64,000 nucleotides of DNA from Antedon mediterranea (taxonomy: Eukaryota > Echinodermata > Crinoidea > Comatulida > Antedonidae): contig NC_092670.1 in the NCBI RefSeq assembly GCF_964355755.1, positions 2,629,001 through 2,693,000 on the forward strand, given 5' to 3'. This document shows positions 1-64,000 of this stretch, piece by piece. The notes under the pieces were generated by a model, which was not told the origin of the DNA, ran no database searches, and saw nothing but the letters and a program-made list of their open reading frames with translations. Every line of letters begins with the position of its first letter. The first letter of the stretch is position 1. Made by a program: the position numbers and the translations under genes.

Positions 1-1145
1 CTATTTAATACTTTGGTTAAAATGACATGTTTTTAACGTTTAATATTAAATAATATGTGTTTAAGTGCGTTGCCATTGATGTTTCAACGTTAAATTAACA
101 TTAGATTTCAGTTGGCGGTTTATTTTATCATCCTTTATTGTAAAACAAATGATTATTGGTTATTTAGGAATTTTAGATTGGCAAATATTATTGTCTCTGT
201 ATAATACAAAAAATGTTCTAGAAGTTGTGTTGAAAATTGAATGATCCTTTCATGCAAGATCAAATTTCATAAGATTCGAGCTTGTCATTGGTTAGTTTCG
301 TTTTGATAAAATTTTGAAACTGGTGTCAGTAATTTCAGTTACTTCGACGTAGGCTAGGCCTACAGTAGTAGTGGTGTGTAGAAAAAAAAGGCTCATCATT
401 GAAATTGTCAAATAAGTATGTTTTGAGGTAGGAAAACAATCTTTTTTATTTGTAATCTACTAATTTATAAGCTTTGAGCTTGACTATTTTAGCCTTATCA
501 ATAGCTAGCCTCTAGTCTAGTAGGCCACACATGCATAGCTAGGCCTAGCCTCTAGGCTATTAGCCTGGTAGGCTAGGGCTAGAGGCTAGGCTAGTAGGCT
601 AGGCAGGCTGCCAAACTGATGAACTGAATTCACTCACTAGGCCTAGTGGAAGCATTTAGTATTATGCATGTCAAGGGCAAACATTTGCCTTGCCAAGGAT
701 AACTACAGTACTGTACTTATTATGGTTATAAAATGGTATGTATTAGGCCTTTTATTTAGTTCAATACTTTCTTTATTTATCCAAAAGTATACATAAATAT
801 AATATATAATTAGTTGGCCTAGCGAGCTTTCTGCTGCTAGGCTGTAGCTACAGTAGCTGCTAATGCTATTATTAGTGTTAATAGTATACAAACACATGCT
901 GCTAGCCTAGGAGTCAGGACGGCTATTTGTTAAACTTACTCGCTTTCTTTATTTCAGATTGTAGGCCTAGCTAATAAGGCCCTTAGGCCTATGCCTAGCT
1001 AGAGTACAAAATAATGAAGTACATGTAGGCCTATAATCTTTTCTATGTGAATCAAACGAGAAAAATCTAATGGATGATCAATATTTTTATATACAAAAGG
1101 TTGGTATTTATAGTTCTTAACTTTAATATTGAATTGAATAAATAT
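1..1145. other. Non-coding stretch, no gene seen
   Basis: No convincing coding exon was found. The stretch is AT-rich, with scattered TAGGCCTA-type words and a cluster of CTAGGC-like words near 487-615. Short open frames here have no recognisable motif and no splice context. Confidence 0.6.
487..615. repeat. CTAGGC-rich low-complexity tract
   Basis: Irregular repetition of GGCTAG, GCCTAG and AGGCCTAG words over about 130 bp. The same words are scattered through the window in non-coding DNA, so this looks like a genome-wide background motif and not a unique regulatory element. Confidence 0.6.
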
Positions 1146-2416
1146 TACGCCGTGGTTAGGTTTCCGGCACCGGAACTCAACTGCTCACCGTTAGGGAATC
1201 CGACACGCTATTGCGCATGCCCAGAGCTCTGGGAAATGAATTATAGCAATACAGTAGTGCCACACACCACACCAAGAGTCGGAGTGTTATAGGGATTTAC
1301 TGTAGCTTCAATAGTCGTTGCTCGAGCGAGAGATGGATGAAACTTGGCCTATGCCATGCATGAATTAATAATTAGAATACCGACTACGCCACGCGTTAAA
1401 ATAATTATAATGATATTAATAAGAATCAGTATCTATCTTAAGAATCGTAATGCTGTTTTTAGCGTTGCGACCCCGAATTTCCGAACAGTTTTTTCACATC
1501 CACGCGGTGGCTGCCGTCAACAAATCAACTTATGATTGCATGTTATGTACAGTATAATGCGTTATGAAAAATCATAAAACTAGTCATGTAATTACTGTAT
1601 ATAATTCATAATGATATGAAGTTTATATATGAATGAAGCAACCACTTTTTAATTACAAAATAAATAGGCCCACTGATCACGTCTAACTGGTAGCCCTAGC
1701 CTAGATTAGTGGATCCCGTATTAGTACTCATGTAGGCTAGTTCGCCGTGTGGCGCAGCTATGAAATGATCCATCGCTGTTATTATAGAGGAGAGAGTCGC
1801 CGATTACCTCGCTCTGGGCATGCGCAATAGCGTGTCGGATTCCCTAACGCTGGGCAGTTGAGTTATGTTATGTACAGTATAAATGCGTTATATGAAATCT
1901 TTTATTTTGTACTTGAAAAATCATAAAAATTAAAACTAGTCATGCAATTATAATTCATAAATATATAAAGTTTATATATCAATGAAGCAGCAAATTTAAT
2001 TACGAAATAAATAGGCCCAATGGTCACATCTAGCTGGTAGGCCTACTAGTATTAGTAGGCATGTAGGCCGGCTAGTTCGCCGTGGCGCAGCTATTAAAAT
2101 GATCCATCGCTGTAAAGCTTGGTTCCCACTAGAACGTAACGCAAGGACGTAAACGCAACGCAAGCGTTTTAACCAATGACAAGCGAAGTTATAGACAGTT
2201 AGCAATCCCAAGCGAATAAGCCATCGCTTGTGATTGGTCAATTTACTTGCGTTGCGTTACGTCCTTGTGTTGCGTCGCTAGTGGGAACCACGCTTTGGTC
2301 TGTTGTAGACAAAAATAGAGTCGCCGATTACCTTGCTCTGGGCATGCGCAATAGCGTGTCGGATTCCCTAACGCTGGGCAGTTGAGTTTCGGTGCCGGAA
2401 TCCTAACCACGGCGTA
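1146..2416. mobile_element. Non-autonomous TIR element, 1.27 kb
   Basis: The left end reads TACGCCGTGGTTAGG and the right end is its reverse complement. About 90 bp of inverted terminal sequence can be followed inward, including the shared stretch that contains GCGCATGCCCAGAGC. Both ends are flanked by AATAT, a likely 5-bp target duplication. The interior has a block of roughly 330 bp duplicated in tandem (about 1540-1865 and 1866-2110) that repeats part of the terminal sequence. No transposase frame is present, so movement would need a transposase supplied elsewhere. The superfamily cannot be assigned from what is visible. Confidence 0.75.
2114..2297. mobile_element. Short MITE nested in the 1.27-kb TIR element
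   Basis: Both ends carry an inverted copy of GGTTCCCACTAG, followed inward by GCAACGCAAG-type sequence; the middle is non-coding. The element interrupts the second copy of the internal duplication of its host element, so it arrived after that duplication. A diverged relative lies at 9040-9183. Confidence 0.7.
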
Positions 2417-2421
2417 AATAT

Positions 2422-3355
2422 TAATACAGTGTTGCAATATTATTTACATAAATTGAATTGATTGCATATTTTACGTGTAAGTGTGAAATGATGTTCTGAA
2501 TTGAATTTTTGTTTATGTACAGTATGATTTTTGAACAATGTGTTAAAGATATAATTGAACTGAACAATTTTTTTTTAAATGTTTTGTTGAATATGCCGTC
2601 ACTATAGAGTTGTTCACTTTGACCAAAAATTAGATTTTAAAAAATGCATTTGTACCTTAAAAGGGGGACAATTTAAACAAACAATTGGTTTTTGGTTAAA
2701 TGTACTGTTTATTTTGTATTTTTGTTTATTTTCTACGGCAAGTGAATATCTAAATTGTTAAAATTGCAAAATGGCAAGGTATTCAAAGTATGATTGTATT
2801 AATCTTCATTGTTCATGTTTTTTGGGGACAATAAATGTTTCAACAATTAATTTTTTACTGTATTATTTTTGTTTAAAACTACAGTAACTTGATTGAATTT
2901 GTTTCAGGTTTGGAAAAATAATATTGCCACACTTTTGGAAAGCATAGGACAATGTCAACACAGGAATCGAGGCAACTGTTTATTGACTAATCGGAACAAT
3001 GCAATTACAGTATTGTGTTATTGCCATCATTTGGACTTCTGCAACATTAGCACAAGGCACCTGTGACGTGTGTTGTATTTATTGTGTTTTACTGTAATCA
3101 GCCAATATTTATAGTTATTCAATCATGTTAGTTGGCAAACATATTACAAACTGGTTATTAGTATATTTTTTATACTTAACATTGGTACCTGAGAAATTTT
3201 AAGTGAGGATGTACATTATTTGATTGTTGCTTGGATTTTGCCTGATGATTTGATAACACCTGATTAAATGTTATTTTATGTTTTTATAGAAATTAAAGAT
3301 TAGTAAGATATACAGTATTTATAAAATGTCTCTATTGATGGATTCTACGACGTAA
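2422..3355. other. Non-coding stretch
   Basis: AT-rich sequence with no coding exon that I can support. A possible acceptor-like TTTGTTTCAG occurs near 2907, but the sequence after it has stops in all frames within about 100 bp. Confidence 0.5.
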
Positions 3356-4225
3356 CAGTAACTTTACTACTAACTACTTTAAAACCGTTGATTCAAATTG
3401 GATATAGTAATTCAACAAATCAAATTTCAACGTTAAATCTATGTTTAAATTTACGTTGATGCAAATTTTCATTTCAACTTAATTATTACGTTGTTTCAAC
3501 GTTAATAATTTCAACATTGAATCAACATTGATAATTTCAACGTTGATAATCTATGTTGAATCAACGTTGACATTTTTGTTGAGGCAAACTTTCATTTTCA
3601 ACCATTTTTTCAACGTTATTTCAACGTTACTTATTTTAACGTTGTTTCAACGTTGATAATTTCTATGTTGATTCAACGTTGACATTTACGTTGAGGCAAA
3701 CTTTCATTTTCAACCATTTTTTCAACGTTACCTATTTTAACGTTGTTTCAACGTTGATAATTTCTATGTTGATTCAACGTTGACATTTACGTTGAGGCAA
3801 ACTTTCATTTTCAACCATTTTTTCAACGTTATTTCAACGTTACCTATTTTAACGTTGTTTCAACGTTGATAATTTCTATGTTGATTCAACGTTGACATTT
3901 AAGTTGAGGCAAACTTTCATTTTCAACCATTTTTTCAACGTTATTTCAACGTTACTTATTTTAACGTTGTTTCAACGTTGATAATTTCTGTTGATTCAAC
4001 GTTGACATTTACGTTGAGGCAAACTTTCATTTTCAACCATTTTTTCAACGTCATTTCAACGTTACTTATTTTAACGTTGTTTCAACGTTGATAATTTCTA
4101 TGTTGATTCAACGTTGACATTTACGTTGAGGCAAACTTTCATTTTCAACCACTTTTTCAACGTTATTTCAACGTTTGCAGATAACGTTGAATTAACGTTA
4201 ATTCAACCAATTTTTGCCCACTGGG
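3356..4225. repeat. CAACGTTGA-type tandem array, about 112-bp unit
   Basis: Six copies of GAGGCAAACTTTCATTTTC start near 3581, 3693, 3794, 3906, 4016 and 4128, giving a unit of 101-112 bp. Each unit is itself built from the self-complementary words TTCAACGTT and CAACGTTGA. The array ends with TTTTTGCCCACTGGG at about 4203-4217, which looks like the edge of a transposon-derived repeat. A weaker version of the words occurs at 85-100. Confidence 0.8.
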
Positions 4226-4610
4226 AAGTAAATCATTTAATGTTAAGTTTGCAGATGATACTTGCCTAGTTGGTTTAATTTCAAATAATAATACATCCCT
4301 GTTTATGTTGAACAATTTGTAGTCTGGTGTAAACAAAATTTTCTTGAACTAAATGCCAAAAAAACTAAATAGGTTATTGTCGATTTTAGAAGGAAAAATA
4401 AAACTAATCATGTAAATATTGAAATTGATAATGAAATTGTTGAAATAGTAGAAAGTCATAAGTACTTGGGATTAATAATTGATAATAAACTAAATTGGGA
4501 GAGCAACATTAAAGAACTCCGTACCAAGGCTAATAAGAGAATGTACTTTATATACAAAATGAAACGGTTTAATGTTAGTTCTCATCTCAGTGGGACAGCC
4601 AGTCGACAAA
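4226..4610 (+). pseudogene. LINE reverse-transcriptase fragment (CR1-like)
   Basis: Translation gives the RT palm motif FADDT (about 4248-4262), then a typical LINE stretch with LELNAKKTK, VDFRRKNKTNHVNIEI, ESHKYLGLIIDNKLNW and TKANKRMYFIYKM. The frame is broken by at least one TAG and small shifts, and both ends are truncated. This is the YLG region C-terminal to the polymerase core of CR1/jockey-like non-LTR elements. It is a dead fragment. Confidence 0.8.
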
Positions 4611-7039
4611 TCGTGTCAAATTTCGACTCGGAGAGGGCGCCCTACTTTTCTAATTTAGTTCAAAATTGCTAAATTTTAGGGTGTTGGAAAAACACAATAT
4701 TTGTAAATTTAGCTGATTATCGGAAAAATATTGTTAGTGAAATAAATTCATAAATGGTTTTAATATATTGTCATGTAAAATTAAATGTATTTGAACAAAA
4801 CGATAATCTGTAATTTAACGGCAAAATCAACCAATGTCTTTTTTCCGAAATTGTACCCTAGAAAATCGTTAAAATAAAATATTTAGAAAAATTGAACAGT
4901 CCTGAATTTAAAATCCCTGTTAGAAGAATTAATAATCTACAGAATACGATATTAAGATACAAAATTCGGTGGTTGGGATGCAGCTCCGACTATTCAAACT
5001 AAAGGTACCACTATTTGTTCCATCGAAAACTAGCGAAACCGCCATTTTGTAAACACATCATCATCGTGTTTATGAATTTATTTATAGCGAACGATATACG
5101 CGATGTTTATACTTGTCCGCGTATAAGAATTCATATAAATAAATACATTCCAATACAACGTACATTATTACTTGTTTATTTATCACAGTATACATTTTAG
5201 TTGAGGAATATTTATCATAACTATTATAATAGCTTTTATACGAGTTCGAGGCCTAGCCCTATTAGCGAGCGATTGTTCCAGGGGCGGAAAGTCACTTAGT
5301 GACGTTGTGATCGGGCGCGTCGGGCCTAGCTAATATTAATAATATGACCTGAAATAACCGGCTAACAAGAACTGTTATATACTTGCTTACAATTGTTTTG
5401 TTATTGATGAACAAACAAGCAATTAGATTGAATAACAAATTATTTATTCATTTTTTTTGGATAAAAACATGTACAAACTAGTACTCTATATAAATTAATA
5501 GTAATATTAAACTAATAGTATACAGTATTAATAAAATATAAAATAGGCCTAACATACAATAAATATTCAATTTTTAAGGTCTACCACATGACAATAACAT
5601 AATTTACAGAGTATAGTGTAGTAGGTTTGCATTCAACATAAATATTTGTATTGTAATTCATCTAAATACTCTGCAACATACATATATTTGTAATTCAACA
5701 TTTTGTTTTAAATAATTAAATTAATTATAGTTTGGGTATGACAATGTCGGTAGGTACCGGTGTCATCTTTTTATCCACTTCACTCTCAGTTTGAAGTCAC
5801 AAAGACAAAGAACTCTGCATCATCAACGATTCCTGAAAGTGTCAGAAAAAATAATAAATATTATTAAAAAAAAATTTTAATGTCAAATGGAAGCTGTATT
5901 TTATTAATTAATATTACAGTATTTGCTATTATTATTTATAATAATCTAGGCCTACTAGTAGCCTAGCTAGGCATCTATTGAGCCTAATAAATCAAATAAT
6001 AAATGAAAAATAAAATAATAATATTAATACTGATTGAAAAAAAGGATTTTTTGGGGATGGATCAGATCACCAGGCTAGGCCGGCCAGGACCAATGATACT
6101 CGTAATCAGTACAACTTAACGACTATCGGATCAGCATCAACACAGTACAACACACGTCTCGCTATCGCCTATACTGACACACGTGTCTCGCGTTGCCGAA
6201 ACCACGCTCACAGCTAGAACATGTACCTACCTTTCGAGGCCTGAGAATACACCAACAAATTTTGAACAGGATAGAAATATATCATACTCGATTAAACTAA
6301 TATTATTCTTGATAAAACAATTGATTATAATTTTTTTAATTTGTTGGGATGCACCTATTCAGAAAATGGACAACAAAACAGTAGTCAAATCGTACCACAT
6401 TTATAAATTTCACGAGTCCCGACTTCAGTCGCCGAATGTATTGTATTACTATTAGCTTCGGTTTCTTTGAAGGAAACCGATTGGTTATTCAATTATACTT
6501 ATTAGGAAATGCTTTTACCATAATAGGTAATGTTGGGCGGTTCTTAAATATTCATGAGAGCTTAAAATAAAACAGCACTTATTTGCTAGGCGACGAAAAA
6601 TCGTGGTTTCAGTTTTCAACGATAGGTGGCGCTTCAAAATCGTCAATGCGGAAGTAAGTCGATTTAACGGTCAAAACGCGAAGTGGCTTTCCCACTGTTG
6701 TTTGGTTTTCTGATATCAATGTAAACAGTAAAAGTCAAATGTTTAATAACATTCATACTTCAGAAATTTGACACAATTATGCAAGACCCATCACATCCAT
6801 TACATTCAGACATCATTATAAGTAGATCAGGAAGGGTTAGACTGACACAGGAAAAAATATCCACAAACCGTTTCAGATTTTCACCAATGTAATATCATAC
6901 AATTTATTTAACAAAAACTTTTCAAGATAGTCACTTGTATCATTTGTATTTATTTATATAGTTATCACATCGTATTATTTATTCTACTCAGGTACAAAAC
7001 ATTTCTCGAAATTGTTAACAATTTTGACAATAAAGTTAT
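4611..7039. other. Long non-coding stretch
   Basis: No exon or gene recognised. The longest open frames (61-90 codons) show no domain, amphipathic pattern or splice support. TAGGCCTA-type words occur again at 5260, 5545 and 5948. Confidence 0.5.
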
Positions 7040-7335
7040 CTTGTATCTTGTAAATATAAGATTTGACATCCCCGAGGGAATGATATTTTGTTCGATGGAA
7101 TATATTTTCCGAAGCGCTAATCGCAAAGTGAAATATACTCCATCGAACAAAATATCATTCCCAAGGGGTTGTAAAATCTTATATTTTTTACCGATATAAA
7201 AGGCGATATCTGTTATACATAGCCAACAACAAGTAGAACGATTTACGATCCTCAAAGCGGTAGTCATGTGATGCAGTTTCAACCAATCACGTTCACGTAT
7301 TTACATAAGCTATGTAATATATTATATGTATAATA
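7040..7335. mobile_element. Partial copy (C) of a palindromic tRNA-related element
   Basis: An internal inverted repeat (GAATGATATTTTGTTCG near 7078 and its complement near 7141-7162) is followed by TTACCGATATAAAAGGCGAT and then the end sequence CATAAGCTATGTAATAT. The same order of blocks occurs in the fuller copies at 31141-32100 and 51560-52485. This copy lacks the tRNA-like segment, so it is internally deleted. Confidence 0.65.
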
Positions 7336-7366
7336 ATAATTTATGTATCCAAGAGCAATCATAGAG

Positions 7367-7735
7367 TTGCAACCTCCGCCAGGTGATAATGATCCTTTTT
7401 TATTTTTATAATTTCTTTTTACATATGGACTAAAATTGTTCAAATAATTTAATAAAAAGTGGTCCAAAATTGGGATCTTGGTCCTGATTGCCTCCAAATT
7501 GTGATGGAGTCTTCCTCACCACATCTATCTGTGCTTAAAATGTGGCAAAACTCGTCTTGTAGTTTTGATGTACGGCTTAACAATAAAAAGGGATCCTGGT
7601 CCGAATTAAATGGAGTCTTCCGTGACCACATATGTATTTGTGATTTAAATTCGCTAAAGATCCGTCTGATGTTGATGTTATCCTGTGGACAAACATAGCC
7701 ACACACACACGCATACCTCTCAGAGACAAATATAA
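7367..7735 (-). mobile_element. Copy of an ACCTCCGCC-ended repeat
   Basis: One end carries AACCTCCGCC (7371) and the other ACCTCCTAGGTGG (about 7732), an imperfect inverted pair. The interior, read on the minus strand, contains a TGTGTGTGTGG-type stretch, as does the copy at 42074-42660. Open frames of 79-85 codons here are incidental. Confidence 0.5.
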
Positions 7736-9715
7736 CCTCCTAGGTGGAAGTAATAATAAATATTACGTTTTGAATCATCTAGTAGATCACTCAATTTTGT
7801 TTGTTAACAACTGTTTGTTTATATAATATAAGGTTGATAAATATAGGAGAAATGAAATTAAATGGATTAGTTATTAACAAAAGTATAAAAACAAAATTCA
7901 GACTTTTTTCTATTTTCCTAAACAATTTATTAAAGCTGTGTATCATTAAATGTTTCAAGTACATATTCAATATTATTATTCATTTTTTCTTATACTCATT
8001 TAATACATGAAAAATGATATAGTGTTGGATTTTACAAACTACAAAATAAAATTATCCCTCTAACTCTCCCAAAACCATTCTCTGTCCTTTCCTCCCGGGA
8101 TCAGAACTACTGTATCTGGTTTTTGACTCCAAATATAAAAAATAATATTATACATTTAATATTATACATAAGACTCAGACTGACATTTATTTGATCATAA
8201 TTTACTTCCAATTAAGAAACTCACTTCACTTTATTATGTTTGTTATGATATTTTCAATTACTGTACCACTTTGTAAATCAGTGCACTAGTAATGAAAGTG
8301 CCTGCAGAATAAAGAAGGAATAAACTAGATTTAATTCGTCACTATGATGAATTATAGGTTATATGCATTGATTGAAATAAAGATAATTGATTTTTAAAAG
8401 ATATATTGATTGATTGATTTTTGTTAGAATCTTTAATTATTTATAAGCAAAAACATCCTCCAGTTACTAAATTTTACCCACCCCAATAAGGCAATATCAT
8501 TGTCATCGTAATACGCAAGAAAAAATTCTGAAATAATAAATTTTTCTACGATTTTGACCCAAAACTTTGATTTATGTGTAATTTTTTATAAAACAAATAA
8601 TAAAAATAATTAAAATTTTTTAAAATATTTTTATTTATTATACATATCTTCACCAATATCCAGAGGGAAATCCATATTATTCTTAGAGAAAAATTAGTTT
8701 TTTTCATTGAATTAAACATGACAAAAAAATTAACAAACAAATTCCGAAATGGCTATAATGACGTCACATGATGTCATTAATATGCAAATAAAGCTCTTTT
8801 TTTACTCCCAACCGTAGACCAACCTTTTTTCTCCCCTTCCCTCCCACACAAAAATAATTTCAAAATTATCTCATTTAGTTTTTTTTGTGCAATTTATTAT
8901 AATCACAGTTTTTTCTTAAATGAATATTGCGCATAGGTGGGACTAATGCTGCGCAGTGAAAGGGTTAAAGCTATCAAGTTCATAGCCTGCATTTGGCCTT
9001 GTGGACATTTTGTTTAACAAACGTATGGATGGAATCTAATGCTTGGTTCCACTAGAGACGCACCACAAGGAAATTTGACCAATCAAAAGCGATGGAAAAT
9101 TTGAACTGTCGCTTGTCATTGGTCAACTGGCTGGTTTTGCATCTACGTTCTTTATTACGTATCTAGTCGGAATCAAGTTTAAGCAATATGGTATAGCAAA
9201 ACTGTATGACATAACTTCAGAACTATTTACAAAAAAATATCTTTAATAAAAATTATTTTTTCAGGTGGGCAATATATCTTTAAAATGTACTTGTAAGGCA
9301 TGGTATAATTCTTCATTGATTGTTGTACATGCAGAATAAAAAGTAAGTAAATAAATAAATGTGTTTTACAGTGTACCGTATGCTTCATTTGTAATATTAC
9401 TCCCACGTTACTCATCGTTTCTCTACCATGTTGTTTATATTTTACATACATGACTTCCTGTTCAGCGGTGGTGAGTTTTAAACTAAAAGTTGACCAAGAA
9501 CGTTAATTTATTACCGCGACTGTGTACACTATTCGAAGCGCCGGCCCGAGGCCTGCAATTGCCGGCCCGAGCCCTACTCTAGAATAGAATTTTAAAAATT
9601 GCACCGACTTGAGGCTGGCTCGGTTATTCCCAGAGTGTTTACACTTGTATACTGTTGGAGCCGGCCTCTGGCTCGCTAATACCTAAAGTGTAAATGTGGT
9701 CTTAGGCATGGTGGG
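7736..9715. other. Non-coding stretch with one MITE
   Basis: Apart from the MITE at 9040-9183 nothing is recognised. There are poly-A/poly-T rich segments near 8540-8720 and a short GC-rich stretch near 9535-9680, neither with a coding signature. Confidence 0.5.
9040..9183. mobile_element. Diverged MITE related to 2114-2297
   Basis: Begins GCTTGGTTCCACTAGA and ends with the inverted CTAGTCGGAATCAAG. The middle carries the GACCAATCAAAAGCGATGG / TCGCTTGTCATTGGTCAA inverted words also seen in the 2.1-kb copy. Confidence 0.6.
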
Positions 9716-10203
9716 TACTAGCAACTTACTAACACACTAGTTCAACTCAGGAATTCTAAGAACGTATCGGTTTCTATTCTATTCAGTCTTTTTCTAGCCT
9801 AGAATAACGGCTTGAAACGTATCTCTTAATTTCTATTATAGGGAACACCCTAAAATATCGATTTTCAACGAATCCTTGATAGCAAAGCCTGTACTAATTC
9901 ACATATTTCACTAGCGTGATAACAGAGTGCAACACTTATAGCTTTATTATCTTTGTTTCTTAGTAGTTCAACTGAGGAATTCTAAGAACGTATCGGTTTT
10001 TATTCTAGTTAGTCTTTTTGTAGCCTAGAATAACGGCTTGAAACGTATCTCTTAATTTCTATTTTATGGAACACCCTAAAATATCGATTTTCAACGAATC
10101 ACCGATAGCAAAGCCTATCCTAATTCACTAGCGTGATAACAGAGTACGACACTTAGCTTTTTTATCATTGTTTTCTTAGTAGTTCAACTCAACTAAGAAC
10201 GTA

Positions 10204-10505
10204 TCGGTTTCTATTCTAGTTATTTATTTATTTGTTCTTTCTTTAAACTGAAATACACTTTCAATACAAATGTATTTCCAAAGTGGTTCAGTAAACATAT
10301 TTACAACAATAATAAAATATAAAAAAAAAAAAAAAAAAAAACTATTTACAATTGTGAAGGCAAAAAGGTTAATACATATGTTTTCTATAGTGAAGATTTA
10401 AAAGTTGCCAAAGACATAATATGGAGTTCTGATTTTATGTTATTTGGTAGAGAATTCCATAGTTTAGTTGATCTATAAACAAAAGTTCTTTTACCCTGAG
10501 AGTTA
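10204..10505 (-). pseudogene. LINE 3' fragment embedded in the satellite units
   Basis: Read on the minus strand, this gives a LINE C-terminal signature, KRTFVYRSTKLWNSLPNN, followed by IKSELHIMSLATFKSSL and a stop. Related copies lie near 10620-10842, 13328-13627 and 13740-13968, amplified together with the satellite units. The fragment has poly-A/T at one end and no RT core. Confidence 0.7.
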
Positions 10506-11990
10506 GTTAGTCTTTTTCTAGCCTAGAATAACGGCTTGAAATGTATCTCTTAATTTCTATTTTAAGGAACACCCTCAAATATCGATTTTCAACGAATCAC
10601 TGATAGCAAAGCCTGTCATATTTACAACAAAAATAAAATATAAAAGAAAACAAAAAGAAAGAAAACAGATATAAAACTATTTACAATTTTGAAGGCAAAA
10701 AGGTTAATACATATGTTTTCTATAATGAAGATTTAAAAGTTGCCAAAGACATATTATGGAGTTCTGATTTTATGTTATTTGGTAGAGAATTCCATAGTTT
10801 AGTTGATCTATAAACAAAAGTTCTTTTACCCTGAGAGTTAGTTAGTCTTTTTCTAGCCTAGAATAACGGCTTGAAGCGTATCTCTTACTTTTTACTTTAG
10901 GGAACATCCTAAAATATCGATTTTCAACGAATCACTGATAGCAAAGCCTGTACTAATTCACGTATTTCACTAGCGTGATAACAGAGTGCAACACTTAGCT
11001 TTGTTATCTTAATTTTCTTAGTAGTTCAACTCAGGAATTCTAGGAACGCATCAGTTTCTATTCTATTCAGTCTTTTTCTAGCCTAGAATAACGGCTTCAA
11101 ACGTCTTAATTTTTACTTTAGGGAACATCCTAAAATATCGATTTTCAACGAATCACTGATAGCAAAGCCTGTACTAATTCATGTATTTCACTAGCGTGAT
11201 AACAGAGTACAACACTTAGCTTTGTTATCTTTATTTTTTTAGTAGTTCAACTGAGGAATTCTAGGAACGCATCAGTTTCTATTCTAGTCAGTCTTTTTCT
11301 AACCTAGAATAACGGCTTCAAACGTCTTAATTTTTACTTTAGGGAACATCCTAAAATATCGATTTTCAACGAATCACTGATAGCAAAGCCTGTACTAATT
11401 CACATATTTCACTAGCGTGATAACAGAGTACGACACTTAGCTTTGTTATCTTAATTTTCTTAGTAGTTCAACTCAGGAATTCTAGGAACGCATCAGTTTC
11501 TATTCTATTCAGTCTTTTTCTAGCCTAGAATAACGGCTTGAAACGTATCTCCTAATTTCTATTGTAGGGAACACCCTCAAATATCGATTTTCAACGAATC
11601 ACTGATAGCAAAGCCTGTACTAATTCACATATTTCACTAGCGTGATAACAGAGTACGACACTTAACTTTGTTATCTTTGTTTTTTTAGTAGTTCCACTGA
11701 GGAATTCTAGGAACGTATCGGTTTCTATTCTATTCAGTCTTTTTCTAGCCTAGAATAACGGCTTGAAACGTATCTCTTAATTTTTACTTTAAGGAACACT
11801 CTAAAATATCGATTTTCAACGAATCACTGATAGCAAAGCCTGTACTAATTCACGTATTTCTCTGGCGTGATAACAGAGTACGACACTTAGCTTTGTTATC
11901 TTTGTTTTCTTAGTAGTTCCACAGAGGAATTCTAGGAACTTATCGGTTTCTATTCTATTCAGTCTTTTTCTAGCCTAGAATAACGGCTTG

Positions 11991-13155
11991 ATTTGATTTG
12001 ATTTGATTTATTTCGGCATCAGTACATAAAAAATCACAGACATACAATTAAAATTGGCAAATATAAAAAAACCAATATAATAACAAGGATGCCAAGGATA
12101 ACTCATAAAAGTCCTCTACGGACTTGTTTCCAATGAGGTCCTTTGAAAAAACAGCAAAAAAGACAAACAAAGCAACATAATAAAAATTACAAAAAACAGC
12201 AAAAAGGACAATCGAAAAAAGAAGAAGCGCTAATTAAATAGTTTCTAGAGCTAGTGAACGTTCCTGTAGATACTTTTTAACTTTACTTTTAAAACAACAA
12301 ACAGTTTGTGATTCCTTAATGTTAATTGGTAAATTATTCCATTCTTTAATAGCATTGTAAAAAAAGGTCACATGTGCCATTGGCTTGATAGTTGGGATTC
12401 TAAAATTAAAATTGCATCCCCTAGTATTGTAATTATGACTGTCTGAAATTCTAATAAAACGATTGCATAAATAAGGTGGACAACAATGATTAAATATTTT
12501 AAAAACATGACAGACTCTAAGAAATTCGACACGGTCTTGGACTTTTAACATACCAACGTCGTTTAGCTGAGATTGACCAACATCAGATCGGGGACCTAAC
12601 TTTTTTATAAAACGAACCATTTTGTTTTGAGTCGTTTGTAATTTTGATTTTAAATTTTTATTTACCGTAGAAGACCATGAGCAAACCGAATAATCGAACA
12701 TCGGTTGGATTAAAGCAAAACTAAGAATTTTGCGACAATGCGAATTAAGAAATGATGATTGTCGGTACAGAAATTTCAGTCTGCCGTTTGCTTTGTTTAT
12801 AACAGAGCGGGCAATGACGTCACCTGATACATTTTGGTCAATCTCAATACCTAGATATTTGATAGATTTTGATCCATTTATAGTCGTTCCAAAGCAATCA
12901 ATATAGAATTCGTTTACTTTGCTTAATCTACGTTTAGAACCAAACAGGATGCATTCGGTCTTACCCATATGAAGCGAAAGTTGATTGTCGATCAGCCAAT
13001 TATTGCATGATACGAGATTGTTTTGGAGTTTAGATTGGATTGCGATTGGATCTTTATGGGAGTAAAAAATTGCACAATCGTCAGCGTACAAAACAACTTT
13101 ACAATCACTTTCGATACTAGATGGTAGGTCATTCACGTCAATAAGAAACAAGAGA
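11991..13155 (-). pseudogene. 5'-truncated LINE with partial RT
   Basis: A 305-codon open frame (13151-12234) carries the RT catalytic motif YADD (about residues 22-25), then LSLHMGKTECILFGSK, SIKYLGIEID and QPMFDYSVCSW, and ends with the LINE-type FYNAIKEWNNLP. This is the C-terminal part of a CR1/jockey-like ORF2; the endonuclease and N-terminal RT are missing. The 3' tail is an (ATTTG)n microsatellite, as (AAATC)n on the element strand (11991-12010). GGCTTG flanks both ends (11985-11990 and 13156-13161), a likely target duplication inside a satellite unit. The frame is intact, so the insertion is fairly recent, but it cannot be autonomous. Confidence 0.88.
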
Positions 13156-14355
13156 GGCTTGAAACGTATCTCTTAATTTCTATTTTAGGGAACACCCTAA
13201 AATATCGATTTTCAACGAATCACCGATAGCAAAGCCTATCCTAATTCACTAGCGTGATAACAGAGTACGACACTTAGCTTTTTTATCATTGTTTTCTTAG
13301 TAGTTCAACTCAACTAAGAACGTATCGGTTTCTATTCTAGTTATTTATTTATTTGTTCTTTCTTTAAACTGAAATACACTTTCAATACAAATGTATTTCC
13401 AAAGTGGTTCAGTAAACATATTTACAACAATAATAAAATATAAAAGAAAAAAAAAAAAAAACTATTTACAATTGTGAAGGCAAAAAGGTTAATACATATA
13501 TGTTTTCTATAGTGAAGATTTAAAAGATGCAAAAGGCATATTATGGAGTTCTGATTTTATGTTATTTGGTAGAGAATTCCATAGTTTAGTTGATCTATAC
13601 ACAAAAGTTCTTTTACCCTGAGAGTTAGTTAGTCTTTTTCTAGCCTAGAATAACAGCTTGAAATGTACAGTATCTCTTAATTTCTATTTTAAGGAACACC
13701 CTAAAATATCGATTTTCAACGAATCACTGATAGCAAAGCCTGTCATATTTACAACAAAAATAAAATATAAAAGAAAAACAAAAAGAAAGAAAACAGATAT
13801 AAAACTATTTACAATTGTGAAGGCAAAAAGGTTAATACATATGTTTTCTATAGTGAAGATTTAAAAGTTGCCAAAGACATATTATGGAGTTCTGATTTTA
13901 TGTTATTTGGTAGAGAATTCCATAGTTTAGTTGATCTATAAACAAAAGTTCTTTTACCCTGAGAGTTAGTTAGTCTTTTTCTAGCCTAGAATAACGGCTT
14001 GAAACGTATCTTCTAATTTCTATTGTAGGGAACACCCTCAAATATCGATTTTCAACGAATCACTGATAGCAAAGCCTGTACTAATTCACATATTTCACTA
14101 GCGTGATACAGAGTACGACACTTAGCTTTGTTATCTTATTTTTTTTCCACTCAGGAATTCTTCAGTTTGTTTCTAGTTGTTGACGTACACACACAGCAGT
14201 GTTAAAAGAAATGATGACAATCTGAGGTAGGTGTGTCTCATTAGAGTGCAATGTTGAATGAACTATACCCTAATATTGGGGTTGATATGGTTATTTATGT
14301 TAAAATTCTTGTAATATTTTCCGTTCTTCGGGGAGAGAGGGGCTATCCAGGTAAG

Positions 14356-14548
14356 CAGTGGCATAATGCAGAGGGCTGAGGCCCCTGGTTTAGGAAACCT
14401 AAGTGGTCCTCGGCCAAGTTCCAATGCTGGAGGCCTTGGACGTTTTAAGCCTTTTTGGAATATTTTAATGCCCATTTTTCCTCTGGGCCCCATAAGCTCC
14501 AGGGACCCTGGGTTTACCCAGTGAGCACTCATAGCCATTACGCCACTG
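14356..14548. mobile_element. hAT-type MITE, 193 bp
   Basis: The termini are CAGTGGCATAATG and the inverted CATTACGCCACTG. The flanks are a perfect 8-bp duplication, CAGGTAAG, at 14348-14355 and 14549-14556. CAG(T/G)GGCGTA-type ends with an 8-bp duplication are typical of hAT elements. It is non-coding; a 99-codon minus-strand frame across it is incidental. Confidence 0.88.
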
Positions 14549-14598
14549 CAGGTAAGTTGCACTCAACACCACAGTTGATTTGTGTAGTCTAACTAGGG

Positions 14599-14789
14599 TC
14601 ATTGAGGGAATAGAAATAAATTATCTAAACTCGTCAATGCATTAACTTCATTAATCATTTTCTTTTCATCAAGTTTCTTAAATTCTGAATTCTTGAATTC
14701 ATTCATCTTGTCTCCTACTCTTGAACTTGAGCTCGCTGATAGCCATTTTCTAAGATTTCCTTGGGCATGTTCGTTACACCATTCAGATA
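14599..14789 (-). CDS. Terminal coding exon of the NLR/ROCO gene
   Basis: Acceptor TTGTTAACAG at 14790 leads in phase 1 into SEWCNEHAQGNLRKWLSASS, then a lysine/glutamate-rich stretch, ending LFLFPQ and TGA. Phase 1 fits the donor of the preceding micro-exon at 15463. A second acceptor (TTTCTTGTAG, exon start 14816) opens the same frame in phase 0 with KYQHGLLTV, which could serve a different upstream exon. I do not recognise the domain; it is predicted helical and charged. Confidence 0.6.
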
Positions 14790-17700
14790 CTGTTAACAAT
14801 CCATGTTGATATTTCTACAAGAAAGTAAATACAAATTGCTATGTTTTTGGTTTTATATATATAAATTTATATAAATTTGAAAAATATAAGAAATAGAAAA
14901 AAGTTTTTATTAAAATACCATAATAATAATTCAATTTTTTAATTCAATAATTCAATTTTTTAATTCAATAATTTAATTTCGCCATGATATTCATTGCTGG
15001 CCTAGGTACTTTCACTGCCTGGAGGAGGCGTAGAATCTAAGACCACAGCGTTGATAGTCTTAGGCTTAGAATTAAACGCAACTGATTCGCAACAAGTTTA
15101 TTGTTAAATTTTTACTCATGTTTTATGGCGTTCTCTTTCTGTTTTATAATTTGTTACCTTTTGTATTGTTACATATTTTTATATAAACGAGCAATGAATT
15201 TCCGAAAGGATTAGTAAAAGATTTGAATTTTTATTAAGCCAGTGGTTTCATCTTGGGCTTAAGTCTAGGCTTACGACCTTTATTACAATCTGCCTCTCGT
15301 ATTTTCACCCATGAGTTAGATGTATATATACCATACTGTAAATAGAAAATGCCTCAATACAATCGAATAAGAACTGTAACTCACAATTAATAATATTAAT
15401 GTGAACTAGGAATTACAATTCTGCAATATTAGGACCCCCAACTCTATTGAAATAAAACATACTTTCTGCATTGCTTAATGGTCCAGCTTCACTTTTTGAT
15501 CGTTTACCTAAAAAGAAAGTATTTTAGGACAGTAATTACAATATCCATGTTGATGAATACTATTACTATATAACATTTTATTTAAACTTCCAAGAGACAT
15601 TTTGAATTAATCAACAACATAAAATATTAAGCTTTAACTTGTTATTTTGTGTTACTTTTTGGCAACTTTATACAACCAAACTACAATACAAGTTGCAAAA
15701 TGACATTGAAATCATTCACTAAAGTACCACGTCAGAACATAAGTCAAACTGCACCTGATTAAACTTTAGTTATATAGCAGTTTAATAAGTTAAATTTGAC
15801 TACTATACAGTAATATTTATTTAGGTAGCCATGCTTTAAAATAAAAAATAACAATGACAGAAAATTTGTTCAAATAGAATCATCATGGCACTAAAGAAAA
15901 GAAAAAAAAGACATACCTTTTGGAGAACTTGATGGTTCAGCTTTTCTTTTTGATCGTTTACCTGTAAAGAAAGTAGTTTTAAACAGTAGTTCTCAAATTA
16001 ATATAATTAAAAATTGTTTTTTCCTATAGACCTATCTCAAGTGTGATATACTGTAAAACTTTTTTTTTTCTTCTTTCTAATCTGTGGAAATACTATATTT
16101 ATTTTTCTAATGTACATGATCCCAAAGATGTTTGTGCACTATAATTATTGATCAGTAAGAAGCAAATGTCATAAAATATTAAAGACATTTTTTTCTTTAA
16201 TTTTGGACGTTTTGTTAGAATAATGCGTAATGTATTACTTCAAAAATATTAAACCAGATCATTTCTTGTCTTAAATGTATGTGATTCGGTTAATTATGAT
16301 GAAAAGAAAAAAAACAATGCACTTAAGCTAAGTAGCTAGGGGGAACAGACGATCGGGACCACGGACGATTGGGCCCAAGACAATCGTGCCCACATTTTGC
16401 GGTCCCGAACGTCTTATGCGTTGGGCCCGATAGTCTTACCGGTTGGTCCCGATCGTCTTAGCGTTGGGCCCGATAGTCTTACCAGTTGGTCCCGATCGTC
16501 TTAGCATTAGGCCCGATAGTCTTTTGTGTTATATAAAATAATGTGCCACATTTCACTCCTAGTGCTTTTCTTGCGTAAATTAGATTTTAATTAAAAAGGT
16601 TAATTAGATTTTTCTGATTTTATCATAATTTTCCCCTAATTAACACTACTGGTTTTAAGAATTTCTTACCAAATATTTATGATAAATGTGATTGATTGTG
16701 ATAATATTATTGTGTTGTATGTAGGCCTAGGCTAGGCCTATTCCCGTATTTAATTTTTGCTCTATACAGTGTGATATAACTTGACTTCACTCTCGCGACA
16801 AAATTAATAGAACATGTGTGAAACCTAATTTGATAATGTACATATTTTCATATTTTTCTGACTTTAAATCAAATAATTATTTTTTTCTAATTTTTGAGAA
16901 TGTTTTGGGCCTGATCGTCTTATTCATTGGGCCCGATCGTCTGGGCCCGATCGTCTCTGGTCCCGATCGTCTTTCACCCTTGATGGGCCCGATCGTCTTC
17001 CACCCTTGATGGGCCCGATCGTCTTTCACCCTTGATGGGGCCGATCGTTTCACGATTTGGGCCCGATCGTCTTGATGTGGGCCTGATCGTCTGGGCCCAA
17101 TCGTCTGATAACCGTAGCTAGCGTCAAGTGCCCTCTCTTGGGCTAGTCTATTTAGATTCAAGAAGATTCAAGAAATTTTATTTGTCCATAAAAATGGAAA
17201 TTCACTTTGCTAGGTAGATTATTTAAAAACGTGCAGTATTATAACAGATTAAAAATACAAGATAAAAAGTAAAAAATACTGTTAAAAATGTAAAACTATT
17301 AAAATTGCATTAACGTCTTACATTAGAATTAAAAATATGAATGCTATTTACAACGAAGGATTTTCTAGTTCTACAAAGATTTGCTCTTGGAGGTCGTAGC
17401 CTAATGCCTGATCTATTTAAGTTATAACAGTAATGTAACGGATGAGTGGGGTCTTTCATAATATTGTTTACTTTTTTTAGAATACTCTTTTCATAGATAA
17501 ATGAACAAGGCGTTAGATCAGCTTTTAGGCATGGTTTTGTAGGCCTAGCTGGTAAACAGCGGTATGAACATTGTACGCTAGCTATAGGCCTATGCTGGCC
17601 TTGTCTCCTTGCTGAATTAATTGTCTTCCGTTTGGAAATTGGAAAAAACCCTGTATTTTCGCTGAAAAGCTACAGTTCTTTGGTGCACCAAAGAACGAAA

Positions 17701-20700
17701 ATGTCAATCCGTGCACGATGCATGCTAGTATTTATAGCACGCTGCTTAAATTATTAGAATCGACTTTTATTTCACATTTTTACCATTTAAAGGTGAAAAT
17801 ATTGTCACAATAGGCCTATAGTATTTATTTTTACATAAAATGCAGTTTGTGACTTTCAATTAGATCGAAATAACATATACCAATGCCATTATATTAAATA
17901 CAATATAATAAAAGTGAATTTGTGATTGCAATAACAGAATATTCACTTTTTGCAAAAAAAGAAACAAACATACTTTCTGTATTGCTTGATGATCCAGCTT
18001 CACTTCTTGATCGTTTACCTAAAAAGAAAGTATTTTAGGACAGTAATTACGATATCCATGTTGGTGAATACTATTAATTAATATAATTTTTCCCTGCAGA
18101 CCAAATTACTACCGAATCACTGAAATTATATGGATGACCAACAAAAAGATATTTCTAGTAGAGAGTCATAGACTTTTGAAAGTTCTCGGCCCCCGTCTCT
18201 GTTTAAGGTTGGACTGGATTCTCTCTTAAAGTATAAATAGCCTCCCATATTTTCCTGGGAATTAATTTGTCCTCTCGGAATAAAACCTTGACGTTAGATT
18301 TATCAAGTTCGTGGCCTGTGATTTTAAAGTGTTCAGCAATGGCAGACTGATTGGAGGGGGTTATTGCAATATGTTCTTCGATGCGTTCCCTCAAAGTCCT
18401 CTTTGTTTCACCTACGTAAACTTTGTCACTGCCTTTACAAGGAAGACGATAAACTACTCCTGATTTGTCCTCAATGGATACTTTGTCCTTGGGAGCGACA
18501 AGAATTTGACAAAGTGTCTGATGTGGTTTAAAGCTCAGATACAGGCATGAATTTTAAATATAATATTTGGTTAATTGTACATAAATCAAATATTTGTAAC
18601 AGAAATCAAGACGAAAAAACATAAATTTCCCTTAATATGGTCAAATACAAAAATTTTACACAATTCCTTCCATAAAAACCAGGAAGACTTTTTTTCAGTA
18701 GTTAGGTAGTTAACCTAATGTAGTAACATGTCTTGTGACTCCCTAGAAGGTGAAAAAAGATGGTGGATACACGGTGGATAATTTTTGCTATAGCATGAAA
18801 ATAAAAATCTGAAGTTGAATAAAAATTCCAGAAATGTAATATTCAAGTTATATTACCTATACTTAGTCATCTGATAAAATTTTTTACCACACTGTTATGT
18901 TTGTTTTCAATATGTTATAGATACTGAGACTAGAGACAAATGTAAATACAAGTAAACACTGTTATTTTATTCAGCTCAAGAAGCCGTGTCTCCATAACAA
19001 CTTCGTGTCTCTCCTGCGCCCTCTATCTTGTCTAGAAGATCATATTAATTATTTAGTACAATAATGTAACATCCCTCTTCTTAAGGAAAAGTTGCGGTTA
19101 TGCATAAGTGGATATTATAATAATAAAGAGTTTAATATTATTATGTTGTCTGTGGTCATTATTGTTATTCTCTTGTTATAGTTAACATTAATATTCATAA
19201 AAACAATCACTGCTCAAATTACATAAGTGTTCATTATGATTATTGTCCAACATAACTGTATGTCCATGTAGAGTATGGTTATCAACACTAAAGTCTCAAA
19301 ACGATAATAACTCACGAACAGTCATTGTTCATTAAAAGTTTTCAAACAGTTCCCTATAAAAATTAACTTTCTCTCTAAACAGTTCTGTAACACAACTATT
19401 TACAAACGTGAAGTATCATGGGTGCTTATCTTGTAGTTTATTCCATGATGTGGTCCTTGAATTTCTCTGGCATAGTGTGGGTTCGTTTAGGTCTCGTTTG
19501 CTGGGCTGGTATGATGTTTGTCTTTTGTTTCCCAGTTATTTGTGGTGTGATCGATTGTTTTTCACTAGGTTGTTTGCTCAGGGTGCTAGTTGGTGTAGGT
19601 CGTATGTTTATTCGATCTCGCTGGTATTGTACACCTTCTGGTGTTATTACTGTGTAGTTGCGGTCGGAGGTGCATTGAACAACTTTGGCTGGTTGCCAGG
19701 GAAGTTTATGCTTGGTACAGAGTTCTTGACTTTCCTGTTGAACATTAATGTATATGGTGATGGAATGTCTGATGATATGGGGGTATCTCTCAATGCACAT
19801 TCATTTAGACTAGACAAAAAGTAGTGAGCCCTCTAGCGGTCATTTGTGATTTCTGAGATTCATCGAAGCGCGACAACATCACCCGGAAATGATGTGAATT
19901 TAAAATTTTAATAGGGTTAAACTCTTTTAACCAATTGAAAGCCTTAAATTATAGTTTCTTATGAATAATTCATGAGAATAATTAAAGCAAGGGTTGAAGA
20001 AGCATGTGACTTGGTTTGTGGAACAGGATAGCAGTTATGATCGTGTCAGGTAATCATTGAATTTGCTCTTCTTTTTGTTAGATTTTATACGGTTTTTATC
20101 AATAATAATATTGTACATTTTTACGAGACCATAAAAAAATTCCTCAATTTTTGAGTAAACGAGTGACTAAATAAAAAGTTACTATGTAATGTAAATATTC
20201 GTTTGACAAAAAATGGGCATGTTGATATTTTCAGGTATTTTTTAAATGGCGATTGAAATAGGTAAACAAATCACATGTATAACGGTGGTTTGTGCGAAGC
20301 TGGGCCTAGCCTTGATGGTCCAACGCGTACTGCGTGTTAATCAATGCGTATAAGATACACACGTAGTCGTTTAGGCCAATTTTTTTACATGTTTATTTAT
20401 TAATATTAGGCCCCATTCTCATTTATTTTAATTAATGTACTGAATGTACCACACTTTACAACTCTATATAAATTAGATTTTGTACTTGTATTAAATTCAA
20501 ACGTTTTATGGGATTTAAAACAACAAGCTAGGCCTTGTAGTAGGCCTAGGACCACATGCTAGGTTTTTCAGCCTAATTTATCATGCAGTAGGCCTATACC
20601 TCTAGCCCATCTTTCAAATACATATTTAAATTAACATACTTTTTATATTTCTATATTTTTTATAGGATCTGACTCCAGAAAACATTTGCATCACTTGAAA

Positions 20701-23700
20701 GCGGCTATTTATGGACAGCATGTTGACATTAAAAAAAATTTGACCAGCTCTTATTAATTAAATGTCTTTTAAATTAAAGGTTTTCATTATAATGAAATGT
20801 ACGGTGACAGAAATTTAAATGATTCTCATAATTGAGGTTTCTCATAGATTTAATATTGAAGGTAAATAAATAAAGCTGTGTGTTATTCTTGCCTTTAGAA
20901 ATAAACATGTTGTTAGTACTATATTATTAGGCCTAGGCCATTATACAAATTAAAACTAAAAAAATACAGTAATCATATTTAAGGCCTACACAGCAGTACC
21001 TTACTTGATTTGATTTTTTTCAAATATTTAATTGATGAAATAAATGAGTTTGACTTTTCAATTAGTTGCCATTTTATTAGTTTCTGTGTGTTTTTATTTT
21101 TATAATTTTATACAACAACTTTAAAGTATTGCGCAGAAGTGATCAAATTATAGTAGGCCTATTTGTATATTATTGTCGCTTAAAATTATGCAGTTAAAGC
21201 ATTTGATTTTAGGGTGACAGAAACGGTTAGGCAAGAAAAGAAATAAATTTGGGAATTTTGTTATGCGGTAAAAATAATTAAACATAATTTACCCCTAATG
21301 CATGTAAATGTAGAAAACATTGCTTATGTTAGCGCGACCGAAACTCGCTACTGGGAATAGAGCCTGCAAAAGCGACGCGTACACACCTACTCGGGCACCG
21401 GCGGAGCGCGATCGATAGTAAATATACCCGATTTCAAATGATCATAAAATTCTTTTAAAAAATATCAACATTTTGATTTTTTGAGGATTAAAAGTAAAGA
21501 TATTGAAATTTAACATAATATTTACAAATATGTATTTAAAAATTCGGAAACAATTTTAGCGTGATATTAAAACAAAGTTTTTAGAGTTCCGCGATTTCCT
21601 ACGCAGGATTTGTTTGTTTTCATTGTTAATGGGCGAATGTTACCTAAACTAGAATCGTTATAAATCTTTTAAATTTGTATTATAAGTAATTTCTTTAGTA
21701 TTCTTAGTAACATCGAATGTCTCTAATTAACTAGCAGATATTTATACTAACTATTGTTCAATAATAAGCGTGTATGAAGTGAAAATCTATAGTAATAATG
21801 TTCTTAGTCAGTTCGCCTCGCTCGCGTGAAGTCTTCGGGTTTCTCAATACAATTCTCAGCGGTAAAGATAGGCTCGCGCTAATGTTTAAATCAAAAGCGC
21901 TCTCAAAACACTTTTTGTCCAAAATTCGCAATATGACGTGAGTGTGAATGCGACAAGAATTTCATTTAAACTCTTTTCCCCTTTCTCTGATTTCTTTAGC
22001 ATGCTTTTGAGTGTTTGTATGCTTCATTCAGCTCTCCCATTTGCTTGTTGGTGGTGTGGAACGCTTGTTCTGTGGATGATTTCGTGGTTGTTGCAGAATG
22101 CTTGCAGTGTTTCACTTGTAAGCTGCGATCCATTGTCTGAAATGATTGTAGTGGGATTTCCAAACAGTGAGAATATGGTTTCGAGCTTTTTGATGACTGT
22201 ATTGCTTGTCGTGTTTATCATTTGGTTTGCCCATATGTATCCTGTGAAGTAGTCAACTGTTAATAGGTATTGCTTTCCTTCAAATTCAAACAGGTCGATT
22301 GCAATGATTTCCATAGCTTCAGATGTATGAATGGGTTTCTAAGCTCGCGCTAAGGTCAAATTTTCAGATTTTGAAAAACATTAGCCAAATTGAAAATCCT
22401 TTAGCCAAATTTAAAAAACCATAAAAATTCCAAAAAATGTTTATTAAATAAATAATGCATGTATTTTTTTTTTTTTTTATTTCTTTTACATTTATATTAT
22501 TATTAGGTATCCCAATGAACCTGATTTTCGTTACTGCGATTTTAACACGTTCGTGAAATTTCTAAAAGTGACTTGTCTTTGAAGTTAAAAATATACTATT
22601 TCTTATGTACCCATGAGAATAAAAATTATATGCCTGGAATGATCTTGTTTAATTTAAGGGATTATTTTTATATATTTATAATCTATGTTTATTAAATATT
22701 TTAATAGAAAACGCGAGTTAAAAATGAGGTACAAAAGCCGGCGAGCCGAAATCCGCGCGCTAAAAATAACTTTGGAAAACACCTACCCATTTTCGCACCC
22801 GATCGCACGAGGTCCATAATAGGTGGTAGAGCAATTTTTGTTGCATGTTATCAGGCTTTAAATACTCTTTATTTTGATATGTAAATCGGTTATTATTATT
22901 ATGTACATCCGCCCCAAATGTCAATTTTAACGATAAAAATTGAATTTTTGAGTCTTTCTCATTATCAAAATCTGGCTAATTTAGTATTGAATTGAAGCTA
23001 ATTTATATTTCTGTTTGATAAAACACATCGTTTTATTTGACTTTGCGTGGACCTCGTGCGAAGAGGCCAACAAGACCAACCCCTGAAAAAAATAATCCCT
23101 ACCATAAATATCAGTGTTTACCATTTTCCTTACAGTTCTCCGCTTATTACTAAATTACCGTCGCCCAGGCAATGTGCATGGTATGCATGTATTAGCGCGT
23201 TAATTAATGATTGGATAACCCCCGCAGTGGACTGTTCCATTTTCTGAACTAGTCTTCGCCGCACACGAGGCATGTCGAAAAATGTCGCCTCTCATCATGG
23301 AATATTTGCTTCTAAACGTCAATTTTACCGGTTTATTAAATTATTTAATAAGTGGAATATTTATCAATCTATTATATAAAACAAGAAATGTACCGCAGAA
23401 ATTTAAGAAGCTTTGAATTTGCTATGCAGCTGCCGTAACCCATTCTATGTAGGCGGCCGAAACGCGCTTTGGCCAGGGTTGCCGTTGCAGTATACGCTGT
23501 TTCTTAGCTATTCAATTTAAAGCGCAATTTTCGGTTAGAATAATTAATCGAAAGGGAAATAAAATTAAACATGTTAACATTATACTATTGAGGTAATTAC
23601 TTTGTTAAATTTAAAATTCCCCTTTTTAAATAACAGAACAGCCTCGTTTACGGAAATATTTGTCCACATGTTTCTGTTTACATTTTCTTCTCGAAGTTCA

Positions 23701-26700
23701 TTTTCTACGTCGAAGAATAGGGACTTCCCCTTTTATTCGCTCATCATATTACGTCGACAATGGCCGGCCATGAACCAATCACATTAACTGTGTGTCATTA
23801 AAACGTCATCGAGGCACGCTCTGCGCATGTTTAAACAGAACTAAAAAAATTAACACGGCGATCGTGACGTCGTCACATAAAATGCTGTGGTGGTAAAAAG
23901 TGTACCCGAGTCAGAAAGTACCGAAGTGTGGCGAATTCTCGCTCCCATAAGAAGTCACGCCGACCAGGCTAGGCCTAGGCTTGGAAATGTATTTTCGCCA
24001 ATTTGGCGAACGAGGCAATAATTTTTTTCGCCAAATGGAGACTCCAGTCGCCATTGGCGAATTGGCGAGCGGTTAGCGCGGTTTTACTGGTAGTTTTGAT
24101 TGGCTTTTCTTTGGTGGGTTTGACGTGCATCACAATTGTTTATGATACGTTCTATGTCTGCGTTAATTCCTGGCCAGTATACTGATTGTCTGGCTCTCAG
24201 TCTGGTCTTCTCAGTTCCTTGGTGTTGTTTGTGGAGTATGTTTAGGATTCTTGGTCTCATCTCTTTTGGTATGATGATTCTGGAACCTTTGAGAATTATA
24301 CCATCGTGTATCGCTAGTTCGTATCTATTGAATTGAATTGAAATTTATATTTATACTGGGTAACCTCTTCAGTCAAAGACTGGATGTTGCCAATACGCAT
24401 GGGTAGTTTTGTTACACTGGTTTTTTTCGTTTGGCCATCCATTCAGTATAATTTTGCTGAGTTCTTGTAGCATGTTGTCTGCTGCGGTTGCTTTTATTTT
24501 ATCTATGACGAATAATTTCGTATCAGTCAGTTCGTTAATCTGGACATCAAGATCAGGAATTTGAAATGTTCTCTGATTAGTGTCTATGCAGCGCGAGAGG
24601 CAGTCTGCTATCGGGACTTCTTTGCCTGGTACATATTTGATTGTGCCTTTGTAATCCTGCATTTGCAGCATCAGTCGTTGGAGTCTGCTTGGCATTTTTG
24701 AGATGTCCTTCTTGGCAATGTCTTCTAATGGTTTGTGATCAGAGCAGATTGTGAATTCGCGTCCAAACACATAATATCTGAAGTGTTTTATGGCCCATAC
24801 GACAGCTAGTGCTTCTCTCTCAATGTTACTGTAATTTTTCTCTGCAGGAGTTAGCGATTTTGATGCGTAATGTATTGGTTTATCTTGTTGCATGAGCACT
24901 GCTCCAAGGCCTTTCATGCTTGCATCACATTGGATTGTGATCTCTTTCCTGGCATCAAAATAAGCGAGGACTGGAGTGTTTATGATGGCGTCTTTTATGT
25001 TGTCGAGCGCTTTGTCATGGCTCGGTGTCCATTCATATACTGCATCCTTCTGTAGGAGCTTCCTTATAGGCTCTGTTAGATGGCTCAGCTTCGCAAACTT
25101 GGACAGATATTGTACTAGTCCCAAGAGCGATTGCAATTCCTGTTTGTTGGTAGGTGCTTTTAGGTTCTTTATAGCTGTTACCTTTGCTGGATCGAGTGCA
25201 ATTCCTTCTTTGCTGAGTACATGTCCGAAGAGCTTGACGTTTCGCTTGTTTTGGCACTTATCAGGTTTTAGTTTGATGTTTTCCTTTCTACATGCTTTCA
25301 TGACATCTTGTATGGCCTTCTCATGTTCATTACTGGTTTTGGCTGCTATTAAGATATCATCTTTGATGCAGAAGACATTAGGAATATTGCCAAATATGCC
25401 ATCTAGGTCCACTTGGAAAACGTCTTGTGCAGATATCAGTCCGACCGGTAGTCTTGTGAAACAAAATCTCCCGTAAATTGTACTGAATGTTGTCAATAGT
25501 TGTGATCTGTTGGTAAGTGGTATATTCCAATACCCGCTTCGGAGGTCTAGCGTTGAAAAGTATTTCGCCTCGCGCAGATCTGGGAGTATGTCATCTAAGG
25601 TTTTCGCGTAGTAGTGTGGTCTTTTCACAGCCTTATTGAGGTCATGAGGATCCAAACAAATACGGAGTGTTCCATTCGGTTTTGTTACCCAGTCCGTTGG
25701 TTCACGCACTTCCTTTATGATTCCTAGGTCAGTTAATCTGTTTAGCTCATTGCGTAGCGGTATCTTCAGTGCCTCTGGCGTTCTTCGGGCTGGCTTTATG
25801 GTTGGTTCCGCATCTTGTGTTAGTTCGATATCGTATTCATTCTGGATTTTTCCTACTCCTTTGAATGTCTCGTGATTTTCTTTAATGAGTTGCTCTTTTG
25901 TTGTGATGTTTTCACACTCTTCAATATCAAAGTTTGTGCAACAGTTTTGCTCTTTCTCACATGGGTATTGGACAATGTTTAGCTTGCAGCATAGATCATG
26001 GCTGATCAAGTTGTTACCTTTCTCGGTTATGATAAACTCCACATTGTTCAATTTCATCCGATTGTGTTCAACACTACGTGCTGAAACTTTGCCAAGGTTT
26101 TTGATTGGTATGTTTCCATAGCCTGTGAGGTTTACTGACGATTTCTCAGTTTGATGACGGGGACCAAATAGAGCTCTGTATGTGCTGTGATTTAGTATAT
26201 TTTTAGCGGCACATGTGTCAACTTTCGCTTTAAGGCGCATGCTCTGTTGGTGGTCGGTTCTAACTATTATGACAGCGTATTTTACACCTCTGGTTGATCT
26301 GCTTTCGCATGTATCAATGTTAATCACGTCAAGGTCAAACCCGTAGTTTGCTAGGTCAAACCCGTAGTTTGCTGGGTCATCGAGGTCATCTGCGGTCGTC
26401 TGTATTTCATGCGCATGTCTGGGGTTCTTTTGCCCAGACAAGCATTTCTTGGCCCAGTGGTTTCGTTTTCCGCATTTTCTGCATGACTGGCCATACGCTG
26501 GACACTGTCTCGGTTTGTGTACCGTTCCACAATTTTGGCACTCTCGGCTCCCAGATGCGTTAGTGTTTTTGTTTTGCTTTTTGTGTTTGTTGTAGTTAGG
26601 CTTGTTGTAGTTTACTCCCTCTTCTTTGCTGTTAGTCTCGTAATCCAACGCTTTTAATTGCTTGTCTGCTGCCTCGCTGATTCTCAAACTTTCTAGTGTT

Positions 26701-29700
26701 GTTTTCAGATCAGTGTTTTTGTCTTTTAGACGAAAGATTCTGGCTTTCGCAGCCGCGTCAGAGCATCCTATTAGTTTGTCTCTTAGCATCTCGTCTTCTT
26801 TCGTATCAAACTTACATTCTTCTGCCAATTGTCTTAGACGGACAGAATATTGGTCGATGGTCTCGCCAGTTTCTTGTTTTGCCGTGTAAAATCTGTGCCG
26901 TTCGTATAGAACTTTCCTTGTGGGCTTAAAATGTTCCTGTAACTTTGCTAATATTGTGTCATGGTCTGTCATTTCTGCGTCTGTGAGCCCTAATGTTTTT
27001 AGTCTCTTACGGCAGTCATCTCCCATGATTGATTTTAGGTCATTGCCTTTGGCGGTGTGATTGCGTAAGCCATGATATGGTGTACGTCGTTGTACAACGC
27101 TACTCACGGTTTCACGTTTTTTTACTTGTTGGACGCCTCACTGCAACGTTCTCTCGGCGCTCTGTCGGCGGTGCAGGGGTTAGCTAGCCTAGCTGACTTT
27201 CTCGTTATTTTACGCAAAGGAATCTTGATTAATTCTCCTGTCCTTTGGTCGGGGTCACCATGTTATGTTTGTTTTCAATATGTTATAGATACTGAGACTA
27301 GAGACAGATGTAAATACAAGTAAAGACTGTTATTTTATTCAGCTCAAGAAGCCGTGTCTCCATAACAACTTTGTGTCTCTCCTGCGCGCTCTATCTTGTC
27401 TAGAAGATCATATTAATTATTTAGTACAATAATGTAACACTGTTTATTTTTCGTAGCTTTTTAAAATTCCTCTCTATTTACAAAATTTGTGTACAAAAGA
27501 ATAGAGATTTTACTGTGTAATTTGAACTACTACTACTGATAAGAAAGTGCTTATTTTCAACAAGCTCCTATAACACAAATAAAATCCCAAAAATTATGAA
27601 ACATAGGGGAAACTATAGATTGATAATTATTGGAATGTATGATCAATAGAAATTTTTTGCCCGCACCTGGCCTTTAAAGGCGGTGGGGGTGCCATATTGT
27701 CCATAAACCTGTTTAAGTTGCTCGGATATACCGTTAACAAAAGGAACACCATCGGGATTTTTCTAGTACTAGATGTAGGAAGAACTGGATTCGATTTGCA
27801 AGGTGTCTGGTGTTTCTTTACCGTGGCACGCTTAAAACTCCAATCTGCGTATCCACAGCGTTTTAATGCCAATTTAACATGTTTAACTTCATTGTCTTTA
27901 TCAACTTGTTGTGTGACAATAGTATCAGCTCGATGAAAAAGTGTCCTAATCACACAAAGTTTCTGCTCTAGTGGGTGATGGGAGTCAAAAGCCAGATATT
28001 GGTCAGTCTGGGTTGGTTTTTTATACACACTGACCTAACCTCCCATCGGATTGTCTTTTCACAAGCATATCCAGAAAGGGCAGCTGTCCGTCTTTTTTAG
28101 GATCATTGGTAAACTTTATGTGTCAATTCTGGCTGTTAATATGATCAGTAAATTCTTAAACTTTGGATTTGTTGATAATCACCTAAGTATCATCCACGTA
28201 TCGAAACCACACTTTCGAACCACATTTCGCAGATTTTAGAGCTTTAAGTTCAAAATCTTCCATATACATGTTCGCGATGATTGGACTAACAGGAGATCCC
28301 ATAGCGCAACCATGATCTTGTTGGTATAATTGATCTCTAAATTTAAAATATGTGGTGATTAATCAAAATTCAAGTAATCTCACAACTTCTTCCGCGTTTA
28401 AATATGTCCTCTTCTTCCAGGTGGTATCCTTTGACAAAAGATCTTTAACTACTGCTATCGCCCCGTCTACAGGTACACTTGTAAACAAGGCGGTAACGTC
28501 GTATGATGTTTGTACGTCAGTTTCCGATAATCGAATGTCTTTCAACTTGAAGTCCTGCGAGTTTAAAATATGGTGGGTGGATTTGCCGACAAGAGTTGAT
28601 AAAATGTCCGTAACAAACCGAGCTAAGTTGTAAGAAACAGAACCAATACTCGACATTATGGGTCTAAGGCGCCTTCGGTAAATTATTTCAAACGACAAGA
28701 ACGCGTTTCGATTTTGACCGTCGTTGAAACGTGTTTGACAATCAACCGTTCTAATTAGTGCATCTAATTGAATATTCATGAGTAGGACCACGTTCCCGAC
28801 ACGCCTTTCCAAACGGAGCCGGAGCGTTGTAGCGCGTTTGTGTCACGCAAACGGCTTCCCTTTGTCTCGCCAGTTCAAACAAAACATCGACGTTCGAACA
28901 CGTTTTTGTCACAGAGTCGCGTTTTCTATTATCTCGGACTCTTGCAAACTAATCGGGGAACCCCCTTTCGCGGCAAACATCACGGTATAATTGGACAGGC
29001 CGTATACGGTGAAGCTAAAACAACGTCTAATAATAATATGGTGAAGCATAAACAAACGGTTTTCGTAGATTTTAAAGTGAAATAAAATGTACAATGTATT
29101 TGTAGCGCAATGATTATATAACCGATCGGCAGTTCACAAATTGTAAAAATAACCGCAATTTAGCTAGGCGCAGTTGATCGCGAGCGAGTGACAGCAAATC
29201 GTCGCTTTGCATTACCTTCTATCTCGCTAGCTACTTGGCGCCAAATCACGTTTACACGAATCAATCGTTTATAAGCATCACTAAATCGTATCTTCATATT
29301 ATTATGACAGTATTAATATCGCGCTATTTACCGTTACTAAATACTAGATATATCAATTTATATTTCAGATAAAAGTTAAAAAATCGTCGGTAATCTGAAA
29401 GAAATCTATTTTAACAGTACGGTGTTTGAACCATGGGAAACGTTATGATAATCTCTTAGATAAGCAATTCTGGCTATACATAATTAATTTTACATGAACA
29501 TTATCAGAACACAAAAACATTTTTTTTTTAGCAAGAGGCACATTAATTTAGTTTTTGAATGGATAAAATTGATGCAGTATTTACAGAGTTACGATTTTAG
29601 CCGCTAGTTTTTCACTCATTTATCGGGCTGTTGAATGTTTTGTTTGCACCCCCTAACCCTGCAACGATTATATGCACCTTATTCACGTACTGTTTTTCCA

Positions 29701-32700
29701 TTCGACCGTATTAAGCTTATACTATACTATATATATTTATTATACTATACCAGCCAGGGAGTTGATATACTAGCCTGAGTAGGTTATTAAAATAATGCAA
29801 TAGCTAGCTTATTTTCACAATGAATGTACCATATTTAGTTCTAGGCCCAGCTAGTTACTTTTTACTAGGCCGGCCGGCAAATTGATTGTGGTCGATTTAG
29901 GTTATTCCTAGCTAGCTAAAAAGCCATCGAATTCTTTACTGAATCCCAGACTTGGGCCTAGCCTCTGTAACTAAACACCATTTTTAATTTAGTATGGTGC
30001 GTTAAAACAATTGTAGCCTAAAATTCCTTTTGGTGAATGAGATTCTATATAACAACAAACAATGTTGATTGAAAATCATAATGTCCATGCAATCACACAT
30101 GTACGGATTTTCTCCTCCATGATGAGCACACACATGTTTTGGGTGATTTCTGTTGGATCATTCCATTATGTAATAGGAAGCCACATATATTCTACATTTT
30201 TATTAAATAATATTGTATGGGTTTTACTTCTTTTATTTTAAATTTAATATACCGCACACACTTTTATGCTTTTATTTATTTCCAATGACATTAATACTAA
30301 TCAAAGCACTTTCAGATTAATACTAGCACATTTTATGATTCACTCACTAATGGAACAAACAAAAGGTAAACAAATAGCAGAGGGAATTGGCAACTAAGGT
30401 GGAACAGCCTGTGTTTTTAAAGCTTGATACAAAAAAACGTCCCTACTTCGTAAAATGCTTAATACGGCACCGATTTTTTTCATTCAGAAGCTATTTTAAT
30501 TAACTAAATCATTATAGGGAATTTAATGTACATATACTGACTGAAAAAAGTACAAAAATTGATTAAAAGTTAGTAACAGTACAGATGCATGGCCTTAGAC
30601 TTATTGTTAATGGAATCCCTGCTGTGTGTGTAAACACATTAAACCACATGGTGCGGACAGGGTGCACGAAATGTTAGGCGCATGTATCTCAGTTTCCTAT
30701 GCGTTATAATTTCCAGCCATTAAATAAATTTCCCACGATGTAAACGAACGTAGAGACACGATCCAACAAAATGACTAGGCCAACTTATAAAAATAATATA
30801 GCGTCCAGTCGATCCAGAAACGATCCCGACAAAAAAAGATCGTCAACAATTTTCATTCTAAATATAGTATCAGAACGTTCAGTCGGTCGCTCAAAAAGAG
30901 TGCCGACAGAAGACCGTAATTAATACATACCTAGTTTTTTTTTGTCACATGGCATGAAACACGATACTCTTTTTTTAAACATCGGTACCAGGGGTGGCTA
31001 ATTACGTGTACCTGGATTTTGTGTCACATGATACGTAATACTCTCTTAGCTGCTCTGAACTGTTCCCGCGATTCACATGTTTTTTTCCCTCCATCCAAAT
31101 TCTAGTCGGGCATTTTCTTTAATAATTTAAAAGGCATATCTTAAATGGAATATATATTTATATTACATAGCCTATGTAAATACGCTAACGTGATTGTTTG
31201 AAACTGCATCACATGACTACCGCTGCGAGGATCGTAAATCGTATATATCCTCGAGAACGATGATATTGACTGTGTAATTTTCGCGTAATTATCGTGTCCC
31301 CTGTCATTAAACATATAGATTCTCGAGTACGATGATATTGACTGTGTAATTTTCGTGTGCCAACACTCGCGTTGCCGATAAATAAACAAAAGTCATCAAC
31401 TCGATCTTGAACTCGGGTGGAATTGTCACTCCATCGCAAGACAACGCTTCAACCGTTGCGCCACGGGAAGTTGCTTGAAGAAATTAATCTTCTAAACTAT
31501 TTAAACTATGCATACATAGCGCCCTCATTTGTTAAAAGTCCACCCTAAATGTGATGAAACACCGTTTGTGATTGGTCAATACTCACGGTAGTAACCTAGT
31601 AACTAGTACGCGCTGAACATCCGGTGATTCGGCTCCTCGAAGATTGAGAAGAAGACGAATTGTTTATTCGGCCTACCTGATTATAATATTATTATTTTTA
31701 ATAGGCTTATTGATGGAAATTCTTCTGTTAATTTAAACGACCTAGGCCTAAGTGAATATTTTATTGCCAAGGAATCATTAATTAGTAATTATCTGTATAT
31801 TATTCTTCGCAAGGTAAGGTGTCTAGGCAGGCTTGTTTAAATACAATACAAATACTATAGGAGGCCTAGCCTAGCTTCACCCAAAACAGCAGACTTGTTC
31901 TTGGCTATATAATATAACAGATATTGCCTTTTATATCGGTTAAATATAAGATTTGACATCCCCTCGGGAATGATATTAAGTTCTCGGGGAATATATATTT
32001 CCCTCAGCTGGCGCTTCGGGAAATATATATTCCCTCGAACTTAATATCATTCCCTCGGGGATGTCAAATCTTATATTTAACCTCTAAGCAGTCAATATCT
32101 GTATAATCTTGCATATATTTTGTTGGTGTCCTAGCCTAGGTGTTGTTTTTTTTATAATTCGCTAACCCAAGGTAGTGTAGGCCGCATTATTATTACATTG
32201 CAATGTTGTTTACGGGCTGTGTGGGGCCGTATCAAGGGAATCCCCACAAACAAGGAATCGCGTTTGTAGCGATATTGTACGCATTGTTTTTGTATATTTT
32301 TCCGTAATTCGGTAAGGAGTATAACTCCATGCATGGAGTTTCTCCATGGTAGGCCTAGGCCTCCTCTAGAGACTGGCCACCTCTAGAGACTAGGCCCTAG
32401 TACCAAGGTTTAAAAAGTAATTTTTATGTAAAGTACGTCTTGACAAACGGCGGGCGTGTGAAGAACAATATACCGTTATCTGGAAATTTAATACTCAATG
32501 AAGGAATCGTACAAAATGACAAACAATAATGCTGCTCAGTCAAACGTTCAATGGGGCGGAGCAACATGCCAAACGTGAATAAACGCGTCCAAACGGGGTT
32601 CCCCCAAATGGTCTGCCAAACGCGTCTTTACGACCTTTGTCGTAATACAATAGCAAACGTGCCTGAACGCGTTCTTGTCGTTTGAAATAATTTACCGAAG

Positions 32701-35700
32701 GCGCCTAAGTGGAATATGGTTTTTATGAACTTTCGGTAACCCATATATACACGGAACCACGCAAGCAATTGGTCTTAGTTTATCATACAAATATTGATCG
32801 ATGGATCCTTTCTCTTTCAGTTCCTTGAGAAGCTTAAGCAAACGGTTCCTGTAAGTGTTGGTAGGGTCTTTCATTACGAGTAATATTCCTACTCGGAGGA
32901 TTGGCATGCCTGAGAATATTGGTTACCTTAGAGGGGGGCCGAGAACTTTAAAAAGTCTATGACTCTCTACTAGAAACACCTAGTAGGAAGCCATCTGCGT
33001 CCAGAAGTAGGGAGTCAATCAGTCGTCAGTCAGCTAACACCCGCTGAGGACGGAGATGGTTTCTCCGAAAATATTACGGAAATTTGATTTTAGTGTGAGT
33101 GTCGTAGAACAGTATTAAACCTTATTTTAATGTTTATGACCGATATGTATGAATCTCTTCATTCTCATCTCAAAATATGATATTGGTAATTGTATTAAAT
33201 AATGTTAGAAGTTTTACAAATTTGATTTTAATTTACATTATAATTTCTTTGATGATTTTACCACAACAAACAAGTGACATAATTTATGTAATCATATAAC
33301 TTAAAATAACAAAACTTTCTAAACTTATGCATTTGTTGGAAATTTGTTTGTAATTCTGTAAAAGTGATGTCCTGATTTCCTAAATAAAGTAGAATATTAA
33401 GACCTCAACTTTATTGAAATAAAACATACTTTCTGCTGCATTTCTGGGTGGTTCAGGTTCATGACTTCTTGATCGTTTTCTTCTTGATCGTTTACTTTTT
33501 GATCGTTTACCTATAAAAAAAACATAACAATACAGTATAGATTACCATGGGTACTCTCTATTTATATCTAAGTGGGCTTCATTTGTAACATTTATATTTT
33601 CAGGAAATATTGTTAGTCTTGTTAGTCCAAGTGTAAATACAGTATCCAGTTTTTATCCAGCATTTATTAAGTAATAGATTATAATTTACTTATGCGTTTA
33701 TTGGAAATTTGTTTGTAATTCTGTAAAACTGATGTCCTGATTTCCTAAATAAGTAGAATATTAAGACCTCAACTTTATTGAAATAAAACATACTTTCTGC
33801 TGCATTTCTGGATGGTTTTCTTCTTGATCGTTTACTTTTTGATCGATTTCTTCTTGATCGTTTATCTATAAAGAAACATATAACTCAGGATATTCTTAAA
33901 GCAAAACATATAAGAAATGTTATGTGTATGGAAATGAATCGTTGGCCAAAACTTATATTAAATACAATTATTAGATTTAAGAATTTTAATTCAAGGTACC
34001 AATTTATTAATGAATTTGAAAAAACTTGTGATTATATTAAGTTCGATTTCAATGCCATTCTTAATGATATATGTACAGGTACTGAGATTGATATGAACTG
34101 GGTCAAGCCATTTGAAAATACAATTGGAACAATTAGTAGTTGTATTATTGTAGTTTTAGTTTGAAAATAACTTTTGTAATAGCGTCGAGTCAAATTTTAT
34201 GTCGTTATCTCAAATATGTTTCAGTTTTTATTTTTCATTGTTTTTGTATTGAAGCACCATCTACGCATGTGTGCCACTGTTAAAAAAGTGTTGTTCCAAA
34301 TAAATATTGTTATTATTATTATTATAGATTACCATGTTTACTCTCTTTTTATATCTACTGTAAGTGGCTTCATTTGTAACATTTATATTTTCAAGAAACA
34401 TTGTTAGTCCAAGTGTAAATATCCAGTTTTGGTTACCATTTATTAAGTAATCTATATATAAATTTACGTAAGGGCAAAATTCGGTAAATCGCGCCTTACT
34501 TCTAGAATTTTCACTCGATGGTATGTAAAGTTGGTTCGTACTTTCGGTACTGATTTTAACCGCCTGATGTAACCCTGTTTACTAATTAAATTGAGTTAGA
34601 TAATTAGTTATTGACGATTAAAACGAATTTAGGTTCAACGATTTGCCCCAAATAGGGGTGTTTTCCGATCGTGGTATACACTGTCTAATGGATGTCCGTC
34701 TTGAAAAATACCCGCCAAAAAAATGCGAGGAGGCTTCGCATTTTTCTATCTCCTCCTACGATAATTGTTTTTAATAGCTGAAAACCGGTTGAACAGCTAG
34801 AGTACACCATCATAATGTTGAAGACAGGCCGATTTTCTTTAAAAAATACTATTTTGATAGATTTAATATACGATTATACAAATGTATTGATTTGCGATGA
34901 ATGGAACATCCCAATCTCTCAGTCTGCCAGAGTTTGGTTTAACACAAGTACTGTAGGTAAATTTATGAGCCCTTGGTTTAACACATACGGTAGGTAAATA
35001 TATGGGCCCTTTGAGAATAAACTTGCAATACTTTGACAATACTGTAAATACCTATTAACTATTTTTCATTTGAATCGAACATTTCTTACTGTGAATGTTC
35101 GTACTGTTAGATGTAATATAAAAATATATACAAATAAACTTTATTACTGAGACTGTGGATAGGCTCTACTGTTAGATATACAAATAAACTTTATACTGAC
35201 AGTTCCTTCTCAACGTTTGTATTAATTAATAATTACCAAAAATATAAACGTCGTAGTGGTGTATCGTGACATGTACTTTAATATTTCAATCGATTATGAC
35301 AGTGACAGTTTTAACAAAGTATTAAATCGCAAATGTTTTAGGCCTACTGTATTTAGAGGTATATTATTTATAGGCCTATAAAACATGAACAAAATATTTC
35401 GTTACTCAGTGGATAAAGAATATATTTAAAAATTGTTCCTCTTTGTACCTATCCGCTTTCCCATCCCTCAACCCAAATGTTACATAGCGAGGAGGCTTCG
35501 CATTTTCCTATCTCCTCCTACGATAATTGTTTTTAATAGCTGAAAACCGGTTGAACAGCTAGAGTACACCATCATAATGTTGAAGACAGGCCGATTTTCT
35601 TTAAAAAATACTATTTTGATAGATTGCTAGAGTACACCATCATAATGTTGAAGACAGGCCGATTTTCTTTAAAAAATACTATTTTGATAGATTTAATATA

Positions 35701-38700
35701 CGATTATACAAATGTATTGATTTGCGATGAATGGAACATCCCAATCTCTCAGTCTGCCAGAGTTTGGTTTAACACAAGTACTGTAGGTAAATTTATGAGC
35801 CCTTGGTTTAACACATACGGTAGGTAAATATATGGGCCCTTTGAGAATAAACTTGCAATACTTTGACAATACTGTAAATACCTATTAACTATTTTTCATT
35901 TGAATCGAACATTTCTTACTGTGAATGTTCGTACTGTTAGATGTAATATAAAAATATATACAAATAAACTTTATTACTGAGACTGTGGATAGGCTCTACT
36001 GTTAGATATACAAATAAACTTTATACTGACAGTTCCTTCTCAACGTTTGTATTAATTAATAATTACCAAAAATATAAACGTCGTAGTGGTGTATCGTGAC
36101 ATGTACTTTAATATTTCAATCGATTATGACAGTGACAGTTTTAACAAAGTATTAAATCGCAAATGTTTTAGGCCTACTGTATTTAGAGGTATATTATTTA
36201 TAGGCCTATAAAACATGAACAAAATATTTCGTTACTCAGTGGATAAAGAATATATTTAAAAATTGTTCCTCTTTGTACCTATCCTCTTTCCCATCCCTCA
36301 ACCCTAATGTTACATAGCGAGGAGGCTTCGCATTTTCCTATCTCCTCCTACGATAATTGTTTTTAATAGCTGAAAACCGGTTGAACAGCTAGAGTACACC
36401 ATCATAATGTTGAAGACAGGCCGATTTTCTTTAAAAAATACTATTTTGATAGATTGCTAGAGTACACCATCATAATGTTGAAGACAGGCCGATTTTCTTT
36501 AAAAAATACTATTTTGATAGATTTAATATACGATTATACAAATGTATTGATTTGCGATGAATGGAACATCCCAATCTCTCAGTCTGCCAGAGTTTGGTTT
36601 AACACAAGTACTGTAGGTAAATTTATGAGCCCTTGGTTTAACACATACGGTAGGTAAATATATGGGCCCTTTGAGAATAAACTTGCAATAGGTTCGGAAA
36701 ATGTTAAAAACCAATTTCTATTATTTGAATCGGTAAACAGTTTCCATTTATTATACATTGATAATGAAACATGAAATATTCCTATTTATGTCCCTCGAGG
36801 TTCATTACAATTTATATTTAGTAGTCCCACGGACTTCATCTTAGCCACTCCCCCGAGTGCTAAGGCCAAATTTATGATACCCTACTTTCTATGTAAGTTT
36901 AGTTACAGTTAGTTCTTGACGATAATACAACGAATTTAGGTTACACCCTTCGGCCGCGAAAACGTTTCTGTACAAATATGATACCGATTGGCTTTATTTC
37001 ATTCAACAGCGACCATAATCTCGCCAATTACAGGATAGATAAACTATTTTATTATTGATGTGCTTATAAATTAAGACTCATGTAAACAGCTTGATTACAT
37101 CATTTTACAGACAAACGAAACTTTTTTAAACCTACTGTTTCAATAACTGAGTATAATACTGTATACGTTTTCATAAGTAAGTGCATATACATTTTCGTGT
37201 TTTCATTGACGAGATTGTAATAGTAACTTCAGTAACTATTACAGTACTTATTTATTATACGACACAAGACAATTGTATCTGACAGGTACGTACATTATTC
37301 TAAAAAATAAGTCTAGATAGATCCCTTAGGCGTCATAAATCACAGGCCAACAAATCAGTACTCATGACAGAAATTCGACCCAGTTTGGTTCACACAAATG
37401 TTTACAGGAAGTTCAACACCACAACCGATGATTTGCCCTAAATATTTAGGTAGACTACAGTTTAATTTTTCACTGAATAGGAGCTTGAATTTCCGATTTC
37501 CATTTCGCAGAATGTCTAGGTCTATTTATTTAGTTTGGTTCTTATAATATATAAATACAATCAACTTTATTACTGCGGTTCCATCATCACCACCACGTGC
37601 CGCCCAATTCCCGTACATACATTTCCATTTCTCCCTAATTTCTTTAATCCACATAAATTAATGGTCCTTTATGGAATCCAGTATTGGTTTTGTTGTCTCT
37701 ATTTCTGAATACCCCAATTAGGGGGACACTTCCGTTTTTGTTTAGTGTCCCAAAAAAGTCCCCGTCCGTGGATTCTACTGTATTCGAGAACCATCTGTGA
37801 GCACCCCTAGATGGTACGCGAGCGAAGCGAGCGTGCCATCTAGTAGATATAATTTTAGTTACAAACACAAAAAAACTATGATATTAAATGAATCTCAATT
37901 TTGTAGCAAGTTTTTTGTTTCAAATTATTTAACAATAATTTTTATTTTTAAATGATTTACAGTATGGATAAAACTTAGTGTTAACCATTAATGCAATCAA
38001 TGCTAAGAAAAATGTACTGTGCTTGAGAAAGTTTGCTAAAAACATATTATTTATCCATGTCTAGATTTACATTTTTTTTGTTTAAAGTATTGTAGTGGTA
38101 CTGTTGGTAGTCTCTTGATGCTAGCAGAGTATTAAGAGTTTATTAACAATATGTTTAAAATGAGCTATGTGTAAGAAATAAAGGCAACATACCCAAGCTT
38201 GAACTTCTTGATTTTTCAAGCTCCCCTAAAAAAAGAATAAAAATACAAATCTCAGTTAAAATTACGGTACTTAGAAAATAAGTACGGTTTAGGAAGGCAT
38301 TTAAACAAAAATACAGATTCAGCCAGTCTAATTTGTGCTGGAAAAGCATTCCAGAACACGGGGCTTATATACTATAGTTACAATAGTCCATTCTGTCATT
38401 AACACTAAGGTTAGATGGACATGTTTATTACAGTTACCATACTGTATTATTGCTTTTTATATAATAATAATTGATTATTCTGTCTGATAATATTTTTCAA
38501 CATAATATGTAGGAACAATGACAGCAAATGCACAATGTGCCTTCAGTGGTTGCCAAATTTAGGGCATGTTACTTAAAACTTGGATGTAACCACTGTTTAG
38601 TTGATGAAAGAAAGTTAGTGCCTGTCATTGCCTTGTAAAACTTGTATTCAAAGAACACAACAATACCTCCAATAAGGTTATCTCCATTGAAGCTACTATT

Positions 38701-41700
38701 TCCAGGTACTTCGCTCGGTAGGATTGCAGATTTATTTTGAACTGTAAAAAATTAATTAGAAAAGGAAAATTAAAAATTTACACATAGGAACCGTAGACTT
38801 GCTTGGATCAACTCATACAGTTTTTTTAAAAAGTAAAGACAGACTATTTACAAAGATGCACTACTGTTGAAATATTGCATAAAAGCAATATAACAAGAGT
38901 ACCAACAATTGTTGATGAAAATTACCACAATCATCATGCACCGCAAAATGAAAACTACAGCAATTTGATCAAATCCATTATGTTTTGGTTGTTTTCTGAA
39001 TGAATGAATGATTTCTAAAAGTTTCTACAACCAGTATTTGTTCACTGTTGTGAATAGTTTGAGCCAAATTAATGTAGTAAATTAGATGGCAGTGAGCGAG
39101 AGTAAGTGGATAATGTGATGGCACTTTTATGAAAAGTGTCTTTTCAATTCTTCCAATTCTAAGTTATGTAATGTATAATAAAATACCTTTTAGTACTTGC
39201 ATAGGTCCTTTAAGTTCCATGCGGTTTAAGTTTTTAATAAATGGTTGCATATTTCCTTCACAGATTATGTTTCTCATCTCAAGGTCCATAATCAAATGCC
39301 ACTGATCATCATAAACCTGTTCTGCATCATTATAAAAGTCATTCATTTTCCGTATATCTTTCTCAGTCAGCTCTTCTCCAAATTGTATCAACATTAGTCT
39401 GTGAGGAGTGAATTTCAAAATTGGAATTTTTCTAACATTTTGGTTTGTTCCAATTTCTTTGTAAATTTTACTTGCCAATCCAAATTGTTCTGTTGCTTTT
39501 ATGGTTTCATAAAACAAAGTTAAGTCATGGCTTGTTAAATGTTCTCTCTCCATTAAGAAGTTTAGCAGCTGATTTGTGTTAGATGCTTTATCTAACTGAC
39601 CATTTGACAAGAGATCTTTATACAGAATTTTCAGCTTATTGAGTAAATGACGACGATCATACCACTGTGAAAATTTTAGTTTAATGATTTTAAAGTTAAC
39701 TTGCTCTGGAGTTTCTACAAAAATAAGAACAGAAACATTTAAAAAACAGAAATATTATGGAAAATAAACTATTTTTGGTATGTTTACAATACCAAATTAC
39801 AATAAATTAAATTGTCAATGCCTAAACAATATTGAAAATGACACCAATCCTTTTGAACAGAACATACTTTCTTGAGGACTATCTTCCCGGATTGATTGTC
39901 TACCTGTAAAGAAAGTAGATTGGTACAGTAGTTACAATATCAGTTTGATAAAAGAAATACAAGTTTTATATTATTCATTGCCTTATTAAAGTAGATATTG
40001 TTGATATTGAATACAAAACATACTTTCTAGAGGACCTGGTGGGCTAACGTCTTGTTTACCTGTAAATAAATGGTTTAATATTATAGTTGAAATGTCAGTA
40101 GTGTTATATCAGTAGTAGCAGGTACATGTATTTGCTGTAACTACATTTATTTATACACAGTTGTAGGATGCAGTAAAAGTATTTCTGCATTATGGTAGTG
40201 GATTACTGACTGATTACTTTTTTAATTTTTTATAATTGGACTACTGTACAAGGAATCATAGATAGAAACAAATTGTACAATTGTAAAATGAATTCATTGA
40301 ACCAGGGTCATCATCTCTAAATCACATGTGCCTCAATTGCCAAAATTTCAGTTCATAATTCGCATTAGTTAACACTGTTTAAATATGTGACACGTCCACC
40401 TCAATTTTTGGTTGTGAAAATATTTTAGTGTTTTCATCAAGCAATTAATAAATATCTGACAAGGCTGAAAGTTGCTGTCCAAGCTACTGCAAGTTTCCAA
40501 TCCATATTGTAGCCTTCAGTATAGGCTATCCTAAACTGGAAAATCATCATCAAATGCTTTCTGGTAAAATTGTGAGATTTTGACCCATCATTATGATTGT
40601 TGGACAGGTCTCCATGAGACTATACTTTTTTCTGAGTAAATATTGCATAATATCTATAAACAAGTAAAGTTTGCATATCTCAACTCTATTGACTCAACTC
40701 AACTCAATCCAAGTTTTTTTGGATGGGGAAAGGGGGGCTACTTGACAATGCAATAAAATAAGAAAAATGTTTTTACCTTGTTTTTATTGAAGGATATTCA
40801 AACTTTATTTAAATTTTCATTAAACCAATTGAGGTACATTCAATTTTTAGCAAAATCAGAGATGATGGTGACCCTGGACATTTCTGTTAAATTGGTTGCT
40901 TTGTCATGGAATGACATAATATAGAACCACAGTTGTTTTTAATCTCATTGAATCCCATACAACACATGTAACATACCCAAGCCTGAACTTCTTGATTGTT
41001 GAAGATCCCCTGCAAAAAAAAACTTTTATCTTTGAATTTCATACACAAATTGAACATTACTACTGCCAATTACTGAAGGTGTTATTGTTGAAAACACATT
41101 TTTAATAATATTTAGGGTGTGTGATCATACCAAACTTAATTGTTGTTGTTTTCAACAGTAGTTTTTAAGCTTCAAAGAATTGCTATCCACTCAGACACTT
41201 CAACTAAGAGCTTATTAGTAAAGATATCAGGGTCTTTGTAGTTAGTTTCCAATATTTTTTAGAAGTTCAAATAATGCAAGAAAGAATAATGAAAGAAAGA
41301 AATGACAACTATTGTACTTTTAGAGATCAAGATGGAGAGTAACTTTTATTCATGAAGCATTCTGGGAACTAAGAATTATGAAGTCATACAAATATTTTAG
41401 ATACAGATATGTGATAACACGTATATATATACCCTAATAATTTACTTTATTATTGCTGTTATCACTTTTAGTTTAATACAGTACTTACATACAAATGGTA
41501 ACTCATGTCTTTCATTTGGTTTTTGTAGTGTTAGTATCTTTGTACTAAATTCTTGTTTCTTTTTTTTCTTGTTCTTTCTTGTTACAATAAACATACTCCA
41601 ACTTTCAACTTTCCATATTTCATTAGCAGTTATAGTCTGTAAAACAATTTACATCTTGTTTAGATAATTACTCATGGTATAGAACGTTGGTACAATATGC

Positions 41701-44700
41701 TACTAATTTTTCCACTTAATGTGTACTGATTAAGATATTTTATAGTTAATTGGCTATTAAAATACATTTAGACAAACCAAAAATATGGATATTCCAGAAT
41801 ATTGCACACATTGTCTGTGACCAGCACACAATATGAATCTGCTTTATTTCTCTATCCACAATAATTTTTACTAAAAATTAAAAATAGCAAGTGTTTGCTT
41901 CACGTTTTTACTTGGGGTCATGTTGAATGCACAAAACGAGGTATTTTTCAGTGGTTACCTAACACATTTAATAGTGTGCTTGTTACTTGTTTGGATATTG
42001 ATTTATTTTATGATAGTTTAAATGTATTTAAGTCCGATCTTTGTTTATGTTGTTGTTGCATATTTGAATGTATTATTACCTCCGCCAAGGAGGTTATGTT
42101 TTCACCCCTGTATGTTTGTGTGTGTGTCTGTGAACAGCCTGGAGGCCACAGTTTTTATCCGATTCTCACCAAATTTATCAACAATGATCTATGCCTCAAA
42201 AGCTCGGACGAGTTCGAATTTGAGGGGAAAAGGTCATAGGTCACAACTAACAAAAAAACTATTTTACTGCCTAGAGATGACAGTTTTTATCCGATTCTCA
42301 CCAAACTTAGCCACAATGATCAATGACACATCATATAATTGTGGTTAAATTTTGAAGGGTCAGGGTCAAAGATCAAGGTCCACAAAAAACTAAAAAAAAA
42401 GAAATAAAAAAATAATAAAAAAAAAAACCTCAGTGGGAACTGAGAGGCTGGATACATAACCATTACCATTTCCTCACTGAGGACAAATATTAATACAAAA
42501 TACAAAAATTACACCACACTGTCATCCACAACTTTGTAGTGTGCAGTTAACATATTTACACTTAGAACTAATAAAAAAATATGTAAAAAAAAAATATTCA
42601 GGGGGCATTTTATGTAGGGGAATTTTACAGTAGGCGGAGGTTTGTACTCTCGGAGTACCCTCTAGTTATAGTTTATTATGTTTAGATTCAACCTGTTAGT
42701 GGCGGTTTCATCGCTGTTGGTTGTCAACTGAATAAAATAAAATAAAATAAATTTTAATTTCTGAAATTCAGTAAACAGCTTGCATACATCATAAATTTAA
42801 AATTTGACCCTGTAGAATTTTATTCAAATATTTTGATTGATGACGATGAATGGAATGTTCCAAAGGATCCTCAGGATATTCCGAAATAAATCATTGAATA
42901 AAACCAGTACTGTATGCAAAAACATTTTGGGGTTATAATGAACTATTTTAGAATCTGTGTACTTTGTAAAAAAAATGTTGCTCAACAGCTTTAACCAAGT
43001 ATTTGGGGTTTTCAGGGAATTTTTTAGTGTCGGAATTGATGAACGAAGATTCCTCGAACCGTTCGATTATGATAGCCTAAGATTAAACTCTAGGCCATAG
43101 GCTATAGGTATTTTTTTCACTGGTTAAGAGTATTTCCTCATTGGTACCTCCTCCTTCCTCTTCCTATTATTTTTATACTCTATAATTTATCCTAATAATT
43201 TAACATTTATTGAATTAATCAAATTGTTTCATTCATAGATTTTAATATTTTATTTATTAATCTATGACTTTGCACTTATTTGTATAATCATACCTGTGTT
43301 GGAGGCTTCACATCCCAATCTTCTTTGTTTTCTACTTCAATGTCCATATCAGTGTGCAACAAATCTATATATTTGGGAATTTGTATAGGTATTTCCCCAA
43401 ATAAGTGACTCTCTCTGAATACCTCCTGAAAGTAATGTATAGAAGGAAATCTAGATATAGTCCGGAAGACAAGTGAGACTTTAGTAGATGCAACCCTGGG
43501 GAGTTTGAAGGGTGGAAATCACTTTTCCAAGCTATAGAGACCATGCCAGGCTGCAGGCAGATTTCATCTACATCATCTAATTTTTTTGGATGCCACTTGC
43601 AGTATTTTTTTTTCAATTTGTGCCCTTCTGGAAGAAGAGAGAGCCTCTAACAATGCTGGCTATATGCTTTTATTGTAGGATAGTCAACTTACATTTAAAA
43701 GTAGATACATTTTTTTTAAAGTATAGTAGGTTTGACATTGATTTTCATGACTGAAGCAAATACTCTATTCATTGGGTGGTGACATATTATACAAATTTTC
43801 AATTTTATTACGTATTGAATTACAATCAAAATAATATACAGTGTGACTTTTACAATAAACAAACAATAAATTACCTTTTCTCTATCAGTGTCCCAAGTTC
43901 TTACTCGAAGTTGATACTTGTTAATCAATACCTTTCCAAACACACCTAACCTTGCTGTTTTTTTACAAGGACCTCTATTTGTTATTGTAGGCCTACCAGT
44001 AAGACCATATTTAGAAAAATGTTTTGAATGTACACAACACTGTCCATTGTTTAAAGAAAAGGTTATGTCATCATCTTCATTACTGTCCAGTTTTATTCTT
44101 CTCCATTCACCTTGACACGTTGTAACAAGTAAAGTGAATTCCCAACACTCTTCATCTACAGCATTATGTGGAAATGACAGCAAGCAGTGGTTTTTAAAGA
44201 CTGTGCCTGGTGGTCCACATCTAACAACAGGTGAAAGTATTGTTTCAAGAGGATCTGATAACAAATCACTAGGAAAAGAAGTGTTTTCTAGTGATACTTC
44301 AACATTCAATCCTTCTTCAATTGCTCCAGGATTTATCACCAACTTTGTGTCTTTATCCTTAAGATAGAGAGTTTCGCCTTTGGAGTCCACAATTAACTCC
44401 ACAATTTGGTCTGTGGAATCAAAATGCTTTATAAATTTAATATATGTTGTAATTATATGTGGTTTATTAATATTATAATAATAATAATATTAATAATAAT
44501 AATAATTGCCATGTATTTTTTTTGTGTGCTGTCTTCTGTTCTATGATTTAGATGTTAAAATCTCTTAAAGGTGAAGCTTTAAAATTACCACAGTACATTA
44601 CGGAATAACTGTTAAGCAAATACACAAACATGGTAATTACACTTTTGTTATATAATTATTTTTCTTTTTCCTCCTCACCTGGTATATAATTAAAAATGTT

Positions 44701-47700
44701 TGTGTTTAACTCATAGTATCTCTAAAATATTTTGGCATTGAAAAGTCCATATTAATATGCTCTCTAAAAGAATAGCTTACAATACCTGGCTCTGATGCAA
44801 AAAATGTAAACGGTTTTTGTTGTTTTTCAGTTGATTTATAGGAAGAACCTATTAAAAAATAAAATAAGAACTATAATCACTAAACAAATTTTATTATCCT
44901 TAATACTACATTTTGGAAAGCTGTCCATAAAGGTCCTTCTTCTAATTTCAGTTTCATAAATTATCAATTTGATATGTTTGTAAAACTAAAATAAGGAGTA
45001 TGCACATATCAAAATTGGGATAGTTTCTCATAATATTTTTTAAAAGATGCTTTCACCTTCATTTTTAACAAATCAACAAAAAATATGTAAAACAATTATT
45101 AATTTTAAAAAACTTTAAAATAATTTTATTTCAATTATAGGAATCATGCGTTATTCTATAAGTAAGGTATACCTGCTAGTTGTATTTCATATCTTTTTTC
45201 AACAATATCTTTCTGAAACATATCAGCAAGATTGTTACTGCCATGTTGAATTAGTGCAATGCAAAATACTTCAAGTTGATTCCATTGGATATCAATATTG
45301 GTTCTCCAAAAATTCATCATTTCTTTGGTAGATGTAATTAGCTCACTTCCAAACTTTGTCACCGTTAATGAGCTAAGACCCAGATGAACACCAAACAATT
45401 TCCAGTTATGAATTTCTTCAGATACTTTTCTAATAATTTGATCATCCACGTACCCTATGATAGAAAAATTAGCTTTGACTTTGAATTATTGGCTATTCCT
45501 AAGTAAATTAACTTTTAAAATTTGCAATCCTTAGATTTTTAATGCCATAAAAAACCTACTAAATCTTACCTTCGTTATGAGATCGTGATGGTATAGCTAT
45601 AAAAATAAATAAATAGATATAAATTTGTCAATCAGTATACATCTTTATAATATTACTAAAAACAATCTCAAAAACTGTATTCCAAATTTTTTTTAAATTC
45701 AACACTATTGGACCATACCAAACTAAAACTACTTACTTTCATCTTGAGATTTTAAAGTTTCTGTAACAGTAAATATATGTAAATTAATCAATAATGCAGG
45801 GTGAATCCAGTAACGTAAAGGATACTGGTACTAGAGGGTGTAATGTGGTCTGATTCCTGTAAAAGTTGGCTTGTGAGAGATCGGTCACCATTGCATAGAA
45901 TGGAACACCAACTTTTCTGCGTAGAATAGACCTACTGTAGAACCGTTTTTTATTTGACTTGCAGGCCAGTTAGACAGCCTTTTTTTCCCCATTTCGAGTG
46001 GGGTTTGTCTGAAACAACTCAGATCCACCACTGATAATGTCAACACATTGTACTATGGGATACTGCAAAATATCAAAATATATGTGTATAACTTTAAATG
46101 CCTTGCCTTTTGGTAGCACAGCTTCCCCAAACAATTTACGGTAAAGTTTAACTTCCATTTGATTGCTTCCACAAGGCAACACATCCTGGTCAAACTTGCG
46201 AATAAGATGCATATGAGCATTTTGAATGTTTGGACTAGATGCACACGGGATGTACATCCTTACTTCAAGACCTCGGGCATCCTTCTGACTGAATACTTTT
46301 AACTCTTTTTGAAGGAAATGAAGAACCTAAAAAAATCCATGTATATTACTGCAGTATGTAGAAATAACACATTAAAAAAATAAAATTTGTTATGCTAATT
46401 ATTTTGGCAATTTTTTTTAAAATTCTGAACAGAAGTACTTATCACTGTCATATATTTAACTTTATTTATAACAATCATACGAAAGCCCATTAATGCCATT
46501 TTAAGTATATGTTTTTCGAACGTAATCCGTTCTAACGAATTAGTAATTCGTTTGAACGGATTAATAATCTGTTCAAACGAATTAGTAATCCGTTCAAACG
46601 AATTGCAACATATACAACAAGTGCCATTTAAAGTATATGTTGTAATTCGTTTGAACGGATTACTAATCCGTTCAAACAAATTACTAATTTGTTCAAACGG
46701 ATTACTAATTCGTTCAAACGAATTACTAATTTGTTTAAACGGATTAGTAATCCGTTCTAACGAATTACTAATTCGTTTAACGAATTACTAATTCGTTTAA
46801 ACAAATTAATAATTTGTTTAAACGGATTACTAATCTGTTTGAACAAATTAGTAATTCGTTTGAACGAATTAGTAATCCGTTTAAACAAATTATTAATTTG
46901 TTTAAACAAATTACTAATCCGTTTAAACGGATTCCTAATTCGTTTTAACAGATTATTAATCTGTTTAAACAAATTAGTAATTCGTTTGAACAGATTAGTA
47001 ATCCGTTCAAACGAATTACAACATATTCTTTAAATGGCACTTGTTGTATATGTTGCAATTGGTTTGAACAGATTACTAATTCGTTTGAACAGATTACTAA
47101 TCCGTTCAAACGAATTACTAATTTGTTTAAACAGAGTATTAATCTGTTCAAACGAATTAGGAATCCGTCCAAACGGATTAGTAATTTGTTTAAACGGATT
47201 ACTAATCTGTTTAAACGAATTAGTAATCCGTTTAAACAAATTATTAATTTGTTTAAACAAATTAATAATTTGTTTAAACAGATTACTAATTCGTTCAAAC
47301 GGATTACTAATTCGTTCAAACGAATTACTAATTCGTTCAAACAGATTATTAATCCGTTTAAACAAATTATTAATTTGTTTAAACAAATTAGTAATCCGTT
47401 TAAACAAATTAGTAATCCGTTTAAACAAATTATTAATTTGTTTAAACAAATTACTAATTTGTTTAAACAGATTACTAATTCGTTCAAACGAATTACTAAT
47501 TCGTTAGAACGGATTACTAATCAGTTTAAACAAATTATTAATTCGTTTAAACAAATTAGTAATCCGTTTAAACAAATTAGTAATTCGTTTGAACGAATTA
47601 GTAACTCGTTTGAACAAATTAGTAATCCGTTTAAACAAATTAGTAATTCGTTTGAACGGATTAGTAATCCGTTTAAACGAATTACAACTTATACTTTAAA

Positions 47701-50700
47701 TGGCACTTGTTGTATATGTTGCAATTCGTTTGAACGGATTACTAATTCGTTTGAACAGATTATTAATCCGTTCAAACGAATTACTAATTCGTTAGAACGG
47801 ATTACTAATCAGTTTAAACAAATTATTAATTCGTTTAAACAAATTAGTAATCCGTTTAAACAAATTAGTAATTCGTTTGAACGAATTAGTAACTCGTTTG
47901 AACAAATTAGTAATCCGTTTAAACAAATTAGTAATTCGTTTGAACGGATTAGTAATCCGTTTAAACGAATTACAACTTATACTTTAAATGGCACTTGTTG
48001 TATATGTTGCAATTCGTTTGAACGGATTACTAATTCGTTTGAACAGATTATTAATCCGTTCAAACGAATTACTAATTCGTTAGAACGGATTACGTTCGAA
48101 AAACATATACTTAAAATGGCATTAATGGGCTTTCGTACAATCATAATAATTTTCCTTTACTGTGAGTATGTACCCTAAGAGTCCCTTTGTGTTGTGCCAA
48201 ACGGCACTCGTTTGTCTGTCCACAATGACAGTGTCTGACTTGTACACCAGGGTGGGGTAACCCCCTACTCTTCTGAAAGATGAACAGGGTTATTTATATT
48301 ACTTGGATCTCCAGTTATAAGTCCTTATCCACAAAGACTTGTTCTCCCACCAGCACTATAGTTGAGGAGTGCATTGAATTTGTTGATTTTATGGCTGTGG
48401 TTTAATTGTTCCTGTATTATCACTTTCATATCTACTAGCCTACCTTCTTACAGACTTCAGGTAGTGGCTTAATGTCGTCTTCTAGAGAACTATCAGCCTT
48501 GATGCTCTTTGTTCTGACTATTGTTGTCTGCAATATAAAATAATGAACCTTGTAGTTTGACACATTGTAAATGGTAGTCTGTCTTGTATTTTTTTTAATG
48601 GATTGATGCTTGTTATTTCATTTGTCGGAGGTAAATAAATTTAACAGATTATAGCAATCCATACAACAGACATGGTCTTGATATATTATATTGTACAGAT
48701 ATATTTAAAATGTTTATGGGGTGAACATAGCCAAGGCAAACCTTTCATTTTTGTTTTTAATGTAGAAAATATGTGATTAAAATTGTTTTAATGAAAGTTA
48801 TTGGTTATTTTTGCTGTAGAATACTAAATTATAGAGATTAAAATTTAAACACTGATGACATGGCACTGGGCCCTTTAATTCAGCTTTTGCTACTATATAT
48901 CAAGTATAAATTTTAAAAATTTACCTGTAACATACGGCAATGTTTGATGGTAGCCACATATAGAATGACCAGATGTTCAGCATCAATATTCAATTCTACA
49001 TGCTCATACGATAGGCGAGGTTCAACATCTTCCATTTGAAATTTCTCAATGAATTTGGTTGCAGCACGTTGAAAGAGATCATCTGGAAGATAGCTACCAA
49101 AATCATGAAAAAGTGAAATTGCACGCTTGTCTTCAAATTGAGGCTGTGGTGGGGGTTCTGGTTTAAGACGCGAGAGAACGTAGAAAATGTGTTCATCCTT
49201 CTATAAAATGAAAAAGAATATATCTTATAGATTGATAGTTTTGTAAAGAAGATGAATTTAATACTTGAATGCATTCCTGGTTTCAATATCAATACCTTTT
49301 TACTAGCACACATTAAACCAAACTTTTCCATGAGAGACACAAAGAAGTTAAAAGTCTCATCAGAATCACAAAACTCTTTCCACAGATATTTTAACAAACC
49401 AACTTCTAAAATACCAGTGTCCAGTCTTTGCCAAGCTTTCCACATTACTGGCTCCTATTAAAAAATAAATAAATATCAGTGTAGTTTTCAGTTAGTCAAA
49501 TTATTTAGGAATATTTAATAAGGACATTAGTAAGAAGATGTTTTAGTAACTCTGAATATAATTAGGATATTGAGAATATTGATTCTTGTATTACTGTATA
49601 CCTGTATATTTCATTTTACAGTTAGAATATACAGTATAAAAAATTTCACAAAATTGTTATTGTAATGATTGTACACTGTACCTATTTCCTAATAAGTATA
49701 TTTTTTTTTATATTTTCATAAAAATTGTTTAAAAATAAAAATCTTACTTTTCGCTTTTTAGCATGATGCATACTGAATTTATATATATAGATACTAGAAT
49801 AAGAATACATATTGGAGAGAGCAGTGTCAAAATATTTATTTGCTAACCATATTTTCAGGCTCTTTAACAGTAATGAATGTTTTTGACATGTCAACTAGTT
49901 TCATCAAATCTATAACTATTATATCTCTTAGTGCCTCATCATCTGGGTAGTAGAGAATCTCGACAATGTCATGTAAATACTCAAGCAGGAATCGCTGATT
50001 TTCTGTATCTTCACAGTCTTTTAGTAAAATGTGTACCTGTAAGAAAATAGTTTCATAATAAACATTTACAATCTGAAATAACTCTAATGATTTTAATACC
50101 TTATTTTCATCATTTTTGTAATTAATTTCTGGATTGCATTTAACTAAATGTTCATGGAATTGTCATGATTCATCTATTATACAGTATAAGCACTTATTAA
50201 ATGTATAATATCATCAGTATATGACGATGCAACAGTACAGTCAAGTCTATCCAAATACAGATCAAAATGGTAGTTAATTTTTTTTTAAAGCCAAGTAATA
50301 TGAATTGTTTATAAAATACTTTGTTTTCCATATGGCAGTGATCATTTATAAAAATAATAATATTTGAATTTACAGATGCATTTATTGCTTTTTTGCTTTT
50401 CAGTGTGTACCAATTTCTATATTATTATTACATCAGCATATTTTTAAAACGATTATTTTCCTGCTTGTATTTCACCTTAGAAACTTGTAAATAGATGTGC
50501 TCTTTTTTCAAGCTTTGGATTTCCTGCTGTCCTCGCAGCCATTTTATTGGCAAAGTGCGGATCATTTTCTTGGAAAATTCCAGTATATGTTTCATTATGA
50601 CAGAAGCATTGCTCTGTGCAAATGGTACACTGTTTTCAATGGTAAAGATAGTTGAACACACCATAGCCGCATATGGTTTGTCTTTTAGGGCTTGCCATAT

Positions 50701-53700
50701 TCTTTTCTTTATTTCTGCAAGCTGTAATAAAGTGAATTATATACATGTTGTCATCAGAGTGTATGATAAACTTTAACAGATTGATTATCTAACATTTACT
50801 AATTTCAAAATATACAAATGAGGCTGTAAAAAGTTTAGTAAAACATTTACGGTGAACATTCTTTTTATCACCAGAACCAATTCTTTAGGACTTTGTAATA
50901 TAGATTCATTTTACCTTGCATTTCTTTTCTTCTTCAGTTCCTTTAAGGCCATTTAAATGTGTACCTATCAGTAATACAGGAGGACAAGGCTGACCATTTA
51001 TCTTTGCATCAGGTCTGCTGTTTGTGTATATGGAACGAATCCAAGAAAGAATAAACTCCAGATTTGTCATTCGATGTGGATATGTTTGACCCTAAATTTA
51101 AAAATATAATAGTAACATCTCAATCACTTGTTATTCATTGGTCAACTATTCTAATGTAGTAATACAGTTTTTTTAGTTTAATCTGCAAATAAACTTTTAC
51201 CACATATCTTTGTGGTAGTAGACAATCACACATTTGAAGCTTAGAAGCAAGTTCACCAGACGTGTCCAAGAGAGGTATTCAAACATTTTTCAAGAAATGA
51301 AATTAATAAAATAGTTTGTTTTATGAATTATATCATTGAGAATTCTTCTTAAAAGCTAATAGTATAAATACAGTATTGTGACCAAATTATAATTTAAAAC
51401 AAACTTATTATGATATTGCTTACAGATGTTGGATCCAAAACCTTAGCTGGGGCATCGAGATCATCACAAAGGTTGAATACTACACAAATAACCGCAAAAG
51501 ATACCATAAAGATCTGGGAGATCAATAAAACAGTGGCATTCAATGAATGGTGAATATTATACAGATTTTGACTGCTTAGAGGTTAAATATAAGATTTAAC
51601 ATCCCCGAGGGAATGATATTTTGTTCGAGGGAATATTTATATTTCCTGAAGCGCTAGGTGAGAGAAATATATCATTCATAATAATCATTCCCTCGGTGTT
51701 GTCAAATCTGATATTTTACCGATATATAAAAGGCAATATCTGTTATATTAAATAGCCAACAACAAGTTGAATATTTACTGCTGGGTCGGGTGTAGCTAGG
51801 TCGGGTGTAGCTAGGCCTCCTTTGCAATAAGCCTGCCTACTTAGGCATTGCATTCACCTTACCTTGCGAAGAATAATATACAGATAATTACTAATTAATG
51901 TTCCTTGGCAATAATATATTCATTAGGCCTAGGTCGTTTAAATTAACAGAAGAATTTCCATCAATAAGCCTACGTACATTAATAATAATAATATTATTAT
52001 AAGGTAGGCAGAATAAATTATAATTTGTGTTATTCGAGGAGCCGAATCACCGGATGTTCAGCGCTCCGCGCGTACCAGGTTACTACCGTGAGTATTAACC
52101 AATCACAAACGGTCTTTCATAACATCCAGGGAGGACTAATAACAAATGAGGGCGTTTAAATAGTTTAGTTGATTAATTTCTTCAAGCAAGTTGCTTGGCG
52201 CAACGGAAAAAACGTTGTCTTTTGATGATGTGACTAATCATCGTGAGTTCAAGTCCCAATATGATGACTTTTGTTTATTTATCGCCAAACGTGAGTGTTG
52301 CCACAAGAAAATTACACAGTCAATATCATGGTACTCGAGAATTTGCTGGATTTTATATGTTTAAAGACAGAGACACAATATTTATGCGAAAATTACTCAG
52401 TCAATGCTCGAGGATATATACGATTTATGATCCTCGCAGCAACGTATTTACATAGGCTATGTAATATAAAAAAATATCTTTATTATCAATGAAATTTAAA
52501 TGTTGAATTGTTAATGTAGCTTTTTTGTTTCAGTAGTTTTAATTTTTAGATTTAAGAATGTTGCGTCTATACTACTACTAAATTTATTACAGATTTGTGA
52601 TAGAGATATTTGACCAATATACTAATCAAAAATTATTACTTATTATTTTTTTAGTGTTGGCCTTTCCTAACTTTGTTTGTCTTATATTAGAGGAGGAAGA
52701 CCTGTGCAGGTAGAGCTAACCTGTTTCACACAGAAATATGTGTTGGGAATATATGTGGAATAAACTAACTCCATGCTGGTATCACTTTCTGTCAGAATGG
52801 GTCATGCAGGCATTGGGTAGAATATTCAATATATACCAAATGAAAGTTGGTATATACCATACTTAATATTCCTTTCCTGGCTGATTGATAGCTATATGCT
52901 GGTAACAATGCCGGCATCAATTCCAGCATTTTGTCTCCACTTTATGTAATAAAATGTAACCACTTTACCCGCTGCATCACATGATAAATGGGTTGTCCTC
53001 CAAAATCTGAGATGTTCATCACAAACTTGTCGCTTGTCGTCTTGTCATCATTTCCTTCTTTCTGAAACTCAATTTCTATTAATTCTTCAATTTTTGAAGG
53101 AATCTTTGTCTGGTCATCACTTTCTTCTTTCTCAATCTTTGTCTTGTCATCATTTCCTTCTTTCTGAAACTCAATTTCTATTAATTCTTCAATTTTTGAA
53201 GGAATCTTTGTCTGGTCATCACTTTCTTCTTTTTCAATCTCTATCTTTGAGGGAATCTTTGTCTGAAGGTTTTCTTGCTCTATATTTAAAAATGTTAAAA
53301 AATTGTACTAAATTCATTAAAATAAATTCATTAATTGACAAATAAAGTATCCAATATTATGTTTCTGTATGTAATATATTATTTGAAGGTTTGCATGGCA
53401 AAATCAAATGTTGTTATAAAGTTTGCAGTACACCATGTATATTTAGTTATGAAAGAACGGTTGGGTTTCTCTACATTTCGATCAGTATACTTTGAGTGAC
53501 ATTCTCACTTCTGAGGACGATAAAAGTATATTGATCGAAACATTGAGAAACCCAACAGTTCTTTTCAGAACTATATATATGTGGTGTACTGCAAACTTTC
53601 TGTATGTAATTTTTATAGGCCTTTTATTATGATAATTTATTATAGGATTCTAATTATTTTATCAATGGTAATTAAAATTAATTAAGAAAAGTACATTGTC

Positions 53701-56700
53701 ATTGTGATAGTGACTTTTCAATTGCCATATATCTTGAAAGAAAACCTTGTCAATTAGTAAGAGGAGAATTTGGCACATGCCTCTTAAGATTTTCCTATTT
53801 CATTGAGTTTGTTTTGAGAATAATAACAAATATAGTCTCTGGTTAAAACATGGGCAGAGGTGCCTTGAAAATAGTAGGTCTAGTTATTTCGAGACACAGA
53901 GGCCATCAAACAAAGAATTGAAAGAGGCAAAGTATATTTGTTTTGAATTTTCAACCACCTCTTTAACCACCTCTTCCATCTTAAATCGAATATCAAAGCC
54001 CAGGTCACAAGTCAGCCCATGTAAAATTCAGTGCTTAGTTTTGGTAGAGCAGAACAGTGAAATATTAGGTGTGAAATGTAATAATAATACGCCCTGCACT
54101 TGAAATTCCTATTAACATTTTTTATTACCCTCATCCATTTTGCTTTCTTCTATTTTAGTTGATTGTGCTGGATTTTCTTTTGACTGTTCTTCTATTTTGT
54201 TTTCTTCCACATATTTCGTGGGAGCATTTTCATTGCCAGAAGCCTGTTTTGCTGATGCTGTTGCACCTTCTTCTTGTATCATACTATTCTTGTTATCAGA
54301 AGCATTTTCTGTTGATGCTGCTGTTGTATTTTGTTTTCCTTTCACTTGTTTCACCATTTCTCTGGCAACTGCTTTCTCATACATTTCAGAAACTTTAGCA
54401 TAAAAGAAGTGTAATTTACTTTTGTATATTATTGTCATGCTTGTATATATACACAGTATTATTTTAAGAATGTTACTATCTTTTTTAAATAGGATAAGAA
54501 TGGAACAAGTCTGGGACAAGGTCTTTGCACTCAAACACAGGATTGGCTAGCATGAATAGCTAAAGCAAAAACAAAAACAACCAATCCTGTGCCTCTCTTT
54601 CTTTGGTGCTAATTTGGTTACTAATTTTGTATTTTGCATTTTTTTTTTATTCTCATGTTACTTACAAGTTTCTGGTGATTGTTCTTTCAAAATTGTTTCA
54701 TTATTACCTTGAGTGTACACTGTTCTTGTTTCTGCTATACCATCAGTTACTTCATGTTTTGGATTAAAACTACAGAAAAATTAATAAACTAAATAATGGC
54801 CATACAGTATTTTTTGTTTTATTGTTTTATTATCATTGTCTGCCTATATTTTAACGATTAAATGTAGTGCCCCAATGCAACCAATTGGTTGCAATGGCAT
54901 TTATGTTGTTATATTGTGTATAAGGTATGTTTTTCCGTCATTAGTAAATTCCCTTAAATCCGTTTTAATAAAAATGGCTAAACTGAGAGGAAATTATGTT
55001 TAAATGCATATTGAATCTAAAATTTACACAGATATATACCCCGGGATTGAAGATAGAGTTTCAATTCAAAACAATCTCATTATACTTTTCATCTCATTTT
55101 CTGTAGATTGTTTTAAACAACATTCAAATCAAATAAAAAATAACATTTATTTCCAAAATAGTGGCATCACCAATAAAGCAAATGCTTGTGTCAGGGCTGC
55201 CAATACAAAACAGACAAAAACAAACAAAATATATAAATATATAAATCACATTTAAATAAATAAATGTCAAGGTTTTCTTACCGTTTCCTTAGTAAAGAGT
55301 TAATAGTAGAAGTTTTTCCTACTCCCTCAAGACCTACAAAAATAACTCTGCCCTGTTTAACTTCAGTTTTTCCTTCTTTCAGAGCTTCATTAAATGCATT
55401 AACTGCTTCTGGTCCTCGAGCCCATATCTCCACAGGTAAGTCTATATACAAATTAATTAGTATAAAAATGAATATTTTATTTCGTTGAAGGGAGAGAATA
55501 ATTTCATATAATGACCGATTGACAGATTCATTAAATTCAAAGAAAATTAGGACAGTCAGGCTTTTCTCCTCATTTAATGAATGAATACTTAATAATTAAT
55601 TATTTGTTTTATTTTATTGTTATAAAGTAAATTGTTACAGTATATGAACTTTAATTTTGTGATAATCATCAACATCAACTTCATCTACTGTAGGCCAATA
55701 TAAAAGGATACTACAGCTCACTATGTCGGTCGGTTTGTCGGTCGGTTGTCGGTCGGTCGGCAAACAATAACTTGAGCATGTGACTGCAGTCATCTATATG
55801 GCCTTGTTATATTTAACAACACATTTAGGATTGGACATTTAGTGTTTTTACAATGAAAATAATATTCTCCATTGAACAAATTAAAACAACAAACAAACTA
55901 TATAACTCAGATTATGGCTGCACTGAATAAATTATACATGTCATGCTCTGTATGTTTGTTTTTGGTGGTGCAAAATATGGCAAAAATATATATGTGTATA
56001 AATGCATTGTGTTCACTTTATTGAATTACTCTTTCCTTTTTGGTAATGAATGTAAATTAAGTGGGTCAAGAATAAAAAGTCAAAATCTAGTTCATTTTAG
56101 CTGTCAAATTGGAGTTAATTGTCCAAGCACAACACTCCTAGATCCACCACAGAGAATATTGAAATTTTTTATTGTATAACTTCGACCAAATGTTGTTTTA
56201 TTTGTTTAGTCTATGTGCATATGTTGGTCAAAATAAATGTTGAATTGAAATGAAATACATCCCTTGCTCATGCAACTGCTCCTCGGAACTGTGCTTGTCA
56301 ATATAATAATATTGTTATTACATTACATTGCCTGCTAGATTTAAATTTAGTATGTCAAGAATCAACAATCTGAAAATAATAAATATCACATAAATATAAT
56401 CACAATAACTTACTATCAATATTGCTTTGCCCTGGTAATTGTAATCCTCTTTTTGCATATTTTCCTTGTAATCCTCTTTTTGCATATTTTCCTTTCCTGT
56501 TAAACGATATGTTTCTCAATGAACACTGATTGGCAGCATGGTGGATGTCGTCATCTGATAGATTGCAATCCACCATGTTAAGCGTCATCAGCTTAGGAGA
56601 CATAATGAGTAATGAACTCAGTGAATTAACATCAAGGTTGTGAAGGTTACTATCAGAGATATCGAGATGATATAATTCTAATTGAACTTGTTTGAGAGAA

Positions 56701-59700
56701 CATTCTGAGACAAAGTCATGAAATACATCACGTGATAGATTCTGAATCCAAACACCGTCACATCTATCTTGAATGCCTAAAATGTGTGCAATAACTCTTC
56801 CCTTTCGCTCCAATGCCATCTTACTACAAAAGTCACTGATACCAAAACCATCATATTGCATACAATACAATTGCATAATTAGACGTATGAAATGCCCATC
56901 ACATTGTACACCTGGACTAATGTAATCAATAAACATTCTTATGGAGGTTAATATATCATCCAAATGATTATTTATTTCTAAATCTTTACTTGTCATGTAA
57001 TTAATTAATTCATTTATCACAGCATCTTTATGTTGTTTTTTAACAAAGTTTAAATCACTTGGCAGATAGCGATATGTTGACAAACGATTTGTAACCCAGT
57101 GCTTGAGGAAACCGCCAGCTTTATCACCAAGGAAACCAATTGCAAATTCTCTTGCTCTGTATAAATGCTCACTCTCTTGTATCACCTCCCACTCATCATC
57201 ATCCAATGGTGTAAGTAATGTTCGTACATCTGAACATTCATTCTCCATACCTTCACTTTCACATAATTTGCACAAGTAAAATCCCACCAATGACTCTACT
57301 ATCAACTTGTGAGGAGGCATAAAAATGTTATCAAATTTAGATTTTGAATTTGACACTTCTTCGTAAACAAACCCAAGTTTTAAGGCCATATCAACCATAG
57401 CTTTGTTCGAATGTTTAGTCAAATCCGTTTTGTTTATTGAAAGTTGGTTTACTTTTAAGCTATCATACATACATTTCCCTAATAAAATCATAGCATTTAC
57501 ATACTTCACTGGTATTTTTTCAAATTCAGAAATCTTTGTTATGTTTTCTCGTTTCTGATTGATTCTCGACTGATTCAAAATACTACGAAAGAATTCTTTG
57601 AAGAGGTCAGTTTTATCTTCGGGGAGACTTTGATTATCTTCCCACAATATACAAAGTGTAAGAAGTATCATCGGGTTTTTGCACATCGCATACGCTTCAG
57701 GATGTTTTAGCTCTCGCTCTCTTAAGCGACGCATTCCAATACGCTGCACCATCAACGTAGGCCTAACTGTTTCAAGATGCGCGTCAGTATCTAATTCCTT
57801 TCTAAGGGATTCTCCCAATTGTGGTTTTTCAAAATACTCAAAGTGTTTGTCGATATACTTTCCTATACTCTCATTGTTGAATCCCTTAACTCTTACATGT
57901 ACATTACATTCTTTCATGAATTCATTAATATTTTCTGATCTTGAAGTAAGAATTACAGTACTGTTTTTTAAGTAGATCTTTCTAAATAGTCCGAGTACGC
58001 TTGGATTATTAAATCTCAATTCTTCTAGTCCATCTAGTAATAACACCACTTTATCGTCATATTTGTTGATGAATTTTGAAATCAACCATGGATCTTCTTG
58101 GAGATCTGTCTCTAAATAGAAATCTACCATATCAATTTGCTTTACAATTAAATCAATGATGTCGTCATCTCTATGTAAATCCCGTACACTTAAAAGAAAT
58201 ACAATTTTACCTTCAAATGATTTAATTGATTGAGTAGCCGTAGCCCAGTTGTATGATAAATGCCTTAATATGGTAGTTTTACCTATCCCACCCTCTCCAT
58301 CTATAAGAGCTCTACATCCAGGTGTGGAGCTGATCACATCTACCACTTCTGTTAATGTTGTTGGTTTGCTTCCTTTATTCTTTTTAGCTTCTTTACGTAG
58401 TTCCATATCGGTAAACATCTGTGAAATGTCAACACTGTATCTACCACGCATTGTTGCTGGTGTAAATATACTGGCCTGACTGCACAGTTCCCTTTGTCTT
58501 TGAAGCAGATATTCTTCTATCTTTTCTAAATATAAAGATTTTTAGCTTGATTAAACTATATAAAGTTTTATTAATATATTATTACATTTATTTATTATGT
58601 GGTATTTCATAAAATTGTTGAATGTTTTGCATTCCTCTAATTATTTTTATGTTTTATTTTTGTATTAATTAAAATTACTACTTTATTGTTATAATGGTTT
58701 TTGTCACGCAATCATAATTAAGCTTCATATAGTGAGTGTGACCCAATATAATTTATGATTATGGTAATAATTTTCAGAATATGAAACTTTAATTTGAAAA
58801 ATATGCTCAACAGAGGGCAGCAAACAGAAAAATATAATTATCACAAAGGATTTTTATGACAATAGAAATTAAGTTGCACTTAGTTTTAAAGTAAAAAAAT
58901 AAAATAAACCTAAAACGTATGAGTGTGAAATTATTCTTATTAAAAACTTAAATATATAACATTAAGACATATTTTTATTTATCTTAGTTATAACACTCTC
59001 TTTATCCATATCAATGACGGTTTGGTGCACTGTATAGGCATACGAACCTAATTAGCCTATTGAAAGAATATTGAAAGAGCGGATATGTTTAGGCCTACTG
59101 TACTTGTAAAATTATCATTAAATCCAAAATCGGTTTATAAATTCTAGCATCTTATATAGTTAGTTTACTTCTTCAGTTTGTTTGATTTTTATTACTATCA
59201 TAATGATGCCATTTGTATTCAAACATATACTTCAGAGGTAAAAATTTAAACTTTAAGGTTTACTATAGACAATTATCATGGGCCCACTGATTTATTATTA
59301 TTATACAGTACGTGATATACAGTATGAATTAAAAGTGTTCAACGTGTTTGATATTATAAGTGATACACTGTACAGTCATACCTGTTTGACCCCAAGGGTA
59401 ATGAAATACATCCAATACTGATAAAATAGTTCAGAAACCTTATAATTGTGTACAAAGCAATTATTGTAGCAGCTTGATTGGCCGGCTTTGAAATTCAATG
59501 ATTATATTGTATAATTATTGTTGCAGTTGATTTATTTTTGACAATCAGTGAATTCAATAACTGAATTATAAAATGGATCTGATTTGCATTATTATAGTAA
59601 ACATTACAAGTAAACTCACCTGTTTCTGATTTAACCTCTTTGTTCATTGGTATCACTGGCTTTGAGTCTGTTTAATAAGCAAATGACAAGAACTGAATTT

Positions 59701-59914
59701 TTACAAGAAAACCAATGGATAATGGCATAAATTAAGTATGACAGTTAAGAAATATAATTCAGTAATGTGTGCAATATGAATGGTAGTTTGTGTGAATAGT
59801 ACATAATGAATAGTAAATCCTATTCATCTCCAAAAATTTATTTTAAAACTTGCTTGAAAAAGTAAATTTATTTTCTCTTACCTGCCATGTTGTCAACTTT
59901 TTCTGTTTTCGTTT
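14599..59914 (-). CDS. Giant NACHT-Roc-COR-Death-ZU5-UPA-DED gene (exon-joined model)
   Basis: Joined model, minus strand, high to low: 59882-59914, 59620-59667, 56414-58525, 55282-55441, 54666-54769, 54129-54392, 52969-53279, 51424-51513, 50915-51091, 50476-50721, 49848-50036, 49296-49454, 48925-49200, 48444-48527, about 46032-46326, 45737-45760, 45570-45596, 45173-45454, 44786-44848, 43875-44410, about 43542-43646, 43294-43425, 41489-41636, 40977-41009, 40024-40059, 39868-39903, 39187-39714, 38667-38741, 38193-38225, 33794-33865, 33430-33510, 17974-18018, 15917-15961, 15463-15507, 14599-14789. Each has AG/GT borders and, apart from two uncertain donors (near 46032 and 43542), the frame is kept throughout. 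About 2,370 codons. Known roles of the modules (NLR oligomerisation ATPase, Roc-COR GTPase, death-fold adaptors) imply a cytoplasmic immune or cell-death scaffold; that function is inference. The start codon is not identified. The 3' micro-exon part is less certain than the NACHT-to-DED part, and could belong to alternative transcripts. Confidence 0.75.
15234..15335 (-). CDS. Possible alternative terminal exon
   Basis: Acceptor TCTATTTACAG is followed by 33 open codons beginning YGIYTSNSWVKIREADCN, rich in lysine, proline and arginine, then TAA directly overlapped by AATAAA. It is open only in phase 0, whereas the neighbouring micro-exons end in phase 1, so it does not join the array without another exon. 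It may be a chance frame or a transposon tail. Confidence 0.25.
   Translation of the reverse strand, partial: YGIYTSNSWVKIREADCNKGRKPRLKPKMKPLA
15463..15507 (-). CDS. Micro-exon, KRSKSEAG repeat (phase 1-1, 45 nt)
   Basis: Bounded by TTTTTAG and GTATGT; encodes KRSKSEAGPLSNAE after a split serine codon. It is a near copy of the exon at 17974-18018, and more than 60 bp of intron upstream of both copies also match, so the pair arose by duplication. Being a multiple of three with equal phases, it can be skipped without a frameshift. Confidence 0.65.
15917..15961 (-). CDS. Micro-exon, KRSKRKAEPSS repeat (phase 1-1, 45 nt)
   Basis: Bounded by CTTTACAG and GTATGT; encodes KRSKRKAEPSSSPK. Same length, phase and leading GTAAACGATCAA as its neighbours at 15463 and 17974. 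Confidence 0.65.
16351..17107. repeat. GGGCCCGATCGTC minisatellite, possibly within a TIR element
   Basis: Two clusters of the motif (A/G)GGCCCGATCGTCTT, at 16351-16520 and 16905-17107, are separated by AT-rich unique sequence. The outer edges are inverted relative to each other: CAGACGATCGGG on the left and CCCAATCGTCTG on the right, which would fit a TIR element whose subterminal repeats have expanded. No target duplication is clear. Open frames through it in both directions (63 and 94 codons) are repeat artefacts. Confidence 0.65.
17150..17540 (-). pseudogene. LINE ORF2 C-terminal fragment
   Basis: The minus-strand frame reads VNNIMKDPTHPLHYCYNLN and then RSGIRLRPPRANLCRTRKSF, ending shortly after. 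This DP(T/S)HPLH...R(L/F)..PRA..R..KSF tail is typical of some LINE ORF2 ends. Only the last hundred or so residues remain. Confidence 0.65.
17974..18018 (-). CDS. Micro-exon, KRSRSEAG repeat (phase 1-1, 45 nt)
   Basis: Bounded by TCTTTTTAG and GTATGT; encodes KRSRSEAGSSSNTE. It sits at the 3' edge of the 15-kb intron that contains the nested transposons. Confidence 0.65.
18152..18191. repeat. Inverted terminal repeat of the Penelope-like element, left copy
   Basis: This ~40-bp segment (TTTCTAGTAGAGAGTCATAG...CTCGGCC) recurs in inverted orientation at 32937-32976 with about two differences. Penelope-like elements often carry terminal repeats in inverted orientation. The pair brackets all the RT and GIY-YIG pieces, so it likely marks the ends of one insertion of about 14.8 kb, including what later inserted into it. 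Confidence 0.7.
18203..18534 (-). pseudogene. Penelope-like element, GIY-YIG endonuclease segment
   Basis: Minus-strand frame, open to the TAA at 18203. It reads FKPHQTLCQILVAPKDK, then VVYRLPC, KVYVGETKRTLRERIEEH and AEHFKITGHELD. A VVYRLPC...VYVGET.R.L..R..EH pattern matches the GIY-YIG endonuclease at the C-terminus of Penelope-like retroelements, which nicks DNA for target-primed reverse transcription. The upstream part of the same frame resumes at about 27673, interrupted by the nested insertions. The domain itself looks undamaged. Confidence 0.85.
18893..19071 (-). repeat. Gypsy 3' LTR
   Basis: 179 bp, nearly identical to 27261-27439. On the element strand it starts TGTTACATT and is preceded by a polypurine tract. 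Confidence 0.92.
19072..19084 (-). promoter_or_regulatory. Polypurine tract of the gypsy element
   Basis: On the element strand the bases just before the 3' LTR read AAGAAGAGGGA, a typical plus-strand primer for LTR retrotransposons. Confidence 0.8.
19418..19802 (-). pseudogene. Gypsy integrase C-terminal region
   Basis: Two overlapping minus-strand frames together cover the pol tail: one reads LRDTPISSDIPSPYTLMFNR, typical of the end of the integrase core, and the other continues with LPWQPAKVVQCTSDRNYTV and a proline/threonine-rich tail ending KFKDHIME and stop. A frameshift therefore lies near 19700. The frame is cut off upstream at about 19802 by an inserted sequence. Confidence 0.8.
19803..21937. 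mobile_element. Insertion (about 2.1 kb) splitting the gypsy integrase
   Basis: The integrase frame stops at about 21937 (NEILVAF...) and resumes at about 19802 (LRDTP...). The inner ends share an inverted ACAAAAAGT (left near 19815, right near 21912), suggesting a TIR element. No transposase was recognised. Exact borders are uncertain by some tens of bases. Confidence 0.5.
21938..22338 (-). pseudogene. Gypsy integrase core
   Basis: The minus-strand frame carries KPIHTSEAMEIIAIDLF, then VDYFTGYIWA and TIISDNGSQLTSE, followed by HRTSVPHHQQANGRAE. The D,D(35)E catalytic residues are visible as DLF, SDNG and NGRAE. A TGA interrupts directly after NGRAE, where an arginine codon would be expected, followed by SIQTLKSMLKK in the same frame. 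The upstream end is cut by the insertion at 22339. Confidence 0.85.
22339..24079. mobile_element. Insertion (1.74 kb) splitting the gypsy integrase upstream of its core
   Basis: The integrase frame is interrupted after the zinc-binding HHCC region, and GGTTT is present on both sides (22334-22338 and 24080-24084), a possible 5-bp target duplication. Near the ends GCGCTAA occurs in inverted orientation (left near 22348, right near 24072). The interior is non-coding, with CG-rich islets. Superfamily unknown. Confidence 0.55.
24085..24368 (-). pseudogene. Gypsy integrase zinc-binding region, with small insert
   Basis: The minus-strand frame reads LAIHDGIILKGSRIIIP, MRPRILNILHKQHQGTEK and RQSVYWPGINADIERIINNC, the HHCC-type N-terminal domain of a gypsy integrase. 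Between the end of the long gag-pol frame (24369) and this part is a ~45-bp AT-rich stretch that introduces a stop and seems to be a later insert. Confidence 0.8.
24369..27107 (-). pseudogene. Gypsy gag-pol: zinc knuckles, protease, RT, RNase H
   Basis: A single 912-codon frame. The gag-like N-terminus (to about residue 170) is followed by two zinc knuckles: one C-X2-C-X3-H-X4-C, the next the canonical C-X2-C-X4-H-X4-C. The protease active site reads VDTCAAKN, where DTG/DTS is usual. RT shows STLDLRSGYWNIPL, FTRLPVGLISAQDVFQ and the catalytic CIKDDILIA, where a tyrosine or phenylalanine is common before the first D. RNase H has TIQCDASMKGLGAVL, NIEREALAVVWAIKHF and SDHKPLEDI. It ends early because of a small insert at 24330-24368. 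Gag and pol sharing one frame occurs in some invertebrate gypsy clades. Long plus-strand frames opposite it are shadows. Confidence 0.92.
27241..27260 (-). other. Primer-binding site of the gypsy element
   Basis: Directly after the 5' LTR, the element strand reads TGGTGACCCCGACC. A TGG start complementary to a tRNA 3' CCA end is the expected position and form. The exact tRNA was not determined. Confidence 0.75.
27261..27439 (-). repeat. Gypsy 5' LTR
   Basis: 179 bp, nearly identical to 18893-19071. About four differences are seen by eye. Confidence 0.92.
27673..28667 (-). pseudogene. Penelope-like element, reverse transcriptase segment
   Basis: Broken minus-strand frames read IMSSIGSVSYNLARFVTDIL, then TSYDVTALFTSVPVDGAIAV, DHGCAMGSPVSPIIANMYME and the catalytic RYVDDT (about 28190-28208), followed by LAFDSHHPLEQKLCVIRTL. 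These are the RT fingers, palm and thumb of Penelope-like elements. In-frame stops occur near 28363, just after YVDDT, and elsewhere, with at least one shift near 28030. It abuts the TIR element at 28668, and the frame resumes at 32709. Confidence 0.9.
31141..32100 (+). mobile_element. Palindromic tRNA-related element, copy A
   Basis: Matches the copy at 51560-52485 in inverted orientation over most of its length. Blocks in order: CATAGCCTATGTAAATACG end, two AATATCATCGTTCTCGAG-type repeats, a tRNA-like head on the minus strand (31399-31470), an unrelated middle, and an inverted repeat around GGGAATGATATTAAGTTC. It lies inside the 28668-32705 TIR element. Confidence 0.7.
31399..31470 (-). ncRNA. 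tRNA-like head (box A/box B) of a dispersed repeat
   Basis: The minus strand reads GTGGCGCAACGGTTGAAGCG, matching a box A (TGGCGCAACGG), and about 40 bases on GAGTTCAAGATC, a slightly off box B. Spacing is that of a tRNA-derived SINE promoter. The copy at 52193-52260 has a perfect GTTCAAGTCC box B. It is probably not a functional tRNA. Confidence 0.55.
32709..32936 (-). pseudogene. Penelope-like element, N-terminal RT segment
   Basis: The minus-strand frame reads MKDPTNTYRNRLLKLLKEL, then CVVPCIYGLPKVHKNHIPLR. The P..YGLPK.HK....LRPI pattern is the RT N-terminal motif of Penelope-like elements. The frame runs straight into the TIR element border at 32708. Upstream coding sequence is missing, so the copy is 5'-truncated. 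Confidence 0.85.
32937..32976. repeat. Inverted terminal repeat of the Penelope-like element, right copy
   Basis: Inverted partner of 18152-18191 (GGCCGAGAACTTTAAAAAGT...CTACTAGAAA). Confidence 0.7.
33044..33070 (+). ncRNA. Hammerhead-ribozyme-like core motif
   Basis: CTGAGGA is followed by a GGAGA / TCTCC hairpin and GAAA, resembling the CUGANGA - stem II - GAAA core of the hammerhead motifs known from Penelope-like element terminal repeats. It lies just outside the 5' part of the Penelope copy. The extra C before stem II and the lack of a checked cleavage triplet make activity uncertain. Confidence 0.35.
33430..33510 (-). CDS. Micro-exon, extended KRS/RS repeat (phase 1-1, 81 nt)
   Basis: Bounded by TTTTATAG and GTATGT; encodes KRSKSKRSRRKRSRS followed by HEPEPPRNAAE. 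The GTAAACGATCAA motif is repeated inside the exon. Together with its flanks it is a tandem duplicate of 33794-33865. Confidence 0.65.
33794..33865 (-). CDS. Micro-exon, KRSRRNRSKSKRSRR repeat (phase 1-1, 72 nt)
   Basis: Bounded by CTTTATAG and GTATGT; encodes KRSRRNRSKSKRSRRKPS followed by RNAAE. The sequence on the donor side (about 33680-33800) repeats that at 33330-33435, so exon plus intron was duplicated as a ~360-bp unit. Confidence 0.65.
33884..34325 (+). pseudogene. LINE-like 3' end inserted beside a micro-exon
   Basis: A plus-strand frame from about 33885 to 34164 (ILKAKHIRNVMCMEMNRW ... FDFNAILNDI) ends with a stop, a short 3' region and a (TTA)n tail at 34307-34325. Comparison with the duplicate at 33510-33560 shows that the copy here has been split by this insertion before ATAGATTACCATG. 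The family was not identified; the tail suggests a CR1-like LINE. Confidence 0.5.
34725..36690. repeat. Tandem repeat, 762- and 830-bp units
   Basis: GCGAGGAGGCTTCGCATTTT starts units at 34725, 35487 and 36317 (the last partial). Units two and three contain an extra 68-bp internal duplication beginning GCTAGAGTACACC that unit one lacks. Units are nearly identical; only a couple of substitutions were seen between the second and third junctions. The 60-67 codon plus-strand frames inside have no recognisable product. Confidence 0.88.
36691..37806. other. Intronic, no feature recognised
   Basis: Lies between micro-exons at 33.8 and 38.2 kb. No additional phase-1 micro-exon could be found here. 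Confidence 0.4.
37807..37843. repeat. 37-bp CTAGA...TCTAG hairpin
   Basis: Near-perfect inverted repeat with core GCGAGCGAAGCGAGC and ends CTAGATGG/CCATCTAG. A 37-bp relative is at 61708-61744. Next to each lies GATGGTTCTCG(G)AAT on the same side relative to the hairpin, so both are ends of one dispersed element family. Confidence 0.6.
38193..38225 (-). CDS. Micro-exon, ELEKSRSSSL (phase 1-1, 33 nt)
   Basis: Bounded by TTTTTTTAG and GTATGT; encodes a split glycine, ELEKSRSSSL and a split glycine. It is a clear sister of 40977-41009 (DLQQSRSSGL), with the DED exon between them. Confidence 0.65.
38667..38741 (-). CDS. Linker exon after the DED exon (phase 1-1, 75 nt)
   Basis: Bounded by TTTTTTACAG and GTATTG; encodes QNKSAILPSEVPGNSSFN and a few more residues. 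It follows the DED exon in phase and has no recognised domain. Confidence 0.6.
39187..39714 (-). CDS. Tandem death-effector-domain exon (DED1-DED2)
   Basis: Open across 528 nt between TTTTTGTAG-type acceptor and GTATTT donor, phase 1 at both ends. DED1: RRHLLNKLKILYKDLL, LLNFLMEREHLTSHDLTL and FYETIKATEQFGLASKIY. DED2: HRLMLIQFGEELTEKDIRKM, then WHLIMDLEMRNIICEGNM and FIKNLNRMELKGPMQVL. Six-helix spacing, the (I/F)GEELT..D pattern and the LL..LE.R..L....L pattern are those of DEDs in FADD, caspase-8/10 and c-FLIP. By family knowledge this surface would polymerise with DED proteins such as an initiator caspase; no caspase domain is present here. The placement after ZU5-UPA is unusual for NLRs, whose DED/Death modules usually sit before NACHT. 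Confidence 0.8.
39868..39903 (-). CDS. Micro-exon, RQSIREDSPQE (phase 1-1, 36 nt)
   Basis: Bounded by CTTTACAG and GTATGT. Flanks resemble those of the other micro-exons (acceptor followed by GTAGACAATCAA, donor GAAAGTATGT). Confidence 0.62.
40024..40059 (-). CDS. Micro-exon, KQDVSPPGPLE (phase 1-1, 36 nt)
   Basis: Bounded by TATTTACAG and GTATGT; same length and ends as 39868-39903. Confidence 0.62.
40977..41009 (-). CDS. Micro-exon, DLQQSRSSGL (phase 1-1, 33 nt)
   Basis: Bounded by TTTTTTTGCAG and GTATGT. Paralogous to 38193-38225. Confidence 0.65.
41489..41636 (-). CDS. Exon following the UPA region (phase 0-1, 148 nt)
   Basis: Encodes TITANEIWKVESWSMFIVTR, then a run of lysines (KNKKKKKQ) and LTLQKPNERHELPFV. 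It accepts the phase-0 donor of 43294-43425 and delivers phase 1, which is what all later micro-exons need. It may be the last strand of the UPA fold followed by a basic linker; that is inference. Confidence 0.6.
42074..42660. mobile_element. ACCTCCGCC-ended repeat
   Basis: Left end ACCTCCGCCAAGGAGG (42079) and right end GGCGGAGGT (about 42635), followed by TTGTACTCTCGGAGTACCC. The interior has two ACAGTTTTTATCCGATTCTC blocks and non-coding A-rich sequence. The related copy at 7367-7735 shows it is dispersed. It sits in an intron. Confidence 0.6.
43294..43425 (-). CDS. UPA-region exon (phase 0-0, 132 nt)
   Basis: Acceptor TTACTTTCAG, donor GTATGA. Encodes EVFRESHLFGEIPIQIPKY, then an acidic stretch HTDMDIEVENKEDWDV. 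The join to the preceding exon is the least certain in the model, because no strong phase-0 donor is visible there. Confidence 0.6.
43542..43646 (-). CDS. UPA-domain exon (3' border uncertain)
   Basis: Acceptor GCATTGTTAG (43647) gives a phase-0 frame RLSLLPEGHKLKKKYCKWHP, then KKLDDVDEICLQPGM. It directly continues the UPA start (LRVRTWDTDREK) of the ZU5 exon, and the E..G.....P..L......D.ICL pattern suits UPA. The frame stays open to 43365, but splicing to 43425 requires a donor upstream; ATG|GTCTCT at 43542 is the only phase-0 GT I found. Confidence 0.5.
43875..44410 (-). CDS. ZU5 domain exon, plus start of UPA
   Basis: Phase 1 in, phase 0 out, 536 nt. ZU5: VDSKGETLYLKDKDTKLVI, LVINPGAIEEGLNVEVSL, LSPVVRCGPPGTVFKNHCLL and SFPHN..., with the GG/GP..........IP.GA.....I.V pattern and the conserved SPVV.CGP.G..F...V.L.L. 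UPA begins at ARLGVFGKVLINKYQLRVR. ZU5-UPA pairs occur in ankyrins, UNC5 and PIDD, usually followed by Death, with the ZU5-UPA pair packing against the Death domain or, in PIDD, self-cleaving at HFS. Here the motif HSKHFSKYGL contains HFS, so autoproteolysis of PIDD type is conceivable. Only the order differs: Death comes before ZU5. Confidence 0.88.
44786..44848 (-). CDS. Linker exon between Death and ZU5 (phase 1-1, 63 nt)
   Basis: Bounded by TTTAATAG and GTATTG; encodes SSYKSTEKQQKPFTFFASEP. Symmetric phase, therefore skippable. Confidence 0.65.
45173..45454 (-). CDS. Death domain exon
   Basis: Phase 1-1, 282 nt. Encodes DDQIIRKVSEEIHNWKLFGV, then HLGLSSLTVTKFGSE, MMNFWRTNIDIQWNQLEVFC and ALIQHGSNNLADMF. 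The I...V...I..WK.LG..LGL....I pattern, a helix 4-5 region ending in a tryptophan, and L..AL...G.NNLA are diagnostic of a Death domain. Death domains pair with other death folds such as those of adaptor proteins or DAPK/PIDD partners. As in DAPK1, it follows a Roc-COR unit. Confidence 0.85.
45570..45596 (-). CDS. Micro-exon, 27 nt (phase 1-1)
   Basis: CTATACC... between TTTTTATAG and GTAAGA; encodes IPSRSHNE flanked by split codons. It joins in frame to the Death exon (GYVDDQ...). Confidence 0.6.
45737..45760 (-). CDS. Micro-exon, 24 nt (phase 1-1)
   Basis: Between CTGTTACAG and GTAAGT; encodes TLKSQDE flanked by split codons. Among the shortest exons of the model. Confidence 0.55.
46032..46326 (-). 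CDS. Exon after COR, unknown fold (3' border uncertain)
   Basis: Acceptor TTTTTTTAG, phase 0. Encodes VLHFLQKELKVFSQKDARGL, EVRMYIPCASSPNIQNAHM and VLPCGSNQMEVKLYRKLFG. The frame stays open to 45970. The next micro-exon needs phase 1; ATCA|GTGGTG at 46032 would provide it, and AAA|GTTATA at about 46098 would not. I do not recognise the domain; it resembles an alpha/beta segment following COR in invertebrate Roc proteins. Confidence 0.55.
46479..48136. mobile_element. Foldback-like element built of a 21-bp quasi-palindromic repeat
   Basis: Ends are inverted: ACGAAAGCCCATTAATGCCA on the left and its complement on the right, with about 90 bp matching by eye. The 8-bp direct repeat ACAATCAT flanks it (46471-46478 and 48137-48144). 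Almost the whole interior is a 21-bp unit alternating AATTACTAATTCGTTCAAACG-like and complementary forms, with the spacer GCCATTTAAAGTATATGTTG occurring four times. A block of about 290 bp near the right is duplicated. Long TIRs of short tandem repeats with 8-9 bp duplications are the hallmark of foldback elements. It lies in the intron between 48444 and 46326. Confidence 0.85.
48444..48527 (-). CDS. Linker exon after COR (phase 0-0, 84 nt)
   Basis: Bounded by ATATTGCAG and GTAGGC; encodes TTIVRTKSIKADSSLEDD and IKPLPEVCKK. No domain recognised. Confidence 0.65.
48925..49200 (-). CDS. COR domain, C-terminal exon
   Basis: Phase 0-0, 276 nt. Encodes KDEHIFYVLSRLKPEPPPQP, FHDFGSYLPDDLFQRAATKF and HVELNIDAEHLVILYVATIK. 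The F.DF..(F/Y)LPD.LFQR...(K/R)F pattern matches the second half of COR in ROCO proteins (the dimerisation part). Confidence 0.8.
49296..49454 (-). CDS. COR domain, central exon
   Basis: Phase 0-0, 159 nt. Encodes EPVMWKAWQRLDTGILEVGL, LKYLWKEFCDSDETFNFFV and LMEKFGLMCASKK. GIL...LL..LW...... F..LMEKF(G/D)L is the strongest COR signature. Confidence 0.88.
49848..50036 (-). CDS. COR domain, N-terminal exon
   Basis: Phase 0-0, 189 nt; acceptor TTCTTACAG, donor GTTAGC (weak). Encodes VHILLKDCEDTENQRFLLEY, LHDIVEILYYPDDEALRDI and DLMKLVDMSKTFITV. LH..G(V)(I)LY(Y/F).D...L.....(D)P.(W)L is the COR start; here DLMKLVDM stands in the place of the usual DP.WL. Confidence 0.85.
50476..50721 (-). CDS. 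Roc-COR linker exon
   Basis: Phase 0-0, 246 nt. Encodes LAEIKKRIWQALKDKPYAA, IENSVPFAQSNASVIMKHIL and RTLPIKWLRGQQEIQSLKKE. This corresponds to the end of Roc (the (I/V)EN...... region) and the helix with (P)IKWL that leads into COR. Confidence 0.82.
50915..51091 (-). CDS. Roc GTPase exon with G4-like motif
   Basis: Phase 0-0, 177 nt. Encodes GQTYPHRMTNLEFILSWIRS and CPPVLLIGTHLNGLKGTEE. GTHLN occupies the G4 position, where Roc domains have (G)THxD or NKxD; the aspartate that recognises guanine is replaced by asparagine, which may weaken nucleotide specificity. Confidence 0.85.
51424..51513 (-). CDS. Roc GTPase exon, central strand
   Basis: Phase 0-0, 90 nt. Encodes IFMVSFAVICVVFNLCDDLD and then APAKVLDPTS. 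It directly continues the switch II motif of the preceding exon. Confidence 0.82.
51560..52485 (-). mobile_element. Palindromic tRNA-related element, copy B (intronic)
   Basis: Inverted relative to copy A (31141-32100). It contains the AAGATTTAACATCCCCGAGG palindrome, ACCTTACCTTGCGAAGAATA, GAGGAGCCGAATCACCGGAT, the tRNA-like head and the CATAGGCTATGTAATAT end. It sits in the intron between 52969 and 51513. Confidence 0.72.
52193..52260 (+). ncRNA. tRNA-like head with perfect box B
   Basis: TTGGCGCAACGGAA gives box A and GTTCAAGTCC (52247-52256) is a perfect box B, with about 45 bases between. No foldable complete tRNA with CCA-ready ends is evident, so this is a SINE-type promoter and not a tRNA gene. 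Confidence 0.6.
52969..53279 (-). CDS. Roc exon: charged repeats and switch II motif DFGGQ
   Basis: Phase 1-0, 311 nt. The first two thirds are lysine/glutamate/aspartate-rich and contain a 34-residue (102-bp) unit in two direct copies, beginning IEKEESDDQTKIPSKIEEL. The exon ends with KFVMNISDFGGQPIYHVMQ, where DFGGQ is the Roc G3/switch II motif. The repeat makes the stretch from P-loop to DFGGQ about 200 residues, against about 50 in a compact Roc. Confidence 0.85.
53421..53596. mobile_element. Palindromic MITE with a hammerhead-like motif
   Basis: Ends are inverted copies of GTTTGCAGTACACCA, and inner arms pair TTGGGTTTCTC with GAGAAACCCAA. In the centre CTGAGGACGAT...GATCGAAAC (53511-53541) resembles the hammerhead core found in Penelope-like elements. 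A related palindrome lies at 60381-60486. Confidence 0.6.
54129..54392 (-). CDS. Roc charged-insert exon
   Basis: Phase 1-1, 264 nt. Encodes SEMYEKAVAREMVKQVKGKQ followed by low-complexity Ala/Ser/Asn/Glu sequence and EENKIEEQSKENPAQ. Acidic and disordered in character; it belongs to the insert between switch I and DFGGQ. Confidence 0.75.
54666..54769 (-). CDS. Roc switch I exon
   Basis: Phase 2-1, 104 nt. Encodes FNPKHEVTDGIAETRTVYTQ and GNNETILKEQSPE. F.P....TDGI is the switch I (G2) stretch of metazoan Roc domains; the threonine of TDG would contact magnesium. Confidence 0.82.
55282..55441 (-). CDS. Roc P-loop exon
   Basis: Phase 1-2, 160 nt. Encodes LPVEIWARGPEAVNAF, NEALKEGKTEVKQGRVIFVG and LEGVGKTSTINSLLRK. 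The Walker A reads GLEGVGKTS. The leading ARGPEAV.AF..AL.EGKT helix is typical of Roc domains of large invertebrate proteins. The exon joins the NACHT exon in frame across a phase-1 intron of 972 bp (55442-56413), which links the ATPase and GTPase halves in one transcript. Confidence 0.88.
55722..55764. repeat. GGTC microsatellite
   Basis: Irregular (GTCG)n/(GGTC)n over about 40 bp in the intron between NACHT and Roc exons. Confidence 0.75.
56414..58525 (-). CDS. NACHT ATPase exon with LRR-like tail
   Basis: One 2,112-nt exon, phase 1 at both ends (TTTAG acceptor, GTAAGT donor). It opens KIEEYLLQRQRELCSQ, then MRGRYSVDISQMFTDMEL, the linker that precedes NACHT in animal NLRs. Walker A GEGGIGKTT (near 58290), Walker B KVVLLLDGLEEL, sensor 1 STVILTSRSE, then VKGFNNESIGKYIDKHF and a winged-helix/helical region. 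The tail has two LRR-like turns (LYHLDISDSNLHNLDVNSL; LMTLNMVDCNLSDDDIH). It ends with a 9-residue unit, KYAKRGLQG, nearly in two copies. By family, ATP binding would drive oligomerisation on ligand sensing; the short LRR set suggests that sensing lies elsewhere. Confidence 0.92.
58526..59619. other. Intron, part of a tandem segmental duplication
   Basis: Sequence such as TGTCACGCAATCATAA, AGTGAGTGTGACCCAATATA and CAACAGAGGGCAGCAAACAG occurs in the same order at about 60210-61250. The two blocks start with the NACHT exon border and its pseudo-copy. Confidence 0.8.
59620..59667 (-). CDS. Linker exon upstream of NACHT (phase 1-1, 48 nt)
   Basis: Bounded by TTAAACAG and GTGAGT; encodes SKPVIPMNKEVKSET and joins in frame to KIEEY of the NACHT exon. 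Confidence 0.65.
59882..59914 (-). CDS. Linker exon upstream of NACHT (phase 1-1, 33 nt)
   Basis: Bounded by TTTTTTAG and GTAAGA; encodes TKTEKVDNMA. It is the most upstream exon found. An ATG is present but the phase implies further coding sequence upstream. Confidence 0.6.
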
Positions 59915-60086
59915 CTAAAAAAACAAGAAATGTTGTATCAAATGATAAATCAATCAATAATACAGGATAAATCATGAATTTCAAAATATCTTTTTATAAC
60001 AAACAATCATATAAATAAATAAATCCGAAACTAAAGTGTTCCGGATGGCTCATTTAATTAATTGAAATATAAAATTAATTCAGAGA

Positions 60087-60207
60087 GGTTTGCAAAATGT
60101 CGACGTTGTATCTATGTCTCATTATTACTGATGTAAATTCACTGGCCTATCTGCATAATTCCTTTTGTCTTTGAAGCAGATATGCTTCTATCTTTTCTAA
60201 ATATAAA
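60087..60207 (-). pseudogene. Decayed copy of the 5' end of the NACHT exon
   Basis: Read on the minus strand after a TTTAG, it repeats KIEAYLLQRQKELC, then a stop (TAG), then the remnants of MRGRYSVDI as MRHRYNVDI before similarity ends. It corresponds to 58525-58415 and is followed upstream by a copy of the adjoining intron. It is a non-functional relic of a tandem duplication. Confidence 0.8.
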
Positions 60208-60380
60208 GAAAGATTTTTAGCTTCATTAAACTAATAGTATAAATATAAATTGAATTTAATTTCATTAATATATTATTACAAATTGTTATTCATTCTTTTT
60301 TTATTTATGTGGTATTGACTAAACTATATAAAGTTTTATTAATATATTATATTGTTTGAAGGTTTGCATGGCGAATTCAA

Positions 60381-60486
60381 ATGTTGATATGAGTTTGCGG
60401 TATGCCACGTATGTTAGTTCTGAAAAGAAACCCAACAGTTTTTTCAGAACTAACATACGTGGTGTACCGGAAACTCATATCAACAT
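60381..60486. mobile_element. Palindromic MITE, relative of 53421-53596
   Basis: ATGTTGATATGAGTTTGCGG on the left pairs with CCGGAAACTCATATCAACAT on the right. The inner arm includes AAACCCAACAGTT, also present in the 53-kb copy. It interrupts the duplicated intron copy and is absent from the other copy at 58.6 kb. Confidence 0.65.
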
Positions 60487-61707
60487 ATTAATATATTATT
60501 ACATTTATTTATGTGGTATTTCATAAAGTTGTTAAATGTTTTGTGTTCCTCTAATTATTTTTATGTTTTATTAATTTAAATTATCTAACTTTATTGTTAT
60601 AATGGTTTTGTCACGCAATCATAAATAAGCTTCATAGAGTGAGTGTGACCCAATATAATTTATAATATGTAATAATTTTCAGAATATGGAACTTTAAATA
60701 AAAAGATGCTCAACAGAGGGCAGCAAACAGAAAAATATCATTATCACAAGGATTTTTATGACAATAGAAGTTAAATAAAATCAACCTAAAACTTGTATGA
60801 GTGTGAAACATATCTCTATTTTCCATATCTATGATAGGCTTGGTGCACCGTAGGCATACAAACTGTAGTCCTATTGAAAGAGAGGATATGTTGACTATGT
60901 TGGAAATGATATGATTTAGACAAGGATCCCATTTACTATACTTGTAAAATTATCATTAAATCTAAAATCTGTTTATAAATTCAACCTGGACAGTTTTCTG
61001 ATGAATTAAGAGTACTTTAACATCTTATATAGTTTGTTACTTCTTTCAGTTTGTCTGATTATCTTTGTCTAGGGAAGGCAACAACTTATCTTAATGATTT
61101 GACATTTGTTTTATTCAAACATACTTCAGAAGTAAAAATAGAAACTTTAGGGTTTGTTATAGATAATTATCTTGGGCATACTGATTAATATTATTATAAG
61201 TGATATACAGTATAAATTAAAAGTGTTAAAAGTGAAATACTTATAAACAATTAGTTACAAAGACTGAAAAGCATAAAAAGATAAGCTCCTCCTTAATTTT
61301 GCTTTGATTGAGTCATTTTGTTTGTTAAGTTTTTTCGGTTTCAACTCTTTTTATCCACAACATGTCATTAATCAAGCAATCAAATTCAGATTTGTACTTT
61401 ATAGACAATATTTTAAAAAAAATTGACTGTATGAGTAAGACTTAATATATGATGAGTATTAAAATTAAATGCATTAAGTAGATAGTAGAGGCTAAACGCT
61501 ATTTAGTGTGTTTTTAATACATTACACTTTTCAGTAACTTAAGGGTTAATTGTATATGTTTTTCAGTCTATTATATTTCACTAGTTTTGTGTACTATTTG
61601 ATTGAATTTGATTCCAAAGATAAGAGAGCAATGTTTAAATACGAAACCTTGTATGTTTTAATTTTATAACGGCATACAATGTGTAACGCAAAATGTATTA
61701 TATATAC

Positions 61708-61744
61708 TAGAGGGTGAGCTCGCTTCGCTCGCTCCCCCTCTAGG
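61708..61744. repeat. 37-bp CTAGA...TCTAG hairpin, second copy
   Basis: CTAGAGGG...CCCTCTAG around GCTCGCTTCGCTCGC. It is in opposite orientation to 37807-37843 and is followed by GATGGTTCTCGGAAT. Confidence 0.6.
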
Positions 61745-62131
61745 AAGTGTAGACGATGGTTCTCGGAATGATAATGTTCTCCTTATACGTTTTCTGTCGG
61801 TTACCATTATTGAAAATGCTTGACATTCGTAAAACTAAACTACTTTGTTTCACAGTGTTTTAGATGATTAATAACATTTTAAAGTACAGTTTTTATTGTT
61901 TGGTAGGGCCCTTTGGGGAGGCGGAGGTCATTTGAGGGAGGTGCTTTAATTCGAGGGATATATGTTAAATTTTGTAGTTTTAATAATATGGTAACATTTA
62001 TAATAAAATGAAATCCTCTAATAGATATGAAAAGTGCTAAAAAAGAATAACAAATGCTTGGTAAATTGTAGCAGTGCAGTGAATTCTACTACAAATAGTA
62101 TAATTGTGTTGTTATAAATATGTGGATTGGT

Positions 62132-62146
62132 GGGGGGGGGGGGGGG
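62132..62146 (+). repeat. 15-base poly-G run
   Basis: Uninterrupted G tract, preceded by TGGATTGGT. It could form a quadruplex-type structure and is prone to length errors in assembly. Confidence 0.8.
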
Positions 62147-64000
62147 TTTATTATTCAAAGTGATGTTTTATTGGAGAGGCGTTTATTCAAATGAATACCA
62201 TCCTAATAATTATTAATACATTATTTAATTTAATCATCTTTTAAAACTAACTGCCGTGACAGAGTGGGCCCAAGAAAGAAGACATTACGGCTTGCAACAT
62301 GGGCAGACATCTCGGTCCTAACGGGACACAGGAAGATAGCCTACAGTTATTCCTGCAAGCTTACTCAATAAAACTCAACTATCGGGATTTCACTCGAAAA
62401 ATGTCTTATCATCAAATCTCCCTATGTAATTTTATAATACTATTCCCCACAATATATTCTGATTCTTTATGGCGTATATTTAATTTGATCTTTATTAATT
62501 TGCAGTATAATTCCTATTATTTAACTACTGTACCTTCACACACGCGCGGTATGTTTTAAAATAAACAAAAAACTGAAATGGCTATGATTATATCTGATTT
62601 TTTTTTCGTCTTCCAAAGGGACACTGTATTGATTGATGGAAAGTGCCTGTTTCCAGTCACCTTTAGGGTCAAATCTATTATTTTAACTGCTCCCTTGTGT
62701 ATAAAAGAGAGAAAATATTTGAAACCAGGTTGTTGCAAGGTGAACTTATCTTAAACCCGGAAATTACTATGACCAGGAAGAATTGAAATTGAGATGAAAA
62801 TCTAATGTTGAAATCATAAATTGTGTTAAAAAACTCTTTATAATATCTTCCTAATATAGAAATATGGAACAATAGCGTCGCTGTGAACACTAATGTTATC
62901 AAATCTACGTTTCGCGGTACATCTCAGATAGATAAGGTAGGTATCCAAGGCGGAGATTTGTTCCGAAGTTTTTGCATTGTGCTCGCCTATGTCAGAATTA
63001 ACCATAATTTATATATAGATAACCAAAAACACACTTTTCCAAACCTTATAATATATACAACCGATTTATTCAAATTGTATTTAAATTTATGTGTAGGATC
63101 ATCAAATAATGACACTTTGTTGGAAATGAAGAGTTTTTTAAGAAGAATGTGCACGAGTGGAGAAATAATACTGTATGAATGAAAGGAAGTAAAGAGAGAA
63201 GCGTTACAGGGGATGATTTTGTGAAATGAAAGTTAATGAGAAAAGAAGCAGAGGCCGGGAATAACATAAACTACAGTAATAACAGAATGGACAGCAATGA
63301 GTTATGAGGAATGCGCATTCCTCTTGATAGGCCTATAATATTGATTAACTCAAATTAATGTTGGAACCAGATGATATGTGTGTTATTTATTTTACAAATA
63401 AAGTGCAACTATTTGCCTTCCTTTGTTTGTTTTAGTAGTTTAAAAAAACTTAAAAATAAATTTAGGAACTTAAAAAGCTCATATTGATTGCTCTATTGAT
63501 GGTTGTGCGGCTAACATTTTAACTTAACTTGAACTTTATTATTGCAATTCATTATATAAATAAATTGAAGTTGAACATAAAATATCGCATATAAAAAATA
63601 CAAAACAAAGCACACAACACCTAATCAAAGATAAACAAGATACATAAAGAACAAATTAAATACACATGCCGGTATTTTACCAGTTCATGAAAACATAATG
63701 GTTTGTAATATATGATTTTGATCTGTTAGTTTTACATAATGGTTAATAAAATTTGCTACTGTATGTATTTTGCAAATTCAAAATCATTCATGATATCACG
63801 AGTATGTATAACAAGCGTTTACATAGTTCATTATGTAAAATCAACATCTAAATGCATTCTTTTCTTTTTTTTTAAATAACCTATACTGCATGTTAATCTT
63901 CTTTTAAGTTCATACTGCGTATGTTTTATTTTAAAACAGTATCGTAATTTTCAAACCGTCCTATTTTTGTATATTTAGGAGGAATTGTGCGTAAATAAAT

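Follow-up and report, generated by a model that had tools for sequence, protein, structure and literature searches.

Gene model at the locus

The window analysed here, the whole 64,000-nucleotide stretch C1:2629001–2693000 of a 354 Mb genome, carries on its minus strand 27 exons that run from 59888 down to 38155 and, once spliced, give a single stop-free open frame of 2134 amino acids. Along this model the predicted domains follow the order NACHT, Roc, COR, Death, ZU5, UPA and tandem DED (Table 1). Donors are GT at 25 of the 26 junctions and GC at the other one (exon 15), and all 26 acceptors are AG. The choice of exons was guided partly by phase, so the open frame is by itself weak evidence, and the related loci described below weigh more. 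Exon numbers run from 1 to 28, and the block at 40945..41009, a possible alternative terminal exon, stands outside the 27.

Table 1. Exons of the model and associated features, in window coordinates
Feature	Position	Strand	Remarks
Exon 1	59882..59888	-	Start codon, ATGGCA|G; ATGGCAG|gtaag also in P3
Exon 2	59620..59667	-	Phase 1-1; identical protein in P3
Exon 3, NACHT	56414..58525	-	Phase 1-1; Pfam NACHT 8.7e-19; best PDB match NAIP, 6.3e-6
Exon 4, Roc P-loop GLEGVGKTS	55282..55441	-	Phase 1-2
Exon 5, Roc	54666..54769	-	
Exon 6, Lys/Glu-rich insert, Roc G1–G3	54129..54392	-	
Exon 7, repeat-rich insert, then Roc G3 DFGGQ	52969..53279	-	
Exon 8, Roc	51424..51513	-	
Exon 9, Roc G4-like GTHLN	50915..51091	-	
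Exon 10, Roc end	50476..50721	-	
Exon 11, COR-A	49848..50036	-	Weak donor ATG|gttagc
Exon 12, COR-A	49296..49454	-	
Exon 13, COR-B	48925..49200	-	Assigned by position after COR-A
Exon 14	48444..48527	-	
Exon 15, COR-B end by position	46107..46326	-	GC donor
Exon 16, linker	45737..45760	-	
Exon 17, linker	45570..45596	-	
Exon 18, Death domain	45173..45454	-	Pfam Death 0.024, below cut-off; P7 homologue 4.6e-5, above cut-off
Exon 19, linker	44786..44848	-	
Exon 20, ZU5 with HF|S (HSKHFSKYG) and first UPA strands	43875..44410	-	Phase 1-0; Pfam ZU5 1.5e-15; UNC5B 4.4e-8
Exon 21, UPA	43294..43425	-	
Exon 22, UPA end	41489..41636	-	Phase 0-1
Possible alternative terminal exon or 33-nt internal cassette	40945..41009	-	Stop at 40945-40947; AATAAA at 40809
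Exon 24, linker	40024..40059	-	Phase 1-1
Exon 25, linker	39868..39903	-	Phase 1-1
Exon 26, tandem DED	39187..39714	-	Phase 1-1; Pfam DED 4.9e-6, below cut-off
Exon 27	38667..38741	-	
Exon 28, tentative last exon with stop	38155..38225	-	AATAAA at 38144

A preliminary description of this DNA had given the gene an extent of 39187–59914. The exons do occupy that span, and the gene seems to continue beyond 39187 to about 38155, where we tentatively place its end. The same description had read UPA from an open frame at 43646–43368, which is not an exon: its inclusion breaks the frame, and the ZU5 exon (end 43875) joins 43425–43294 directly in phase 0. From the end of the ZU5 exon, UPA continues through 43425–43294 and ends in 41636–41489.

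The intron between exons 14 and 15 holds a large degenerate array of 21/42/63-bp units at 46522–48093 (TAATTCGTTTAAACGAATTAC), and the Roc G1–G3 insert in exon 7 contains a coding 102-bp tandem repeat (53039–53247) whose two copies are 97% alike. Upstream of exon 1, at 60095–60276, lies a fragment resembling the start of the NACHT exon, with an in-frame stop by eye, apparently a relic of local duplication. Elsewhere in the window are a repeated block of period 830 bp with inner 68-bp and 37-bp repeats (34900–36700), a 922-residue open frame resembling a gag-pol retroelement (24369–27137) and reverse-transcriptase- or integrase-like frames at 12234–13172 and 22024–22338, all three of these labels being assigned by eye.

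Domain composition of the predicted protein

A domain search of the joined translation recovered in part the modules that had been named for it. NACHT and ZU5 (Table 1), and Roc (2.2e-10) followed by COR-A (1.5e-10), lie above the curated Pfam cut-offs, whereas DED and Death fall below theirs and UPA has no Pfam match. By eye, the NACHT exon shows the motifs GEGGIGKTT and LLLDGLEE, which we take to be Walker A and Walker B, and a short LRR-like tail; no LRR family matched the joined protein in Pfam at E up to 1. A block adjoining the NACHT exon (614–673) is repeated in several paralogues and single in the window.

The Roc domain has the P-loop and DFGGQ, together with a G4-like motif, GTHLN, that departs from the typical THxD; GTP binding and hydrolysis are putative. 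The best match of Roc–COR among solved structures is 3dpu (5.9e-6), listed as ‘Rab family protein’ and presumably the Chlorobium Roco.

For the Death exon, the homologue at the related locus P7 passes the Pfam cut-off (23.9 versus 22.6 bits). A three-row Death profile retrieved no natural Death domain from the PDB at E up to 1, its three matches (E 0.06–0.34) being two designed proteins and one viral phosphoprotein. For the Death exon and the DED exon, alignment-free AlphaFold models had a mean pLDDT of 51.8 and 40.6, respectively; both are poor and support nothing.

The ZU5–UPA module has UNC5B as its best match among solved structures, and the UPA assignment is based on a family profile that tracks UNC5B into UPA. 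One of the two other members of the UPA profile alignment has a Pfam UPA match (2.8e-5). A genome search with Pfam UPA detected two other places, with four exons in total, all outside the family of the window gene.

At the C-terminus, the window DED scores 27.1 bits against a curated cut-off of 35.9. A family DED profile matches cFLIP (5.9e-4), over residues that we take to be DED2, and caspase-8 (0.03), over a span covering both DEDs. Among six DED homologues scanned with Pfam none exceeds the cut-off; L027 and L029 show two DED stretches, and there is no Pfam DED match in the copies from P7 (25% identity) and P9 (20%). One further DED homologue (L028, C1:2540k) aligns as two segments separated by a single base, probably because of a frame shift, and alignment A1 omits it.

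Related loci and conservation of splicing

Exons for NACHT, COR-A, ZU5 and DED are found repeatedly across approximately C1:2.2–3.9 Mb, all in one orientation. Ten loci were examined: the window (P1) and P2, P3, P4, P6, P7, P8, P9 and P11 on C1, and one at C3:27.27 Mb. The full domain order is found at the window alone, the other nine carrying subsets, and the exon order is repeated, each time as a subset, at seven other loci of the C1 cluster. NACHT is followed directly by the Roc exon at five loci (P1, P3, P6, P7 and P11), and a DED exon lies downstream of Roc–COR on the same strand at six (P1, P2, P7, P8, P9 and C3:27.27 Mb). ZU5 is present at four of the ten (P1, P2, P3 and P9). P4 has NACHT and then DED without Roc–COR. 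Conversely, P2, P8, P9 and C3:27.27 Mb have Roc–COR without NACHT in the sequence covered, which at the C3 locus hardly extends upstream; within 5 kb upstream of the Roc exon no NACHT was found at P2 or P9, and at P8 the P-loop exon was not found either. P3 shows neither the last UPA exon nor DED down to C1:2327001. In the sequence covered at P6, Death, ZU5 and DED were not found, the only match being a 13-residue piece of exon 27, and coverage of P11 ends at its Death exon.

Further COR-A or ZU5 matches on C1, for example at 2383510 and 3263506, lie outside the ten loci. Two places about 460 kb apart, C1:2798001–2818000 (L013 and L014) and C1:3263251–3268607, have ZU5/COR matches of identical score and represent a recent duplicate or an assembly duplicate. 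Large clusters of COR-A exons occur at C4:16.0–19.7 Mb and C3:19–25 Mb, with no NACHT inside them among the matches listed.

Splicing is conserved across the cluster. When 112 homologous exons at the seven other C1 loci were projected, the edge fell on AG at 97 and on GT or GC at 94. Where the match reaches the first or last residue of the exon, the figures are 81 of 81 acceptors and 86 of 87 donors; nearly all of the edges off AG (15/112) or GT/GC (18/112) are those where the protein match falls short of the edge. The donor of exon 15 is GC in P1, P2 and P3 and GT at P6, P7, P9 and P11, and that of exon 11 is gttag or gtaag in all eight loci that carry this exon. By domain, dN/dS ranges from 0.17 to 0.62 apart from the comparisons of DED with P2 and of Death with P2 and P3: the former gives 1.40, a value based on a very small number of changes (dS 0.010), and in the Death exon neither copy differs from the window. 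Against the more distant P6, P7 and P9, values are 0.38–0.48 over all compared domains. Together these sequence comparisons are good evidence that the parts are coding and spliced.

One gene or several

The preliminary description had joined the NACHT exon (56414) directly to the Roc P-loop exon (55441) in phase 1, and this join was confirmed. The NACHT exon ends ..GATA|gtaagt and the Roc exon begins atatag|ACTT, and the same join is found at all five loci with both exons, the window included. The intron is always of phase 1 and measures 972 bp in the window, 3951 bp in P3, 660 bp in P6, 264 bp in P7 and 263 bp in P11. P7 and P11 have a shortened NACHT exon with its donor kept and apparently homologous, and in P6, P7 and P11 the Roc acceptor lies one codon upstream of its position in the window. 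Since P7 is nearly a copy of P11, and P1 closely resembles P3 along most of its length, the five joins amount to about three lines.

These observations bear on whether the exons belong to two or three adjacent genes that merely look joined, namely one for an NLR-type NACHT protein, one for Roc-COR-Death-ZU5-UPA and one for DED. Such an arrangement would fit the NACHT exon being 84% identical to an NLR-type NACHT exon at C3:3101650, far from any listed COR-A match, as well as the Roc exons of P2 and P9 that lack a nearby NACHT and the NACHT-DED pair at P4. Genome-wide, four of the 85 COR-A matches listed, all on C1, have a same-strand NACHT match less than 20 kb upstream, a comparison made by eye among the best-scored matches. 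Against separate genes, all five loci with NACHT and Roc have donor and acceptor in phase 1, and the introns of 264 and 263 bp at two of them leave little room for a terminator plus a new promoter. Moreover, the linker exons before the DED contain no Met, in the DED exon Met first occurs within the domain, and DED follows Roc–COR at six loci. We thus regard adjacent genes as improbable. A single open frame, splice sites kept among the copies and dN/dS values that for the most part lie well under 1 fit the single scaffold proposed earlier, with its two nucleotide-binding modules and its death-fold domains; that all exons form one gene we infer, with fair evidence, from related loci in the same genome.

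The 3′ end of the gene

Between UPA and DED, a 33-nt block at 41009 resembles the start of exon 28. Read through to the stop at 40945–40947, the model gives a form of 1907 amino acids without DEDs, and some transcripts may accordingly stop ahead of the DEDs. A gene with two alternative ends, the shorter stopping after UPA at about 40945 and the longer including the DEDs, is consistent with the small exon with a stop and AATAAA lying between UPA and DED, with the similar exon that closes the model, and with related loci, as P2 has the same arrangement and P4 has two such blocks ahead of its DED. The agreement between the window and P2 says little, because they are near-copies. Conversely, in most copies GTATG comes directly after the 33-nt block, with GTTTT in one P4 copy, and the block could be an internal cassette; the blocks may be either terminal exons or cassettes. 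We consider two ends quite possible, at somewhat below even odds, and compatible with the main reading developed below.

Origin of the window copy

Including introns, the window is 97–98% identical to P3 over 53.7–43.0 kb. Identity to P2 is 96–99% between 44.5 and 37.8 kb; across most of the span 51.6–48.1 kb it is about 87%. The nearest copy is accordingly P3 for the 5′ part and P2 for the 3′ part. The NACHT exon is itself composite: in four segments of its middle part, identity to the C3:3101650 exon is 91–97%, where P3 reaches 59–91%, and its ends are nearer P3. This mosaic suggests exchange between chromosomes, and exchange between genes probably helped to make the window copy.

The window copy could instead be a non-working chimera that arose by recent recombination between neighbours and is now decaying. 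The change of nearest copy from P3 to P2 and the patchwork NACHT exon would agree with this, as would a full order seen once and the DED dN/dS of 1.40 against P2, a value from few changes. However, the frame and splice dinucleotides are intact, and dN/dS against P6, P7 and P9 is well below 1. We hold a decaying copy to be very unlikely.

The ZU5–UPA module and its HF|S motif

The window ZU5 ends in HSKHFSKYG and thus carries HF|S, the cleavage motif of PIDD type. Twenty-nine family ZU5s were tried for the motif, and two (L052 and L053) were dropped where the match stops short of it. Among the 27 aligned, a chosen subset of the 63 ZU5 matches listed that includes near-copies, F is present in 27 and H in 26, with Ser in the remaining one, as in NLRP1. 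F is followed by Ser (12 sequences), Cys (11) or Thr (4), and the next column holds 11 different residues. On the best tree of these 27 sequences the Ser/Cys/Thr label requires nine parsimony changes and is scattered almost as in shuffles; support is weak at 8 of the 24 inner forks, and the well-supported branches alone require 3 to 4 changes for each residue. The P3 ZU5 exon also has HFS and was left out of the tree. ZU5 exons with F and then Ser, Cys or Thr also cluster at C4:16.0–19.7 Mb.

Ser, Cys and Thr are the residues able to carry out an acyl shift, and we therefore read the position after F as a kept nucleophile. Packing of a small residue could explain part of the pattern, because the three are single-base neighbours of similar size. 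Known cleavage sites lie at the end of ZU5, PIDD being cut at HF/S and NLRP1 and CARD8 at SF/S, according to D'Osualdo et al. (PMC3210808). By analogy, the window gene may encode an autoproteolytic sensor like NLRP1 and PIDD, from which a freed UPA–DED fragment would seed DED assembly.

The module could instead serve for interaction only, without self-cleavage, as in UNC5B, the best solved match, which has QLG at the motif position and for which we know of no self-cleavage. Cleavage of the window protein is indeed a prediction. Yet all 27 aligned family ZU5s keep F plus one of Ser, Cys and Thr amid variable neighbours, which speaks against this reading, and we consider a pure interaction module unlikely. 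The HF|S ending of the window ZU5 and the family-wide conservation of F plus Ser, Cys or Thr are the new elements here, and the motif suggests a mechanism.

Proposed mechanism

From the domain order, the conserved splicing and the conserved motif we infer, by analogy with known sensors, how sensing, cleavage, gating and output would be linked. Our main reading, to which we give a probability of roughly 0.55, is that the window holds one gene of a locally expanded family and encodes a sensor of about 2100 amino acids, presumably cytosolic, that would cut itself in ZU5, be gated by NACHT and Roc-COR and have UPA-DED-DED as its output; such a protein would be an unusual inducer of cell death under the control of two switches. 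ZU5 would cut at HF|S, as in PIDD, NLRP1 and CARD8, with the halves remaining bound, and NACHT and Roc-COR would act as two nucleotide-controlled locks on the N-terminal half. Displacement or degradation of that half would free the UPA-DED-DED fragment, which would cluster via UPA, form DED filaments and recruit a caspase-8- or FADD-like partner. Precedents are described in two papers: NLRP1B releases a bioactive C-terminal fragment once its N-terminal part is lost (PMC7857732), and CARD8 is cut into a ZU5 half and a UPA–CARD half (PMC9213247).

A bolder version, which we find tentative and somewhat unlikely as a whole, is a double-locked self-cleaving sensor. Here ATP and GTP switches in series would restrain UPA-DED-DED, DED caspases would be triggered without CARD or PYD, the cutting residue would have been swapped repeatedly among Ser, Cys and Thr, and the NACHT exon would have been refreshed from NLR genes on another chromosome.

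Should the message be expressed, one polypeptide would combine an ATPase of NLR type with a Roc–COR GTPase, a direct natural test of whether two switch types can gate the same output. If the main reading is true, the self-cleavage logic of NLRP1 and PIDD would extend to a DED output. In addition, the presumed cutting residue varies among Ser, Cys and Thr within the family, which makes the chemistry of the proposed autoproteolysis testable by simple expression.

Comparison with known systems

The premise of the preliminary description that NACHT and ZU5-UPA normally occur in separate proteins was wrong, as NLRP1 has the order NACHT–LRR–FIIND(ZU5–UPA)–CARD. NLRP1 is described as carrying NACHT and FIIND (PMC11508797), FIIND as the ZU5-UPA module (PMC3210808), and NACHT-Zu5 genes are named for early-diverging animals (PMC12909245). 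DED-NACHT and DD-NACHT combinations are reported for amphioxus, sea urchin and sea anemone (PMC2575513), TIR–ROCO and MyD88–ROCO proteins for Aplysia (PMC9334734), and TIR- and Death-linked Roc/COR genes for sea anemones (PMC5094078). Among the literature matches listed and the text passages covered, PMC8195603 included, no NACHT–Roc–COR protein is described. What appears new is thus the Roc-COR between NACHT and ZU5-UPA, together with the whole order, extending two known kinds, NLR/FIIND and ROCO.

The likeness to NLRP1 lies in a NACHT upstream of ZU5-UPA with a cleavage-type motif and in a predicted C-terminal death-fold domain. The window gene differs in adding Roc-COR and Death between NACHT and ZU5, in having a predicted tandem DED in place of CARD and HF|S in place of SF|S, and in the absence of PYD from the Pfam scan of its protein. 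PIDD has the order LRR-ZU5-ZU5-UPA-Death. With it the window gene shares HF|S at the end of ZU5, UPA and a predicted death-fold tail, whereas it has one ZU5, added NACHT and Roc-COR, terminal DEDs and Death before ZU5. As in the ROCO proteins (LRRK1/2, DAPK1 and bacterial Roco), there is a Roc-COR core with P-loop and DxGGQ, but here NACHT stands in front and ZU5-UPA and DED behind, a K/E-rich insert separates G1 from G3, and the Pfam scan finds no kinase.

Invertebrate NLRs of the DED-NACHT, Death-NACHT and NACHT-Zu5 kinds likewise combine NACHT with death-fold or ZU5 partners in expanded families; as described in the accessible text of PMC2575513, PMC12909245 and PMC11508797, they lack Roc-COR. 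The ROCO immune genes of Aplysia and sea anemones resemble the window gene in pairing Roc-COR with immune adaptor domains and, as far as the accessible text of PMC9334734 and PMC5094078 describes them, are without NACHT, ZU5-UPA and DED. Finally, cFLIP and caspase-8 are both matched by the family DED profile; unlike them, the window protein has no caspase-like domain in the Pfam scan and carries its DEDs at the C-terminus of a predicted sensor.
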